Shown here: positions 1 through 64,000 of the stretch, piece after piece
Numbering within the stretch: the first letter of the stretch is position 1
Layout: every line of letters starts with the position of its first letter
Assembly (NCBI GenBank): GCA_035236585.1
Contig: CP141128.1
Span: 37,430,684 to 37,494,683 of the forward strand
Direction: 5' to 3'
Source: Warburgia ugandensis
Taxonomy: Eukaryota > Streptophyta > Magnoliopsida > Canellales > Canellaceae
Length of the DNA: 64,000 nucleotides
Translations under genes and position numbers: made by a program
Notes under the pieces: generated by a model
The model's input: only the letters and a program-made list of their open reading frames with translations
The model's database searches: none
Told to the model about the DNA's origin: nothing

Positions 1-22
1 TCCAACCAGAAATCTATTGAAA

Positions 23-41
23 TTCCCCATCAACAATGCCA
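23..41 (-). other. Degenerate tRNA-Asp primer-binding site (Athila-type)
   Basis: Read on the minus strand this is TGGCATTGTTGATGGGGAA. It differs at about four positions from TGGCGCCGTTGCCGGGGA, the primer-binding site complementary to tRNA-Asp used by plant Athila-type Ty3 elements. Most differences are CpG-to-TpG/CpA type decay. The internal region of that element would lie to the left of the window. The match is by eye from memory of the family consensus. Confidence 0.55.
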
Positions 42-50
42 AAAGCTTCT

Positions 51-1564
51 TGTGATTTTAAAGTTAACTTGCAAACGCACAAATAAGTTATAGTAGTCTC
101 ACATGAGCAAGGCCAATCCCACAAGGAATGTCACATATTTGAAATGAATTGGATCTTATTCAAATTTTTTAACTTTAGCCAAATGGGAAGGGTTTGGATT
201 GAATTAAGAGATTAAAGTACTTAAATTAGAAACATGCATGAATTAGAAACTAAAACTAAAAAGAAAACTTGCCTAAATTAAAACTAAATAATGAAAATAG
301 AAAGTTACCTAACAAACATGCACTTAACTAAAGGAAAGAATAGTAACTTGACATGTATTATAGCAAACAACAAACTTGAGAAAATTTAATAAAAGTAAAA
401 ACTTTCCTAAGCTAAAATTAAAAGTAAAGGAAACTTACTAATAAAGAAACTATAGAGAAGTAGAAAGATTCAAACGAGGAAATTAAACTTAAGGAAACTA
501 CCTAAAAAGGAAACTTTCCTAAATTAAACCTTACCAAAAAATAGAACCTTTCTAAAATTCAAAAAGGAAAGTTTCTAATCCTAAAGAAACCTGCAAACAA
601 TTAATTTAACTACTGTAGCACAAGATTTAATGAGTAATTTAATCAAGAATCTAAAAGGAATGGGATTTAGAACCATGCACCTGATTTTGGAATGGTGAAA
701 TTTAATGCACCTATGATGGGTTACTATACAAACTAACTATGGGATCCAATAAACAACATGAAAATACAAATGGGTACCTAAAGTATTAGGAAAATATGAT
801 GTTTTGATGGCATTAAAGCACAAAGGTAAGGGATAACCAATTTTAAGATTTCAATACTTAAAAACAGTCAATAAATTTAGCATTAGAAAGATATTGAAAT
901 CATAAATTTTATGTAATAAAACAACCTAGGTGTTAAGTAATTTGATGAAATAAACAATCCATAACAAGAATTTCAAAAATTTAGACACATAATACATGTT
1001 CAAAAGCAGGAATTGCATCTAATTCCTAAGCATAAAACCTAATTTAAACTATAAAAAAGTGCCATCTAAAGCTCAAAACCTAAAATATGATGACATATAA
1101 ATAAAACATAGAAAGGAATTCAAGATAAAAGAAAGCTAAGTCGGTGAACTGACTAAAGAAAAACTACTCAAAACTAAGGAAAAAAGAGGGTAGAAAAAAT
1201 GGAATCAAGTGGGGAAATCAAGGATTTGTGCTAGCTCTTCTCTTGGCTATCACTACCAAAGATGAGTTAACTTAAATCTTGAGGGAATAACAAAGAAAAC
1301 AAGTGGAATTGAAGTAAAGAACAAAGGAGAAAGCTAGATGGAAAGAAAGGTGCAAAACTAAAAAGCAAAACAATGGAATCTAAGCAATGAAAACTAAACC
1401 AAAGCAAGCAAACTACTAACCTAAATTGGAGAGCAAATGACCAAGACAATAACTGAAAATCCAAAGGGAGAAAAACATTTAAGAAATCCCAAAAGTCCAG
1501 TAGCAAATAATAGTAAAGGAAAGCTTGATTTCAAGGTGTGTCACCCAATTCTACTTAGAAAAAT
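51..1564 (-). mobile_element. Athila-like LTR, 3' part, minus strand
   Basis: The plus strand starts with the element's PBS (23-41), then TGTGATTTTAAAGTTAACTT at 51. This is the reverse complement of a typical Athila-type LTR end (...AAAATCACA). The following motif, 'tcgcaa-gcgcac-aata...tcccacaagga', is recognisable in decayed form at 70-125. The remainder (130-1,564) is AT-rich and purine-skewed with no coding sequence, as expected for an LTR. The segment stops at the CACTA terminus at 1,565. A minus-strand TATA-like sequence and an LTR-start-like TGTAACACA at 25,649 suggest that the rest of this LTR lies at 24,601-25,649, so the CACTA element would have landed inside it. The identity of the 51-130 end is moderately sure; the full extent is inferred. 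Confidence 0.4.
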
Positions 1565-1589
1565 CACTACTACATACGAGGCTTTTAAA
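1565..1589 (+). repeat. CACTA 5' terminal inverted repeat
   Basis: The sequence begins CACTACTACATACGAGG and then CTTTTAAA. CACTA at the very end of the element is the superfamily hallmark. It pairs with the inverted terminus at 24,573-24,597. Confidence 0.75.
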
Positions 1590-2125
1590 GTCGACATAAA
1601 GAAGTCATTATATTGAATGCTGACTTCATAGATATTTTACAAGTTGGTTAAAAATAAACGACTTTAAATATATAGATATAAGAAGTCGTTTAAGTAAAAA
1701 TAAATTTAAAAGTCTAGTGCAAAGAGGAAAATTTTTGTGGGAAGGACTTTTAAGTCATTTACTTATAAATGGCTTCAAAAGTTATTGAATTTTGAAGTCC
1801 TTTATACCCAAATGACTTTAAATATCAATAACATTTGATGTCGTTTAAGCTGAAAGACTTCAAAAATATACACATAAATTTGGCACGAAGATTAATTTGT
1901 GTCGGAAGGCACTTTTAAATTTTTTGATTATAAAAGACTTCAAATGTCAATTACTTTTGAAGTCCTTTAGCACTAAAAGACTTTAAGATTCAATTACTTT
2001 TGAAGTTTCTTAAATCAAATGACTTCAAAAGTCCTTTCTCGCGTATACTTTTACTGTCATTTAGTACTAAACAACTTCAAAAGTTGACAATGCTAAACAA
2101 CTTCAAAAGTCCTTGTTCATCTATA
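1580..2125. repeat. CACTA 5' subterminal repeat cluster
   Basis: Dozens of short direct and inverted copies of a motif built on GACTTTTAAAGTCGTTTA occur here, for example at 1,583, 1,690, 1,750, 1,800, 1,850, 1,960, 1,990 and 2,040. Many are arranged head to head as CTTTTAAAGT...ACTTTAAAAG. In CACTA elements such clusters are the binding platform for the element's TNPA-type protein. No coding sequence is present. Confidence 0.75.
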
Positions 2126-2689
2126 AAAAAAAAAATTTGACCTCATCTCATTTTTTCCTGCATCCACTTCTTTTCACAGGTGGCATGACAGCATCCTCTT
2201 CTAGTCCTTATGCCACTCTCTTTTTTCCTTCTTGCTTTCCATTTTGGATATTTTGATTGTCTATGTTATGAAAAACACTATAAGTAAACCAGAACTTCTT
2301 TTGATTACGAATTGATTTCTTATTACTAACTCTCTCTATTTCCATTTTATAGATTAAGTGGGTTTTCTCACTACAGATGATGGGGTTAAGAAGTGTGTTA
2401 AATCATCCTAATTTCATAAAAATTATATGATTTTATTGCAAATGACAACTACTTCTCTCTCTAACCATCACTATTAGAGAAAGAGAGAACATTATGATTT
2501 GTGGTTCTCATAAAAAATTAGGGTTTAATGAAGAGTGGTGGTTATACCATCAAGTTTTGGCCGAGAATATTGCAAGACACTCTCTCTTCCTATGGAATGG
2601 TGAGAGTTGAATACTAGGAGGTTAGATTTTGATGAAAAAGAGTAGATTCGCTCTTTTATCTTGTATTAATAAGATGTAATAATAGGTGA
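2126..2689. other. CACTA internal spacer, no gene recognised
   Basis: This is AT-rich sequence between the two subterminal clusters. It has no recognisable domain. It may be a remnant of the 3' part of a deletion-derivative CACTA copy, because the 3'-type subterminal block follows immediately. Confidence 0.4.
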
Positions 2690-2758
2690 CATTTGATATA
2701 TGTAACATTGGAGGTAATCAAAAAATAATTTGATTTTCTTGTTCATGTGTTTATATAT

Positions 2759-2790
<32 letters not shown>

Positions 2791-3090
2791 TTGTGTGTGT
2801 AAACAATGCATGAATCAATGCTGAGTAACATAAAAACTTAGTTTCATTATGTATTTATGCAATATTTTAATGTACAAAAATCAAATATATATATATTTGA
2901 TTTTTGAAAATATATAAATTTTTAAAGTCGCTTATTGTAAACTACTTTAAAGGCCTTGACTTTTAAAGTTGTTTAACTATAAATGACTTTAAAAGTTAAG
3001 ACCTTTAAAGTCATTTACAGCAAACGACTTTAAAAATTTTGACTTTAAAGTCGTTTACAACCAACCTCTTTAAATTAATGAGACTATTTT
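2690..3090 (+). repeat. Internal copy of the CACTA 3' subterminal block
   Basis: This stretch is collinear with 6,970-7,376. Both contain CTTGTTCATGTGTTTATATA, then a GT-rich stretch, then AATGCATGAATCA, then TTTCATT-TGTATT, and finally the cluster of AAAGTCGTTTA motifs. Here the AT stretch has expanded to an (AT)n run at 2,766-2,790 flanked by ACACACA and TGTGTGT. A 3'-end block upstream of the transposase is out of place for one simple element. Confidence 0.7.
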
Positions 3091-3524
3091 AAGAGTTATT
3101 TCATCTACATTCGTCTTACTTTTTTCAACTGTGTTCATGATCTATACACAAAAATTAAGCAAAATTTCTATTTGACTATCCTCAACCAAATCCTAACTAT
3201 GAATTGGGACTACATTCACAAATTCAGGGTCAATATTGATTTTTGAGTGTTGGTTAGTATCTCTTTGTTTGTCTCATAAGTATTATGCATATTTGAAGAA
3301 TTTTTACAAGGTTATGGTTAGAAACTTTTTTTTAATTAATTTTCTATTGGAATTTATATGTCATATTTAGCTTATTTTTCATTGTTAATTAAAATTTTCC
3401 ATGTAATGTAGTTATTTCAAATGCTTTTAATTCTTTTATACCTAGTGTTTGGTAAAATGCTTAACCTATTCTTTTCATGTCTGGCAAGTCTCCACACACA
3501 GATTTGCTTCAATTTCTTATGATG

Positions 3525-6500
3525 GTGGACAAATATGTTTGGATGACTACAATAAGAACATCAAAATAATATGAGGGAGCAAAAAATTTCATAGAGTTTG
3601 CACATAGGGCATGTATTGATCATAATCACATATCTTGTCCATGCTCAAAATGTGAAAACTTGAAAAAAAACAGTACAGGTGTTGAGAGAACACTTATGCT
3701 TCAATGAAATTGATGAAAGCTATCACCCATGGATTTGGCATGGTTCTGCATAGCCCTCAACAAGGCTTGAAAGATATGTATCAAGCCACTGTAGGAAGTG
3801 TTGGAGATAGTACAGTTATACCGATATTTCGAGATGCATATGATGACTTCTAAGATGACCCTGAACAATTTCATACTACATTAAAAGAATCCAATGAGCC
3901 ATTGTACCCTGAGTGAAAAGATTATACCAAGTTGTCTGCAGTTCTAGAACTTTACAACATGAAAGCAAGATTTGCCTTTTTAGATCAAGGTTTTAGAGAA
4001 GTCCTGAAAGTTGGGGGTAAGATGCTACCGAAGGATAATAAATTGTCTAGGTTCACATGGGAGGCAAAGAGAACCCTGGTTGCACTAGGGTTGAAGTATG
4101 AGAAGATATGTGCTTATTCCAATGATTGCATTTTGTATAGAAGCGAGCACAAGGTCAAAACTACATGCCCAACTTATGGACAGTCAAGATGAAAGTTAAA
4201 GAAGAATTCAACTGAGATAGTTACAAACATTCCTGCAAAGGTTCTATGGTACTTCCCCCCATATTCCAAGGTTCAAAAGAATGTTTTGCATAAAAAAATT
4301 AGTAAAGAAATTAGTATAGCATGCCAAAGAAAGGTAGCTAATAGCTTTTTAAGCCATCCAATAAATAGCCCAACATGGAAGCTTGTACACTTTATGTGGC
4401 CTAATTTTGGTGAAGAACCTAGAAACCTCTGACGTGCATTATCTGCAGATGGGATTAATCTTTATGGTTCTATGTGCAGCAAGTATCGTTGTTGGCCTAT
4501 TATATTAGTTTGTTACAACCTCCCAGGATCTCTATGCATGAAGAGGAAGTTCATGATGTTAACTATGTGCAGCAAGTATCGTTGTTGGCCTATTATATTA
4601 GTTTGTTACAACCTCCCATGATCTCTATGCATGAAGAGGAAGTTTATGACGTTAACTATGTTGATATCAGGTCCAAAGCAGACAGGGAATGACACTGACA
4701 TGTACATGTCTCCCTTGATCAATAATCTTGAGTCATTATGGGATGTAGGCATTGAAGCATACAACTGATACAAGAAAAATCCATTCACCCTAAAGGTTAT
4801 ACTATTGTAGACAACAAGCGACTTCTCTATGTATAGTAATTTGTCTAGATGCACCATTAAGGGATACAATGCTTGTTCTATCTGTAATGATCAAACATGT
4901 GTTGTACAACTTAAACATGGTAGGAAAACAAAATTCCTTGGGCACAGAAGATGGTTACTTAGAGACCATCCATATCGATTTAAGAAGGGAGAATTTAATG
5001 ATAGGGTAGAGACAAGGATACCTCCAAAGATGATGACAAGATGATAAGTATTGGAGTAGGTTGAAAACATTAATGTTTTATGGGGGAAAGAAGAAATCAA
5101 GTACACATGCAGGGGAAAGTAATTGTAGAAGTTGTAGGAAGAAGAAATAAATATTCTTTTAGCTTACATAATGGAAATCACTGCATCTATGCCATGTGCT
5201 TGATGTCATGCACATTGAGAAGATTGTGTGTGAAAGATTGAAAGGTACCTTGCTTAATATCCTAGGAAAAACAAAGGATGGCATCCAACTTGAATGGATC
5301 TTATGAATATGGGTTTGAAGATGAGGTTGCATCTAGAGTATAAGGGCAATCGAGGAACATGCCTACCTAAGGCAAATTATATGCTCAATAGAGAGGAGAG
5401 AAGAATAATGTGTAAAAGTTTATCCAAGCTCAAAGTCCCAGATGGCTAATCTTCAAACTTTAAAAATATTGTCTTCATGAAAGATCTAAAATGATTGGGG
5501 ATGAAGTCCCATGATTGCCATTCATTGATGCAACAACTCCTATCTATAACAATACGTTCGACATAACTAGACAAGGTTAAAGGAGCTATTATAAAATTCT
5601 GCCACTTCTTTAATACTTTCTGTAAGAAGTGGTGGATATTTCATAATTTATAAGAAATTCAAGGTCATCTAGTGACAACTTTTATGTGAGTTTGAGATAA
5701 TCTTTCAGCCATCTTTCTTTGACATCATGGTACACTTAGCAGTGCACCTCATCGATGGATGTACTAGCTTGATAGGTCATGAAAATTTTAAAAGGGTATG
5801 TACGTAATCACAACTAGGCAAAGGGGTGTATAGCCAAATGTTATACTGTAGAGGAAGCAGTGGAGTTTTGCCCAGAGTACTTATCAAGAGTGTTGATTGG
5901 AATCCCAAGAAAGAAACAATTGGTTGCATTTCATGATCCCAAGGTTGGTGAACCTTTATCGAGTGGTCGTGTATCGATCATTGACTATAAAGAACAAGAC
6001 CAGGTGCATCTTTATATGTTGCCAAATGTTGATGAACTCCAACCATACATTAAGTTAATCATGCACTTAGGTCAAATTTAACTTTGATGGTTATATTTTC
6101 TTATATCACTCCATTAATTTGTGTTTGTGCAGTGAGCACATGGATATCCTCAAGTCAAAGAATCTAAGTCATGCAAAGAAATAGAAGTGGCTACAATTTG
6201 AACATTATCACACTTTGAATACTTGGCTCTGTAAGAAGGTAAAATGAAAGAATTCACACATAATATTAACAAACTACATTCTGTATATATGTATATATAT
6301 ATATATAATCTTACTTAATTGAAATAATCATATATCCTACTTACTAATTGTGTACACATATGCATGATCAACAACAAGTAGCAAGCAATAGTATATCCAA
6401 ATCCTTGGGCTGGATCGTGATAACTCATGAGTGTAACAAAATTGTGGGGTTAGCTTAGTTGCCAATGCTACATTCTTTTTCAATTCAAAGAATAACAGGC

Positions 6501-6980
6501 CAATAGTGGCAAATGATATTTATTACAATTATAAGAGAGATATGGGCCTTAGATTATACTTTCAGAACTATGGCTGTGTTTTAAGTATGATCTGGTGGAA
6601 CACAACAAAGACAACATCTAAACTAATGTCCTTAGATTGACATTGGTTAACCTCAACTGAATCATGTACAAAATGATCAATTTATTTTGGTATCTCAAGC
6701 AAAACAAGTATTTTATCTGCAAGACAAATGTGATAAGAGATGGTCAACTATTTTATCATCCTGTCCAAGGGATTCTTATGATGAAGATGACATAGGAGAT
6801 ACTGAAATAGATTACCTTTCTCTTACCAAAACAATCCCATCAATCGAAGTGATACTTGGTGAGAATGAGGATTATGTGTGTGACAATGGTGAGGAGGGTG
6901 CTTGGGTTTTAAAACTCTATATAGTTGGGGGTATATGGATTGTTAGAGAGTTCTATGTGATGTATACATATATATCATAA
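3525..6980 (+). pseudogene. CACTA Tnp2-type transposase (TNPD-like), broken
   Basis: This is the remains of the catalytic transposase of a CACTA element, which in an active copy excises and reinserts the element. Domains appear in family order but in shifting frames. The transposase-associated domain is at 3,525-3,665 (FIEFAHRACIDHNHISCPC, with an in-frame stop upstream). The Tnp2 domain is at 3,932-5,030, with NDCILYRSEH, VLWYFPP, HFMWPNFGEEPRNLR and LKHGRKTKFLGHRRWL. A DUF4218-like segment is at about 5,600-5,950 (FFDIMVHLAVHL, SRVLIGIPRKK). A DUF4216-like segment ends near 6,800 (VSQAKQVFYLQD). Stops and frameshifts occur throughout, so it cannot make a full protein. The longest open piece, 3,932-4,192, encodes 86 residues. 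A 93-bp in-frame tandem duplication lies inside the Tnp2 domain. Family assignment is secure; exon boundaries are not resolved. Confidence 0.9.
4471..4656 (+). repeat. 93-bp tandem duplication inside the Tnp2 domain
   Basis: TATGTGCAGCAAGTATCGTT recurs at 4,471 and 4,564, and the element resumes at 4,657, giving a 93-bp period. The two copies differ at only a few positions. Ninety-three is 31 codons, so the duplication keeps frame. The parent sequence matches the Tnp2 stretch that follows ...PRNLR. Confidence 0.9.
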
Positions 6981-7376
6981 AAGGATGATAAATGAGGAGT
7001 TATTCAAAAAAATACCTTGATTTCCTTGTTCATGTGTTTATATATTTGTGTGTATGTGTGTACAAAGAATGCATGAATCAGAGTTGATTATTATAAAAAA
7101 TCAATTTCATTGTGTATTAATAAGTACAAGCATAAAATATATACAATTTGAATTGAAAAATAATTTATAAAGTCATTTAGTGTAAATAACTTTAAAAGTC
7201 TATAATTTTTAAAGTTATTTAGTGCTAAACAACTTTAAAAGTAGAGACTTTTAAACTCATTTAGCACTAAAAAAATTTAAAAATATATACTTTTAAAGTT
7301 GTTTAGCACTAAACAACTTTAAAAGTAGAGACTACTAAAGTCGTTTACCCTAAACAACTTCATTATGTACAACCAA
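6970..7376 (+). repeat. CACTA 3' subterminal block downstream of Tnp2
   Basis: After the transposase, the block seen at 2,690-3,090 recurs. From 7,165 to 7,350 there are about a dozen AAAGTCATTTAG/CTAAACAACTTTAAAAG motifs in head-to-head pairs. No CACTA terminus follows directly. The cluster ends at about 7,376, and an LTR-like sequence begins near 7,394. Confidence 0.7.
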
Positions 7377-7393
7377 ATTTACACTAATCATTA

Positions 7394-8640
7394 TATAACA
7401 TCTTTGATTTTAAAATAGCAATTTACAAAAAGTTTGAATTATGTAAAGTCATATTTAAAAGAGAATAATTTTGAAATTCTCAATTTTTGGAGCTCTAGAA
7501 AGTGAAAATTTTATAAATATTAAATTAGATGTTCAAACCTCAATATTGGAATTATACTCAAAAAGATAATTCCAACAGTACTATTTGTTGAAATCAGAAT
7601 TCGGACGAATAAGTTTTGATTTTTCTTGAAGAGGGCAATTTGGTAATTTCATGTAGTGGGTCCCAATTGTAAAAATTTGATATTTTAGTTGCTTTCATCT
7701 ATTTTTTATTGTATTAAACAATTAAATAGTAAAAAAATTATAATTTTCAAGTGTAAAATTTTTCAAAATTAAATTATTAAATAACTAAAGGAGGGGGCCA
7801 TTTTGACAATGGCACCCGCTTCCCACTTAAGTCATTAGTCAACAAAAAGAGAATAGACCAAGGTCTGTTCTCAAAAATTCGACAAGAGGAAACTCTAACA
7901 GAGCCTGCTAAGGAGAAGAAAGGAGAGAGAAGAGAGGCAGAGACAATCCAGGCCATTGGCAACATTCGATGCCGACGATGCCCATACCTACCTGTAAGGT
8001 GAGAAAAACCAATACTGAGATAAGAAGGGGGAGAAGAAAGAGGAGAAGAAAAGGAGAAAGAAGAAGATGGGGGAAAGGAGAGAAAGCGAGGAGGAGAAAG
8101 AGGGGCCAATCTAGACCTCTGGAGCCGTTCGATGCCAACAACGTCCAGCCTCACATACCAGAGAAAAGTCGATAGTGATAGAAGAAGGGGGAGAAGGAGA
8201 GGAAGAGAGGAGGAGAAATAGGGTGGATCCAGGGTGCCATTGACATTTGACTCTGACGACGCCCAGACCCATGCGTAGGTGAGAAAAGTCGATGATGAGA
8301 GAAGGGGGAAAAGAAAGAGGAGGAAAGGAAAAAGGAAGCGTTTCTAGGTAGATATTTCAAATTTAGTTCATGGTTTTGATGGATTTGTACATGGATGAGT
8401 ATGTATGATAGGAAATATTTCTCATTTCTTTTGGATATATGAACATGACTTGAGTAGATGAGACGTGATTCTATTTATGTTGCATTTGGCAAAGCTATTT
8501 CTAAGATTTCTTGTGTTTCTGTATCTATAGAAACACTAGAAAATGGGTTCAGTAGATTTCCAATTTTAAGTGCTTCTATACATCTTTAGTTTGTAATAGT
8601 GTGAAAGTGATTTCGTAGTTTGAGCTTCCAAACATTAGAA
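7394..8640 (+). mobile_element. LTR-like fragment related to solo LTR B
   Basis: The start (TATAACATCTTTGATTTTAA) resembles the TGTAACAACCCTAAAATTTT start of LTR B at 14,410. The best shared stretch is at 7,780-7,870 versus 14,885-14,960: both read AGGAGGGGGCC..TTTGA-AATGG-ACCC and then CCACTTAAGT, and a purine-rich leader follows in both. No 3' end or TSD was found, so this looks like a truncated LTR. The right limit is arbitrary. Confidence 0.45.
7920..8340 (+). repeat. Degenerate three-copy purine-rich tandem repeat
   Basis: Three units start with CGATGCCGACGATGCCCA (7,968), CGATGCCAACAACGTCCAG (8,129) and GACTCTGACGACGCCCAGAC (8,250). Each is followed by a GAGAAAA-xx-CGAT and AGAAGGGGGAGAAG tract. 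The unit length drifts (about 161 and 121 bp). The long open frames here are a product of the GA/CT bias and not genes. Confidence 0.6.
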
Positions 8641-9383
8641 ACAAAAATGAGAAGAAGAAAAAAAAAATAGTTGACAACTAGAGCCTCATAGAGCAACATC
8701 TTATTAAACTTTATGGTCTCCCACGAAGAGAACCAACAACTTAGGATGATATCCCACTAAAACATCTCTCTCCCTAGATCTCTCCCATAAGTTTGCATGT
8801 GAAACTATTCTACTTTCTGTTTTCTTTCCAATACAAAAATTAGCAGTGACTTACTTTTTTCATGCCACTTTGTACTTTCTCTCCACCCTTTCCTACTTCT
8901 CTCCAATCTTATCTATAAACATGATAGTCAATCTTTTTGTTTATTTGTCTTTCTATGATAGTGAGCTATCAAGAATTTGGATAATTAACTAAACCTACTT
9001 ATACTTTTAGCCACTTTCAACAATATCCTCAAACCAAGAGATTATAGGCTAAGAACTTCTTGTTTAGTTAGTTGTAGATAACATTGTACCTCCACTGGAT
9101 TAAGTTTGCTTGCACATTTGAGTGGTTGCTTTTTCTTTGGTGGGGATTGTATTTAGGAAAAGGTATAAATTCTTTTTTTTTTACATTTTCATTTCTTAAT
9201 TACAAGCAAAGTTATACATGAAGCAAACTAAATGGAAGCATATCCTAATTACTAAATTTACTTAATGCCTCCTCAGTAACGAAGCATAAAGAGGAGAGGT
9301 GCAAAATGTTTGTGACCAACTATGTTAGATGGATTTTGGTTCAAAAGTTTACAATTTACTTTGAATTTCTTTGCTTGCATGAA

Positions 9384-9414
<31 letters not shown>

Positions 9415-12400
9415 GAAAAAGCCAAAACAAAGCAAGAACTCTATATACATAAGGTGTGATATGAGCCAGCAAAGTACAAATTGAAGCAACTTTGTTAGAT
9501 GGTCCAAACCATTCATTTCCTATAATTTTTTGTTGTAGATTGATAATACATTTAAGTGGCCTTCCAACCATGGCCTTAAGTTTTTTATTATGAAAAGATT
9601 TGCTTATGCATGTCGACCACTCATTTGCTCGGGTTTGTAATAAATGGATCACATATCAAACGTTTCTTTCATTTGACGGCTCTTAGTTTTTTATTGTGGA
9701 GCATTTCAATTTCTTATGAATCTTGGCCACTACTTTTCCATTTAAATGTCATAATTGATGGCTTAGATTTTTCATACTAATTTGAGTTCTTATTTGATGG
9801 ATGTTCATATTTTCTAGAATATGTGGGTTGGGAAAAATACAAGTGGGCAGTCCTAAGCATTTATCCACTAACTAGGCTCTATTGAGGGTGACCCGCTCAC
9901 CAAAAATCAGAACCATCCAATGCTGGTTACCATCAAGAATGAAAATCAACAATTTATATTTCTCAATAAATCATTGGCAAATGGTTGATTGTTAGTGTCT
10001 CAAATGATATTGCTACATATTGGGACCCTTAGATGGTTTTCCTTGCACTCAATCATACCGATAACATACCAATTAGGCATGACAAGAACCGTTAACTATT
10101 TTTCGAGAGCTTGTCATGGCTGGTTGGCTGAACCAATACAAAAATATTGTGTCAACTTTCTTGTGGTCCAATATAGGTCTTACACACACACACACACACA
10201 CACACATCCCACCTCATAATTTAATCATCTTATATTTCTTAAAGTTCTTTTATTACAATAGTTTTTGTACTTCTTTGGTTATCACATTCCTTTAGTTCTA
10301 TAGGAGTCTATGTCTACAATATTTTGTGCACAAGTAAACTTTGGAAGCTTAGTGTCAATCAAATGCATATAGTACTTTAGAATTAAGAAGTTCAACCCTT
10401 AAGAAATCTTTTGAATGACGATTAGCAAGCTATGTTCACAGACTTAGTGTGGGATGCATCCTTCCCACTAAGAGATGTGAATATGATGCTCTAGTTAAAA
10501 AAGTGTGAAAGGTCTATAGGATTTGTAGCCCTTATTCTTACAAGGGATGACTCTCTTCTAAAAATTTTTAATTAGTTACTAAATTTTTTTACTTATGAAG
10601 ATACATAGATCATTGCTCCTAATTTGAAGATCCCTTCATAGTCATTAACTTGACATTAAGCATTCTCATTCTCCCAAGCTTCTGTAATACTAATCTCTCA
10701 CAAGGAATTATGGGAAGATAGTCTTTGAAACATTAGTGTTACTCTTTTGACAATCCATCAAGTCTGCATTAGCAAACTTCATGGGGGTTCTCCTTTAGAA
10801 CTTATATTCTATCAAAGGAACTAGAAAAGTTATTAGAAAAGAGAGATCTAATTATTTTCTAAATCATCATACTACTTGAGATACACAAGGCATAGGAGAG
10901 ACATACTGATTGTTTTTTACAAATCATTGTAATCTTTGAGATTTGAAGAAAAAGTGAGTTCTAATTGTGTTGTCTAGATCATCATACCTTTTGAGATCTG
11001 ATGTAGATGATAGATCTGATTGAGATATAAGAAACCTAATTTTTAGATTTTCAAGTCTATTATGGCATCCATAAATTAATAACTAAAGCACTGCCTTAGT
11101 CCAACAGTAGAAATTAGTAAAAGGAAAAAGATTAAGTCTAGCTCGGCTAAATTCCAAAGGTAGAGCTGCTAAGATCCCTTGCACATTTGGGAGGCATTAA
11201 CTATCTACAACAAGCAGCATTTACAATGCATCTCCAAGCTAGTTTCAAGCAATTTGTGTAACTTAAATATTTTCTAACAATATATGCTTAAAGTTATTGC
11301 ATCTTTAGAATAGTACTTTGTTTAGTTTTTAGGTTTAGTTTTCGGTAAGTTTAATTTTACAAATATCTATACTAAGAAGGTTTATATTTTCATGCATCCT
11401 TTATCTAATTTGATTTTGGGTTTTTTTCCACGTATGTTAGATATTGTATATTTATGTGAATGGATGGACATAAAGTCTCCTTTATTATTTTTTGACTTAA
11501 ACTATGATTATCAAGGACATCACATTCACATGCGCAAAATGAATAAGTCCAAAAGGTAGAGGAGACTCTGTCAGATTTTCAATAGAAATGTAGTACTCAT
11601 TTCTCTAAAAATCTTGATCTTTAGAAAAGAAACATGACACTTGGGATTTTTAAAGGCCATTGAATAACTTAAGAATTAATAACTCCATTTCACCTAACTA
11701 TGTTTAAGAAGAAAAGATGGGTGAGTGTGTGTGCTTGAGTACAAGTGGTAACTAAATTCTTAAGAATATAGATAGATTAAAAGGGACTAAAACTAAAGTA
11801 AATACATGCTTATTTCTGTAGAAAATTGATGCACTTTCAAGTAGGAGAAATGAGTAAACAACAATGCATGTGTATGCTAAAATGTGGAAACTTTAATGCT
11901 AGTTGCTTTGAGTTTAAATTAAGAACATAGTAAGCTATCTTTCAAAAGGGTAAAATGCTTGCAAATGTCAACGAAGTGGGGTAAGGAAAATAGGAATTTG
12001 ATGCTTAGGAACATGCCCCATTTGGGTGGTGTTTGAAGAAATAAAAAACACAAACAATGTTGATCAGGACCTAGATAACTAAGCAATACAAATCCTAGGG
12101 AAAAGTGACCTAATGGTAACTTCATGAGGAGAACTAATACATGGCTTTACACCCTTAGGCTAAAAGCATTACATGCTAAAGAAAATGAGTGATACAATAC
12201 TACACCCAAGGGAATATAAATCCAAAATAGAAGGCATGTTATACTTGGCCTAGAGTAGACTAGAAGCATCAACCAATCTAACTAAAACTCCTAAAACTAA
12301 TCAATAGGTGGTCCTAGTACATGCTTGATCATTTTGATAAGAATGACTTATAATGCATTTTTAGAAATGGGCATGAAAAAGACCCAGCCAGATATACATG

Positions 12401-12780
12401 CAAGTTCACTAGTAAATGCTTTAAGACGTATTTCTTGATTGTTGAATGGTAGTAGTTGATTACATAGAGCTAAATTGTTTTATTCATGTTTATATGAGTG
12501 CAAATGAAAGTGTATATACATTTGCTATGTGATGGCTAGAATCATGCAAGTTAACATTGCTTTACTTATATTCTGATTTACTTTGAATCATGTAAGCTAA
12601 CATTGCTTTACTTAGAATCATGCAAATTAGTTTCTAAGTTTAGTTTTAGAAATATCTATACTTTAGAAATTTTCTATTTTATGCATGTTATATCTTATTT
12701 GCTTTTGGTTTGTTTGCCGCATATGTCATGTCGGTTTCTTTTCTTTAAATGAATTACATGGTCTTTTTTTATGCCATTGT
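8641..12780. other. Unassigned AT-rich stretch between CACTA genes
   Basis: I see no recognisable protein domain. Contents that can be described are an A-rich tract (9,381-9,420), a (CA)n microsatellite (10,182-10,206), and a 46-bp imperfect tandem duplication at about 12,541-12,630 (ATCATGCAAGTTAACATTGC and ATCATGTAAGCTAACATTGC). There is also a diverged direct duplication in which about 11,320-11,480 resembles about 12,615-12,770. This DNA lies inside the proposed CACTA element and could be intron, spacer or older insertions. Confidence 0.4.
10182..10206. repeat. (CA)n microsatellite
   Basis: An uninterrupted CA dinucleotide run of about 25 bp. Confidence 0.95.
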
Positions 12781-12813
12781 TCTAATATCATTATGTTCTT
12801 TCTTATAGTAACA

Positions 12814-14068
12814 ATGGATAGAGAAGAACATCAAAATGAAGATTACGACCAAAATGAAGATCACAAATAAGAGGCCAACATGAGCACTACTCAAAAGAGA
12901 AAGGGTAGAGGACGAAAAACAATGGAAAAGGTTATCAAGAGAAAGTCTAAGGGAATTAAAAAAACTATCTAATACGATAGCAGAGGACAAGAGATAGGTG
13001 AGAGTGCAGTTGCTTATAGTAGTTTCCTTTGCTTTATAGTAAGAGGCATGGTTCCTATCACATTTGAGGATTGGAGGCTTGTGCCATCCTCATCAAAAGA
13101 TTCAATATGGGAAATGGTGAAGGTAAGTAAACATTAATAGCATGTATTATACAATTTATAACTTACATTATTTTCAAATATAATCATTTGTTGTGTACTT
13201 TGTAGACTGCCTTTGACATGCTTGATGACAAGAAGATGCATGCTTAGCAAGGATTTGGTGAGAAATGGAGAAAATGGAAGAACTACCTTGTTTGCAATTA
13301 CATAGCTCCATATGTCAATGATCAATCGAGGGTGTACACAGTGCCTACCATTTACTCCAACATCATTGACCAGGAGGTTTCGAATGCATTTGTATAGAAC
13401 CTAATTTTTGTTGAATTTGGGGTTTGTGTTGAAATGATGTTTCATTTAATTAATTACATGTAACATCTAATTATTGCACTTAATCACGTATGTACAAATA
13501 TGCAGGCAAAGAGTGCAAGGGGAAGAAAGGTGCACAAAACAATTATGCTGCGCCACCTATCTAGGTTGGGCTAAATTTGTTTAGAAGAGCATGAAGTAAG
13601 CATCTGTGACAATTTATCCCTTTTAAACTAATACTATTATAGTTATATACATTTTGTTCTTTAACTAAAGTGTCTTTTCTTGACAACAAAAGAAAGTTTG
13701 GACTACAAGAACTCTAAGCAACATTGGTGCCAACAAGGACATCCTTTATAAGGCTATGGGTAGTAAGAAGGACCACCCTAGTTGAGTTACAAGAATCGGG
13801 CTCGATATTATTCCTTTTAAATTCTTATATAAAGGAAATTTACCAATAGTTCAAGATGATGAGGAGGCCTACAATGAGTTGGTTTAGAAAATAAAAAAGG
13901 ATATATTTAGTGAGTTGTGAGAGGGGGGTTTGATGATAGTTACTCCATCCCCTGCACATAACTCTCGCAGCGCCACTATACCTCCATCAAATGCAAGCTA
14001 CAATTCTCCAACTGAAGAGGATTATGAATGACATTTGGTGCCCCTCGAAAAGGAAATTCCAGCCAAGG

Positions 14069-14141
<73 letters not shown>

Positions 14142-14409
14142 AAACTAGAAATTTTCATTATCCTTCTATAATAATTCCTCATAAATTAGGTCATCTTCAT
14201 TGATTAATATTATTTAGCCAAAAATTTATACATCTTTTATAATAGCTATCAAAGAAGCATGTGGAAGTCCCACCTAACATGCCTTTATCCCTAAGATTTA
14301 TCTATAGTCCAATCAACGATGATATGGCAATCAACCCTATACAAATCAAGGAGGGAGTGCTTACCAAGGACATTGTTGAAGTGCCACTTATGGCAGAGGA
14401 CCTATTATG
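12814..14409 (+). pseudogene. CACTA ORF2, N-terminal part: Transposase_24 (Ptta/En/Spm)
   Basis: The region starts with ATG at 12,814, just after a plausible acceptor (TTTCTTATAG at 12,799-12,808), and an acidic/basic N-terminus. It then reads SFLCFIVRGMVPITFEDWRL (13,019-13,080) and, after an intron-like gap, GEKWRKWKNYL (about 13,258-13,290). These are hallmarks of the plant Ptta/En/Spm transposase family (Transposase_24). Further exons are suggested at 13,500-13,600 (ARGRKVHKTIMLRHLSRLG) and 13,690-14,050. Several stops interrupt it. An AT microsatellite (14,072-14,137) follows the last clear stretch. The gene is cut at 14,405-14,409 by solo LTR B and continues at 22,768. In related CACTA elements this second protein binds element DNA; that role is family knowledge and not shown here. 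Confidence 0.8.
14072..14137. repeat. (TA)n microsatellite
   Basis: A perfect TA run of about 66 bp inside CACTA ORF2. Open frames of Tyr-Ile repeats on both strands here are artefacts of the repeat. Confidence 0.97.
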
Positions 14410-15722
14410 TGTAACAACCCTAAAATTTTAATATTGCATGATCAAAGTATGAGTTTTCTAGGAGAATAACTTTTTTATAGAATTAGAATTAGGAACTAAA
14501 ATATAAATAATTAGACTCTACTCAGAAAATGGAATCCAACGATCTAAAGAACACTGAAAAATAGAGTCTAAATGAGGAAGTTATGGGAATTCGAAGTTAG
14601 GGCTAAGGAAATGGAATTGAAATTATAAAATCTGGATTCTACTCATCGATACGAATCCAATGACACTAAGATTGCTGAAATCGGAGGTTGGACAAATAAA
14701 CAATAATTTTACCCACCCCCCCCTCCACTTGTAGAAATGCAAGTTCGATGGTGATCAGGTGTTGGGTGCATGAAATTCATACACGTTGACTAAACTTAGG
14801 ATGATTAGAATGATGTAGAAAAAACAGAATCATTCTAGGTTTAATATATAAAAAGAAAAGGGATAAAATAAATGAGTTAAATAACTAAGTGGAGGGGGCC
14901 GCATTTGATAATGGTACCCCCCACTTAAGTAAAATGAGAAACAAACATTAGGTCTGCCTCCCAAACTCGACGCAAATGGGAAAACTCAAGGGGAGAAATA
15001 GAAAATAGGGAAGAAGAGAAGAAGAGAAGAAGAAGAAGAAGAAGAAGAAGAGGGAAGAGGGAAGAGGAAGGAGAGAAGAGAGGAAGGGAGGTGGAGGGCC
15101 GACTTGCATGCTGGAGAAGTGTAGGCCCACCTGAGAAGAAGAAGAAAAGGAGATTTTTGGGGGGTTTTCATCGCTGGAAAAGTAAGGCCATGCCGAGAAA
15201 AATGGGGCTCGAATGGTTAATTCGGCCACCCATTTGACTCTACAACAAGGGTGATCAAAAACCCTTTGATCTTGTCACAATCAGAGGAGAATCGAAGCTA
15301 GATTGAGAGGGGAATAGTGCATGTGTGACGACCCGGGTTTTTGTAACATGTTTTGTAATGTATTTTGAAAGGTAAGGCCCTTAAGAGTGTAAAAAAATTT
15401 CGCAAAACAAAGCAGCAGAAATTCTTTTCTTTAGAACTTGTTTTGAAAACCCAAGTCACCACTTCATACATAACATAAGTACAATTTGTGTACAAAATAA
15501 AATTCCATTAAAGGAATATAATTTTATTAAACTCTAGGATCTCTCTAGTGGTTCACAGTACAGCCAAATCTAGTACAATACTTGTCCAAATTACATAATC
15601 CAAAGCTCGCCATACAATAAAACTCTCAACAAAGAAAAATACATGTCTTCAAGGGTATACCTTGAAGATTATTCTCTTCAAGTCTTCTATAGTCTTCAGC
15701 ACCTAACTCTCCTTCCGTGTAT

Positions 15723-15765
15723 CTGAGATATTGCAACAAGTACAATATCTCAGCAAGCAATGCTT
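15723..15765 (-). other. Paired hairpin module in LTR A1
   Basis: The minus-strand RNA would form AAGC-ATT-GCTT, one G, then an 11-bp perfect stem CTGAGATATTG/CAATATCTCAG around a 9-nt loop. The plus-strand arms are 15,723-15,733 and 15,743-15,753, and the small hairpin is 15,755-15,765. The same module occurs in A2, B and D. Confidence 0.8.
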
Positions 15766-18494
15766 GGTAGGGGATTCAAGAAACATAATAATTGACAAGG
15801 TAATTCCAATACTTCATAATCTCATTATCCTTAAACATACTCTTTACTTTATAAGTTATGTATATCTATATACATACATACCCTTCATGGGTAAACCAGT
15901 TAAATTTGTGAAAGTAGTCAAATATCATTCCCAACTAAGCTGATCAATTCTCTTCCTTTTGAGAATTGAGTATTACTGCTAATCTTATACTGGGAATTTT
16001 CCTTCTTGGGAAATTTTGGTAATATACAATTACCTAGCATTTCATTATGCTATAACATAAGGCATTTCACGATGCCTATTCTCATATGCACCATAGTGCA
16101 AAATAATCAGAAAGGTTGCTATGCTGTAGTCTAATCCGTACTAGCGCGCTCGGATAACTGCCTTGTTCACCATTGATACCATAGTAGAAAATATTACGTC
16201 ACTGCCCGTATGGGGGGGCAAGACTTTCATAGTGGTGGCCTTCCCATAATTGCCACCACCTGACTTTTAGCCTCTCTTATGGCAAGGTATCATCACATCA
16301 TCAAATTTCAAGGAGCGGGTGGCCAAACCCTCATGACTCCTCTAGCAATAGCATTCCCCTAGGCTTATGCCTATTAGAACAAACTCACAAACCTCCAAGC
16401 TTGTACGTAAAATAGATTTCATATATATCAGACCATATGTCTGTTTCCTTGGGGCTGAAATATTTTCTAGTTCCCTATTCACTTATAGTTTAGTCCTTAA
16501 CCATCTTACATGTGTTTGGTTGGATCATAAGGTTTTCAAGAGATTTAATACAAGTATTATCATTACTCTTGTCAATATAAGATCATGAGTACAATCATGT
16601 ATGCATTCATCAAATCCTCCTACCTTTAAGGATTGATCTCTTTTCCCCAATCTTCCATGATCCTGACTGATGTATGTAATCTGTACATCCATACATATTG
16701 TCAATATATAAATTATGAACAATCCTATTGATCACTAGATCTGATGATTAGAATGATCTTTAGATCATTCATATCTAAGTATTTTTCTATCTCTAAGTCT
16801 TTGTATGTCCATCTCCTTGATCTTGATCTTTCATAGATCCATTGATTGACAATCTACACATGTTGATAAAGATCAAGGTCCTAGATCTTCTATCATCTAG
16901 TTCTTCCTTCATCTAAGTTCAGTTATTGGATCATCCCTATGGAGGATGATCTTGGTTTTCTTCCTTGAATCATCTTTGATCAAGGGTTTGGATTATCTAA
17001 TCTAGTGAACTATAACAAGTATACTAATAAAAATGCATACTAAGTACAATATAGTGTTCTTATTCTTATTGTTCTTGATCATCCAAGATCTAATGGATCT
17101 TGTTTGATCATCCTTATCTTACTTACTATTTTTATTAGGGTTAGGTAATTTACTAACCTTTTATGCTCTTATTATTATTATTCAACCAGTTAATGTGCTG
17201 GTTGAAGGTAACTTATTCAAGCCTAAATCTAGACTGCTCCTCTTATTTCCAATTGGCTAAGGCTTACTAGCTGAATGGGTAAACACAAAGTGGTTACTTC
17301 AATCATCATGTAAGGAGGCGTTTAGACCTCACAAAAGTCAACGGAAGGTAGGGGAAGAGCGAGGCTCTATTAGACAACCCACTTAACCACCATGTTCATC
17401 ATTCACTAGAATGACCATAGCTCAACCTTTCATAAGGTTCCTATAAGCATGTTTATCCTAAGTACTCTTTCTAATGGATTTTAATTAAGTCCATGAATAT
17501 TTATAATGTCATTCATGGGGTTTATTATTCTTTTCCTAATTTGGGCCAAGGATTTGATAATCCTTATATTGTCCTACTAACTATAGCCCTTACTAATTAA
17601 GTCCAAAGTACTCCATTCTTATTTGTGTAATGAAACTCTATTTTCTCATTAGAATACATTTTTGATGTTTTATGCTCTTTATCTCATAACAAGTAGATCT
17701 ACTAATAACATTTAATCATAAATGAATTATAAATTCTAAGCATAAAACTACATAATTTAACATTTAATGATAATGAGTCAAAGTACTTAAAATAATTAAA
17801 TCTAGCACCTTATGATAACAATGAAATCACATATCATGCTAAAGTCTAAATGTTATACTAGCATGCTTTATAACATAATCATATTTAAAATGCTATTATA
17901 TAAAATGAAACTAATTACATTAACATTTTTAGAAACCTTTACTTATGATCCAACCATTTGATCTTAGATCTTTTCCTTTGATTAAGGATTTTAGTTATAT
18001 TTAGGAAATTTTCTTTATTAAGGTCAAAAGATCATATTGATCTATTTTTGTCATAATCCATCCATGATTTCCTTGGATTTCATCATATCAACATTCATTC
18101 TATCCATCCCAAGGATCTGATCACACTTGATCTCATCGATCAAGTGGGTCCCTTTGTATTTTTAGGGTTTTTCTACCATAATGGGTAGATCCCTTAATAT
18201 ATCTCATATATATATCCACTTAAACCATAGATCTCACATTATTTCAATAGTATATCATTATTAAAATATATTTTCAAGATCTGATCATCTCAGATCTTGA
18301 AAATCTAGGTAATTGGAAACTTGTTTCTTTAATACAGAAAGTTTTTACTGAATAGTATGTCCATTTTATCATTTCATCAGAAAATAGAGGTTTCAAGCTT
18401 TCCATCGCTTCTTTCCGATCTCAATTTGGAGTTCAGATGACTCCAGAATTGGATCTAGAAGTTCATAGTCTTTCCTAGGGCTTAGATTTGATCT

Positions 18495-18650
18495 GGGCCC
18501 AAGGAACGGACCGTCCACAGACGCCGACGGGATGAGCGGAACGCTCGTCGTCCGTGCGCCCGTAAACGGGGATGTCGCTTGGCGCGTCTGCTCATGGATT
18601 TGATGGATGAGCCATCGTCTAGCTTGGGATGATGCCCCACATGCAGCGCA
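18495..18650 (-). other. CpG-rich block in LTR A1
   Basis: A dense run of CG dinucleotides (for example GGACCGTCC, GACGCCGACGGG, CTCGTCGTCCGTGCGCCCG) lies in otherwise AT-rich LTR sequence. It is downstream of the minus-strand TATA box and upstream of the hairpin module. A2 has the same block with an extra partial copy of about 95 bp. Confidence 0.7.
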
Positions 18651-19349
18651 CGCACGGTTTCTGACAGTGTGTCATGTGTGCGTCTTGGGCGCCGTTAGAT
18701 CTGGAGATCGGACAGTCCATTCTAGATCGTCCAATCAATCCTCTCTCAATTGAGGGCCCAAAACGTCTCTGATCATTGTCAAATTCTATCCTAGGGGTTT
18801 TGGACCCTTCTGAATTGATTGGCGCAATTAGAATTTTCATCTGAGCACTCTATCATCCAGAATTAAGGGTTCTGGTATTTACTTTATTTATACCTTTTTA
18901 TTACCAAAATAAATTACAATAAACTAAAAATTACATAAAACAGTATTAAACATCTATAGAAAGTATTTCCACCTACCTGATTGGAGAAAAAACCTCGGTT
19001 ATATGCCCAATTTAAAAAGAATACCTTATTGATGAAGATATGGCCTAAGATCCACCTTTCTTCCAAATTTCCGTTGTTTGAACCGTTGGATCTTGAAATT
19101 TCTTGGGGGTTTTGTAGAATAGATATGTTGGAAATTTTTGGACGGTGGATTTAATCAAATTAGATCTGGAACAGTGTACTTAATTGATTTTAGGTCTCTT
19201 GTTCCAATCTAAAAAGAAACAAATTTAAAAGAGAGATATCTTTTGAAAATTTTGGGTTTTTGGGGAGGGATCTAGGTCTAATTTTTCAGGGAGAGTGAGG
19301 AAAATTTTGTGGGATTTTTATGAGTATTTTTGGAGGATTTTTGGGGTTG

Positions 19350-19359
19350 TATTTATAGG
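19350..19359 (-). promoter_or_regulatory. TATA box of LTR A1
   Basis: The minus strand reads CCTATAAATA, a canonical plant TATA box, followed by an A/C-rich leader (CAACCCCAAAAATCC). The same element stands at 46,687-46,696 in A2 and at 63,734-63,743 (plus strand) in the third A-family LTR, which supports its being the LTR promoter. Confidence 0.65.
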
Positions 19360-20229
19360 CATTTTGGGTCTTTTTTCATGATTATAATATTTTATTTTTT
19401 ATTATTAAATGGCATGAAAGTCTCCCATGCTCCATTTTTTCTTCCCCATGCCCCACTTTTCTTCCCCAAGACCAGCTGATGTTTGTTGACCCATGCTTCA
19501 TGTGGTCTGCTGATAAGATTGGTTTTTGGGTCCCTTGTGGACCCCATGTGGGCCCCACATGGTGTAAAAAGACTGTTTTGCCATTTATGCATAAAATTTT
19601 GGCTTTTATTCCCATGATCTCGGATTTGAGTGTACTTAGTGGCATTGGATTTGTATTTCTCAATACATTCTAAATTTTGATGTCTCATATTTTGATTTTT
19701 GGGAGATTTTGATTTTTGGGTAAAATTACTATTTTACCCCTTTTGTCCAAGAAATGAAGAAACTTAAGGATTTCTCATCCAAATTCAGAATTTGTCATGC
19801 TTACAGTCATTTTGAAGTGTTTGCTAAGTTTAATTTCAATTTTACATGTATTTATGATTTGATTATATTTTTATAAAAAGTATATTCTAAATAACCCTAA
19901 TATTTCAGCTCGAAATATCTGAAACTCAAACTTTATTGATTTTCTCAATCAATTACAAAAATTGGAGTTATTACAGCATGTGGCTAGGGATGGAGTGTTT
20001 CATGGTAGATCAGAGCCAATCTACCACCTTAGGAAGTGAAAATACACAATCACACCTCATTTAGGTAAGATCTACAAAACCCTGTTCTTAATTTGGTGAA
20101 ATTTGTTAGATCCGTGAATTTCTATCCTGGATCTAAATTTAAGGTGATCCAACCATCCATTTCTTAATCTAATCTTATGGATAGGTAGATACATGGTTGA
20201 AAAACCTTGAAATCAACTCATATTGTCGA

Positions 20230-20640
20230 TTTAGACTATAAGACCGATCAAACGAGCTTAGTTGTCTGATTGGGTACTGTTCATACAGTAAAAATTTGAT
20301 ATTTGATCACTAATCAGACACCATAGATGAATTAAACAACCCTAAAATTAATATAATATAGGAGGAATTGATGAATTTAGATGTAAATTGACTGGAAATT
20401 GATCCGACAATCTTAGTCATTTGATTGGGTACTGTTCACATAGTAATTTTGCAATGTCTGATCGACGATCAGACATAGCGAATGAATCCTATGACCCTGA
20501 ATTAGCTAGGATGTGACTAGAATGTTGTAATTTGGATGAAAACCTATCAAGAAACCTTAGTCATTCAATCTGTTACTATTCAAACAGTGACTTGTTGACG
20601 TTGGATCAACGATCAGACCCCACAGATGAGTTTTGATCAT
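20230..20640 (+). repeat. Three-copy degenerate repeat in LTR B
   Basis: Units are recognised by TGATTGGGTACTGTTCA near 20,267 and 20,422, and a diverged copy near 20,565. Each is followed by ACAGTA and a GATCAACGATCAGAC-type motif. Periods are about 157 and 143 bp. Confidence 0.6.
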
Positions 20641-22327
20641 CAATCCAAAGTTGGAAGTGGTCCATCCAACCAATGTACACCCTTAAATTAGTTAAATACA
20701 ACCATGTAATCTGATGGAAAACACAATTTAGATGTCCACACAAATCCAACTGTAGATCTCAACCCTAAACTAAGGACAAACATCCACAAAAGCCTTGATC
20801 GTCCATGTAAAGATCTAATAATGATGATCTAGGCCTTGGATTGCATCGGATTCTTAAATTATGATCATAATTAAATCTAAATATCTCTATGTATGTGAAT
20901 GTATTAAGAAAAGAGTTTTTATGCATTGTATAGATTGAAGGGCACGAGGTCGATCGTGGAGAAGAGGGCAATTAAAGCTAGTGGAATCCAGTGAACGCAT
21001 CTTGCGAGATAGGTGGAAATTTAAGACAACATGTCTAAATAATAAGATGCATGTTCTAAATATGATCATATTTCTAATGATGGATATTATGAAACTAAAA
21101 TGGTATGATTGATATTCGACATGCTTTAAATTGTAATGATGAAAATAATGTTAATTAAAAGAATTGCATATTATAATTGATGCTTATGACTTATACATCA
21201 TGTGTGTGAATTGTGAAATTATGTTTATGGTACATGGGTACCATGTCAGTATTGATGCTATATGAGTCTAGGTTTATAGGATACATCCTTGGTGGATTAT
21301 CACCAAATAAGTGAGGATGTTATTCTTGTTATGAAATATATGAATAGGAAAATCACCTTTTATTATGATTACTTTACATCTAAGCATGGAGGCCTGAGAG
21401 TTTTGTTTTATACAGGCATATATCTGGGGATACTATGCTAGGAAGGTTACAAGAGTTTGGCCACTCGCTCTCTGATATGTGATATATGATGATACCATGC
21501 CTAAAGAGAGACAAAAGGTCAAGTGGCAATTATGGGAAGGGCACCACTGTGATGGTCTATCTCCCTATTTAGACATGACATAGATGATTTTCCACATTTG
21601 GTATCCGTGGAGTATGAAAGCAATTATCCAGGCCTGCTGTACGAATCAGGCTGCATGCATAGTAGTCCTTATATTTGATACACTATGGTGCTTATATGAT
21701 CTAATATGAGATGCCTTATATGATGTGACATGATGATATGCCTTATATTGTTTTTCCAGCGATGGCTAGAGGATTGTGGACCCTGTATAGTGAGGGGCAT
21801 GAGGATTATATTGATATACCAATAGAGTTTGGATGATTATGAACCCCACATGATGAGGGGTATGATTCTAAAACTCAGTATAGTCTGGGAATGTAAATTA
21901 GATTATATTGATTATATTCATAATTTTGTACATCCTTTTAAGATTTTACATATATGTGTACATATGCTATAGGTATATGATTGAGGGCGCAGTTTCATAT
22001 AAGTTTCGTAAGGGTATATGCATGGCTAGAACTGTTATGCAAAGTATGGTTTATGGAATTGGATTATCTTATTTAAATGATAAAGGATAATTGTAAATAC
22101 TTGATTTATTAATGGATTATTGATATTTATGAAATATGCTACCATTTGATTATCAATTGGTTATTAGATTATAAAACATGTTAATACTTGGTTTAAAAAT
22201 GAAGTAAAGAATTATGAAACATATTTTAAATTCAAGTCAATATAAATATTATGAGAATGAATATTCTCAATAATATAAATTAATTAATTCCTAATTAAAT
22301 TTAGCATGCTTCTTAAACTCTCCTACT

Positions 22328-22378
22328 AAGCATAGCTTGCTGAGATATTGTAAATGTTTTATGTTTACAATATTTCAG
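22328..22378 (+). other. Paired hairpin module in LTR B
   Basis: AAGC-ATA-GCTT (22,328-22,338) is followed by G and then a 15-bp stem CTGAGATATTGTAAA (22,340-22,354) paired with TTTACAATATTTCAG (22,364-22,378), with one G-U pair. The layout is identical to A1, A2 and D. Confidence 0.8.
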
Positions 22379-22767
22379 ATACAAATAGATAGGAGAAGAT
22401 GTACACAAGAAGAGGAATTCAGCAACCATACTTCCATGCTCAGGTATACATTTTATGAAAGCTTTTGTATTATGTAGTTAGTCATTTGAATTGTTATATT
22501 GGACATTTAATATAATGTTATAGGGGCCCGTACAAGTGAACCACTAGATAGGTCCTGTTTTGAGAAATGAATTTCTATCTTCTATAAAACTATATATATA
22601 TATATATATATATATAGTGGGAGCATGAAAGTGACGTCTGGTTTTTTGGAAAAATGAATTTCAAAGAAAAATCTTTCGCTGTTTTTGTATTTTAAAATTT
22701 AGAGGCGTGCCAGCTTTTGAAATAAATGCGAAAAATTTTCATGAAAAACCTAGGGTGTCACATTATG

Positions 22768-23780
22768 AGTTTGCCTATGGGATCAACTCGGGCACTCCCA
22801 AATTGTCTCCTACATGGGATATATGCACCATTTTGCTTATAAAATATTTGAAATTTACATGTTATATTTTTAGGTTATAGGTAATAATTATTTCTTTTAT
22901 GTAGCTTATTCAATGATATTTTTGAGGGCAACAGTACACTTTACCAATTCCTTGACCCTGGCATCATTTCTAGAGTGATGGAGTAATGGCCAATAAAGAG
23001 GCTTGTTAAGGATATTTTACCAAACTTTTTTCACTGCTCTCATGAACAGGGTTTAATGATTCCTTACAATTGTAGGTAAGTTTTAAATTTCTTGTTTCCT
23101 TGCCAACTTATTCTATACTTATGAATTGTCAACTTTAATTATAATTCATATGACTATTTATGTAGGGCTCATTGGCTGATGCTCGTTTTGGATGTGCATA
23201 GTGGGCATGCTTTCTTTTTTTATTCTTATCATTCGTAGATCCATCCCACCATCGTTGAAATTATAAATAAGTAAGAATTATTTTTTCATGTATTATTTGT
23301 AGATAAATAATTTGTTATTCATTTATAATGCATTTGAAATTTAAATTTGTAAAGTATGGTATGAATGGGCTAATATGATTGAGACTGTACAACCACCAAA
23401 ACTCACTTAGAAGAATGTCAAGGTATAGAAAATAGTTAATTACTCTATGTTACCACTAATTAAACCTATAATATTACAAATGATATTTATAGATTCTTTT
23501 TGTTGTCCTTATTACACAGTGCCCTAAACAACAATCTAATTGGGAGTGCGAGTACTATGTCTTGAGATACATGAGAACCCTCAAATTCTTGTCTCCCATT
23601 TAAGAAATGTAAGACACTTTTTGCTTTTCATAATCTTATATTTTTCTACAATTTTTATGGATCTAGCTAAAAAATATAGCCTTAAAGAAATATGTTGTAT
23701 TCAGGCTACTGTGCTTTCTGAGTGGGTAAACAAGAAGAGTTACTCCAAAGTAAATCTCAATGAAATATGAACTGAATGGA
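22768..23780 (+). pseudogene. CACTA ORF2, C-terminal part: Ulp1-type (C48) cysteine protease
   Basis: This continues the gene broken by LTR B. Exon-like pieces, separated by AT-rich intron-like gaps, read FEGNSTLYQFLDPGIISRVM (22,925-22,985), AHWLMLVLDVHSGHAFFF (23,167-23,220) and CPKQQSNWECEYYVLRYMRT (23,520-23,579). They match the C48/Ulp1 fold found at the C-terminus of many plant CACTA second proteins. The catalytic His (HW, 23,170-23,172), Asp (23,191-23,193), Gln (23,529-23,531) and Cys (23,547-23,549) can all be seen. Stops occur between and after the pieces, so the protein is not made whole. Family members cleave SUMO-like peptides; activity of transposon versions is not established here. 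Confidence 0.8.
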
Positions 23781-24184
23781 CTGAGTATGTAATAAGTTTC
23801 AATTGTATCACATGGAGTAACTACATGAATGTGAAATACATAATAAAGTTTTTTTTTTTTTCATTGACATGTGTGTGTTATTTTAATTTTTATTATTTTC
23901 TTTGAAATGTATATATTTTTTTAACGATGATGAAGTGAATTTGGAGCTTGTAGATGAAGTGAATTTGCAGTGGTTAGTTTTCAATATATTCATTGAATTA
24001 TATAACTTTTATGAGATGATGAATGAGAGGGTTACTTAGAGTGTGAATAATGCATGTGGATTTACAAATGAAGTGAATGTTGATATTATAGATATTGTAG
24101 TTTCTTTTATAAAGTATTTTCTAGATATATGTGGATGGAGAATGATGAGTTTGGATGTTTTGTACCCATTATGGAAGTGAATGT
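23781..24184. other. CACTA ORF2 3' flank, no further domain recognised
   Basis: This is AT-rich sequence with a T run near 23,850 and repeated GATGAAGTGAATTTG (23,930-23,970). It may encode a decayed acidic tail, but no domain is identifiable. Confidence 0.35.
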
Positions 24185-24189
24185 ATTAG

Positions 24190-24505
24190 GTGTTTTATTG
24201 TAAGAAGTATGGGATGTATCAAGAAAGATGTGAATGCACATTGTAGTGGATATTTGGTTTTTCATGTTTATAAAGATTGTTTGAAGTATCAGGTGCATCA
24301 AGATAGATGTGGATGTTGTAGTGGATGTTTGTTATTCAATGTATACAGTTGGTAGTGCTCGGATGTAAAATATGAAAGATGTGGATACATGTCGTAGTTG
24401 ATGTTGGTTTTCCATATGTATAAAGATTGTTTGAAGTATCAAGTGTATCAAGATAGATGTGAATGTTGTAGTGGATATTTGTTATTCAATGTATATAGCT
24501 GTTAT
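24190..24505 (+). repeat. 150-bp tandem duplication near the CACTA 3' end
   Basis: TAAAGATTGTTTGAAGTATC occurs at 24,271 and 24,421. Flanking TGTAGTGGATATTTG and TTGTTATTCAATGTATA motifs repeat at the same 150-bp offset. It lies just inside the CACTA right terminus, where subterminal repeats are expected, but the motif differs from the AAAGTCGTTTA type at the left end. Confidence 0.8.
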
Positions 24506-24572
24506 CAACTTTCCAAGTCAGCTCAATAGAAGTCATTTATTAAGTTAATTCTATTATCACTTTTAACCAAAA

Positions 24573-24597
24573 TTTAAAAGTTCCTTGTGTAGTAGTG
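24573..24597 (-). repeat. CACTA 3' terminal inverted repeat
   Basis: The plus strand ends TTTAAAAGTTCCTTG and then TGTAGTAGTG. Its reverse complement shares the first ten bases and the CTTTTAAA at offset 18 with the 1,565 terminus. The flanking att at 24,598-24,600 compares with aat at 1,562-1,564. Confidence 0.7.
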
Positions 24598-24600
24598 ATT

Positions 24601-25649
24601 CGTATGGAACATGAGGCTAAATATAGATGAATGTTTTCCCAACTAAGCAAGGGGTGAGAACATGAGGAAGTGGCCCTAGGGTTAAGAATTGAATGAGGAT
24701 AGTTAGGTGGAAGATGAATTAGCAAGATGATGTCATAAACATGACATAAGAGAGAGATAAGAAGCATGGGTTGGCTAGTTTCTAATGTGGAAAAGGATAT
24801 AGGTGTCTTTTTCCTAGAAGGAAGGTGGAGCTCTTTCCCTTCTAATTTTGTTTTGGTTGGTGGAAAGTTAAGGAATTAGGTATGGAATAAGGTTTAGGAA
24901 ATATGTATAAAGATTTAGGGTTTTATATAGGAAACCACTTGATTATCAATTAGAAAAGTGAGCGGGGGGGGGGGGGGTTTCTCCTCTTGGATGGTTGCTC
25001 CCTCCTTAACTTCAAAACCCTAATAAGATGGGTGGATTAGGGTTATAAAATGGATTACAAAGTGGGTTTTTCTCACTTTATGGGTCCCTTAATGCATGAT
25101 CATTTACCTTTTACATTAATCTCACAAAATCCCTTAAAAATCACACTCTTAACATAGGAAAGTTGCTTGAATTGATGCTCCAATTGTGTGACTCCATGTG
25201 GCACTCCTCCTTGGCTTGATGGCTCACTTTGATGGTTCATTCCTTGGTGGCTTTAATGGCTTCAATGGTTGGCTTTAAGGCTTGAGTAGCTTGTATGATT
25301 TATCACCCTTTTCCATGGCTTTTATGGTTAAGGCGGCTTGAATAGATCCCATGCAAAGGTGGTGGAAATGTATAACTTACTTCATGGGCCCACTTGGTGA
25401 CCTTTAGCTTATTTGATTGCATCCATTGCTCATCCTTGACCTTGGTCTCATGTTGGATTGATGACTTTTAGGCTTTGACTCCATCTTTTGATCCTGGTCT
25501 TCAATATTCATCTTGATCAATTTCGACCACCGAAAAATCTAATTAAATCCTAGAAAAATATGATTAATCACATACTTACCTTAGATTAGCCTCTGCACCT
25601 AGAAAATATCAAAAAATTTCTTTATTAGGTCAAATATGCATGTGTTACA
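24601..25649 (-). mobile_element. Possible U3/5' part of the Athila-like LTR
   Basis: On the minus strand this would start TGTAACACATGCATATTTG (from 25,649) and include a TATA box CCTATATAAAACCCTA near 24,940. It could be the other part of the LTR whose 3' end lies at 51-1,564, separated by the CACTA insertion. No coding sequence is seen. There is a G14 homopolymer at 24,964-24,977. The link rests on orientation and position only. Confidence 0.25.
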
Positions 25650-26260
25650 AATTTTGGTCTAAAAACCCTAATTTACTCCTATAAGTTATAATACATGGGC
25701 AACTAATTCAATGGTTTTTATGCAAAATTAGACACTTATTAGTAATCATGATCTAAGGGCAATGAATGAAGCATTGAAAAGATCAAAATCCGAGCCACCT
25801 TTCCCATGTTGAAAATTCATTACAAAACCCTAAGGAAAGGAAGATGTCAACCACCCATCTTCATCCAATGAACCATGCATCTTAGGGTTTGTAAAAACAA
25901 AACACATACACCCATGTGTATTCCATGCACCCTCCTCCACTTTAGGACATTTTAATTTTGAATCCCACTAGATTCCCTCACTTCCTTTCCATTTCTTTCT
26001 CTTTTCTTCCATTGATTTCCATTTCCACTTATTTCATACCGTCCCATTAGGTTCTTTCCTTTTCTTTTATTCTTATCATCTTCCATTTTTTATGAAACTA
26101 TGCCACATGAAAAAGACACCTCCTCGCCCTTAATCCACTTACTAAATCCCACCAAACTTCCTTCCTTCCCTCCTAAGCTACCCCTTTCCCTTTCTTTTCT
26201 ATTTCTTTCCTTTCTTATCTTTTTCTTTTCTTTTCATCGTATTTCTTTATCTTTCATTCC

Positions 26261-26303
<43 letters not shown>

Positions 26304-28071
26304 GTCATGCCTCCTTCATCTAGCCCTCCATTCCATTCTAATTATGTGGCTGAATATCAATCATTCACTTCCCTTGACTCCCACTCTAGAAACTTATAAA
26401 TAGTGGTATTATGAATGAGTTTAGGATCATTCAACTTTCCCTAGAGTTCAAGGCCAAAGCTAGGAGAAATAGAGGGAGGATCCAAGTTCCCTTTAAAGCA
26501 TTAATTTTTAAATCCTTTGAAGATAAAGGTAAGGTCTCAAAATTCCAATTCCCTTCTCACTTATTTTTCTTTTTCTTTCTCTTCGATCTTCTATTCCTTT
26601 TACTGATCAAAATCTAGCATGCATTCACTTAGGATTTTGTTTGGTTAGATTGCTCATGCATAGCACGCATCATACATGTCTCATTAGTTTGACACATACC
26701 ATAGTTGTAGATCTTCCTTGGTTTTTCATGCAAATTTTCTCACTTTTCGTTGCTTTATAGTTCATGTATAGCATCTTTCATCTTAGAATAGTATATGAGG
26801 ATCTCCATGTTTTTCCTTTCATTAATCTAGTTTTTCATGCATTTAGACCTTAGTAATTACATGCATTCCATCCAATTTGAACAAATGCGTCTTTTTTTTA
26901 TTTTACACTCATGCTTGCCTTTTAGTTTCCTTAGGTTGCATCCATGGTAATTTTATGAGTTACCTTTGCTTCCTTAAGTTATCATTTACTTAGTAGATCA
27001 TGTTTATATCATAAATTTTCATTTAGCATCTTTACTTTCCATGCTTTAAGAACTTTCTTAATAGAAGTTAGGTAGTTTCTAATTTTAGAACTTATGCTTA
27101 ATTCTTAGATCTTTCTTTTATTAGCTTTCGCTAACTTTCCATTTTTCTTTCCATATGTTTTAGGATTACTTTAGAACCATTTTTGAAACCAATTGCATGT
27201 TAGATTCTTAGATTTAGCAATTTCCTTGTTAAGAAACATGCACTTTCCTAATTTAAAACTCATGTTTAGCTTAGTTTTACTTTCTAATGTCTTTTGCATA
27301 CATTATAGGATTAATTGAGAAATCCTATACATGTTAGTTTCTTTGATATAGCATGCATTTATCATTTAAAAATCCATGCATAGCATCATAATTTCAAGCA
27401 TCTTAGTTCACATCATCATCCACACCCTTCTCTTTCTACTTTTAGTAGTCACACACACATGCTTAATGACAAGCATGGTGTCTTGCCATGCTATATTCAA
27501 TTCATCCTCCACTCCCATATCTCACACTTTCATTTACCTTTACTCTCACAACCTCTTAACATCTTTGTATTTCCATTCACTTTCTAATTTCATAATATGA
27601 CACACCCACTTTCTAAATTTAGATTTCTTACATAGTTACATGATTAGTTAGATTATGCATTCATGCATCATTCTTCTATCTCTTCTTTCTACTTCCTTTT
27701 AATGGAGTTGGAATAAGGAAATGAAAATATTATTATGTATTTTTATGGCAATAAGGGTACTTTCTAATTTCTTAAGTAAGGTTGGTAACATCCAAATCTG
27801 TCTATAAAGGCACCTATATTCTAGCTAAGTGCTTCATGTTGAAGGGTAGGGTTACACCACATACCTATCTCTTACTTCATCTCCTAAGGCTAAAATTGGT
27901 GAGTCCCAATCTAAGGGCCACTGTCTCCTCTTGCTTGCCCAAATTTGAAGGACCTTTACTTGCTTTCCTTTCTTTCATTGTTTATATAAAAAAGCCTTGT
28001 AAATTTTCCATTATTGAAATACTTCTTTTGCTTTCTTAGTTACTCCGTTCCTTACATTAATTCTTAGTTAG
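25650..28071. other. Pyrimidine-rich unassigned region
   Basis: CT-rich sequence contains an (AT)n run (26,273-26,299) and a TATA-like CTTATAAATAG near 26,391. There is also a short LTR-like tail at about 27,960-28,030, containing TATAAAAAAGCCTTGTAAAT and then ATTATTGAAATA, which resembles the transcribed part of small plant LTRs. Open frames here are bias-driven. It directly abuts the truncated 5' LTR of element C. Confidence 0.4.
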
Positions 28072-28844
28072 TAGGCCCCGTTGAGGCTATGACCGAGTGT
28101 CCTCAAGTACCCGGGGATCACACGGCGAGGAGATCGTGGGCATAGTTGGACCCTATGGTTTCATGGACTTATTTGCATTGCATATGGCATGATATGAGGT
28201 TGGTCGACCATACCATGATAGATATCCATGAGTTGAATTCAATGAAGCATCTTATGCATATCATAATGTTATGATATATATGATACTTTCGATTTGGATT
28301 ATGTGATCCTTTAAGTCGTTAGTATTTCGGTTTGACAATGGTTCTTAATTCCGATCTTGAACATGAGTGTTCAACCATGCACATATTTTGAAAGAGCATA
28401 TGATTTTAAACATCTCATGCATTATAAAACTAGTAGTGATGGACTCCTACTGAGTATAGTATATACTCACCCTATCCTTAACATTTTTCAGGATAATTCC
28501 ATCCACAAGTAGAGGACATCTATGTTAGTGCTACGAGCAAGTGAATCAAAAAGGAAACAATTATACATATAAGTAAATTCTCAACCCTTTGGACATGTAG
28601 TTGTATTCATTTACAGTTGGCCTGTGTGTTGTGACTGGATAGATCTGGAAAAAACACTTATGATTTCTAAAGCTTTTCAAAAACTACCTTGGTTGTTGTG
28701 AAAGCAAATGACACTCGGGGTTTTCAAATTGAATTTCAAATAAAAGATTTTTCCACTGCACTGCATTGTTTTTCAAATAAGGATCCCGCCTTAAGAATTT
28801 AGATTTTTCATTTAAAAATGCATGAGAAAACCCGGGTCATCACA
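28072..28844 (+). repeat. 5' LTR of element C, 5'-truncated
   Basis: It aligns with 33,567-34,344 from TAGGCCCCGTTGAGGCTATG onward. Upstream of 28,072 all similarity to the 3' LTR stops abruptly. It keeps the hairpin TGAGTATA-GTA-TATACTCA (28,451-28,469). Confidence 0.9.
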
Positions 28845-28846
28845 GT

Positions 28847-28860
28847 TGGTATCAGAGCCC
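28847..28860 (+). other. tRNA-iMet primer-binding site of element C
   Basis: TGGTATCAGAGCCC lies two bases after the LTR end. It is complementary to the 3' end of plant initiator-Met tRNA, the usual primer of Ty3 chromoviruses and Copia elements. Confidence 0.93.
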
Positions 28861-28889
28861 AGGTTTTATCCTTTCACAACCAAATTCAA

Positions 28890-31690
28890 AGATGTCCAAG
28901 GGTCATAGACAATAGAGAAAATCAAGAAGAAGTAAGATGAAAAGGAGAAGTAGAGATGACTACTTCTATTTGAGGATTACACTATTAATGCTCAAGGCAT
29001 GTCACCATAAATGAATAGGTGAAACACAGCTTGGTTTAACAAATAATTAGGCAGAGGATAGTGCAACCCTTATCCAAAATCTATTCTTAGACGACTTAAG
29101 GATTAAGGATTGTTGTGTGGTGCAAATATGAAAACTCATATATGGATCATATTATGATGAATGAAGATGTTAGTGGACTTGTTAGTAGATTAATCTCACT
29201 AAAGGTGAGAAAATCAAAGAGCCTAGATGCCTATCTTACCATCATAAAGAATATCAGAATATGAGTACACTATCACAAGGATATGATATAAGTATGATAG
29301 GGGATGTAAAAGACAGACTTTGAAGATTTCAATGAGAATCTAAGAGGGATGAGAATGCAAGAGAATATTAGGAAATAACTGTGACTCGTACTAGATCACA
29401 AAGGTATGGAGCCTGAAAGACTTAGCTCAATTTTGGATACCTTAATTGGAGTCTTATGAAGAGTAAAGTGCTATTGAATAATAATTACCTGAGTATTATG
29501 GAGCAAATCAGAAGATGTATACAAGTGACAGATTATGTGAATAAGAGAAACATAACACGAATTTGATAAGGAAATGAATTCGATCGAGCTTTCAAAAGAT
29601 TTTGATGATAATACTAAGGATGATAATAGATTGATCCTAACATAGCATGATCAAAACATCAATGCCATTACTAAGACATTGTATGAATTTTTTTTGAGGC
29701 TATAGGCAATTGAGGATTTCAATGATCTTAAGACAATTTACAATTTCTAAGAAGCATTCAGTTTATCATATCTAATAAGTAAAGGAGTAGATGCAGTATC
29801 GATTATATGCAACAAAGCACATGAAGACATTGATCCAGGTGGACCAAATGAGGATTTTGAAGAAAAGAGAGAAAGAGATAGAGATGTAACTATAAGTATT
29901 CAATGAATATTGAATAATCAAAAGAAGAAGATCATGACTCTATGAAGATACATACAATTCTATCATCTTGAATCCTATAGGAAGGAAGATCAAACAAATG
30001 TAAAGGAATAATACTAGGTGAGTTGATGATCTTATTGTAAAAGAGTATAAGAGAGAGGAAGCATATGGGGTTTAAGACTTTGAGTAGAGTATCGAATTTC
30101 AGAAGATCATGTGACAAGAAATTTTCAAAGAAGAATGGCGACCAACTAGAAGTTAAACTTCTACAAATAGTTTAATATCAATTAGATTCTTATCAGATCC
30201 ATTAGCTTATGAGGAACACCAATGGATATGGTCCATAAAAAGAAAAATTTGGTGATATCCTACCTTGCCACTACATGAGTGAATAAAGTAATTAAGTTGG
30301 GACAGTAACTTGTCCATTTAGCAATAGGGTACCATCAAGGATCAAATTGATATCTTGCTATCATAAATTTGGAAGACCAAAAATCTTAAGACCATTATTT
30401 AGTCATTACCTTTAGAGTATTGTTGACTAAATAAAGGTATCCCACCCTAATTAATCAAGTATGTTAGTATCTATGAGTTAGTAGTCGAAGTTATATACTC
30501 AGAAGGATGTTATAAGTCTTTAGACTTGAGTTTTCTTGGAAAGAAGTACTTGTTAAAATAAGTCAATTGAGGGTATGAGGTCAATTAATGAGAACAGTTG
30601 CATCTGAGATAGGAGCAAAAACAAGAAGTGATCTAAATAAATGGGAAACATTTTTTAAACCTTAATGGCTACCATGACAAGGTAAAGAAATTACTTTGAG
30701 TTTGAAAAATACTGCTGACTTGGATTGAAAAAGAAGGCAAATAAGTATTGATCACTTTAGAGGCCCTTGAGCTTATGACATAGATATATCTGGAAAGAGA
30801 TCAATAGGTAATCAAATAAAGTCTTTCTATGTCTAAGAAAATGTTTATGCTTACCTGAGTATTGTTAAACTTGTTGAGTTAACAACTTCAGTACAATTTG
30901 ATATAATCGCTATTGAAGGAGAATTATTGCTACTATAAGCTAAGTATGAGAAGGCACTTGACGGATAAAATAAGGAGGCACTTGAAAAAAATAAAATTTG
31001 AGGAATTGAGAAAATCACCACTTATGAGGATACCTCCTAACAATACAGACTGCATGGTTGACGAAAAAGCCTTGGTAAAAGATTGAACAATATATTGATA
31101 TAGGGAATGGAAGGAGAAAGTTGAGGCGGCCAGCACATTATAAGGTAAGATTTGATGTTACGTTGCCTTTAGACAAATAGTTAGTTATTATGAGTATATA
31201 CCAAAAATCAATTGAAGGAATTTCTTAAGGACTAACCCTACTACATTGAGTATAGAACTTTTTGGACTTGTGGATGATGGAAGAGATCACTAGATGAAAA
31301 GGATTATCCTATGATATTCAAAATAGGAGAAATAAGATAATATGATCTCAAATAAGTATGGAGTAATTTATACATGAATAAAGAAGCATGATCTTACGAG
31401 GAGACTATCCTATACATGATGAGATAAGTATAGGAATCTAAGGATTTCGAGATAAATGAAGTACCGCTAGAAATCGGTATTGTTAAACTAGCACGTATGA
31501 GAGTATGCATCAGAGTACACAGCAAAAGCGGCTCTTATAGGTGAAGCCTTGTAGGAGGAACAATAGGAATGATAAATTGAGAATGAGCCTAGATTTGATT
31601 CCCAAGGGGGAGAATGCATTCACCAAGAAGTTATCTAAGAGACAAATACCAAGAAGATGATAATTTATGAAATTTAGAGGACAAAATTCT
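28890..31690 (+). pseudogene. Decayed gag-pol region of element C
   Basis: About 2.8 kb lies where 4-5 kb of gag-pol is expected, so large deletions have occurred. There is no open frame of note. A gag-like start may be ATGTCCAAGGGTCATAGACA near 28,891. A reverse-transcriptase-like stretch is visible at about 30,310-30,470 in patchwork frames (GYHQ, then HYLVITFRVLLT, where intact elements read HYEFLVMPFGLTNAP). The tail GAGGACAAAATTCTTTTAAG (31,677-31,696) matches the usual end of Ty3 pol leading into the polypurine tract. Protease and integrase could not be placed. Confidence 0.55.
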
Positions 31691-32133
31691 TTTAAGGTGG
31701 TAATAATATAATGACTCCAATTTTGTAACATTTAAAATCCCAAGATAGCAATGAAAAGTTCAGTTTTTTAAGATAAGGGCATTTTGGTCATTTCACTATT
31801 TACCTTGACTGAACCCAGAAATTTGGCCCTGAAAATGATACCACTAGGTGCATCTCTGAAAAAGGAATCCAACAACACCAAAATCACCCAAAACGGAGTT
31901 AAAATGAGTAAGTTATGGCCTTTGAAGTTCAGGGGCAAAAATATAATTTTTACAAAAAAACAGATTTAGCCTGCAAAACACAGGGGCCCGTTTTGATACG
32001 GGCACCCTTCATCTTCAACCCCCTAGAGGGTTCTAGAATGGCGGTGATTGGAGGAGAAATCACCGCCATTCTGGAGGTTTCTCCACCGCCATTCAAGGGC
32101 GGTGAGAGCCCCCTCCAAAACCCTCTTATAGCT

Positions 32134-32143
32134 CTATAAATAG
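32134..32143 (+). promoter_or_regulatory. TATA box of LTR C
   Basis: CTATAAATAG lies in the centre of an inverted repeat AGCTCTAT-AA-ATAGAGCT. A purine-rich leader follows and then CCAGGTATG, a possible splice donor, about 100 bp downstream. Confidence 0.6.
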
Positions 32144-32394
32144 AGCTCTTGGGCGCCTCTAATGGCAGCCCAACAGCTTGAGAAAAACCCATTTTGGAGA
32201 AGCAACCAAGAGGAGAAACGAGGAGAAAAACCCAGCAACGAGCCAGGTATGCCCAAGATCCCTCAAAACCCTTCTTCACAGTAGTCCTAGGCTCAGTTTC
32301 CTTAAGTTTTTGTATGAAAAATCATGCAAAATAGAGCCCTGGAGATCACCAAGGACCCAGGGACGATCCCTGGGCTGCACTGGTTCGAACCAGG

Positions 32395-32660
32395 GTGTCC
32401 TGAGGACGCCCCGGTCTCCCAACGAATGAAATGTTCCAGACAGAACGTAACGCGTCGACTACGTTCGAGAAAACCAAACGGGCGCGTCCGGGGATGCGCT
32501 CGCAAAAGGGAAAGACGGGCGCGAAATCCAGCGCGTCTGCAAACGCACCCATTGGGGCACATGCCACTGACACGCAACGCACTAACATTCCAGATTTTCC
32601 ACTTCTTAAAGCCTGCTGGGGCGCATGTCGCTGACGCGCAGCGCCCTAGCATTCTGTATT
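32395..32660 (+). other. CpG-rich block with 64-bp tandem duplication in LTR C
   Basis: CG is frequent (CGCGTCGAC, GGGCGCGTCCGGGG, GACGGGCGCG). GGGGCACATGCCACTGACAC at 32,554 recurs as GGGGCGCATGTCGCTGACGC at 32,618, and the similarity runs on to AACATTC/AGCATTC. The overlapping open frames on both strands follow from the base composition. Confidence 0.75.
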
Positions 32661-34344
32661 TTCACTCTTAAAGACTTTATGTACATGTGATACTAAAAAG
32701 CTTATAACTTGAGATCTAGAGCTCCGATTGAAGAGCCACAAAAGGCGTTATGTCCGTGTCGATGACACGGACACACTTAAAATATAAAATCCCTGATCAA
32801 GGCCCAATCAAAGGTGAGCATGACCCTTAGAATAGGATGGTGGCGCGTGGCCACTAGACCTTTGGAAAACTGATGATACCAAGGCCCAATTAGGACCTTA
32901 GGACACCCATAGGCATAGTGATGAACCCTTAATGCCTAAGTAATAAGACCAATCACTCTAAAACCTATAAAAGATAGGCCAAACTAACCTTGATTCCCCA
33001 AACCATGTTCAGGAGCATACAAGGACAAAGGGGTTAGCGCGACCTAACCAGGTAGGTGCTCTATCACTACTAGACTTTTTAAAAGAACCATGATTGTTTT
33101 GAGAATACATGTTTTAAGTATATGATTTGTTTAGCATGACTTAATTCAGCATACATGTGATAAATGCTTTATGCATAGACATGTTTTGTAAATAATTGCA
33201 TATACATTATGCATAGATATGTTTTGCAAATAATTGCATACATTACATGATTTGTGAGCATTAAGTTCTTGCAAAAATTGCATGTCCCTAAGGGTTACCA
33301 AAAGACGCTGGAGTGCCGAGGGCCAGGCAATTGTGAGGGACCCAAAGAGGACAGGTTTTGAAAAAAGAGAGGTTTTCACTTGTTTGATCTGATTATGGTT
33401 TGGGCTGATAAGCTCGTGGGGGCTATGCCGAGAGGTTTGGGTTGGCCTCCAGCCTCTACCACTATTGGGTGGATGGGTACCACGCCCAAAAAGGGCAACG
33501 TCCCTACGTCGACTACATGTAGTACAGGGGGCTACCACTGGTGTCACGGCACTGGGTCGACGTGTCATAGGCCCCATTGAGGCTATGACCGAGTGTCCTT
33601 AGGTACCCGGAGACCACACGGGGAGGAGGTCGTGGGCATAGTTGACCCTATGGTTTCGTGGACTTATTTGCATTGCATATGGCATGATATGAGGTTGGTC
33701 AACCATACCATGATAGATATCCATGAGTTGGATTCAATGAAGCATCTTATGCATATCATAATGTTATGATAAATATATATGATACTTTCGATTTGGATTA
33801 TGTGATCCTTTAAGTCGTTAGTATTTCGGTTTGACAATGGTTCTTAATTCCGATCTTGAACATGAGTGTTCAACCATGCGCATATTTTGAAAGAGCATAT
33901 GATTTTAAACATCTCATGCATTATAAAACTAGTAGTGATGGACTCCTACTGAGTATAGTATATACTCACCCTATCCTTAACATTTTTTAGGATAATTCCA
34001 TCCACAAGTAGAGGACATCTATGTTAGTGCTACGAGCAAGTGAATCAAAAAGGAAACAATTATACATGTAAGTAAATTCTCAACCCTTTGGACATGTAAT
34101 TATATTCATTTACAATTGGGCTGTGTGCTGTGATTGGATAGATCTAAGGAAAAACACTTATGATTTCTAAAGCTTTTCAAAAACTACCTTGGTTGTTGTG
34201 AAAGCAAATGACACTCAAGGTTTTCAAATTGAATTTCAAATAAAAGATTTTTTCGCTGCATTGCATTGTTTTTCAAATAGGGATCCCACCTTAGGAATTT
34301 AGATTTTTCATTTAAAAATGCATGAGAAAACCTGGGTCGTCACA

Positions 34345-35590
34345 GATACTTTATACAAGTGTTGTCTTCAAGAAGATGATGGAAAAATCTAGATAATGAG
34401 GTGTCATGATACTGCATAATCAAGTCATGTGACATTATGGAAGTCAAGAGACATGATCAAGTTTCATATGGCCACATGACCTAGACAGCTAGCAAAAAAA
34501 ATATAAAATGTTGCAATCTAATTAGCTTGCAGCATCCCTTGGAAGCCTTCTATAAAAGGGTGTCATCTAAGAGAAAAAGGAGAAGGCAAGGGTCCTTGTG
34601 AGAAAGGGAAGGCTCATGGCAAGTAATGTTATGCCCTTGAGAAGATTGGGTCACTCTTAAAAATCCCTCTCTAAGTTTTCGTAGGCCCAAATTAGAAAAC
34701 TTTGTTTGAGGGTAAAAGAGTGAGATATCTTCTCACCTTACCCTAATGAGAGTTCAAATTTAAGTTTTATAAGGAGGAGTCACTTCTGGAGTATTCCTCA
34801 TAGATGGAATTCTCTATATTGGTTTTATAGGATTATGGTCATCTCCTTTCTCTATAGAGTCAAGTATAATTTTCTTTCTTTTCTCTTTAAATTTTTAGTT
34901 TTTCTTGAATTAGAGTAGCTTATATAGAATAGAAGTTTAGTTCTTTCATTCTTTTACCATAGATTTCTTACTTTGTAATATAGATTTTAGTAGAATAGTG
35001 TAAAGTTTTTCCTAGAGGAGAGGAGAAGGATAGGAACTAGTCTCCTTCCTTGCCTTAGGATTCTTTTAGCTTGGTTAATGGTGCTCACTGCTCTGATACG
35101 ACGAGGGAATTTGCTATAAAAAGCATGAGAGAGACATTTGCTTCTTGGCCTACTTTGATCATTTAATTATGCCCAATAAAAGGGGGCTTGCTTGGTTTAT
35201 CAAGTAAGAAGGTCCCTTTTTAGGCTACATGTCCTAGTCTATTCTTGTTCTATACATTTCAAGCATCTCATTCCAAATACATAGCATGTTATCTTCCCAA
35301 AATTCTCATGCATTCTAGGGGGGAAAAGCATAGGATGACCACCTACAAGTCTCTCAACCCAAAAATAAGCCTACCTACTCATTTAGAAGAGATTGATACA
35401 TGGATTAAGGGAGGTTAGTGCCTAACACCTTCCAACACATAAGCAATCTACATAAATGATATACGGATATCCACAAGTCACAAAGCCTTTTATCCAAGTG
35501 GTGGCTCCAAGTTGCACGTGACTTATGACCAAAAAGAGGCATGTGGTGTTCAACCCACCCTTCCAAGGTCAATCCAAAATGGGTGCCCAC
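34345..35590. other. Unassigned; possible LTR tail at 35,380-35,590
   Basis: No coding domain is seen. The stretch GGATTAAGGGAGGTTAGTGC and then CTAACACCTTCC (35,402-35,432), with GGTGGCTCCAAG and a final GGGTGCCCACAG (35,581-35,592), resembles the 3' region of non-chromovirus Ty3 (Tat-like) LTRs. The resemblance is from memory and weak. Confidence 0.3.
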
Positions 35591-35714
35591 AGAAGGCCCT
35601 ATGTATCTTAGTTGACTTGTTTTAATTGGTAACTAACTCCTAGGTTACATTGAGACCTTAGAATCTTGGTCAATTTCAATGTATGGCCTAGATTAGAAGT
35701 TGTAATAGGGATCT

Positions 35715-35786
35715 AATATATATATATATATATATATATATTCTTATTAAAAGAGAGAGAGAGTTGTACTCTAAATTAGAAATATT

Positions 35787-35845
<59 letters not shown>
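35715..35845. repeat. Microsatellite cluster (TA)n, (GA)n, (TC)n
   Basis: (TA)n occupies 35,715-35,741, (GA)n about 35,752-35,763 and (TC)n 35,789-35,845. The TC run is about 57 bp. Confidence 0.95.
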
Positions 35846-35847
<2 letters not shown>

Positions 35848-38800
35848 GTTCATGTTTTCACAAGGAGAAAAAGAAGAAAAGAAAAATCACACAGCCATAG
35901 AAGGTACAACTTTTCCAAAGTGAGATAAAGCTCTTTTTCATTCTAGATCTTGGCTGGTTTTTGAAGCAAGGTTTAGATCGTTGGAAGCTTCAGTTCTATT
36001 TCTACTCAACAACACCATACTCAACTCATGTTCCCAACTTAATTTTTCTATCATGATTAGAAAGCATGTCAATAAGCAAGAGGTCGAGGTACATAAAAGC
36101 CTATGTAATATAACACTAAATGAGTTCCCCATTCTACTCTTAAGGGAGGGCCTTTAATCCAATTAAGAAAATGTGTTAATTCATACATTTTCATATCCAA
36201 AGTTTCTATTACACTTCAACTAATTTACTCTTAAATCTATTTTTATTTATTTTTCAATTATACTTCAACATTCTCCTTTCTATTTATCTATTATATATTT
36301 CTTATAACATGTTCTATAAAGCTACAAGTACCACTCATACTTTTAAGTGGAGTTCTTAACTAGAAAAGGACATGGAAGTGTCCAAAGATTCCATGATCGA
36401 GGATATATAGATCATAGGAGATCAAGGACGATCTAGCACTGGATGGTCAAGATCATCCTCAAACTCTCTTAGATTGTGAGATAATGAGCATGATTGGTCA
36501 AAGATGGATGAATTTTATCAACATGAAGTGTTTGCACAGATTGGATCAACCAAAGATAATGTCTTGGAGCATGGATGAAAGGCAACTAAAATTTTCATCA
36601 CCCAGACATCTAGGATCGATCCTTGAAGATCGTGTGGCAATTTCAAAGTGGGCATTCAAGATCAGATGTTTGGAAACCATCCTAAGACTAGTCAAAGTTT
36701 TCAAGCTAGATTTGGTCAAAATGTCCAAGAAAACAAGATTAAGGAAAGTTATTGTATACGAAGTAATGGAGCTTAGAAACTTTCTATCTTGTAACATATG
36801 TATTTAGTAGTTGTTTGAATATAATTGTTAACTAACCAATGTTTAACAAGTGTTTACTTGGGAATTCCCAAGTTTAGGAAAGTCTTGGTGGACAAGTACC
36901 ATATAATTAGAAAATTTTCTCTAGTTTAAAAAACTAGTGTACATAGATAGTTGTTTAATGCTTTGTACATTTCTTATCTAGGAGGGATATTCTCTTACAT
37001 AAATATGATGCATATGAATCAAAGAAGTAGGTTAGTTTGCATTATTCAACTTAACATTTTTCTTTTTTAGGTTGGAGCTATAATTATGGATACATTTTTC
37101 CATTGAGGTAATCTCAATTGAACGTGTATCCATAGAAAACTTAGGATGTTTTTTGTTTGACTTGAATACTTATTCCACATATTATATTATCTTTCTTTTG
37201 TACCCAATTATCCAATATCAGAAATCAATAGATTAAAATAAAGTTTCATTTGGAGAGTCCTAAATAAAGTAGATTTCTTGCATTTATTCAATCAAATATT
37301 ACATCCAATTACTTTTGTTTATTCAATAAAAAATCTAAATTAACAAGATATAGATGAAAGAGAACTACATCTCCTCAAAATGAGGAGTTAAATAAATGAT
37401 CTATAGATAAAATAGTATCTTCCAGCACTTAATGGATGCTTTAAAGAAAAAGCTCACAAGAAGAACAAGAAGAAAAAGATCCAACCAAGACAATATTGCA
37501 ATGAATATTAGATATTTTTCTATATAGAACTAAATTATTAGACCTAATTTTTAGTTTTGATCTTTTCTTTTGTATCTATTTTTTCTTTCTAATCTTTCTT
37601 TTTCTTCACTACAATTTTTCTGTGTGCTCACACTCACTTTGCCGCGCCCCTTTCTCTAGTACACATCTAAGGAAACAGTTCACTGATTTATTCTTTACCT
37701 TGCTAGATATTACAAAAGAGAAGGTCAAGTACCTGCCGCATATGTAATTGCTTTGGTGGGCTGTTGATTGCTAGTTCTTGGGAACATTAGTGGGGACGAT
37801 AAGGAAGGAATGAATCATGTCAAATCAGACCATTCATTAGGCGGGCCATCTAGAACAGTCCACGGTTCTCCTATGTCGATAGGTTGGAGACCACCAATTC
37901 CGATACCACAACATTACTTCATTCTAGTCGCTGAATCTCATCATTTTTTATCCAGACTATTGCAACATATGGAACTCAGCTAAGGCGGCCATATCTCAAA
38001 GCTGCTTTAGGTAAGGTGGTAGTGCCAAATTGTTGACTAACAAATAGACAGCTGGAAATGAGCAAACAAATAACCTAGCCATTGCTAGCGGTTGAATTTA
38101 TTAGCCCAAAATGCATGAAGCAGATGATGATGTATTCAAATAGGATAGATATATTAGTTTGCAATAGTCACATTTGTAATTGCTCTACAATCGAGGGGTC
38201 GTTTTCTATTAACAATTTGTTCCCACTCTTGAGTTGTTAACAGATAACAACTGATCAATTTCCTTAAAAAAATACATTAGTTGGCCAAGAGTACAAGTTA
38301 GGAGCGCTAGGCCATGGTTAAACCATCCACTTGTTGGGTCCTTGACGGATGACCGATGACCTTTTTTATCGAACACGTCAAACAGAAGTCAAGGATATCC
38401 GATCCCAACCCCTCAAAGAGACTTTTTGAAAACCGAAAGCTATAGTTCATATCATGCTAATTGAATCTTTTTAAACAAATTCCAACCTTTTGGTATCCTT
38501 ACTTAATTCCCAATAATTCTAAAAATCTTACTTTCCTCAAAAAAATTATGAAATTCTTAAGTTTTCTCAATTAGAAAAGATTACCAAGTTGAAACAACAC
38601 TTCACCTATAGCTTGTCAGATTCTCAAACATTGTTTGTAATTATAATTTACAAATCCAAAGTTAATATATATATATATATATATGAAAAGTGATAATTTC
38701 AACTATTTAATATAGATGTAAAGTGCAAATGATACGTAATTATATAGAAAAAAGTCAAAAACAGTCATTTCAAGGTGTCTATTTAGGATTCCCCTTTTAT

Positions 38801-40480
38801 ATTTGCCTTGCCGACTTACTTTTGACCCATACAAACTTTGTAATTGTGTTTACATAAATCAAACTATCTCCAAGAATAAAATAGTCATGTAAGATAACTT
38901 CTATAAAGCGTGGGCCATCCAGATGTAGCATGAAAATTTTAAGGCACTTAGCATCTGGTTTCATCTTTCGTTGGCTAGTTAAACTAATCTAACAGTGACA
39001 CTTGGAACGGCGCAGAAGTCCAAATCACATCTGGGGTTGAAGAAGATCCAAGGATTTGGTTGTTCTCCTCAGCTTATTCATTTGTTTAGGGGGAGAAAGG
39101 CGTCAGCTGTGTCTTCCACACTAATCCTACGCTTCCACAGAAGCAGCTCGAATTCTCATGATTAGTGGGATTGAGGAGGGCAGTTTTGCCTTCTAGTCTT
39201 TCGAGGTAGTAATTGTTCCATATGTTTCGGAGTTTGAAGTTGAAACGGACGTGGTGAGATCCACTTTTCGTGGAATGCGACCCACACGAATTGGTATGCA
39301 CGTCATAAAAATTATTGTAAATCAGAAGCGACATTGACGCTTCACCGTACGTCGCAAGAACAAATTACTCATGACGTTTCTGCCACCGTCTTTATCCGCC
39401 AACCCCGGTGGCCATGGAGCGTCTTCTTAGACGTTTGTTAATGTACCCACTCTTTCACAAAGCTACTCTGTCGTTGTCTATGTATTCTTACCTTACATCC
39501 TCTTTTTTAGAAAATTTATCTTTACATTACATAGAAACCAATATTCTAGCTATAGGAATGTTACACAAGTTCTTTTCTTATATCTAAAATGTTTATCTTA
39601 TGCGGGCCATTGCATTTATCTTATCTATAAAAAATCAGGCCAATCCTATGTTTCTAATCATTTTTTTTAATCTTATATTTCAAAGGTCATGAATTAAAGC
39701 ACAACCAAAAATAGGTCTACAAGTATCAATAGGATTATTTTTGGTATACATATAATCTAAGACATTTCAAATAATATGAATGGATATGAACGTTTCAAAG
39801 TGTGCCAATAATCTTGTAAAGACATAATGTGAAAGTAAAATGCTCTTTGGGCATTTGAAAATACTAGGACTTGAATAAAAGTTACTATAATTGGATAATT
39901 CTAGTATCTAAAACCTGTGTTTCTGGTTGTTGAATGTGTGTCCTTGTTTACACAAAGATTGTGATATTGGACCTAGTTATGGCTATATATACTGCACATA
40001 CTTATTTCTTACTTTATAATGCCGTGTGCCAATCTTGAGAGTGTTACTTAGAAAATGTGGTTAGTTTTCTTGTAATTTAGGAAGTTATCACTAATTGAGA
40101 TATGTATATAGTTGTAGGTTAACTATTTTACATTTAGTTACATTACAAATGAGTTAGCATATAAATTAATGGTGGAAAAAATGAAAGAGGAGGCTTGAAA
40201 TTTATTTGGAATTTAGTGTTGTTTGCTACTGGATTTACTCCAACTAACCCAAATGATTTTTCTTTCTTTCTTATTTTTCATTGGATTTTACAAAATATGT
40301 AAAGGAAAGAGAGTTTCTAACATTCTAGGATCAAATCCAAATGTTGATAAATAGGTGAATCATTAGGAGAAGACACTATTTTCTCTTTAAGATGAGGTTG
40401 AGAGAAAAGATGGATTAGATCTTCAATGCACTATGTGAATGGTTCGACATATGTGTTTTTTGAAGAAAGGAAAGTTCATT
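35846..40480. other. Unassigned region, lower repeat content
   Basis: I recognise no TE domain here. The open frames are short: 107 codons at 36,484-36,807 (basic, no motif known to me), 71 at 37,768-37,983, and 82 on the minus strand at 39,086-39,334. The stretch 37,620-39,480 has more balanced composition and more CpG than its surroundings, so a decayed host exon or promoter is possible. An (AT)n run is at about 38,664-38,684. Confidence 0.4.
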
Positions 40481-40559
40481 GATGGGCTTTACAGAGAGAT
40501 CAAGAAGATCATTCTAAGAGATGTGCATGACACCGAAAGGAAAAAACACAAAAGTAAGC

Positions 40560-40776
40560 TTGACAATCGAATTCTAAGCAAAGAGCATTGAACTCCTTCA
40601 TCTTTAAGGTCGTCTGCTAGATCATTGGCAGATTGATAGACATGGAAAAAGTGTAACTCTGTAGCTCTAATCATATGTTTGATCTTGTGAATAATGTGCC
40701 AAAAATTCCATTGGGGAGAGCAGCTATTTTTCAGCCATGCTATTACATTTGATGAATCTCCTTCAAAAATTAACAA
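40560..40776 (-). pseudogene. LINE-type RNase H (RVT_3) fragment
   Basis: The minus-strand frame from 40,776 reads EGDSSNVIAWL, PQWNFWHIIHKIK and HVYQSANDLADDLKDEGV. This matches the RNase H-like domain (RVT_3) that ends plant L1-type LINE ORF2 proteins, whose consensus ends HV.R.AN..AD.LA..GV. The first Asp (EGDS) and the terminal D (LADDL) of the fold can be seen. Nothing upstream on that strand extends it into reverse transcriptase, so this is an isolated fragment. It is distinct from the LINE at 55,745-57,620, which runs on the opposite strand. Confidence 0.75.
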
Positions 40777-41039
40777 AACAATTTCTTGGGAGAAGTAAAT
40801 TAATTTGACAAATCTCCTTCAACAAGGAAATCAGGACCAATTCATCTTTAATAGTTTCAATACATCTTCAAAATATTTCACTAGTTTTACTTGTTTTAAA
40901 TCCTCTATCCAATCATAAATGAGAACTTATAATACCATCAATCAACAAAGAACTTGAGAAAAGTGAATTATTTTCCACAAAGTCAACCAACATATCAATA
41001 TGATCCTTACGTTACACTTGTATAGTTATGTGCAACTCT

Positions 41040-41300
41040 TGTACTCACACTTGGGTGCTGCACTATTCTCAATTGATAATGTTAGTTGATTAAAATTATT
41101 TTCTCCTACATCTTTTCCTACCTAGGAATTAGTCCCACATCAATTTGACAAGTTAGAATTTTGAGATCTTAGTACTACAAAAGGAAAGTACTTTATGACA
41201 AGTACAACCATTAATAAGCTCAAAAGAAGTATAGGTAAAGTAACTTGCAAAATCAAGAAGATAGTTTAACTATGTGGAAAGTAGTTAAACTCCCTTTAAA
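41040..41300 (-). repeat. Dispersed repeat, copy 1 (partner at 59,820-60,080)
   Basis: The reverse complement contains GATGTGGGACTAATTCCTAG, GAAAATAATTTTAATCAACT, AACATTATCAATTGAGAATA and GTGCAGCAC. It is collinear with the plus strand at 59,820-60,080. The TGTGGGACT motif is common in small plant LTRs (Copia/TRIM), so this may be an LTR fragment. Confidence 0.6.
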
Positions 41301-41682
41301 GTAGTTCAAGAAGACACAAACACACACACACACACTCACTCACATATATATAAGTAGTTGAGACGATTAGTAAATACACTGTATATTCTTGTGTTCTTTA
41401 CATGTTTGAATTTTTTATTCTAGGATAATATTGGCGTTGCACAATTCTCCCTTGAGATAATTAATTCTATTTTATTGTATCTAAAAATACAAAATTAATT
41501 TTTACTAGACTTTCCCCAATTTTTATCTTCAATTGCCAAAGCTTGTATAATAGCCTTCATGATAGACTTAACTAATTTGTTATGAAGAAAATAAGAACCA
41601 TAGAAATCTAGTTATTAGTGTTGATAAATTAGGTCTTCTAGCCTTTACCACAAATGGAAACTTTATGTCAAATATTATATAT

Positions 41683-42069
41683 ATTAATAGATAAGGTTCT
41701 CACTATAAATCATAGAGCTTGTACTATTAAATAGCATAGCCCTAATATGTTATCATATTGTAGTCTTGTCTTCTATGAAGTTCTACATAAGCTTTTGGGA
41801 TTTTTGGAATGCACCTATAATGGCTTATAGGTGCATTCCAAAAGTAGATAAGGTTCTATAGAAGCACCTAAAATGATTTATGGAATGAACCTTTAATGGC
41901 CTATAGGTGCACCTATAATGTATTAATAGATAAGGTTTTCACTATAAATCACAATGCTTACTCTATTAAATAGCATAGCCCTAATATGTTATCATATCAT
42001 AGTCTTGTCTTTTATGAAGTTCTAATAAGCTTTTGAGATTTTTGGAATGCACCTATAATGGCTTATAGA
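41683..42069 (+). repeat. Direct duplication (about 148 bp x2, 239-bp offset)
   Basis: The block from ATTAATAGATAAGGTT to GGAATGCACCTATAATGGCT stands at 41,683-41,830 and again at 41,922-42,069. The 91-bp spacer holds a perfect inverted repeat with the end of copy 1 (41,802-41,843) and a 16-bp palindrome (41,902-41,917). No coding sequence is seen. Confidence 0.85.
41802..41843. other. Perfect 19-bp stem hairpin
   Basis: TTTTGGAATGCACCTATAA is followed by TGGC and its exact reverse complement. The arms are 41,802-41,820 and 41,825-41,843, with a 4-nt loop. Confidence 0.9.
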
Positions 42070-42999
42070 TAAATTGGTGACTCTACTAGGAAAATTTCTA
42101 TTGAGAAATGAAGACAAACTTTTGAGAAAGTCTCTAGTAGAATCTCCTTGCACTGCACTATAATAGGTAGCACTGTGATCATTTCTTTGCATGTATTTTT
42201 CTGTTTGATGTTTTCTATGAAAATTTTCTATTTGGATTTCTGTGTGTTGCATTATAATAGGTAGTATTGTTCTATTTTATTTAGATGTATCTCTTCCATT
42301 TCATAATTTAGTTTTTAGTAATGTTTATTTAGAATGAATTTTTTTCTCTATTTTTTGTAGATGTGTTGTGATTGGTGATGGATGGAATGTGTGAATGGTC
42401 GAATGGAGAAGATGGATGAATTTTTTAGTCCATGGAGGAACATATAAGATTCTTTATAATTCATATGATGTTATGCTAAATTATCATATTACGTTGTGCT
42501 AAATTATCATATGCAAAATCTCAGGGAGATATTGTTGCATTTAAGGCGTCATCATTTCTTTATCCATTTGGTAAAGAAAACCCCTTTTTCTATGTGGTGA
42601 CCCGGCTTTTTGAAACATGATTTGTAAAGTATTTTGAAAGGCAAGGCCCTTAAGAGTGTAAAAAATTTTAGCAAAACAAAGCAGTGGAAATTCTTTTCTT
42701 TAGAACTTGTTTTGAAAACCCAAGTCACCACTTCATACATAACATAAGTACAATTTGTGTACAAAATAAAATTCCATTGAAGGAATATACTTTTATTAAA
42801 CTCCAGGATCCATCCAGTGGTTCACAAGATCTGACCAAATCTAGTACAATACTTGTCCAAATTATATAATCCAAAACTCAAGCTCACCATACAATAAAAC
42901 TCTCAACAAAGAAAAATACATGTCTTCAAGGGTATACCATGAAGATTATTCTCTTCAAGTCTTCTATAGTCTTCAGCTCCTAACTCTCCTTCCCTGTAT

Positions 43000-43042
43000 C
43001 TGAGATATTGCAACAATTACAATATCTCAGCAAGCAATGCTT
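43000..43042 (-). other. Paired hairpin module in LTR A2
   Basis: The stem CTGAGATATTG/CAATATCTCAG lies at 43,000-43,010 and 43,020-43,030. The small hairpin AAGC-AAT-GCTT lies at 43,032-43,042. The loop differs from A1 by one base while the stems are unchanged. Confidence 0.8.
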
Positions 43043-45744
43043 GGTAGGGGATTCAAGAAACATAACATTGACAATGTAATTCCAATACTTCATAATCTCA
43101 TTATCCTTAAACATACTCTTTACTTTGTAAGCTATGTATATCTATATACATACATACCCTTCATGGGTAAACCAGTTAAATTTGTGAAAGTAGTCAAATA
43201 TCATTCCCAACTAAGCTAATCAATTCTCTTCATTTTAAGTATTATAGCTAATCTTATACTGGGAATTTCCCTTCTTGGGAAATATTGGTAATATATAATT
43301 ACCTAGCATTTCATTATGCTATAATATAAGGCATTTCACGATGCCTATTCTCATATGCATCATAGTGCAAAATAATCAGAAAGGTTGCTATGCTGCAGTC
43401 TGATCCGTACTAGCGCGCTCGGATAACTGCCCTGTTCACCACTGATACCACGATGGAAAATATTATGTCACTGCCCATATGGGGGGGCAAGACTTTCATA
43501 GTGGTGGCCTTCCCATAATTGCCACCACCCGACTTTTAGCCTCTCATTGGGCAAGGTATCATCATATCATCAAATTTCAAGGAGCGGGTGGCCAAACCCT
43601 CATAACTCCTCTAGCAATAGCATTCCCCTAGGCTTATGCCTATTAAAACAAACTCACAAGCCTCCAAGCTTGTAGGTAAAATAGATTTCATATATATCAG
43701 ACCATATGTCTGTTTACTTAGGGCTGAAATATTTTCTAGTTCCCTATTCACTTATAGTTTAGTCCTTAACTATCTTATATGTGTTTGGTTGGATCATAAG
43801 GTTTTCAAGACATTTAGTACAAGTATTATCATTACTCTTGTCAACATAAAATCATGAGTACAATCATGTATGCATTCATCAAATCCTCCTACCTTTAAGG
43901 ATTGATCTCTTTTCCCCAATCTTCCATGATCCTGACTGATGTATGTAATCTGTACATCCATACATATTGTCAATATATAAATTATGAACAATCCTATTGA
44001 TCACTAGATCTGATGATTAGAATGATCTTTAGATCATTCATATCTAAGTATTTTTCTATCTCTAAGTCTTTGTATGTCCATCTCCTTGATCTTGATCTTT
44101 CGTAGATCCATTGATTGACAATCTACACATCTTGATAAAGATCAAGTTCCTAGATCTTCTATCATCTAGTTCTTCTTTGATCTAAGTTTAGTTATTGGAT
44201 CATCCCTATGGAGGATGATCTTGGTTTTCTTCCTTGAATCATCTTTGATCAAGGGTTTGGATTATCTAATCTAATGAACTATAACAAATATACTAATAAA
44301 CATGCATACTAAGTACAATATAATGTTCTTATTCTTATTATTCTTGATCATCCAAGATCTAATGGATCTTGTTTGATCATCCTTATCTTACTTACTATTT
44401 TTATTAGGGTTAGGTAATTTACTAACCTTTTATGCTCTTATTATTATTATTCAACCAGTTAATCTGCTGGTTGAAGGTAGCTTATTCAAGCCTAAATCTA
44501 GACTGCTCCTCTTATTTCCAATTGGCTAAGGCTTACTAGCTAAATGGGTGAACACAAAGTGGTTACTTCAATCCTCATGTAAGGAGGCGTTTAGACCTCA
44601 CAAATGTCAAAAAAAGGTAAGGGAAGAGCGAGGCTTTATTTGATAACCCCCCCACTATGTTCATCATTTACTAGAATGACCATAGCTCAACCTTTCATAA
44701 GGTTCCTATAAGCATGTTTACCCTAAGTACTCTTTCTAATGGATTTTAATTAAGTCCATGAATATTTATAATGTCATTCATGGGGTTTATTATTCTTTTC
44801 CTAATTTGGGCCAAGGATATGATAATCCTTATATTGTCCTACTAACTATAGCCCTTACTAATTAAGTCCAAAGTACTCCATTCTTATTTGTGTAAGGAAA
44901 CTCTACTTTCTCATTAGAATACATTTTTGATGTTTTATGCTCTTTATCTCATAACAAGTAAATTTACTAATAACATTCAACCATAAATGAATTATAAATT
45001 TAAAGCATAAAACTACATAATTTAACATTCAATGATAATGAGGCAAGGTACTTAAATTAAATCTAACACCTTATGATAACGATGAAATCACATATCATGC
45101 TAGAGTCTAAATGTTATACTAGCATGCTTTATAACATAATCATATTTAACATGTTATGAAACTAATTACATTAACATTTTTAAAAACCTTTACTTATGAT
45201 CCAACCATTTGATCTTAGATCTTTTCCTTTGATTAAGGATTTTAGTTATATTTAGGGATTTTTCTTTATTAAGGTCAAAAGATCATATTGATCTATTTTT
45301 ATCATAATCCATCCATGATTTCCTTGGATGTCATCATATAAACATTTATTCTTTCCACCCCAAGGATCTGATCACACTTGATCTCATTGATCAAGTGGGT
45401 CCCTTTGTATTTTTTAAGGGTTTTTCTACCATAATGGGTAGATCCCTTAATATATCTCATATATATCCAATTTAACCATAGATCTCACTTTATTTCAGTA
45501 TTATATCATTATTAAAACATGTTTTTAAGATCTAATCATCTCAGATCTTGAAAATCTAGGTAATTGGAAACTTATTTCTTTAATACAGAAAGTTTTTACT
45601 AAATAACATGTCTATTTTATCATTTCATAAGAAAATAGAGGTTTCAAGCTTTCCATAGCTTCTTTCCGATCTCAATTTGGAGTTCAGATGACTCCGAAAT
45701 TGAAGCTGGAAGTTCATAGTCCTTCCTAGGGCTTGGATTTGATC

Positions 45745-45970
45745 TGGGCCCAAGGAACGAACGGCCCAGATTAGTTGGGTGGAATGAACCAAGCAGAACG
45801 AACCAGGCGGGTCGTCAGGTGCGTCTACTCAGATAAATGGATGAAGCGCCCTTGAGAGGCGTCCACAGACGCGGACGGGACAAGCGAAACGCCTGTCGTC
45901 CGTGCGCCTGCCAACGGGTTTTCGTCTGGTGTGTTCACTCGTGGATTTGACGGACGCGCCATCATGTTGT
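45745..45970 (-). other. CpG-rich block in LTR A2
   Basis: CG-dense sequence (GCGTCCACAGACGCGGACGG, CGTCGTCCGTGCGCC). Compared with A1 it has an additional degenerate copy of the GCGTCTRCTCA...GGATGA unit, which accounts for the extra 95 bp. Confidence 0.7.
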
Positions 45971-47289
45971 TTGGAACGACACTCCACATGCAGTACACAC
46001 GCTGTTCCGACGGTGCGTCACGTGTGCGTCTTGGGCGCCATTTGATATGGAGATCGGACAGTCCATTCTGGACCGTCCAATCAATCCTCTTTCAATTGAG
46101 GGCCCAAAACATCTCTGATTTTTATGAAAATTCTACCCTAGGGGTTTTGGACCCTTCTGGATCGATTGGTATAGTTAGATTTTTCATCTGAGCACTCTAT
46201 CATCCATAATTAAGGGTTCTGTTGTTTACTTTATTTTTACTTTTTTATTACCAAAATAAATTACAGTAAAATAAAAATTACATAAAACAATACTAAACAT
46301 CTATGAAAAGGATTTTCACCTACCTAATTGGAGAGAAAACCTCGGTTATATGCCCAATTTAAAAAATACCTTGTTGATGAAGATATGGCCTAAAATCCAC
46401 CTTTCTTGCAAATATCCGATGTTTGAACCGTTGGATCTTGAAATTTCTTCAGGGATTTTGTAGAATAGATATGTTGGGAAGTTTTGGACGGTGAAATTGA
46501 TCAAATTAGATTTGGAACAGAGTTCCTAATTGATTTTAGGTCTCTTGTTCCAATCTAAAAAGAAAAACAAGTTGAAAAGAGATCTAACTCTTGGAAATTT
46601 TGGGTTTTGGGGGAGGGATCTAGATCTAATTTTTTAGGGAGAGTGAAGAGAATTTTGTGGGGATTTTATGAAGATTTTTGGGCTTGTATTTATAGGCATT
46701 TTGGGTCTTTTTTCATGATTATAATATTTTATTTTTTATTATTAAATGGCATGAAAGTCTTCCATGCTCCATTTTTTCTTCCTCATGCCTAATTTTTCTT
46801 CGCCAAGACCAGCTAATGTTTGTTGACCCATGATTCATGTGGGTTGCTGATAAAATTGGTTGTTGGGTCCCTTGTGGGCCCCACATGGTGTAAAAAGACT
46901 GTTTTGCCATTTATGCATAAAATTTTGGGTTTTATTCCCATGATCTAGGATTTGAGTGTACTTAATGGCGTTGGATTCATATTTCTCAATACATTCTAAA
47001 TTTTGATGTCTCATATTTTGATTTTTGGGTAAAATTACTATTTTACCCCTTTTGTCCAAGAAATGAAGAAACATAAGGATTTCTCATCCGAATTCGAAAT
47101 TTGTCATGCTTACAGTCAGTTTGAAGGGTTTGCTGAGTTTAATTTCAATTTTACATGTCTTATGATTTGATTATACTTTTATAAAAAGTATATTTTAAAT
47201 AATCCTAAAATTTCAGCTCGAAATATCTGAAACTCAAACTTTATTGATTCTTCTCAATTAATTACAAAAATTGGGGTTATTACATTCTA

Positions 47290-48530
47290 TCCATAGGAGA
47301 CCCCAATTTGCTAGAGTTGAAAATCCTCAAAGTATACCCAATGTGGAGCCTCAACCAGAAAATAATGCATCCCATGTTGAACCTCTCTTTGTATCATTCC
47401 ATCCAATCTCATTCTTGTGCTTGGATAAGCAACCACACCATGGAAAATTCCTAGCAATCCATAGCCAATCTAACTAGTTCTTGTCAACCAAACCCTCTAC
47501 GAGTTTCATAAATCAAGGCATTAAAGAAACGATTCGATCAATTTTATAAACCGTCAAATTGGTGATTTAATGAGTCATTTTGCTCAAACAGCTCCATTAT
47601 TGTAATTGTTTGACCAGGATTCCCCTAGCCCACTCTTGGACTATTCCTTTCTGAGCTATTATGCCACCTCAAACAACTCAACCCAATCTAGTTTACTAAG
47701 TCCAAATACATACCACCCCTCAAGCTAGCCTCCAACATACCACTCCTTAGCCACATCCATAGGATTATTATGAGTTATGTATAGATCCAAGGGAGATTGA
47801 AATACTAAATTTGGAAGAGGAGTTTAGATTGATAAAAAAGAATATTGGAATGAATCAAAATGCGAGAGAATAGGCTATTAAAGAATTAAGGGAGAAGTGG
47901 AGTAAAGTAGCTTCTGATGGTGATATGTTAAGAGTAGAGGCGGTTGATCTCAATTCATGCAAAAATACCCAAGGATTTCAAATTACCCAATGGCATGGGT
48001 TGTCCAAACTCCCACATTGGCATATTTGTCACACATTTGGCTCAAATTTGGTTTTTCTTCTAATCAATTTGTTCACTTGTTTCAAATGACTCCAAAGATT
48101 AAAGCATTTAACTTGAGTATTATCAAAGGATAAGCATAAACTAAGGTCATGGGATGATAATAGAGAGGCATTTGCCAATTAGTTCAGATACAATCCGTCA
48201 AGAATTAGGAGTCCTTTGGAATTGCTGAAAGTGAAACATAATGAATCATTCTTGGAGTTCATAACCAGGGGGAGGAATAAAGCCCAAAATATTAATAAGT
48301 GTCCTAGTGAACAGGATAAGATTCAAATGCTACTCAATACTCTATTTTTTATCAAGTACGAATTTGTTACCATCAATTTAGGTCACTGACAGAATTAATA
48401 GAGGTTGGATCACATGTTGAGATAGGTTTGCAAAATGGAATACTTCCTTCAACAATAAGAATGAGACTTGGTCAACCAAGTCTCCTAACCCCAAACTCAA
48501 GGAAGACTAGTAGTTGATACCTCTTCTCCT
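47290..48530 (+). pseudogene. Ty3 gag remnant (Tat/Ogre-like)
   Basis: Translation in shifting frames gives KIPKDFKLPNGMGCPNSHI (47,960-48,020), FANQFRYNPSRIRSPLELL (from about 48,174), KVKHNESFLEFITRGRNKAQ, SEQDKIQMLLNTLF and then FRSLTELIEVGSHVEIGLQN (about 48,375-48,440). These match plant Ty3 gag, where the equivalent reads ...NESFKEYAQRWRE...F...L. The protein would form the capsid shell of the retrotransposon particle. Several stops make it non-functional. A2 inserted immediately upstream (TSD at 47,285). A homologous fragment is on the minus strand at 61,600-62,110. Confidence 0.75.
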
Positions 48531-49250
48531 CCTACTCCATCTTCTACATCGACATTTGCTACCAAGAAAGAATTCATCGAGTTTCCCCCATTATTATTCC
48601 TTACCTTGATTTGTTTAAAATTTCTCATGAAAAATAAATGCTTCCCAATAGGCTTACCTTCACTCCTGAACCTGTGAATCTTAAACCCTTTGTGAGTACC
48701 ACTAAGATACTAGCCATACTATTAACAAGAAACACTAGATAACTAGGTGAAATAAAAATTGTATAACAAAAGAAAATTTTGTCTAAAATTTTCTTTGAAT
48801 ACATAATGTTCACCATCACAAAATTCAAGTAATATATTAGTTCCTCCATGGATATAGAATGATCACCATAGTAGAATTCAAGTAAAAGATTAGCTGATCA
48901 CTATTAGATACAAAAGCACCGCCAAGAGATATAGAACTAGGAGGAATAATAGCTCATCTTTCCTTAGATAGAGAACACCACCATAGAGAAACATAACCAT
49001 GACTAGAAAACTAACATCTCATGGATACAGATCACTCACCACCTCAAGTATACAAATCACTCACCACCTTGGGATATAGGTTAGGCACCTCACCACACTT
49101 GAACTCCTCCTAGTGATATGGAAAACACAATGGCTAAGAATCAATCTACACTCTCTCCACACAATGGAAAAAAAAAAAGTCCAATTGATTCAATCTCTAA
49201 CTATTATTTGACTAATCTTGACAGTTACATTGGTGCAATATTGTAATAAG

Positions 49251-49329
<79 letters not shown>

Positions 49330-49439
49330 TCAATCATTTGAAATCAATTAATAGATGTTATGATTTACAAGGTAAGTCTTTACTATTAAGAATTAGTGAA
49401 TCCTGAATGAAGGGCTAGATTTCAAGAGAATTTGTGGTT
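48531..49439. other. Unassigned, with (GA)n microsatellite at 49,255-49,326
   Basis: No domain is recognised. Short repeated phrases of the type CACTCACCACCT occur at 48,960-49,100. The (GA)n run is about 72 bp and uninterrupted; its Arg-Glu open frame is an artefact. Confidence 0.6.
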
Positions 49440-49740
49440 ATCCTTTTACATCCCTCATCAAACGTATAGTGGGTAGAACCTTAAGTTTGTCTTGGAAGTA
49501 TAGTATCCTTCTAATAGTGAGTCCTTCAATGAATCCATCAATGATTTGTTCTACTATAGAAAAAGAGTATACTTGTATAGCTCCTTTAGCAACCTTCCCT
49601 CGAATGAAATGGTAGTCAACCTCTACATGTTTTGTGCTACATGGAATATAGGGTCAGCTACCATATAAATTTCACTAATGTTATCACAAAGTAGGTGATG
49701 TGGTTTGAGATAAGACACACATAAATCTCAAAGAATATTT
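49440..49740 (-). pseudogene. Copia RNase H fragment
   Basis: The minus strand reads LLCDN, then VADPIFH, RLTTISFEG-type residues, GAIQVYSFSIVEQIIDGFIE and GL, in changing frames. This is the C-terminal end of Ty1/Copia pol, which in intact elements reads CDN...NPVFH..TKHIE.D.HF.RE...........QLADIFTKGL. The recognisable order fixes family and strand. It may belong to the same element as the integrase remnant at 53,862-54,950, which is upstream on the same strand. Confidence 0.65.
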
Positions 49741-50836
49741 TCGACTTAACTTAAATCAACAGTAGTTGAAGTAGGGGAGTGATAGTTTGCTCCAATCAAG
49801 GTTTAAAAACTAGGGGATCTAACTCGAGGATCGACCGACCTGGATCAAATAGGTAGGAAACCTCGTTAGATTGGCCAAATAACTTAGTTGATGTCATCAT
49901 AAAATTGACTCAATGAATCGAGTGAGTTGGATTAGAAAAATTAGATGAGTTTTTGAAAGATCACCTAGTTTCTTAGTGACTTGGTAAGTAGAAACATTTT
50001 ACTCCTCTCAACAGATGACAGTGAACAAGAGGACTTTACATGTGATTTCCTGCTTTGTTAAACAGCAGAAATCTCTAAAATTGATTATACTAGATAGAAG
50101 ACATTGAGAAGAAGAAGAACGAAGTCTTAGATTTCCAATTTTGTTCAAAAGGGCATCAAACAAAGAGCTTAAAGTTTGCTACTCATTGTTCTTGCATGAA
50201 CAGTAACAATATTTTACATATGTTTTAAACTTGAGTTTTTCTTTAATTTATTGTGTTTTTTATTGATCCGAAGGATAGATTATATTCTAATATATTTTAT
50301 AAAGAGTTTTATATAAATTTTTAGTGAGAAATCATAGTTTTAATTATTGAATTTCATTTAAGAAGCTTAACATGTGTTATTGCATATGTTGATAAATATA
50401 GAATGTTTATGATTAAATATTTCACTATTGATTATTTTATGTTCAAATTTAACTGTACCTTTGAATTTCTTGTTATTTAATTGTATTAGATACCAAATTT
50501 TACTAAAAATTTCTATTAGGAAGTCATTGAACTTAGTGGCCAAAGTCAACAACTTAATCATAGGTTACTTTTCTAAAGTATGAAACTTGAATATAAAAAT
50601 AAACCCATTATTTCTTCCTCAATTCTCCCTCACCAACATATTACTACCAAAAACATTCTTCTTCCTCTCATAATTCTTGAAGATGGAAATAAATAAAATT
50701 TATAGTTTATTTTATTTTTTTATACTTGTTGTGTTAGTTTAATTTTGTTTGATTTCTTTCATCTATGCATTATACAAACATGTATTCTTATTTGAAGTGA
50801 GAAATCCATATCTTTGTTTTGTAGGTTTATCATTGC
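49741..50836. other. Unassigned AT-rich sequence
   Basis: No coding domain is seen. If one Copia element spans 49,440-54,950, reverse transcriptase should be encoded near here. I cannot find it, so a deletion or an unrelated insertion is likely. Confidence 0.4.
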
Positions 50837-51322
50837 TATTATGTAACACCCCGGATTTTTAAGACAATTTTTTTTTTTTTTTTATAATGGCAATTTAAAT
50901 AAGAGCATTTGGGATCCCATGAGAAAAGATTTATTTAACATTTTACTAAACCTATCTTAAAACTCCGGGTGTTAATTTTTCCTTTCTCAAAATGACGTAC
51001 ACGTAATTTAAACATAAATAAATAATCCGCGTATAAATCAACGTCAAATAAATAGGCGCCTTTATTTTAAATCAAATAAACATCCAAAAGACAATAATAA
51101 TATGACCCAGGGTCTATCCATCATAACATCCCATATAAATGTCCAATATATGTCCAAAGATCTAAATCACATCCAAATATAAAGTATGCAGTCCATAATA
51201 AAATTCAAATGATAATCCACTCTAATGACTCACATTACTTTCTAAAACTATAGGGAAACTAGTCTTCAGCAGCTCTCAAGGTTTATCAACCGCTTTTCCT
51301 TTCCTGGTGTCGCGCTCGAGAT

Positions 51323-51367
51323 CTAAGGCATTGCAAAACAAAGCAATGCCTCAGCAAGCTATCGCTT
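51323..51367 (-). other. Paired hairpin module in LTR D
   Basis: On the minus strand AAGC-GATA-GCTT and G are followed by a 12-bp stem CTGAGGCATTGC/GCAATGCCTTAG with one G-U pair and an 8-nt loop. Plus-strand arms are 51,323-51,334 and 51,343-51,354; the small hairpin is 51,356-51,367. The stem sequence differs from A and B but pairing is kept. Confidence 0.8.
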
Positions 51368-52609
51368 GTGTAGGTACATAGACAATTAATGTAATAAATG
51401 CAAGAAATAATGAACAGCATTGATGAAAAGTCTAACATTTATGGAAATAGTGATATCATAATGCCATGTTCAAATAAATGCCAATTTATTCCAAATGCTA
51501 AAACATGAAGTTCACTGAGTTAAAACATGACATGAATCAATAACATGGAGCATACAACAAGAATAAGGGCACCCTAAGGTAATGGGTCCCACCACATCGC
51601 ACTAACATCCCTGATCAGGAGTACACATAGTCAACCTCTGAGTGTCGTCACACCCAGGCATACCATCTATAACCATGCTCATCATACATGCACACATAAC
51701 AAGAATATGGGCCATCATGTTGCAGTGGCAACCCTCCATGGGTATCAACCACCGCCGCTCCCCGTCGACACCATAACGGGAGACTTAGCGTCTGTCCCCA
51801 TGGAAAGGCTCAGACCGGTAGTGTGGACTATCCATGTTACCAAACCCCTACCGAATGCCATCTATGGGCAGGTGTCTATCATATCACAAACTCATCACAT
51901 CATAATCTTGGAAGGTGGGTGGCCGGCCCTATCCCTCCTAGCATGACGCCCACCGGGCGAGAGCACCCGTCATCAAATATAAAACACGGAAATCATATGT
52001 ATATGCTAAAACTCAAGAGCACTTATAGCTTGCAATCCCCAAGACATGCCCCTCATCCTGGAGTTAGCCTATCAAAGGACCAGCTAATAAGCCTCTATTC
52101 TCATTTCCATGTAAATCCATGCATTTTCTATATATATAATAAGAAATAAGTCTCTAAGTAAGCATAACAAATTTACATCATGCTTGTAAAAGCATTTTAA
52201 ATAAGTTTATTCAGTAAAAGAATTTAATTTGGAATGACCATCCTGTACGCAATGTCGCATGAAATCCATGGTAAATAAAAATCGCAATTTAAAACACAAT
52301 CACACATGATGCTATGTTTAAACATGGTTTAAAATCAAGGCAAAACATTAGTTGTCGTCACCTACCTCAGTGTGAGATCACTAGCTTGCCAATAACTCCC
52401 TTTAATTGGTATATTCAAGTGCACCTGTACATGTCACATCACTATTTTAAAATTTTTCTAAATAAAAAGTGGTCATTTCTAAGTTTTTAAGTTAAAACTA
52501 GGTCCGCGTCGTCAATACGGTCACAACGCCTCTTTCGGATCGTGATTTGGACCTCTCTAGCTCCCAAAAATCAAGTTTTAGTGAAAACTACCCTCAAATG
52601 GGGCCTGCC

Positions 52610-52980
52610 GGACCACCATAAGGTGGTTTAAACCGGCGGCGCCTCTTTTCCGCCGGTTTACACCGGCGTACTCTGGCGCACGAAGACGCACGGCGTCGCA
52701 GACGCCGCACGGGACGCGCGCCGTGCTTCTTCGGCACCGTGACGCACGCGCGCGTGCGTCACGGTCGCCAGGACGCGCCGCGTCCCGGTCCCACCGCACC
52801 TGCCAACTGCAGGGCATCCGCGCGCGCGCCGCCGCACACGCGTGCGACGCCGACGTCATCCGACGTAGTCCCTGGTGCGTCCCGCTGTGCGTCATGGCGT
52901 CAGCGCCAGGGCGCCGACGCCGTTGACGACGCCGGAGAAGACGACCGGATTCCGGTCGCCTCCGGCGGAGCTACGCAATT
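52610..52980 (-). other. CpG-rich block with palindromes in LTR D
   Basis: This is by far the most GC-rich DNA of the window. It includes a stem TAAACCGGCGG/CCGCCGGTTTA (52,629-52,639 and 52,650-52,660) and a 30-bp perfect palindrome centred between 52,750 and 52,751. Long overlapping open frames on both strands are composition artefacts. Confidence 0.85.
52736..52765. repeat. 30-bp perfect palindrome
   Basis: ACCGTGACGCACGCG is followed directly by its reverse complement, with no spacer. The centre is the alternating run CGCGCGCG, a Z-DNA-prone sequence. Confidence 0.95.
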
Positions 52981-53861
52981 CCGTTTTGCGTGATTTTTGC
53001 ACCATTTTCTTCAGAATTCTCTCTAGAATCCATTTATGCCCTCCTTTTGCACTAATTTTCCCAAAAACCATGGTTTTTAAATGATTTTTCCCAAGTTCCT
53101 AAAAACCTCTCTAGGTACTGGTTTTTGAGTTTTCTGGGCAATTCCACCGTTGGATCACTCCCAAATTTAAAGGGTATGCTCTTGGGTCTCTTGTGCACTA
53201 GTTGGACGGTGAGATTTTCAAACGGACAAGGTTTGATCCATGAAATCACACTCCAACAGTAGCGTGCACAAAGTTCCTAAAAATCTGATTTTTTTCCAAA
53301 ATTTTTAAACGTTTTCCTAATTAATTTCCTAATTAATAAATACAGAAAAACATAGGTTTTGAGGCTTACCTTGCACCTGGCCGGAGTTGCTCGTGTTGCC
53401 GGGGCTCCACTCGCCGAAAAATTCAAGTTTTTACAGATCTAGGGTTTTGCGTAGCATTCATGGAAAACGCTCAAAGTGGAGCGTTTTGGCTCCTAGAGGA
53501 GCATAGATATAGGGTTTTAGAGTCTTGGGGAAGAGAAACTCTTCCCCACATGTCTCTTCCCACGTCTCTCCGGCGATTTCGCGGGACTGGTAGAGACGTG
53601 TGTAGACAGGGGTGCCGTTATCAATTTGGACCCCTGTGTAACACGTTTCTGTCAAAAGACCATTTTGCCCTTACAACTTTGACGGCTCATAACTCCCTCG
53701 TTTGAGCTCCGTTTTTCGCGTTCTTGGTGGCGTTGGATTCGTATCGACGAGCACTTTCTAATTATTATGTTTTCAGGAAATAATTTCATCCATAAATTTT
53801 TATTTTAATTTATTTAATAATTTCCTATTTTTATCTTTAAAATTAAGGATATTACATATTA

Positions 53862-54950
53862 CTTTGACAATTTTTTATACTTTTTATTATTTATATATAA
53901 TTATTTAAGTATATAATTATTTTTGTATTAGATCACTGGTAGAATCACTCAATTAAGTGGAAAACTAGGATCAATAGTTATCCAAGTCTTTCGAGTTTCT
54001 AAACATCAGCTTCAATACTTGAGCAAGAGACTGTGGTTTGTTTCCCAGTACACCACATAATGAGGGCCCTTAAGTAGTTGTCGCACATCTAATTTCCAAA
54101 CTTAGGGTTTTAGCATTTCTACCCTTAATGATTAATTCAATCACCGAAAACCAAGCAAGATTTTGTCTTAGGATCCAGCTTGGTTTTATTGTATGGAATT
54201 ATAAGTGGATAATATACACAAGCAAAGGACCTATGTAGACTATAATCCAAAAGTAAAAAAGACCTTGATAAGGAGATTGTCCTTTTAAAGGAAGGGTTGG
54301 CAACTTATTAAAGATGTAAATGCTAGTTTGAAATGCTTCAAGCTAGTATTTGTTAGGTAGATAAGCTTGATCAAGTAAGGATAGTTCCATCTCAACTATG
54401 TGATAGTGCTTGCATTCGGCAAGCCCATTCTATTGATGTGCTAGATATCACTATCTGTTATAATTTGTAAAAAGAGAAAAATTCTAGTAAGCTCTCCACC
54501 CTTATCGGTTTGTGACGCATTAGTTTTCTTTTGGAATTAATATTTGATAAAAACTTTGAATTGAAGGAAAGATTTTGAAACAAGATTTTTAGTAAAAGAT
54601 GAAAAAACCAACTAAAACTAGAATCATCAACAAGTGAAAGGTAATATTTCTAGGTGGATGTATTAGAGATGGGAGAAAATCCCCGTACATCTAGAGGATG
54701 TAAATCAATACTTTCACAAGAGTAAATTGAAGCAGGATTAAAGGGAAGTTTACAATGCCCGCCAACTAAGCAAGTGGGGATAGGAATCCTTCTTTACGAC
54801 ATGCTTATTTTTCACTAAGAATCAGATAGTTATCCAAGAACCATTTATTTCAAATTTCACTTGAAAATTTTGAATGTGCAAGAGCTGCTAAAGCTAAGCC
54901 ATTGATTCCATAGAGTGGATAGAGAGATCCATCTATTTGGTGCCCATGTA
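53862..54950 (-). pseudogene. Copia gag-pre-integrase and integrase remnant
   Basis: The minus strand, from 54,950 downward, reads a pre-integrase-like piece (QIDGSLYPL near 54,920) and CKLPFNPASIYSCESIDLHP. It continues through KYYLSLVDDSSFSWFFHL (about 54,620), NGLAECKHYHIVEMELSLLD (about 54,410) and AFQT-x-INKLPTLPLK. In intact Copia elements these read ...YYVSFVDDYSRFTW...NGLAERKHRHIVE...LINRLPT. The order is correct and the frame shifts often. The integrase would join element DNA to the host chromosome. Solo LTR D cuts in at 53,857. The RNase H fragment at 49,440-49,740 is the plausible far end of the same element. Confidence 0.8.
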
Positions 54951-55123
54951 GTGTCATCCCCGAGTCTTGTGTTCGTGTATCACAAAACCCTTGGAATAAA
55001 AAATAAACAAACAATCTAAAGACTTAGTCAATTGAGATGTTGAATGTAAGTTACATGTTATGACATGAATACATAAAACTTATTTAAAAGCATAGGAGAA
55101 ATACTTATGTTAAGACATACTAA

Positions 55124-55345
55124 GGGGGTTTATTTAACGACACATGTTTGGCATTTTGTTGGCACATCTCCTGCGATATCTCCAATTATATCTTGTGTGA
55201 TATCTTAGATATGTGTCATATGTTCTGTGATATCTTGTATGATATCTGAGATATGTGATATTTGTTTTATGATATCTCTGATGATATTTTTGATGATATC
55301 TGAGATATGCCTCAAATATGAGAAACATATGCTTCCTAGATATCA
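55124..55345 (+). repeat. Left arm of the TAA-flanked element
   Basis: After the terminal GGGGGTTTATTTAACG come irregular repeats of GATATCTxxGATATGT (55,174-55,306). Further in, GTTAAATAAGC recurs at about 55,347. The 14-residue repeats seen in minus-strand frames here are not a gene. Confidence 0.75.
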
Positions 55346-55744
55346 CAGTTAAATAAGCTATATTGCTGGCATATGCCATAATATCAACTAGCACCTTGAT
55401 ATTCATCAATGATCTGGGCCATTCATATGAAGCCATTTATCTATGCTATGATATTCCTAAGGCCCAGGGATTTTATGGCACCTTTGTTGTGTATGCATTT
55501 GTGTGGCACCAAATGCTGCAAAATTCGATGTGGAATACTTTCATTTCCTTGTTAAATAAGATAATCAAAAGATCTTAAGAAGACTAAAAGGTCTTCAGAA
55601 GAATTTCATAATCGAGGCAAGGGTTAGTTGCAACCCTAGTAAGTAAATTCCTCACATTGCTTTAGTAAGTGAGTAAATGTAGCCCTAGAAGAAGAACTAT
55701 TCTCTTACAAACTAGAAGATGAAAGAGAGTCATCTGCAACATCA

Positions 55745-57620
55745 ATCTCTACAAGGCACTTGACAAAGAAAATTGCAATTTCATTGTTAGTTCAATGAAT
55801 AAAATGGGCTGTGGAGCAAGATTAATTAGATGGATGAAAATAAGCATTTCTTCCCCATGGTTTTTTGCATCATTAATGGGGCAGCAAAAGGTCTTTAGAA
55901 GTTCATAGGCTTACAACAGGGTGATGCTCTATTGCCTTTCCATTTCACAGTTGTCGTGGAGGGACTTGGCCTACCGATTAGAAGGGCATAAGAGAGAAGG
56001 ATTCTAAGGGGATTGAAATTCATGATTCTCTTCGACTCACCTGCAATATGTGGATGAAGCCCTTATGTTCTCTTCTGGAAATGAAAACCAAGCAAGGAAA
56101 TGGAGGACTATTTGATGGGACACAGAGCAAGTCTGTCAAATTAAGAGCTTTTGGTATTGAATTGAATTAGTTGGAATTAGAGCAATTTATAGAAGACCTT
56201 AGATGTCGGCATGGAACTTTACCAGTGACATACATTGGGTTACCACTTGGGCCAAGTAAGCCACCACTGTCTTCTTGGGATCCACTCATTGAAAGGATCG
56301 AAAGAAAATTGGGTACATGGAAGAAAAGAAAATTATCTTTAGCAGGAAGAATCACACACATGAAAGCTTCTATGAGCTTTATGCCAATCTATTCTCTCTC
56401 ACTCTTTTGATGCCAATCTCCAAAAGAATTCAGAAGCTCCAACTAGACTTTTTATGGAACCAAGATGAGCATTCAAGGGAATACCATCTTGTCAGCTGGG
56501 ACAAGGTTTGCTCCTCAAAAGAATGGACCCGGGTGGGAACCAAATCATCAAATCTCAAGAGGAAGAAAAGGCAACTGGCAAGATGTTTTGCAGCTTGATC
56601 ACTTCTTCAAGCAACTCACAAGGTTTTTGGTTAAGAAAGGAGCTCCTATCTCCCTTTGGAACCATTTTTGGCTTGGCAATGAAATCTTCAAACAAAAGTT
56701 CCTGTCTTTTTGTTGTAGCAGTTGACTAAACAACAATAGTGCAAAATTGTGTATCTAAACAAAACGGCACTGTAGAGTGGGTTATCCCAATTCGGAGAGA
56801 AGAAAGGTACATTCAGGAGTTGCAAATTTTAGAAGGGGAACTGCAGCATTTATTTTTTGGTTCACAAAGGGAAACATTCATTTGGGAGAAGGAAAGCACC
56901 TGAAAATTCACGTTGAAATCTTGATATCAACTTCTTAATGAAGGGGAACATAAGTAACAAAACACTGCTTTCCTCAAGAGATTCCTAGCCTCACCAAGAT
57001 CCACGGAGTTCATCTGGCAATGCTGACTTAGAAAGCCACTCCCACAGCAATCACTCCAACACAAGGAAATTAGTCTTGCAAAGATGTGCTATCTCTATCA
57101 CAAAAAGTAGGAAATGTTGGACTATCTACTGTGCCAATGTGAGTTCTCAGCTGAAGTATGGAAAATAGCTTATGGGCTTTTTGAAGTCTACTGGGTGAGA
57201 CGTTCTACATGCAGAGAGTGGATCACATAATGGAAGGTGAGAAAATGCATACAGAAATTTAAATTTCTCTAGAATGCAGTCTCACATTTCACCTTTTGGG
57301 ATCTTTGGAAACAGAAATTGAAGAATTTTTTATAAAAAATCGATAGTCCAACAAAAGGACTTTTTAAAAAATTCAATATGCAATAACATAGCTAAAGGGT
57401 ACATATTAGCCAGAAGTGGCGCCTGATTATCTACTTAAAAGTGAACAATTGGTTGTATGTGAAGGCTGCACCATTAAAAGAGCCCTCAGAGGGGGGATAG
57501 GAGTTTCCAAGGACATCAGAATCTAGGTTGTGGGCACACTTATTTGGTTTTGTATGCCTGCCAATGAAATTGCACTAATAAGAATGTCTCGAATGGCTAG
57601 AAGCACACATTTAGCAGATG
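55745..57620 (+). pseudogene. L1-type LINE reverse transcriptase, broken
   Basis: Reading across frameshifts gives MNKMGCGARLIRWMKISISS (from about 55,797), INGAAKGLWKF-type residues, GLQQGDALLPFHF (about 55,912-55,950), THLQYVDEALMFSSG (about 56,035-56,080), VTYIGLPLGPSKPPLSSWDP (56,228-56,287), RKLSLAGRITHMKASMSFMP (56,326-56,385) and LQLDFLWNQDEHSR. A zf-RVT tail follows at about 57,100-57,310 (DYLLCQCEFSAEVWKIAYGF). This is the second half of a plant L1 ORF2. The catalytic YADD box appears as YVDE. Stops and frameshifts exclude function. The 5' end (endonuclease) is absent. It sits wholly between the arms of the TAA-flanked element. Confidence 0.88.
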
Positions 57621-57904
57621 CTCATGGGATTACTTTGTTACCAATGGTGATGTAACAAAAATTCACAATAGGCACATAATCTCTAGACCTAGGAACTTGT
57701 AGTTGAAGGACTATTGGCAAATTCTTGGAGGCTTTCTTTAGGAACACCAACAAGAACTTGAATGTTGGATCCGTTAAGGGCTTGGAGAGCTTCCTAATTT
57801 TCTTAGTAGTCTCATCCATCTAATGTTTCTTGATCTTTAAAGATCTAGGACTTCCCTTGGAGCAGGTAAGTTGTGGCTGTTATCTCCATAGTAGAGTCCA
57901 ATGC

Positions 57905-57970
57905 TTTGTCGCCATGAACCCGTGACCTTAAGATCACACGACAACAACTTTACTAGTGTGCCAAGGCTCC
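57905..57970 (-). mobile_element. tRNA-derived SINE head (Au-like)
   Basis: From 57,970 on the minus strand: GGAGCCTTGGCACACTAGTA, AAGTTGTTGTCGTGTGATC, then AGGTCACGGGTTCATGG. This is the tRNA-like pol III promoter head of Au-type SINEs, with A-box-like TTGGCACACTAG and B-box-like GGTTCATGG. Downstream similarity to Au is lost. Confidence 0.7.
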
Positions 57971-58029
57971 AATTTTGTCTTTCAATATGTAAGGTTCAAA
58001 ATTATTGATCAATGAGCAAAGGAATTCTA

Positions 58030-58090
58030 ACATAGTGGTGCCACTAGAAGGGGCCTCTCCCATGGTTGGTCATGGGTTCGAAGCCAAAAG
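58030..58090 (+). other. tRNA-like segment with B-box
   Basis: GGTCATGGGTTCGAAGCC contains a perfect GGTTCGAANCC-type pol III B-box. The upstream 45 bp (GTGGTGCCACTAGAAGG) has only a poor A-box. It may be a second SINE head in the opposite orientation to the one at 57,905-57,970. Confidence 0.4.
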
Positions 58091-58439
58091 TAAAAGAGGG
58101 GCCTAGATTTTGGGTGTCCGGACCCAGTCATCTGCATAGCTTGTCTTAGATAGGCCATGCCTTGTGATCTAATCCATTAGATGGTCCTGTTAGTTGTTTT
58201 CATGAGTTTTAAAAATATTGGACGGTAAAACAAAGGCCGACCTAATCATGCAATGCCTAAGAAGAAACATTATGATAGCTAGGGAATGATTTTCACAGCT
58301 TGAAGAAAAGATCTACACGTGCTCACTCACAAGCCCCCTTCAACTCTCCCTTCTTCTCTCACTAGAAAACAGTGGTTTGAACTTGATTTTTCTCTCTCTA
58401 AAACTGGATACATTTTACACTATCTACTAGGTTTGGCAT

Positions 58440-58761
58440 ACTTAAAAAACGCCAAACATATCAACTTCTCCTGATGTTAAATAAAGCTGATATCTCAAAT
58501 ATGCCGAAGATATTGCAGTTAAATAAACCTGATATCTCAGATATGCTGAAGATATTGCAGTTAAATAAACCTGATATATCAGATGTGCCAAAGATATCAT
58601 AGTTAAATAAACCCGATATCTCAGATGTACCAAAGATATCGCAATTAAATAAACCTAATATCTCAAATATGCCAAAGATATCATAGTTAAATAAGCTGAA
58701 CATTTGAGATATGCCGTCATATATCAAAAACACCAAAGATGTGCGATTAAATAAACCCCCC
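58440..58761. repeat. 42-bp tandem array forming the right arm
   Basis: TTAAATAAA occurs at 58,477, 58,519, 58,561, 58,603, 58,645 and 58,687, exactly 42 bp apart, and again in the terminus at 58,747. Each unit also carries GATATCTCAGATATGC and CAAAGATATC. The unit includes the terminal TTTATTTAAC sequence itself. Because 42 is divisible by 3, frames stay open and give 14-residue repeats that are not a gene. Confidence 0.92.
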
Positions 58762-58764
58762 TAA

Positions 58765-59819
58765 ACCTCAAAGGGAGAGGGATGTTGTTACAACTCTTAA
58801 ATTACTTAGATATTATCAAAATACTTATGTATTATCACTCTATTGGCTATTCAAAAGAAGAAATTTTTTGGTACTTTCCAAATTAAAATTAATAAATATT
58901 TTAGAAAAACCAGGATGTTATAGTTTATAATTTTTTATTTTTAGCAAATTGTAGTGAGAAAGTGCATTTATTTCATTTAATTATAATTTATTCAAATTAA
59001 AAGGGTTTTAATAATATAGGTCAAGGGAACTCAAAAGAGGAGGTGGCATTTACATAGACTTACCCTTGTACGAGAAGTCTTTATTTAGGACCGCACTATA
59101 AGATTTTCTAATATCTTTCCATTTTCTAGATTAGGTTGCATTTGACTTTGTTTGCATTATTTGTTTGCATGTGTAATTCATCCATTATATGACTTGTAGC
59201 GTTACACCTAGGACTATGCATTAGTTGTCACCTATTTAATAAGGATAACCTATGTTTGGCTATAACCCAAGGATATAGCTGTCCGGGTTACAGTGACCAA
59301 TCTGTTGAGGCCTTGACACCTTGTTACATAGCATATGGGTGGTTGCATTAGTTAACTACTTTTTCCTGCATAAGTAGGGCACATTTAATTGCCTTAAGTT
59401 GTGATATTTGTTGATCAGTTTATTGCGGGAATGTGCTTAATTGAGTAGTAAGTGCAATGACACCAACAAGATCAAGGGTGGATTTCATCATCATATAGTA
59501 GCCTACCTAGGTTAACCATCACCAGGCACAAACCTAGCATCATATAATTAATTTATAATCAATTTATAAGAGACCTATAATAGCTTACAAACTTATAGGA
59601 ACCTCTTAAAAGAAGGTGACCTATTGCCACTCCAGTGGCCCTTATGTGATCATCCATGTTGGTTCTTAAATGACTAGCTCTACCAACACATTTGATGACT
59701 TGGATCAATTATCGCTGATTGAGGAGGGTGTGAACTGGTTGATCAAAGGTAATATCTAACTAGTAAGTAGTTGGACTTTAAAACTCTGGATCCCTGAAGC
59801 ATTAAACACTGATAAGCTA
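58765..59819. other. Unassigned AT-rich sequence
   Basis: No coding domain is recognised. The stretch 59,200-59,560 has LTR-like composition but no identifiable ends. Confidence 0.4.
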
Positions 59820-60080
59820 ATTAGAACTCTAAAAGAAGTTTAACTGCTTTACATAAAGTAGCTTAACTATCTTTTTGAGTTCAATGTACTTATGAGCTCA
59901 TAGGTTATTGTTGTTGTACTCAATCTTGTTAATACTTTCCTATATTATGTTAAAATCATGGAACTTTAAGCCATCTAAGCTATGTGGGACTAAATTCCTA
60001 AGTAGAAAAGGATTGATGAAAATAATTATGATATGCTAACATCATTGCGTTACAGAATAGTGTGGCACTAAGGTAAGTAT
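59820..60080 (+). repeat. Dispersed repeat, copy 2 (partner at 41,040-41,300)
   Basis: The plus strand reads GTTTAACTGCTTTACA, CTATGTGGGACTAAATTCCT, AGTAGAAAAGG, GAAAATAATTATGATATGCT, AACATCATTGCGTTACAGAA and TAGTGTGGCAC. It is collinear with the reverse complement of copy 1, although diverged. Confidence 0.6.
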
Positions 60081-60604
60081 GTAGTGTTTGCACAACATTA
60101 CAATAATGTGGCCAAAAAGTTTATTTTGATAAACTAAATGATTTTATGTTTAGTAATTCCCTTCTTTTAATTTCTTTATTGGCTAATAGTATTATAATCT
60201 CTCATTCAACATTGGGTAAGAAATTAAACAAGTAAAACCTGCAAAACATTGTTAAAGATGTGATAAAACTAATAAAAATATATTGATCCTTATGTGAATG
60301 TCATATATGGTAAAGTTGGGTGTCTGCAGAAACCATTCTTTTGGTGTAGTACTAATAAAGTCTGATAGTCAAAGTATGGACCCCAAGTTATTAAGATAAT
60401 CAAATGAGGGCTACAATGCCCCTTGTTTGGGGAAAAGCATTTTGAAAGATGTGTGAGGGCAAACAAAAGAAGGCCCTAATGCCATTTGCAAAGCTACAAC
60501 TACCAATGCTTGAAGAGAAATAGATCAAAAGAGATAAATTGTTACAAGTCCAAAAGGAATTGAAAGATGTAAAATGGGTTGGAATAATGTGGAAAATACA
60601 GTAA

Positions 60605-60890
60605 GTTTAAATAGACTTGAAATGTAGTAAATTAATGAATGTAAACTGTAGTAGATCATAATATTTAAAATGTGGTAGATTTAAAGACTTGAAGTGTAGA
60701 AGATCAAAAGATTTGAAGTGTCCTGGATCAAAAGATTTGCAATGTGGTAGGTCAAAAGATCTAAAGTGTAGCAGATCAAAATATCTTAAATGCGACAAAT
60801 CAAAAGATCTAAAGGGTGGCACATCAAAGGATCTAAAGTGTTGTATATCAAAAGATTTGGAGTGTAGCAAATCAAAATATTAGGAAATTA
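60605..60890. repeat. 24-bp minisatellite, about 11-12 copies
   Basis: The unit is approximately AGATCAAAAGATCTAAAGTG plus four variable bases. Spacing is 24 bp, so translated frames show an 8-residue repeat (SKDLKCGR-like on the plus strand). Frames of 64 (plus) and 87 (minus) codons stay open because the unit is a multiple of three. Isolated units continue at 60,955-61,000 and 61,440-61,530. I do not regard it as a gene. Confidence 0.9.
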
Positions 60891-61103
60891 TGGAAAAAAA
60901 AAGTCTTGAAAGGTATGGTCAGCCATGAGTCTTAAAATTTGTAGCAATATGGAGTTTAGTAGATCAAAATATATGGAAATGATGGCAAGTCTAAAAACCC
61001 TTAAAAGGTATAGCCAACCATGAGTCTTAAAATGTATAGCAAATCATAGTGACTTACAAAATGTAGCAAACAATAAAGGTTTGTTATGTATAAAACCATG
61101 AGA

Positions 61104-61288
61104 AGGGGAGCCTTGGCTCAATGGCAAAGTTTTCGTATGAAGTTTAGGTCATGGGTTCGAGGTCTAAAACATCCTCTTGCAAAAATACAAGGTAAGGGTG
61201 CATAATACAGACCCTTTTTGGTTCACCCCTTCCCCAAACCTATCATATGTGAGAGCTTGGTGCATAGGGCTACCTTTTTCTTAATAGC
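61104..61288 (+). mobile_element. Full-length Au-type SINE
   Basis: The sequence reads GGGGAGCCTTGGCTCAATGG, then AAAGTT, GGTCATGGGTTCGAGGTCT, CATCCTCTTGCAAAAATACA, AGGTAAGGGTGCATAATACA and GACCCTTT. It continues CCCCTTCCCCAAACC, GTGAGAGCTTGGTGCATAGG and GCTACCTTTTT. This follows the Au SINE consensus of angiosperms from the tRNA-like head to the T-rich tail. A 9-bp duplication AAACCATGA flanks it at 61,093-61,101 and 61,289-61,297. It inserted into DNA bearing minisatellite units. Confidence 0.9.
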
Positions 61289-61599
61289 AAACCATGAAGG
61301 TACGAAGTGTTGCATATCAAGAGACATGAAAAGGTATTATAAGCCATAGAAGCTCAAGTGTAGCAAGCCAAGATGCTTGTGGCATAGAGGATTAGAAGAC
61401 TTGTAGAGTGCAAGAAGTGTTAGAAAAGACTTGGAATGATCTGAATTGCAGTGTTATGGATCAAAAGATCTAAAATGTAGTGTAGCATATCCAATGTTTA
61501 GAAATCTAATGTAGTAGATCAAATGATTTAATGGTTTTAGGTTGAAGGTTGAAGGTAGGTCTCATGAGAAGCATTTACTGTTTCAAAAAAAAATTTGAG

Positions 61600-62110
61600 T
61601 ACATCCAGGTACATAATAGGAATGGGAGGAATCTCAATGAACTCTTTCTTGGGACTAGGTTTGGATGTAGAACCAAGAGTAGAAGGAGATGACGTATCAA
61701 CTACCACTTTTTCCTGAGTTTAAGATTAGGACTTGGTTTACCACTTTTCTATTTACAATTTTAATGTTTCCTCTCATGGAAATAAGAATTCCATTTTGTA
61801 AGCCAATCTCAACTTGTGTGCCCACCTTCATGAATTCTATCAATGACCTAAACCGATGGATAAACATTGACACTTGATATTCTGAATGGAGGTTATTGAG
61901 TATCATCTAGACCTGATGCTCTTTGGTTGAACACTTCTTAACATATTGGTCTTTGTTTCTCCACCCAGTCATAGCTAAGGTAGTAACCCATTATGTTTCA
62001 TTTTAAAACCCCAAATTCCTCCTCCTTAGTGGTAAAGTGTTGTATCTAAATTGGTTGACAAATGTCTCTTTCAAGTCATCCTATGATCCTAGTTTATTGT
62101 TATGTGTTTA
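61600..62110 (-). pseudogene. Ty3 gag remnant, minus strand
   Basis: Reading the minus strand from 62,110 gives DDLKETFVNQFRYNT, then EHQV, ILNNLHSEYQVSMFIHRFRS, LIEFMKVGTQVEIGLQNGIL and ISMRGNIK. It is homologous to 48,170-48,480 (FANQFRYNP..., FRSLTELIEVGSHVEIGLQN), so both derive from one Tat/Ogre-like gag family. The longest open piece is 69 codons (61,697-61,906). Stops and frameshifts are present. Confidence 0.75.
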
Positions 62111-63439
62111 ATTTTAGCTAAAATGCCCTTAATTTAGCATTTAATTGGATCATCTAACCGATTTATTTGGCAATTTTTAGATAAAATATGAATTTTAGTT
62201 TCAATTGATCATCTAACTATTGATTTGTAAAATTTAATGGTCAGATGATAATCAAAGCTAATCAAATGTGTAATGTATAGTTTAGATTATTCTAATTTAG
62301 TCTTATATTTTGCAGATCAACTAGATTGCAGCATTGAATGGTTGTAATCAAATCAATAAATCAGATCACTATCAGAGCAAGATGGATCATGAGAGAATTT
62401 CTTAATTGGGAAACTAATTAAAGAGGAAAGCAAACAAATAAATGGGAAGCTAGCAAAGTGAGGGATTTTGGAAAGAAAATCCTATATGGGTTTTTCCTTT
62501 TGGATACTACTTCTAAGTAAGGAAAGGAGACCAAATTTACAAGGATCTTAACTTCAAAAGGAGAAGAGAGAGCACTACAAGAAAGACCTGATGCCAGCTC
62601 TTATCATAGCTCTCTATCTCTCTTTCCTCGCTCTTATCTCTTTCCCAGATCCTTCTCTCTCTCTTTCTAGGTTATCTTCTCTAACATAGTAAAATAACAC
62701 CTCTCTCCCTCTTTGTCTTTACTTTTCGAGAAAATCTAAACTGCAGATTCCCTCTCCTATCGCCACTCTCTCTAGTTGCCTCTCTTCTCTCTTGCTCTCC
62801 TTCTATTTATCTCCCTCTCTTGGATTTTCTTTAAAACACATCGAACCCAACTATCCTTCTTCCTTTTATCTCCCCCTCTTTCTTTTGCTCAGACTGTCTG
62901 CACTCAGATGAATAAACCAGACCTATAGTATCCTTCTCTTTCCTGCACTCTTCTTTCTCTATTCTCTTTTTTTTGCTCCATCTTACCCGTTCCCAACTCC
63001 CTGAATCTCTTTCTCTCTTGATCTCACATTCCCTTTTCACTGTTTTCATATCTACTTTTGGCCTATTTCACCTTCATTTTCCACCTCTCTTTTTTTCTTT
63101 TTTTTTTTCTCTCTCTCTCTCTCTCCTTTTGCTTTCTTTATATTCCACCATCATGTTGGAGACAAACCCAAATCTGAGTTTTCTTCAAATCCCCCATCTC
63201 ACCCTTCATTTCATGCTTCAAATAACAGTTTCTTGCATTTTTCTATTAACGAGAAGAAAAGGAAGAAGGAATTTTCATAGAAAATTCTAATTTTACCCTT
63301 AGATCTTTAATTTAAATTCCATTTTCATCCCAATTCTGTCTTTTCCTTATTCAGTCTATTCTTTTTCAGAAAACCAATCAAAATGACACTAAGTACATTC
63401 AATTCCATGTTAAAATTAAAAATCCCTAATTTTCTCGAT
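62111..63439. other. Unassigned, CT-rich from 62,600
   Basis: AT-rich sequence is followed by a pyrimidine-rich stretch with a (CT)n run near 63,108-63,125. It could be the leader of another LTR in the minus sense. No coding domain is seen; the 105-codon frame at 62,973-63,290 is Leu/Ser/Phe-rich as expected from CT bias. Confidence 0.4.
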
Positions 63440-64000
63440 TTTTATGAATAAAAGGGTAAAATGGTAATTTTACCCATAACCTAGATCTGAGACATCAACA
63501 TTTAGATTGTACTTAGAAATACGATTCCAATGGATTTTTCTGGATTTTTCTCCACAAAAGGGCAAAATGGTCCTTTCACACCCCGTGGGGCCTACAAGCG
63601 AATCCAATGGCTAGAAAACATATAATCAGTGGCCAAACCACTTCCAGCTAATAGTGGAGGATCCAATGTTAATTTAATATTCAAAAGAAATAAAACATAA
63701 TTATTACAAGAAATTATGAAAAATGCAAAACACTTATAAATACCCCTCCAAAAATCCTCCAAAAATGTGCATTAAAATTCCCACAAAATCATCTTGCTTA
63801 TAGTGAAAAACCAAATCTAGATTCCTTCCCCAATTTTCAAAATCTCTCTTTTTTCACTTTCTCTCTCCTCTCTTTAGATTGGAACAAGAGACCTAAATTC
63901 AATTAGTCACTCTGTTCTAAATCAAAACTCACAAATCCCACCATCCATAAGACCTTGGACTACCTTATCTACAAAATTCCCAAATCAATTTCAAGATCCA
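63440..64000 (+). mobile_element. Third A-family LTR, plus strand, cut by window end
   Basis: Segments match the reverse complement of A1 in order. AAAGGGTAAAATGGTAATTT matches rc 19,720-19,745. GGCAAAATGGTCCTTTCACA and GTGGGGCC match rc 19,545-19,585. CTTATAAATACCCCTCCAAA matches rc 19,340-19,360. GATTGGAACAAGAGACCTAA matches rc 19,190-19,215. The copy is more diverged than A1 and A2. Its start lies somewhere before 63,440 and was not resolved. A TATA box is at 63,734-63,743. Confidence 0.8.

Follow-up and report, generated by a model that had tools for sequence, protein, structure and literature searches.

The LTRs of retrotransposons in Warburgia ugandensis share a two-hairpin module whose RNA structure is under selection, a conclusion that is well supported. 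This module is probably a folded acceptor site for splicing a short leader exon within Ty3/gypsy LTRs, possibly balancing spliced mRNA against full-length RNA, as judged from its sequence surroundings. The fold is carried by thousands of mobile elements and may help to choose between messages used for making protein and those kept whole and copied. It also marks LTRs of such families that have no other common sequence.

The module in the window and in the genome

The module consists of AAGC-N3/4-GCTT (hairpin 1), one G, and a stem opening with CTGAG and closing with CTYAG (hairpin 2), and was present in LTRs A1, A2, B, and D of the window, the whole 64,000-nt stretch analysed (Table 1). The preliminary description had reported it in both copies of A, in B, and in D, which was borne out by pattern matching at all four: AAGC-N3/4-GCTT-G-CTGAG was found at 15765 (-), 43042 (-), 22328 (+), and 51367 (-), and the stem closed with YTYAG each time. 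The simpler stem described for LTR C was recovered as TGAGTATA-GTA-TATACTCA in both LTRs of element C. The claim that the LTRs are otherwise dissimilar did not stand for A and B, which shared ~390 nt at 72% in addition to a 78-nt stretch at the module; at the threshold applied, A and D gave no match and B and D one of just 28 nt. Folding z-scores were only moderately unusual (A1, -2.1; A2, -2.8; B, -4.1; D, -3.0; C, -1.8), and Rfam 15 families gave no matches in the window at gathering score.

Table 1. Positions of the module, the C-type stem, and predicted splice features in the window.
Feature	Position	Strand	Remarks
LTR A1, solo LTR, 4,652 bp	15324..19975	-	5-bp duplication CATGC
A1 module	15723..15774	-	CCTAC stretch, hairpin 1 (15755-15765), G, hairpin 2 (15723-15753) closing CTCAG
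A1 predicted leader exon, 62 nt, purine-rich	15661..15722	-	donor-like AAG|GTATAC next, GT at 15660-15659
LTR B module (LTR end 22762)	22319..22378	+	hairpin 1 (22328-22338), hairpin 2 (22340-22378)
B predicted leader exon, 65 nt	22379..22443	+	CAG|GTATAC (22444) next, top-scoring donor of the B stretch examined
C-type stem, truncated 5' LTR of element C	28451..28469	+	candidate acceptor CAG ends 28491
Element C primer site TGGTATCAGAGC		+	after 5' LTR end at 28847
C candidate first donor CAG|GTATGC	32247..32252	+	top-scoring donor in 3' LTR, 112 nt past TATAAATA; prediction
C-type stem, 3' LTR of element C	33950..33968	+	then CTTAAC, T-run with TAG ending 33990
C predicted leader exon	33991..34067	+	CAT|GTAAGT (34068) next in 3' LTR; ATAAGTA instead in 5' LTR
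LTR A2, solo LTR, 4,692 bp	42593..47284	-	5-bp duplication TAGAA
A2 predicted leader exon	42938..42999	-	donor ATG|GTATAC, weaker than AAG of other copies
A2 module	43000..43051	-	hairpin 1 (43032-43042), hairpin 2 (43000-43030)
A2 candidate first donor AAG|GTATTT	46364..46369	-	only fourth among donors in the A2 LTR; prediction
D predicted leader exon, 89 nt	51234..51322	-	GTGAGT (51233) next; weak donor context
LTR D module	51323..51376	-	hairpin 1 (51356-51367), hairpin 2 (51323-51354); closes CTTAG (G.U pair)
D candidate first donor AAG|GTAAGC	53364..53369	-	top-scoring donor of stretch 50851-54600; prediction

In the 1.12-Gb genome, the module core had 13,891 exact matches and the pattern CCTAC...CTGAGNNATTG...CAATNNCTYAG had 9,279, whereas neither reversed pattern was found. 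When 30 LTR ends were chosen by tRNA primer site alone, 17 carried the module and seven a C-type stem at the same place; the module precedes the LTR end and primer site by ~410-650 nt. The alignment rows and loci described below were the first places listed, mostly on one contig (C1), and form a non-random sample, in which L103 and L036 are one copy, as are L129 and L084.

The module-bearing elements are Ty3/gypsy elements, probably chromoviruses of the Tekay/Del type, with the lineage judged by eye. Both A copies have TG...CA ends and 5-bp target duplications, as expected of Ty3/gypsy elements. A tRNA primer site lies right after the LTR in element C and in module-bearing L004, L036, and L054, and in none of the D-family loci inspected. 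Reverse transcriptase precedes integrase in the pieces behind L004 and L036, and the piece behind L054 contained no pol frame of at least 90 aa. A candidate chromodomain-like tail was noted by eye in one piece, but Pfam gave only SH3_Tf2-1 for it (E up to 0.001).

Selection on the RNA fold

The compensating changes claimed earlier were evident in 21 aligned modules, in which 98.8% of cells were paired. In an alignment of 74 distinct rows, including 20 loci fetched for an AAAC/GTTT hairpin 1, 97.2% of cells were paired and 108 both-side changes were counted, compared with 41 +/- 9 after shuffling. One covariation set comprised 51 distinct sequences drawn from the first 100 of the 9,279 matches. 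Two cruder counts from the 74 rows were not above shuffles: pairs with a both-side change numbered 6 vs. 4.8 shuffled (118 of 500 shuffles reached 6), and further pair types 16 vs. 15.2 (182 of 500 reached 16). The outer pair of hairpin 2 was unpaired in 13 of the 74 rows, and the final G of the candidate acceptor was lost in some copies. A within-family mutation count was discarded because it mixed subfamilies with unequal loop length. A third helix closing both hairpins was also rejected: pairing of upstream with own downstream sequence averaged -8.4 kcal/mol, against -9.4 kcal/mol for mismatched partners (20 representatives). L041 and L044, which have disrupted stems, were excluded from the representative sets of this and of the composition, donor, and AG-spacing tests.

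Compensated versions of both helices were present among relatives with 71-87% identical flanks, and in 14 representatives the upstream flanks were near random while the core was nearly invariant. Both observations argue against common descent of one lineage's LTRs, with no selection on the fold, as the source of the likeness; LTRs A and B are indeed related and every sequence came from one genome, but we regard this explanation as very improbable.

Hairpin 1 as AAAC/GTTT gave 136 matches, compared with ~9 predicted by independence and 11 for the reversed control, at least eight of those listed being an unrelated-looking local cluster. On the sense strand, in a strand-symmetric context, the G.U form of hairpin 1 (436) exceeded the mirror-image A.C form (292), counts in which copies are not independent. 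Moreover, the D copies seen usually had CTTAG opposite CTGAG. These states, together with the maintenance of two different adjacent hairpins, make it highly unlikely that the module is a DNA-level palindrome (a protein-binding or cruciform site) rather than an RNA element, even though the arms of stem 2 form an almost perfect inverted repeat, which binding of a protein dimer to the DNA would likewise conserve. The earlier reading of selection on RNA structure is upheld by the compensation in both helices, the core kept amid diverging flanks, and the excess of G.U over A.C.

Splice-acceptor-like surroundings

A new observation here is that hairpin 2 closes with a YAG resembling a 3' splice site. 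In 16 representatives, the upstream sequence had a T content of ~0.4 (0.26 across hairpin 1); at this YAG it fell to 0.17-0.22, a level that persisted for 60 nt, with a purine fraction of 0.61-0.71 just past it. The same step was seen again in the 17 primer-site loci, which have families in common with the first locus set. Donor-like sites 40-130 nt past the module, scored with an unfitted matrix, had a mean of 6.9 in 18 representatives (3.9 +/- 0.4 shuffled) and 6.0 in the 17 primer-site loci (4.2 +/- 0.45 shuffled), and neither mean was reached by any of 200 shuffles. Single-locus donors reached by no more than 10 of 200 shuffles were found in 10 of the 18 representatives and 5 of the 17 primer-site loci; locus L001 in this scoring is copy A1. 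Donors were weak in L029, L030, L050, L076, L102, L116, and L120, and in D, which is second in size to A among the sampled families, the donor was only GAT|GTRAGT (34 of 200 shuffles for L034). In addition, in each of 67 modules the terminal AG was the first AG after CTGAG. CTGAG fits YTNA of the branch consensus YTNAY (20-50 nt upstream), with G instead of Y at the last position.

The composition step and the donor-like sites thus suggest that the module marks a splice-acceptor region and not the surroundings of a polyadenylation, packaging, or strand-transfer signal. Like the packaging-type signals of retroviruses and Ty1, the module lies in the 5' leader, ahead of the primer site; it is nevertheless unlikely to be a leader signal through which genomic RNA is packaged, dimerized, or reverse-transcribed, with incidental splice-like surroundings, as this leaves the step and the donor enrichment unexplained, and the 3-4-nt loop of hairpin 1 would give little room for a kissing contact. 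There is only a slim chance that the fold serves 3' end formation by presenting the poly(A) region in the 3' LTR: AATAAA lies downstream of the module start in A (~237-245 nt) and D (~297-303 nt), but in the 560 nt examined at many other module-bearing loci it is absent or differently placed, and a purine-rich block, unlike a plant poly(A) site, adjoins the fold.

As a splice acceptor, the module would sit in the transcribed part of long Ty3/gypsy LTRs and form the 3' splice-site region of a ~60-120-nt purine-rich leader exon, whose acceptor is likely to be the closing YAG of hairpin 2; CTGAG, which lies 27-35 nt before that YAG in the same stem, is a possible branch site supplying the branch A. 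The message would begin with a first exon downstream of the TATA box, followed by a 1.7-3.4-kb intron, the short exon, and a second intron, which would take out the LTR end and primer site and end at a CAG directly before the gag ATG. CAG was found directly before a recognisable gag start in L004, L008, L036, L114, L119, and L121, and in L050, where ATG is changed to GTG; L119 and L121 have CAG|ATG and lack the module. Searches for spliced genomic copies of A and D with two junction patterns gave no matches; such a pattern succeeds only if its bases are exact and the first donor has been guessed correctly.

Because the branch-like sequence pairs with the acceptor, the stem may slow splicing, and we propose that enough full-length RNA would therefore be left for reverse transcription. 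More tentatively, and with some doubt, the in-LTR acceptor might be an RNA switch across many LTR families of one lineage, in which a fold pairing the branch region with the acceptor AG divides spliced gag-pol mRNA, devoid of the primer site, from intact genomic RNA. If so, much of these long LTRs would be intron, and a very abundant plant element group would control RNA fate by structure. The module provides a defined short sequence for testing how retroelements split one transcript between translation and replication.

Comparison with known systems

In retroviral structured splice acceptors, such as those of HIV-1, a hairpin at or near the 3' splice site may restrain splicing and so preserve genomic RNA. 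The module would likewise place a hairpin at an acceptor, here a predicted one, but differs in sequence and fold and lies before gag, within the LTR of a plant element. Long LTRs, an initiator-Met-type primer site, and reverse transcriptase before integrase are shared with Tekay/Del-type chromoviruses, for which neither a two-hairpin fold nor a leader intron was found in the literature searched; the text of the LORE1 paper contains no word starting with "splic". Literature on enod40 and on palindrome targeting was, in the portions available, unrelated to the module.

In the barley Ty1/copia element BARE1, a spliced RNA form is used for translation and other RNA serves replication, and a 104-nt intron within gag alters which proteins are made (PMC3735527). 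The module-bearing elements would likewise be plant LTR retrotransposons splitting RNA between translation and replication, as predicted here, but their predicted introns lie in the LTR and the leader before gag, the acceptor is folded, and the superfamily is another one. For retroviruses and animal Metaviridae, conserved LTR motifs and stem-loops linked to long R regions have been described, and that work states that models could not be built for plant Metaviridae owing to LTR length variation (PMC3601003). The module resembles these motifs in that conservation in long R regions is tied to stem-loops.

The module and the elements that carry it

Pattern search of the window recovered the module, comprising hairpin 1 (AAGC-N3/4-GCTT), one G, and stem 2 (CTGAG...CTYAG) on the LTR sense strand, in all four LTRs for which it had been claimed (A1, A2, B, and D). 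The simpler stem attributed to element C, TGAGTATA/TATACTCA, was present in both of its LTRs. The preliminary description regarded these LTRs as otherwise dissimilar; this held for D (no match to A, 28 nt only to B) but not for A and B, which are related. No Rfam match was found anywhere in the window. A1 adjoins the B LTR stretch on its left in opposite orientation and may be nested in it. The primer site of element C directly follows its 5' LTR and presumably fits initiator tRNA-Met. Its internal part, only about 2.9 kb, contains no stop-to-stop frame of 150 aa, so this copy appears decayed or non-autonomous.

Features observed in the window and on contig C2
Feature	Position	Strand	Remark
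A1	window 15319-19980		solo LTR, 4,652 bp; 5-bp duplication CATGC included in the span
A2			solo LTR, 4,692 bp; 5-bp duplication TAGAA
Element C, internal part	window 28845-31707		
AG|GTAGGT, A1 LTR position 1000	window about 18976	-	
AG|GTAGGT, C 3' LTR position 1344	window about 33052	+	
AG|GTAGGT, D stretch position 2236	window about 52365	-	
A-LTR relative, partial	window 63712-64000		73% over ~300 bp; cut by window end
Tandem array	window 58476-58727		42-bp unit, ~six units
AT-rich repeats, both inverted and direct, surrounding TTTAAAGT motifs	window 2916-3039, 7160-7360		may represent a small transposon with inverted repeats
Local cluster of AAACTCCGTTTGCTGAG and similar	G000:C2 ~95.03-95.29 Mb		loop differs from that of the module

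In the source genome (14 contigs, 1.12 Gb), whose retrotransposons give it a plant-like character, the exact module core occurred in 13,891 copies and the pattern with hairpin 1 left free in 9,279, each against 0 in the control (reversed, for the core). The 82 modules from the first loci comprised 69 unique sequences in 14 flank clusters. To avoid choosing by module, loci were also sampled by an LTR end joined to a primer site (4,263 genome sites, control 0), and 30 among the matches listed, all on contig C1, were analyzed. The module was found on the sense strand in 17 of them (model search, E up to 0.01). Of the 13 without it, 7 had the C-type stem at a distance of 408-460 nt from the LTR end, and 6 had neither. 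Where the plain pattern detected the module (11 loci), it started 431-646 nt from the LTR end. Beyond the D-family LTR ends (in loci such as L034, L037, L040, and L043, ~510-530 nt past the module start), the sequence differed between loci, and a primer site was absent from the D-family loci displayed; these LTRs may be solo or 3' copies, or may use another primer.

Behind the module-bearing LTRs of L004 and L036, reverse transcriptase and, further on, integrase were identified, with a Tf2-1-type SH3 domain also behind L004. From the look of the sequence the lineage is probably Tekay-type; Pfam did not confirm a chromodomain, and the piece behind L054 contained no pol frame.

Pairing and compensating changes

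Pairing was indeed kept despite sequence change, as first proposed: 98.8% of cells were paired in 21 aligned modules (20 distinct), in which hairpin 1 was fixed by the search pattern. Three pairs of stem 2 were altered on both sides, and the covariation score exceeded that of shuffled alignments (0.227 vs 0.142), whereas the number of both-side-changed pairs (3 vs 1.7) lay within shuffles (reached by 93/500). With hairpin 1 free, 51 distinct sequences contained AAGC/GCTT arms in 38 cases and AAAC/GTTT in one, and the two variable inner pairs displayed all four Watson-Crick combinations. Across 74 distinct rows, which take in 20 loci fetched for AAAC/GTTT, 97.2% of cells were paired, with a covariation score of 0.269 vs 0.162 and 108 both-side cells vs 41 +/- 9 shuffled; counts of pairs and pair types were not beyond shuffles.

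Loci L062 (A-U, U-A) and L065 (G-C, C-G) had flanks 75-77% identical, and the pair swap therefore occurred inside one family. Among the fetched AAAC/GTTT copies, 17 of 20 matched L069 or L062, relatives with AAGC/GCTT, at 71-87% identity in the flanks; by eye, L098 and L099 resembled another family and L096 a lone D copy. These two comparisons carry the most weight.

Genome counts were 13,891 for AAGC/GCTT, 436 for AAGC/GTTT, 292 for AAAC/GCTT (control 1), and 136 for AAAC/GTTT (control 11), the last against ~9 predicted under independence. The cluster on C2, which may be a tandem repeat with no relation to the module, accounted for at least 8 of the 100 AAAC/GTTT sites listed and for 2 more from another hairpin-1 listing. 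The G.U form was commoner than the A.C form, though the same local context gives rise to both; this excess is expected if the LTR sense strand is the one present as RNA and, the copies not being independent, supports that reading without proving it. Taken as a whole, a selected RNA fold is very probable. Hairpin-1 loops were GAAA or GCAA in some families (L067, L069, L082 and similar), which the GNRA tetraloop rule accommodates, and GATA, ATA, or ATT elsewhere.

A predicted acceptor and leader exon

Composition changed stepwise around the module. In 16 representatives, mean T content was ~0.4 upstream, with 0.26 across hairpin 1 and 0.42 in the 20 nt that precede the closing YAG; over the 60 nt past YAG it was 0.17-0.22, with purines up to 0.61-0.71, and by 100 nt T had regained 0.42. 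The step was repeated in the 17 module-bearing primer-site loci. No AG lay between CTGAG and the terminal AG in 67/67 modules, which share the stem and are thus far from independent. Immediately 3' of the C-type stem, a conventional CTTAAC...TTTTTYAG was present.

Donor-like sites occurred near the end of the purine block, including AAG|GTATAC (A), CAG|GTATAC (B), CAG|GTAAGA (L065), CAG|GTATGA (L069), and AAA|GTAAGT (L064). The best score 40-130 nt downstream, from a matrix based on general knowledge, was compared with dinucleotide shuffles. It averaged 6.9 vs 3.9 +/- 0.4 in 18 representatives and 6.0 vs 4.2 +/- 0.45 in the 17 primer-site loci (0/200 shuffles each); individually, 10/18 and 5/17 had a donor reached by <=10/200 shuffles, and L029, L030, L050, and L076 among the representatives had weak donors. 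The best donor of the C 3' LTR was CAG|GTATGC, 112 nt past its TATA box, and the top donors of D and B were also at predicted places; the predicted first donor of A2 ranked fourth only.

Among six loci shown, CAG lay immediately 5' of the gag start in L004, L008, and L036 and before a changed start codon in L050, and was absent from this place in L038 and L054. It also directly preceded gag in the primer-site loci L114 (129 codons), L119 (182 codons), and L121, the last recognised as gag only through a start sequence common with L036; the model found no module in L119 and L121. Most of the 30 primer-site loci had no recognisable gag start.

The message would begin with the cap and a first exon, followed by a long LTR intron, the module with its acceptor, a short exon, and a second intron that spans the primer site and reaches gag. 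Splicing would strip upstream ATGs and yield an mRNA unable to serve as template, while unspliced RNA would remain intact. CTGAG is a branch candidate under the YTNA-type rule, and the stem could slow splicing, since it holds CTGAG and the acceptor AG together. Because splicing here is predicted from DNA, and junction patterns revealed no genomic copies of spliced RNA, we place both functions below the fold itself: the acceptor role is somewhat favoured, and a switch between spliced and unspliced RNA is a tentative suggestion. In the literature consulted, largely papers outside subscription and including PMC3735527, PMC3601003, PMC2832683, PMC6911290, and PMC10578108, neither this fold nor an LTR intron was described for these elements.

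Midway along unrelated LTRs, a second site strongly resembling a donor recurred, with the ending AG|GTAGGT; it may mark further leader exons.
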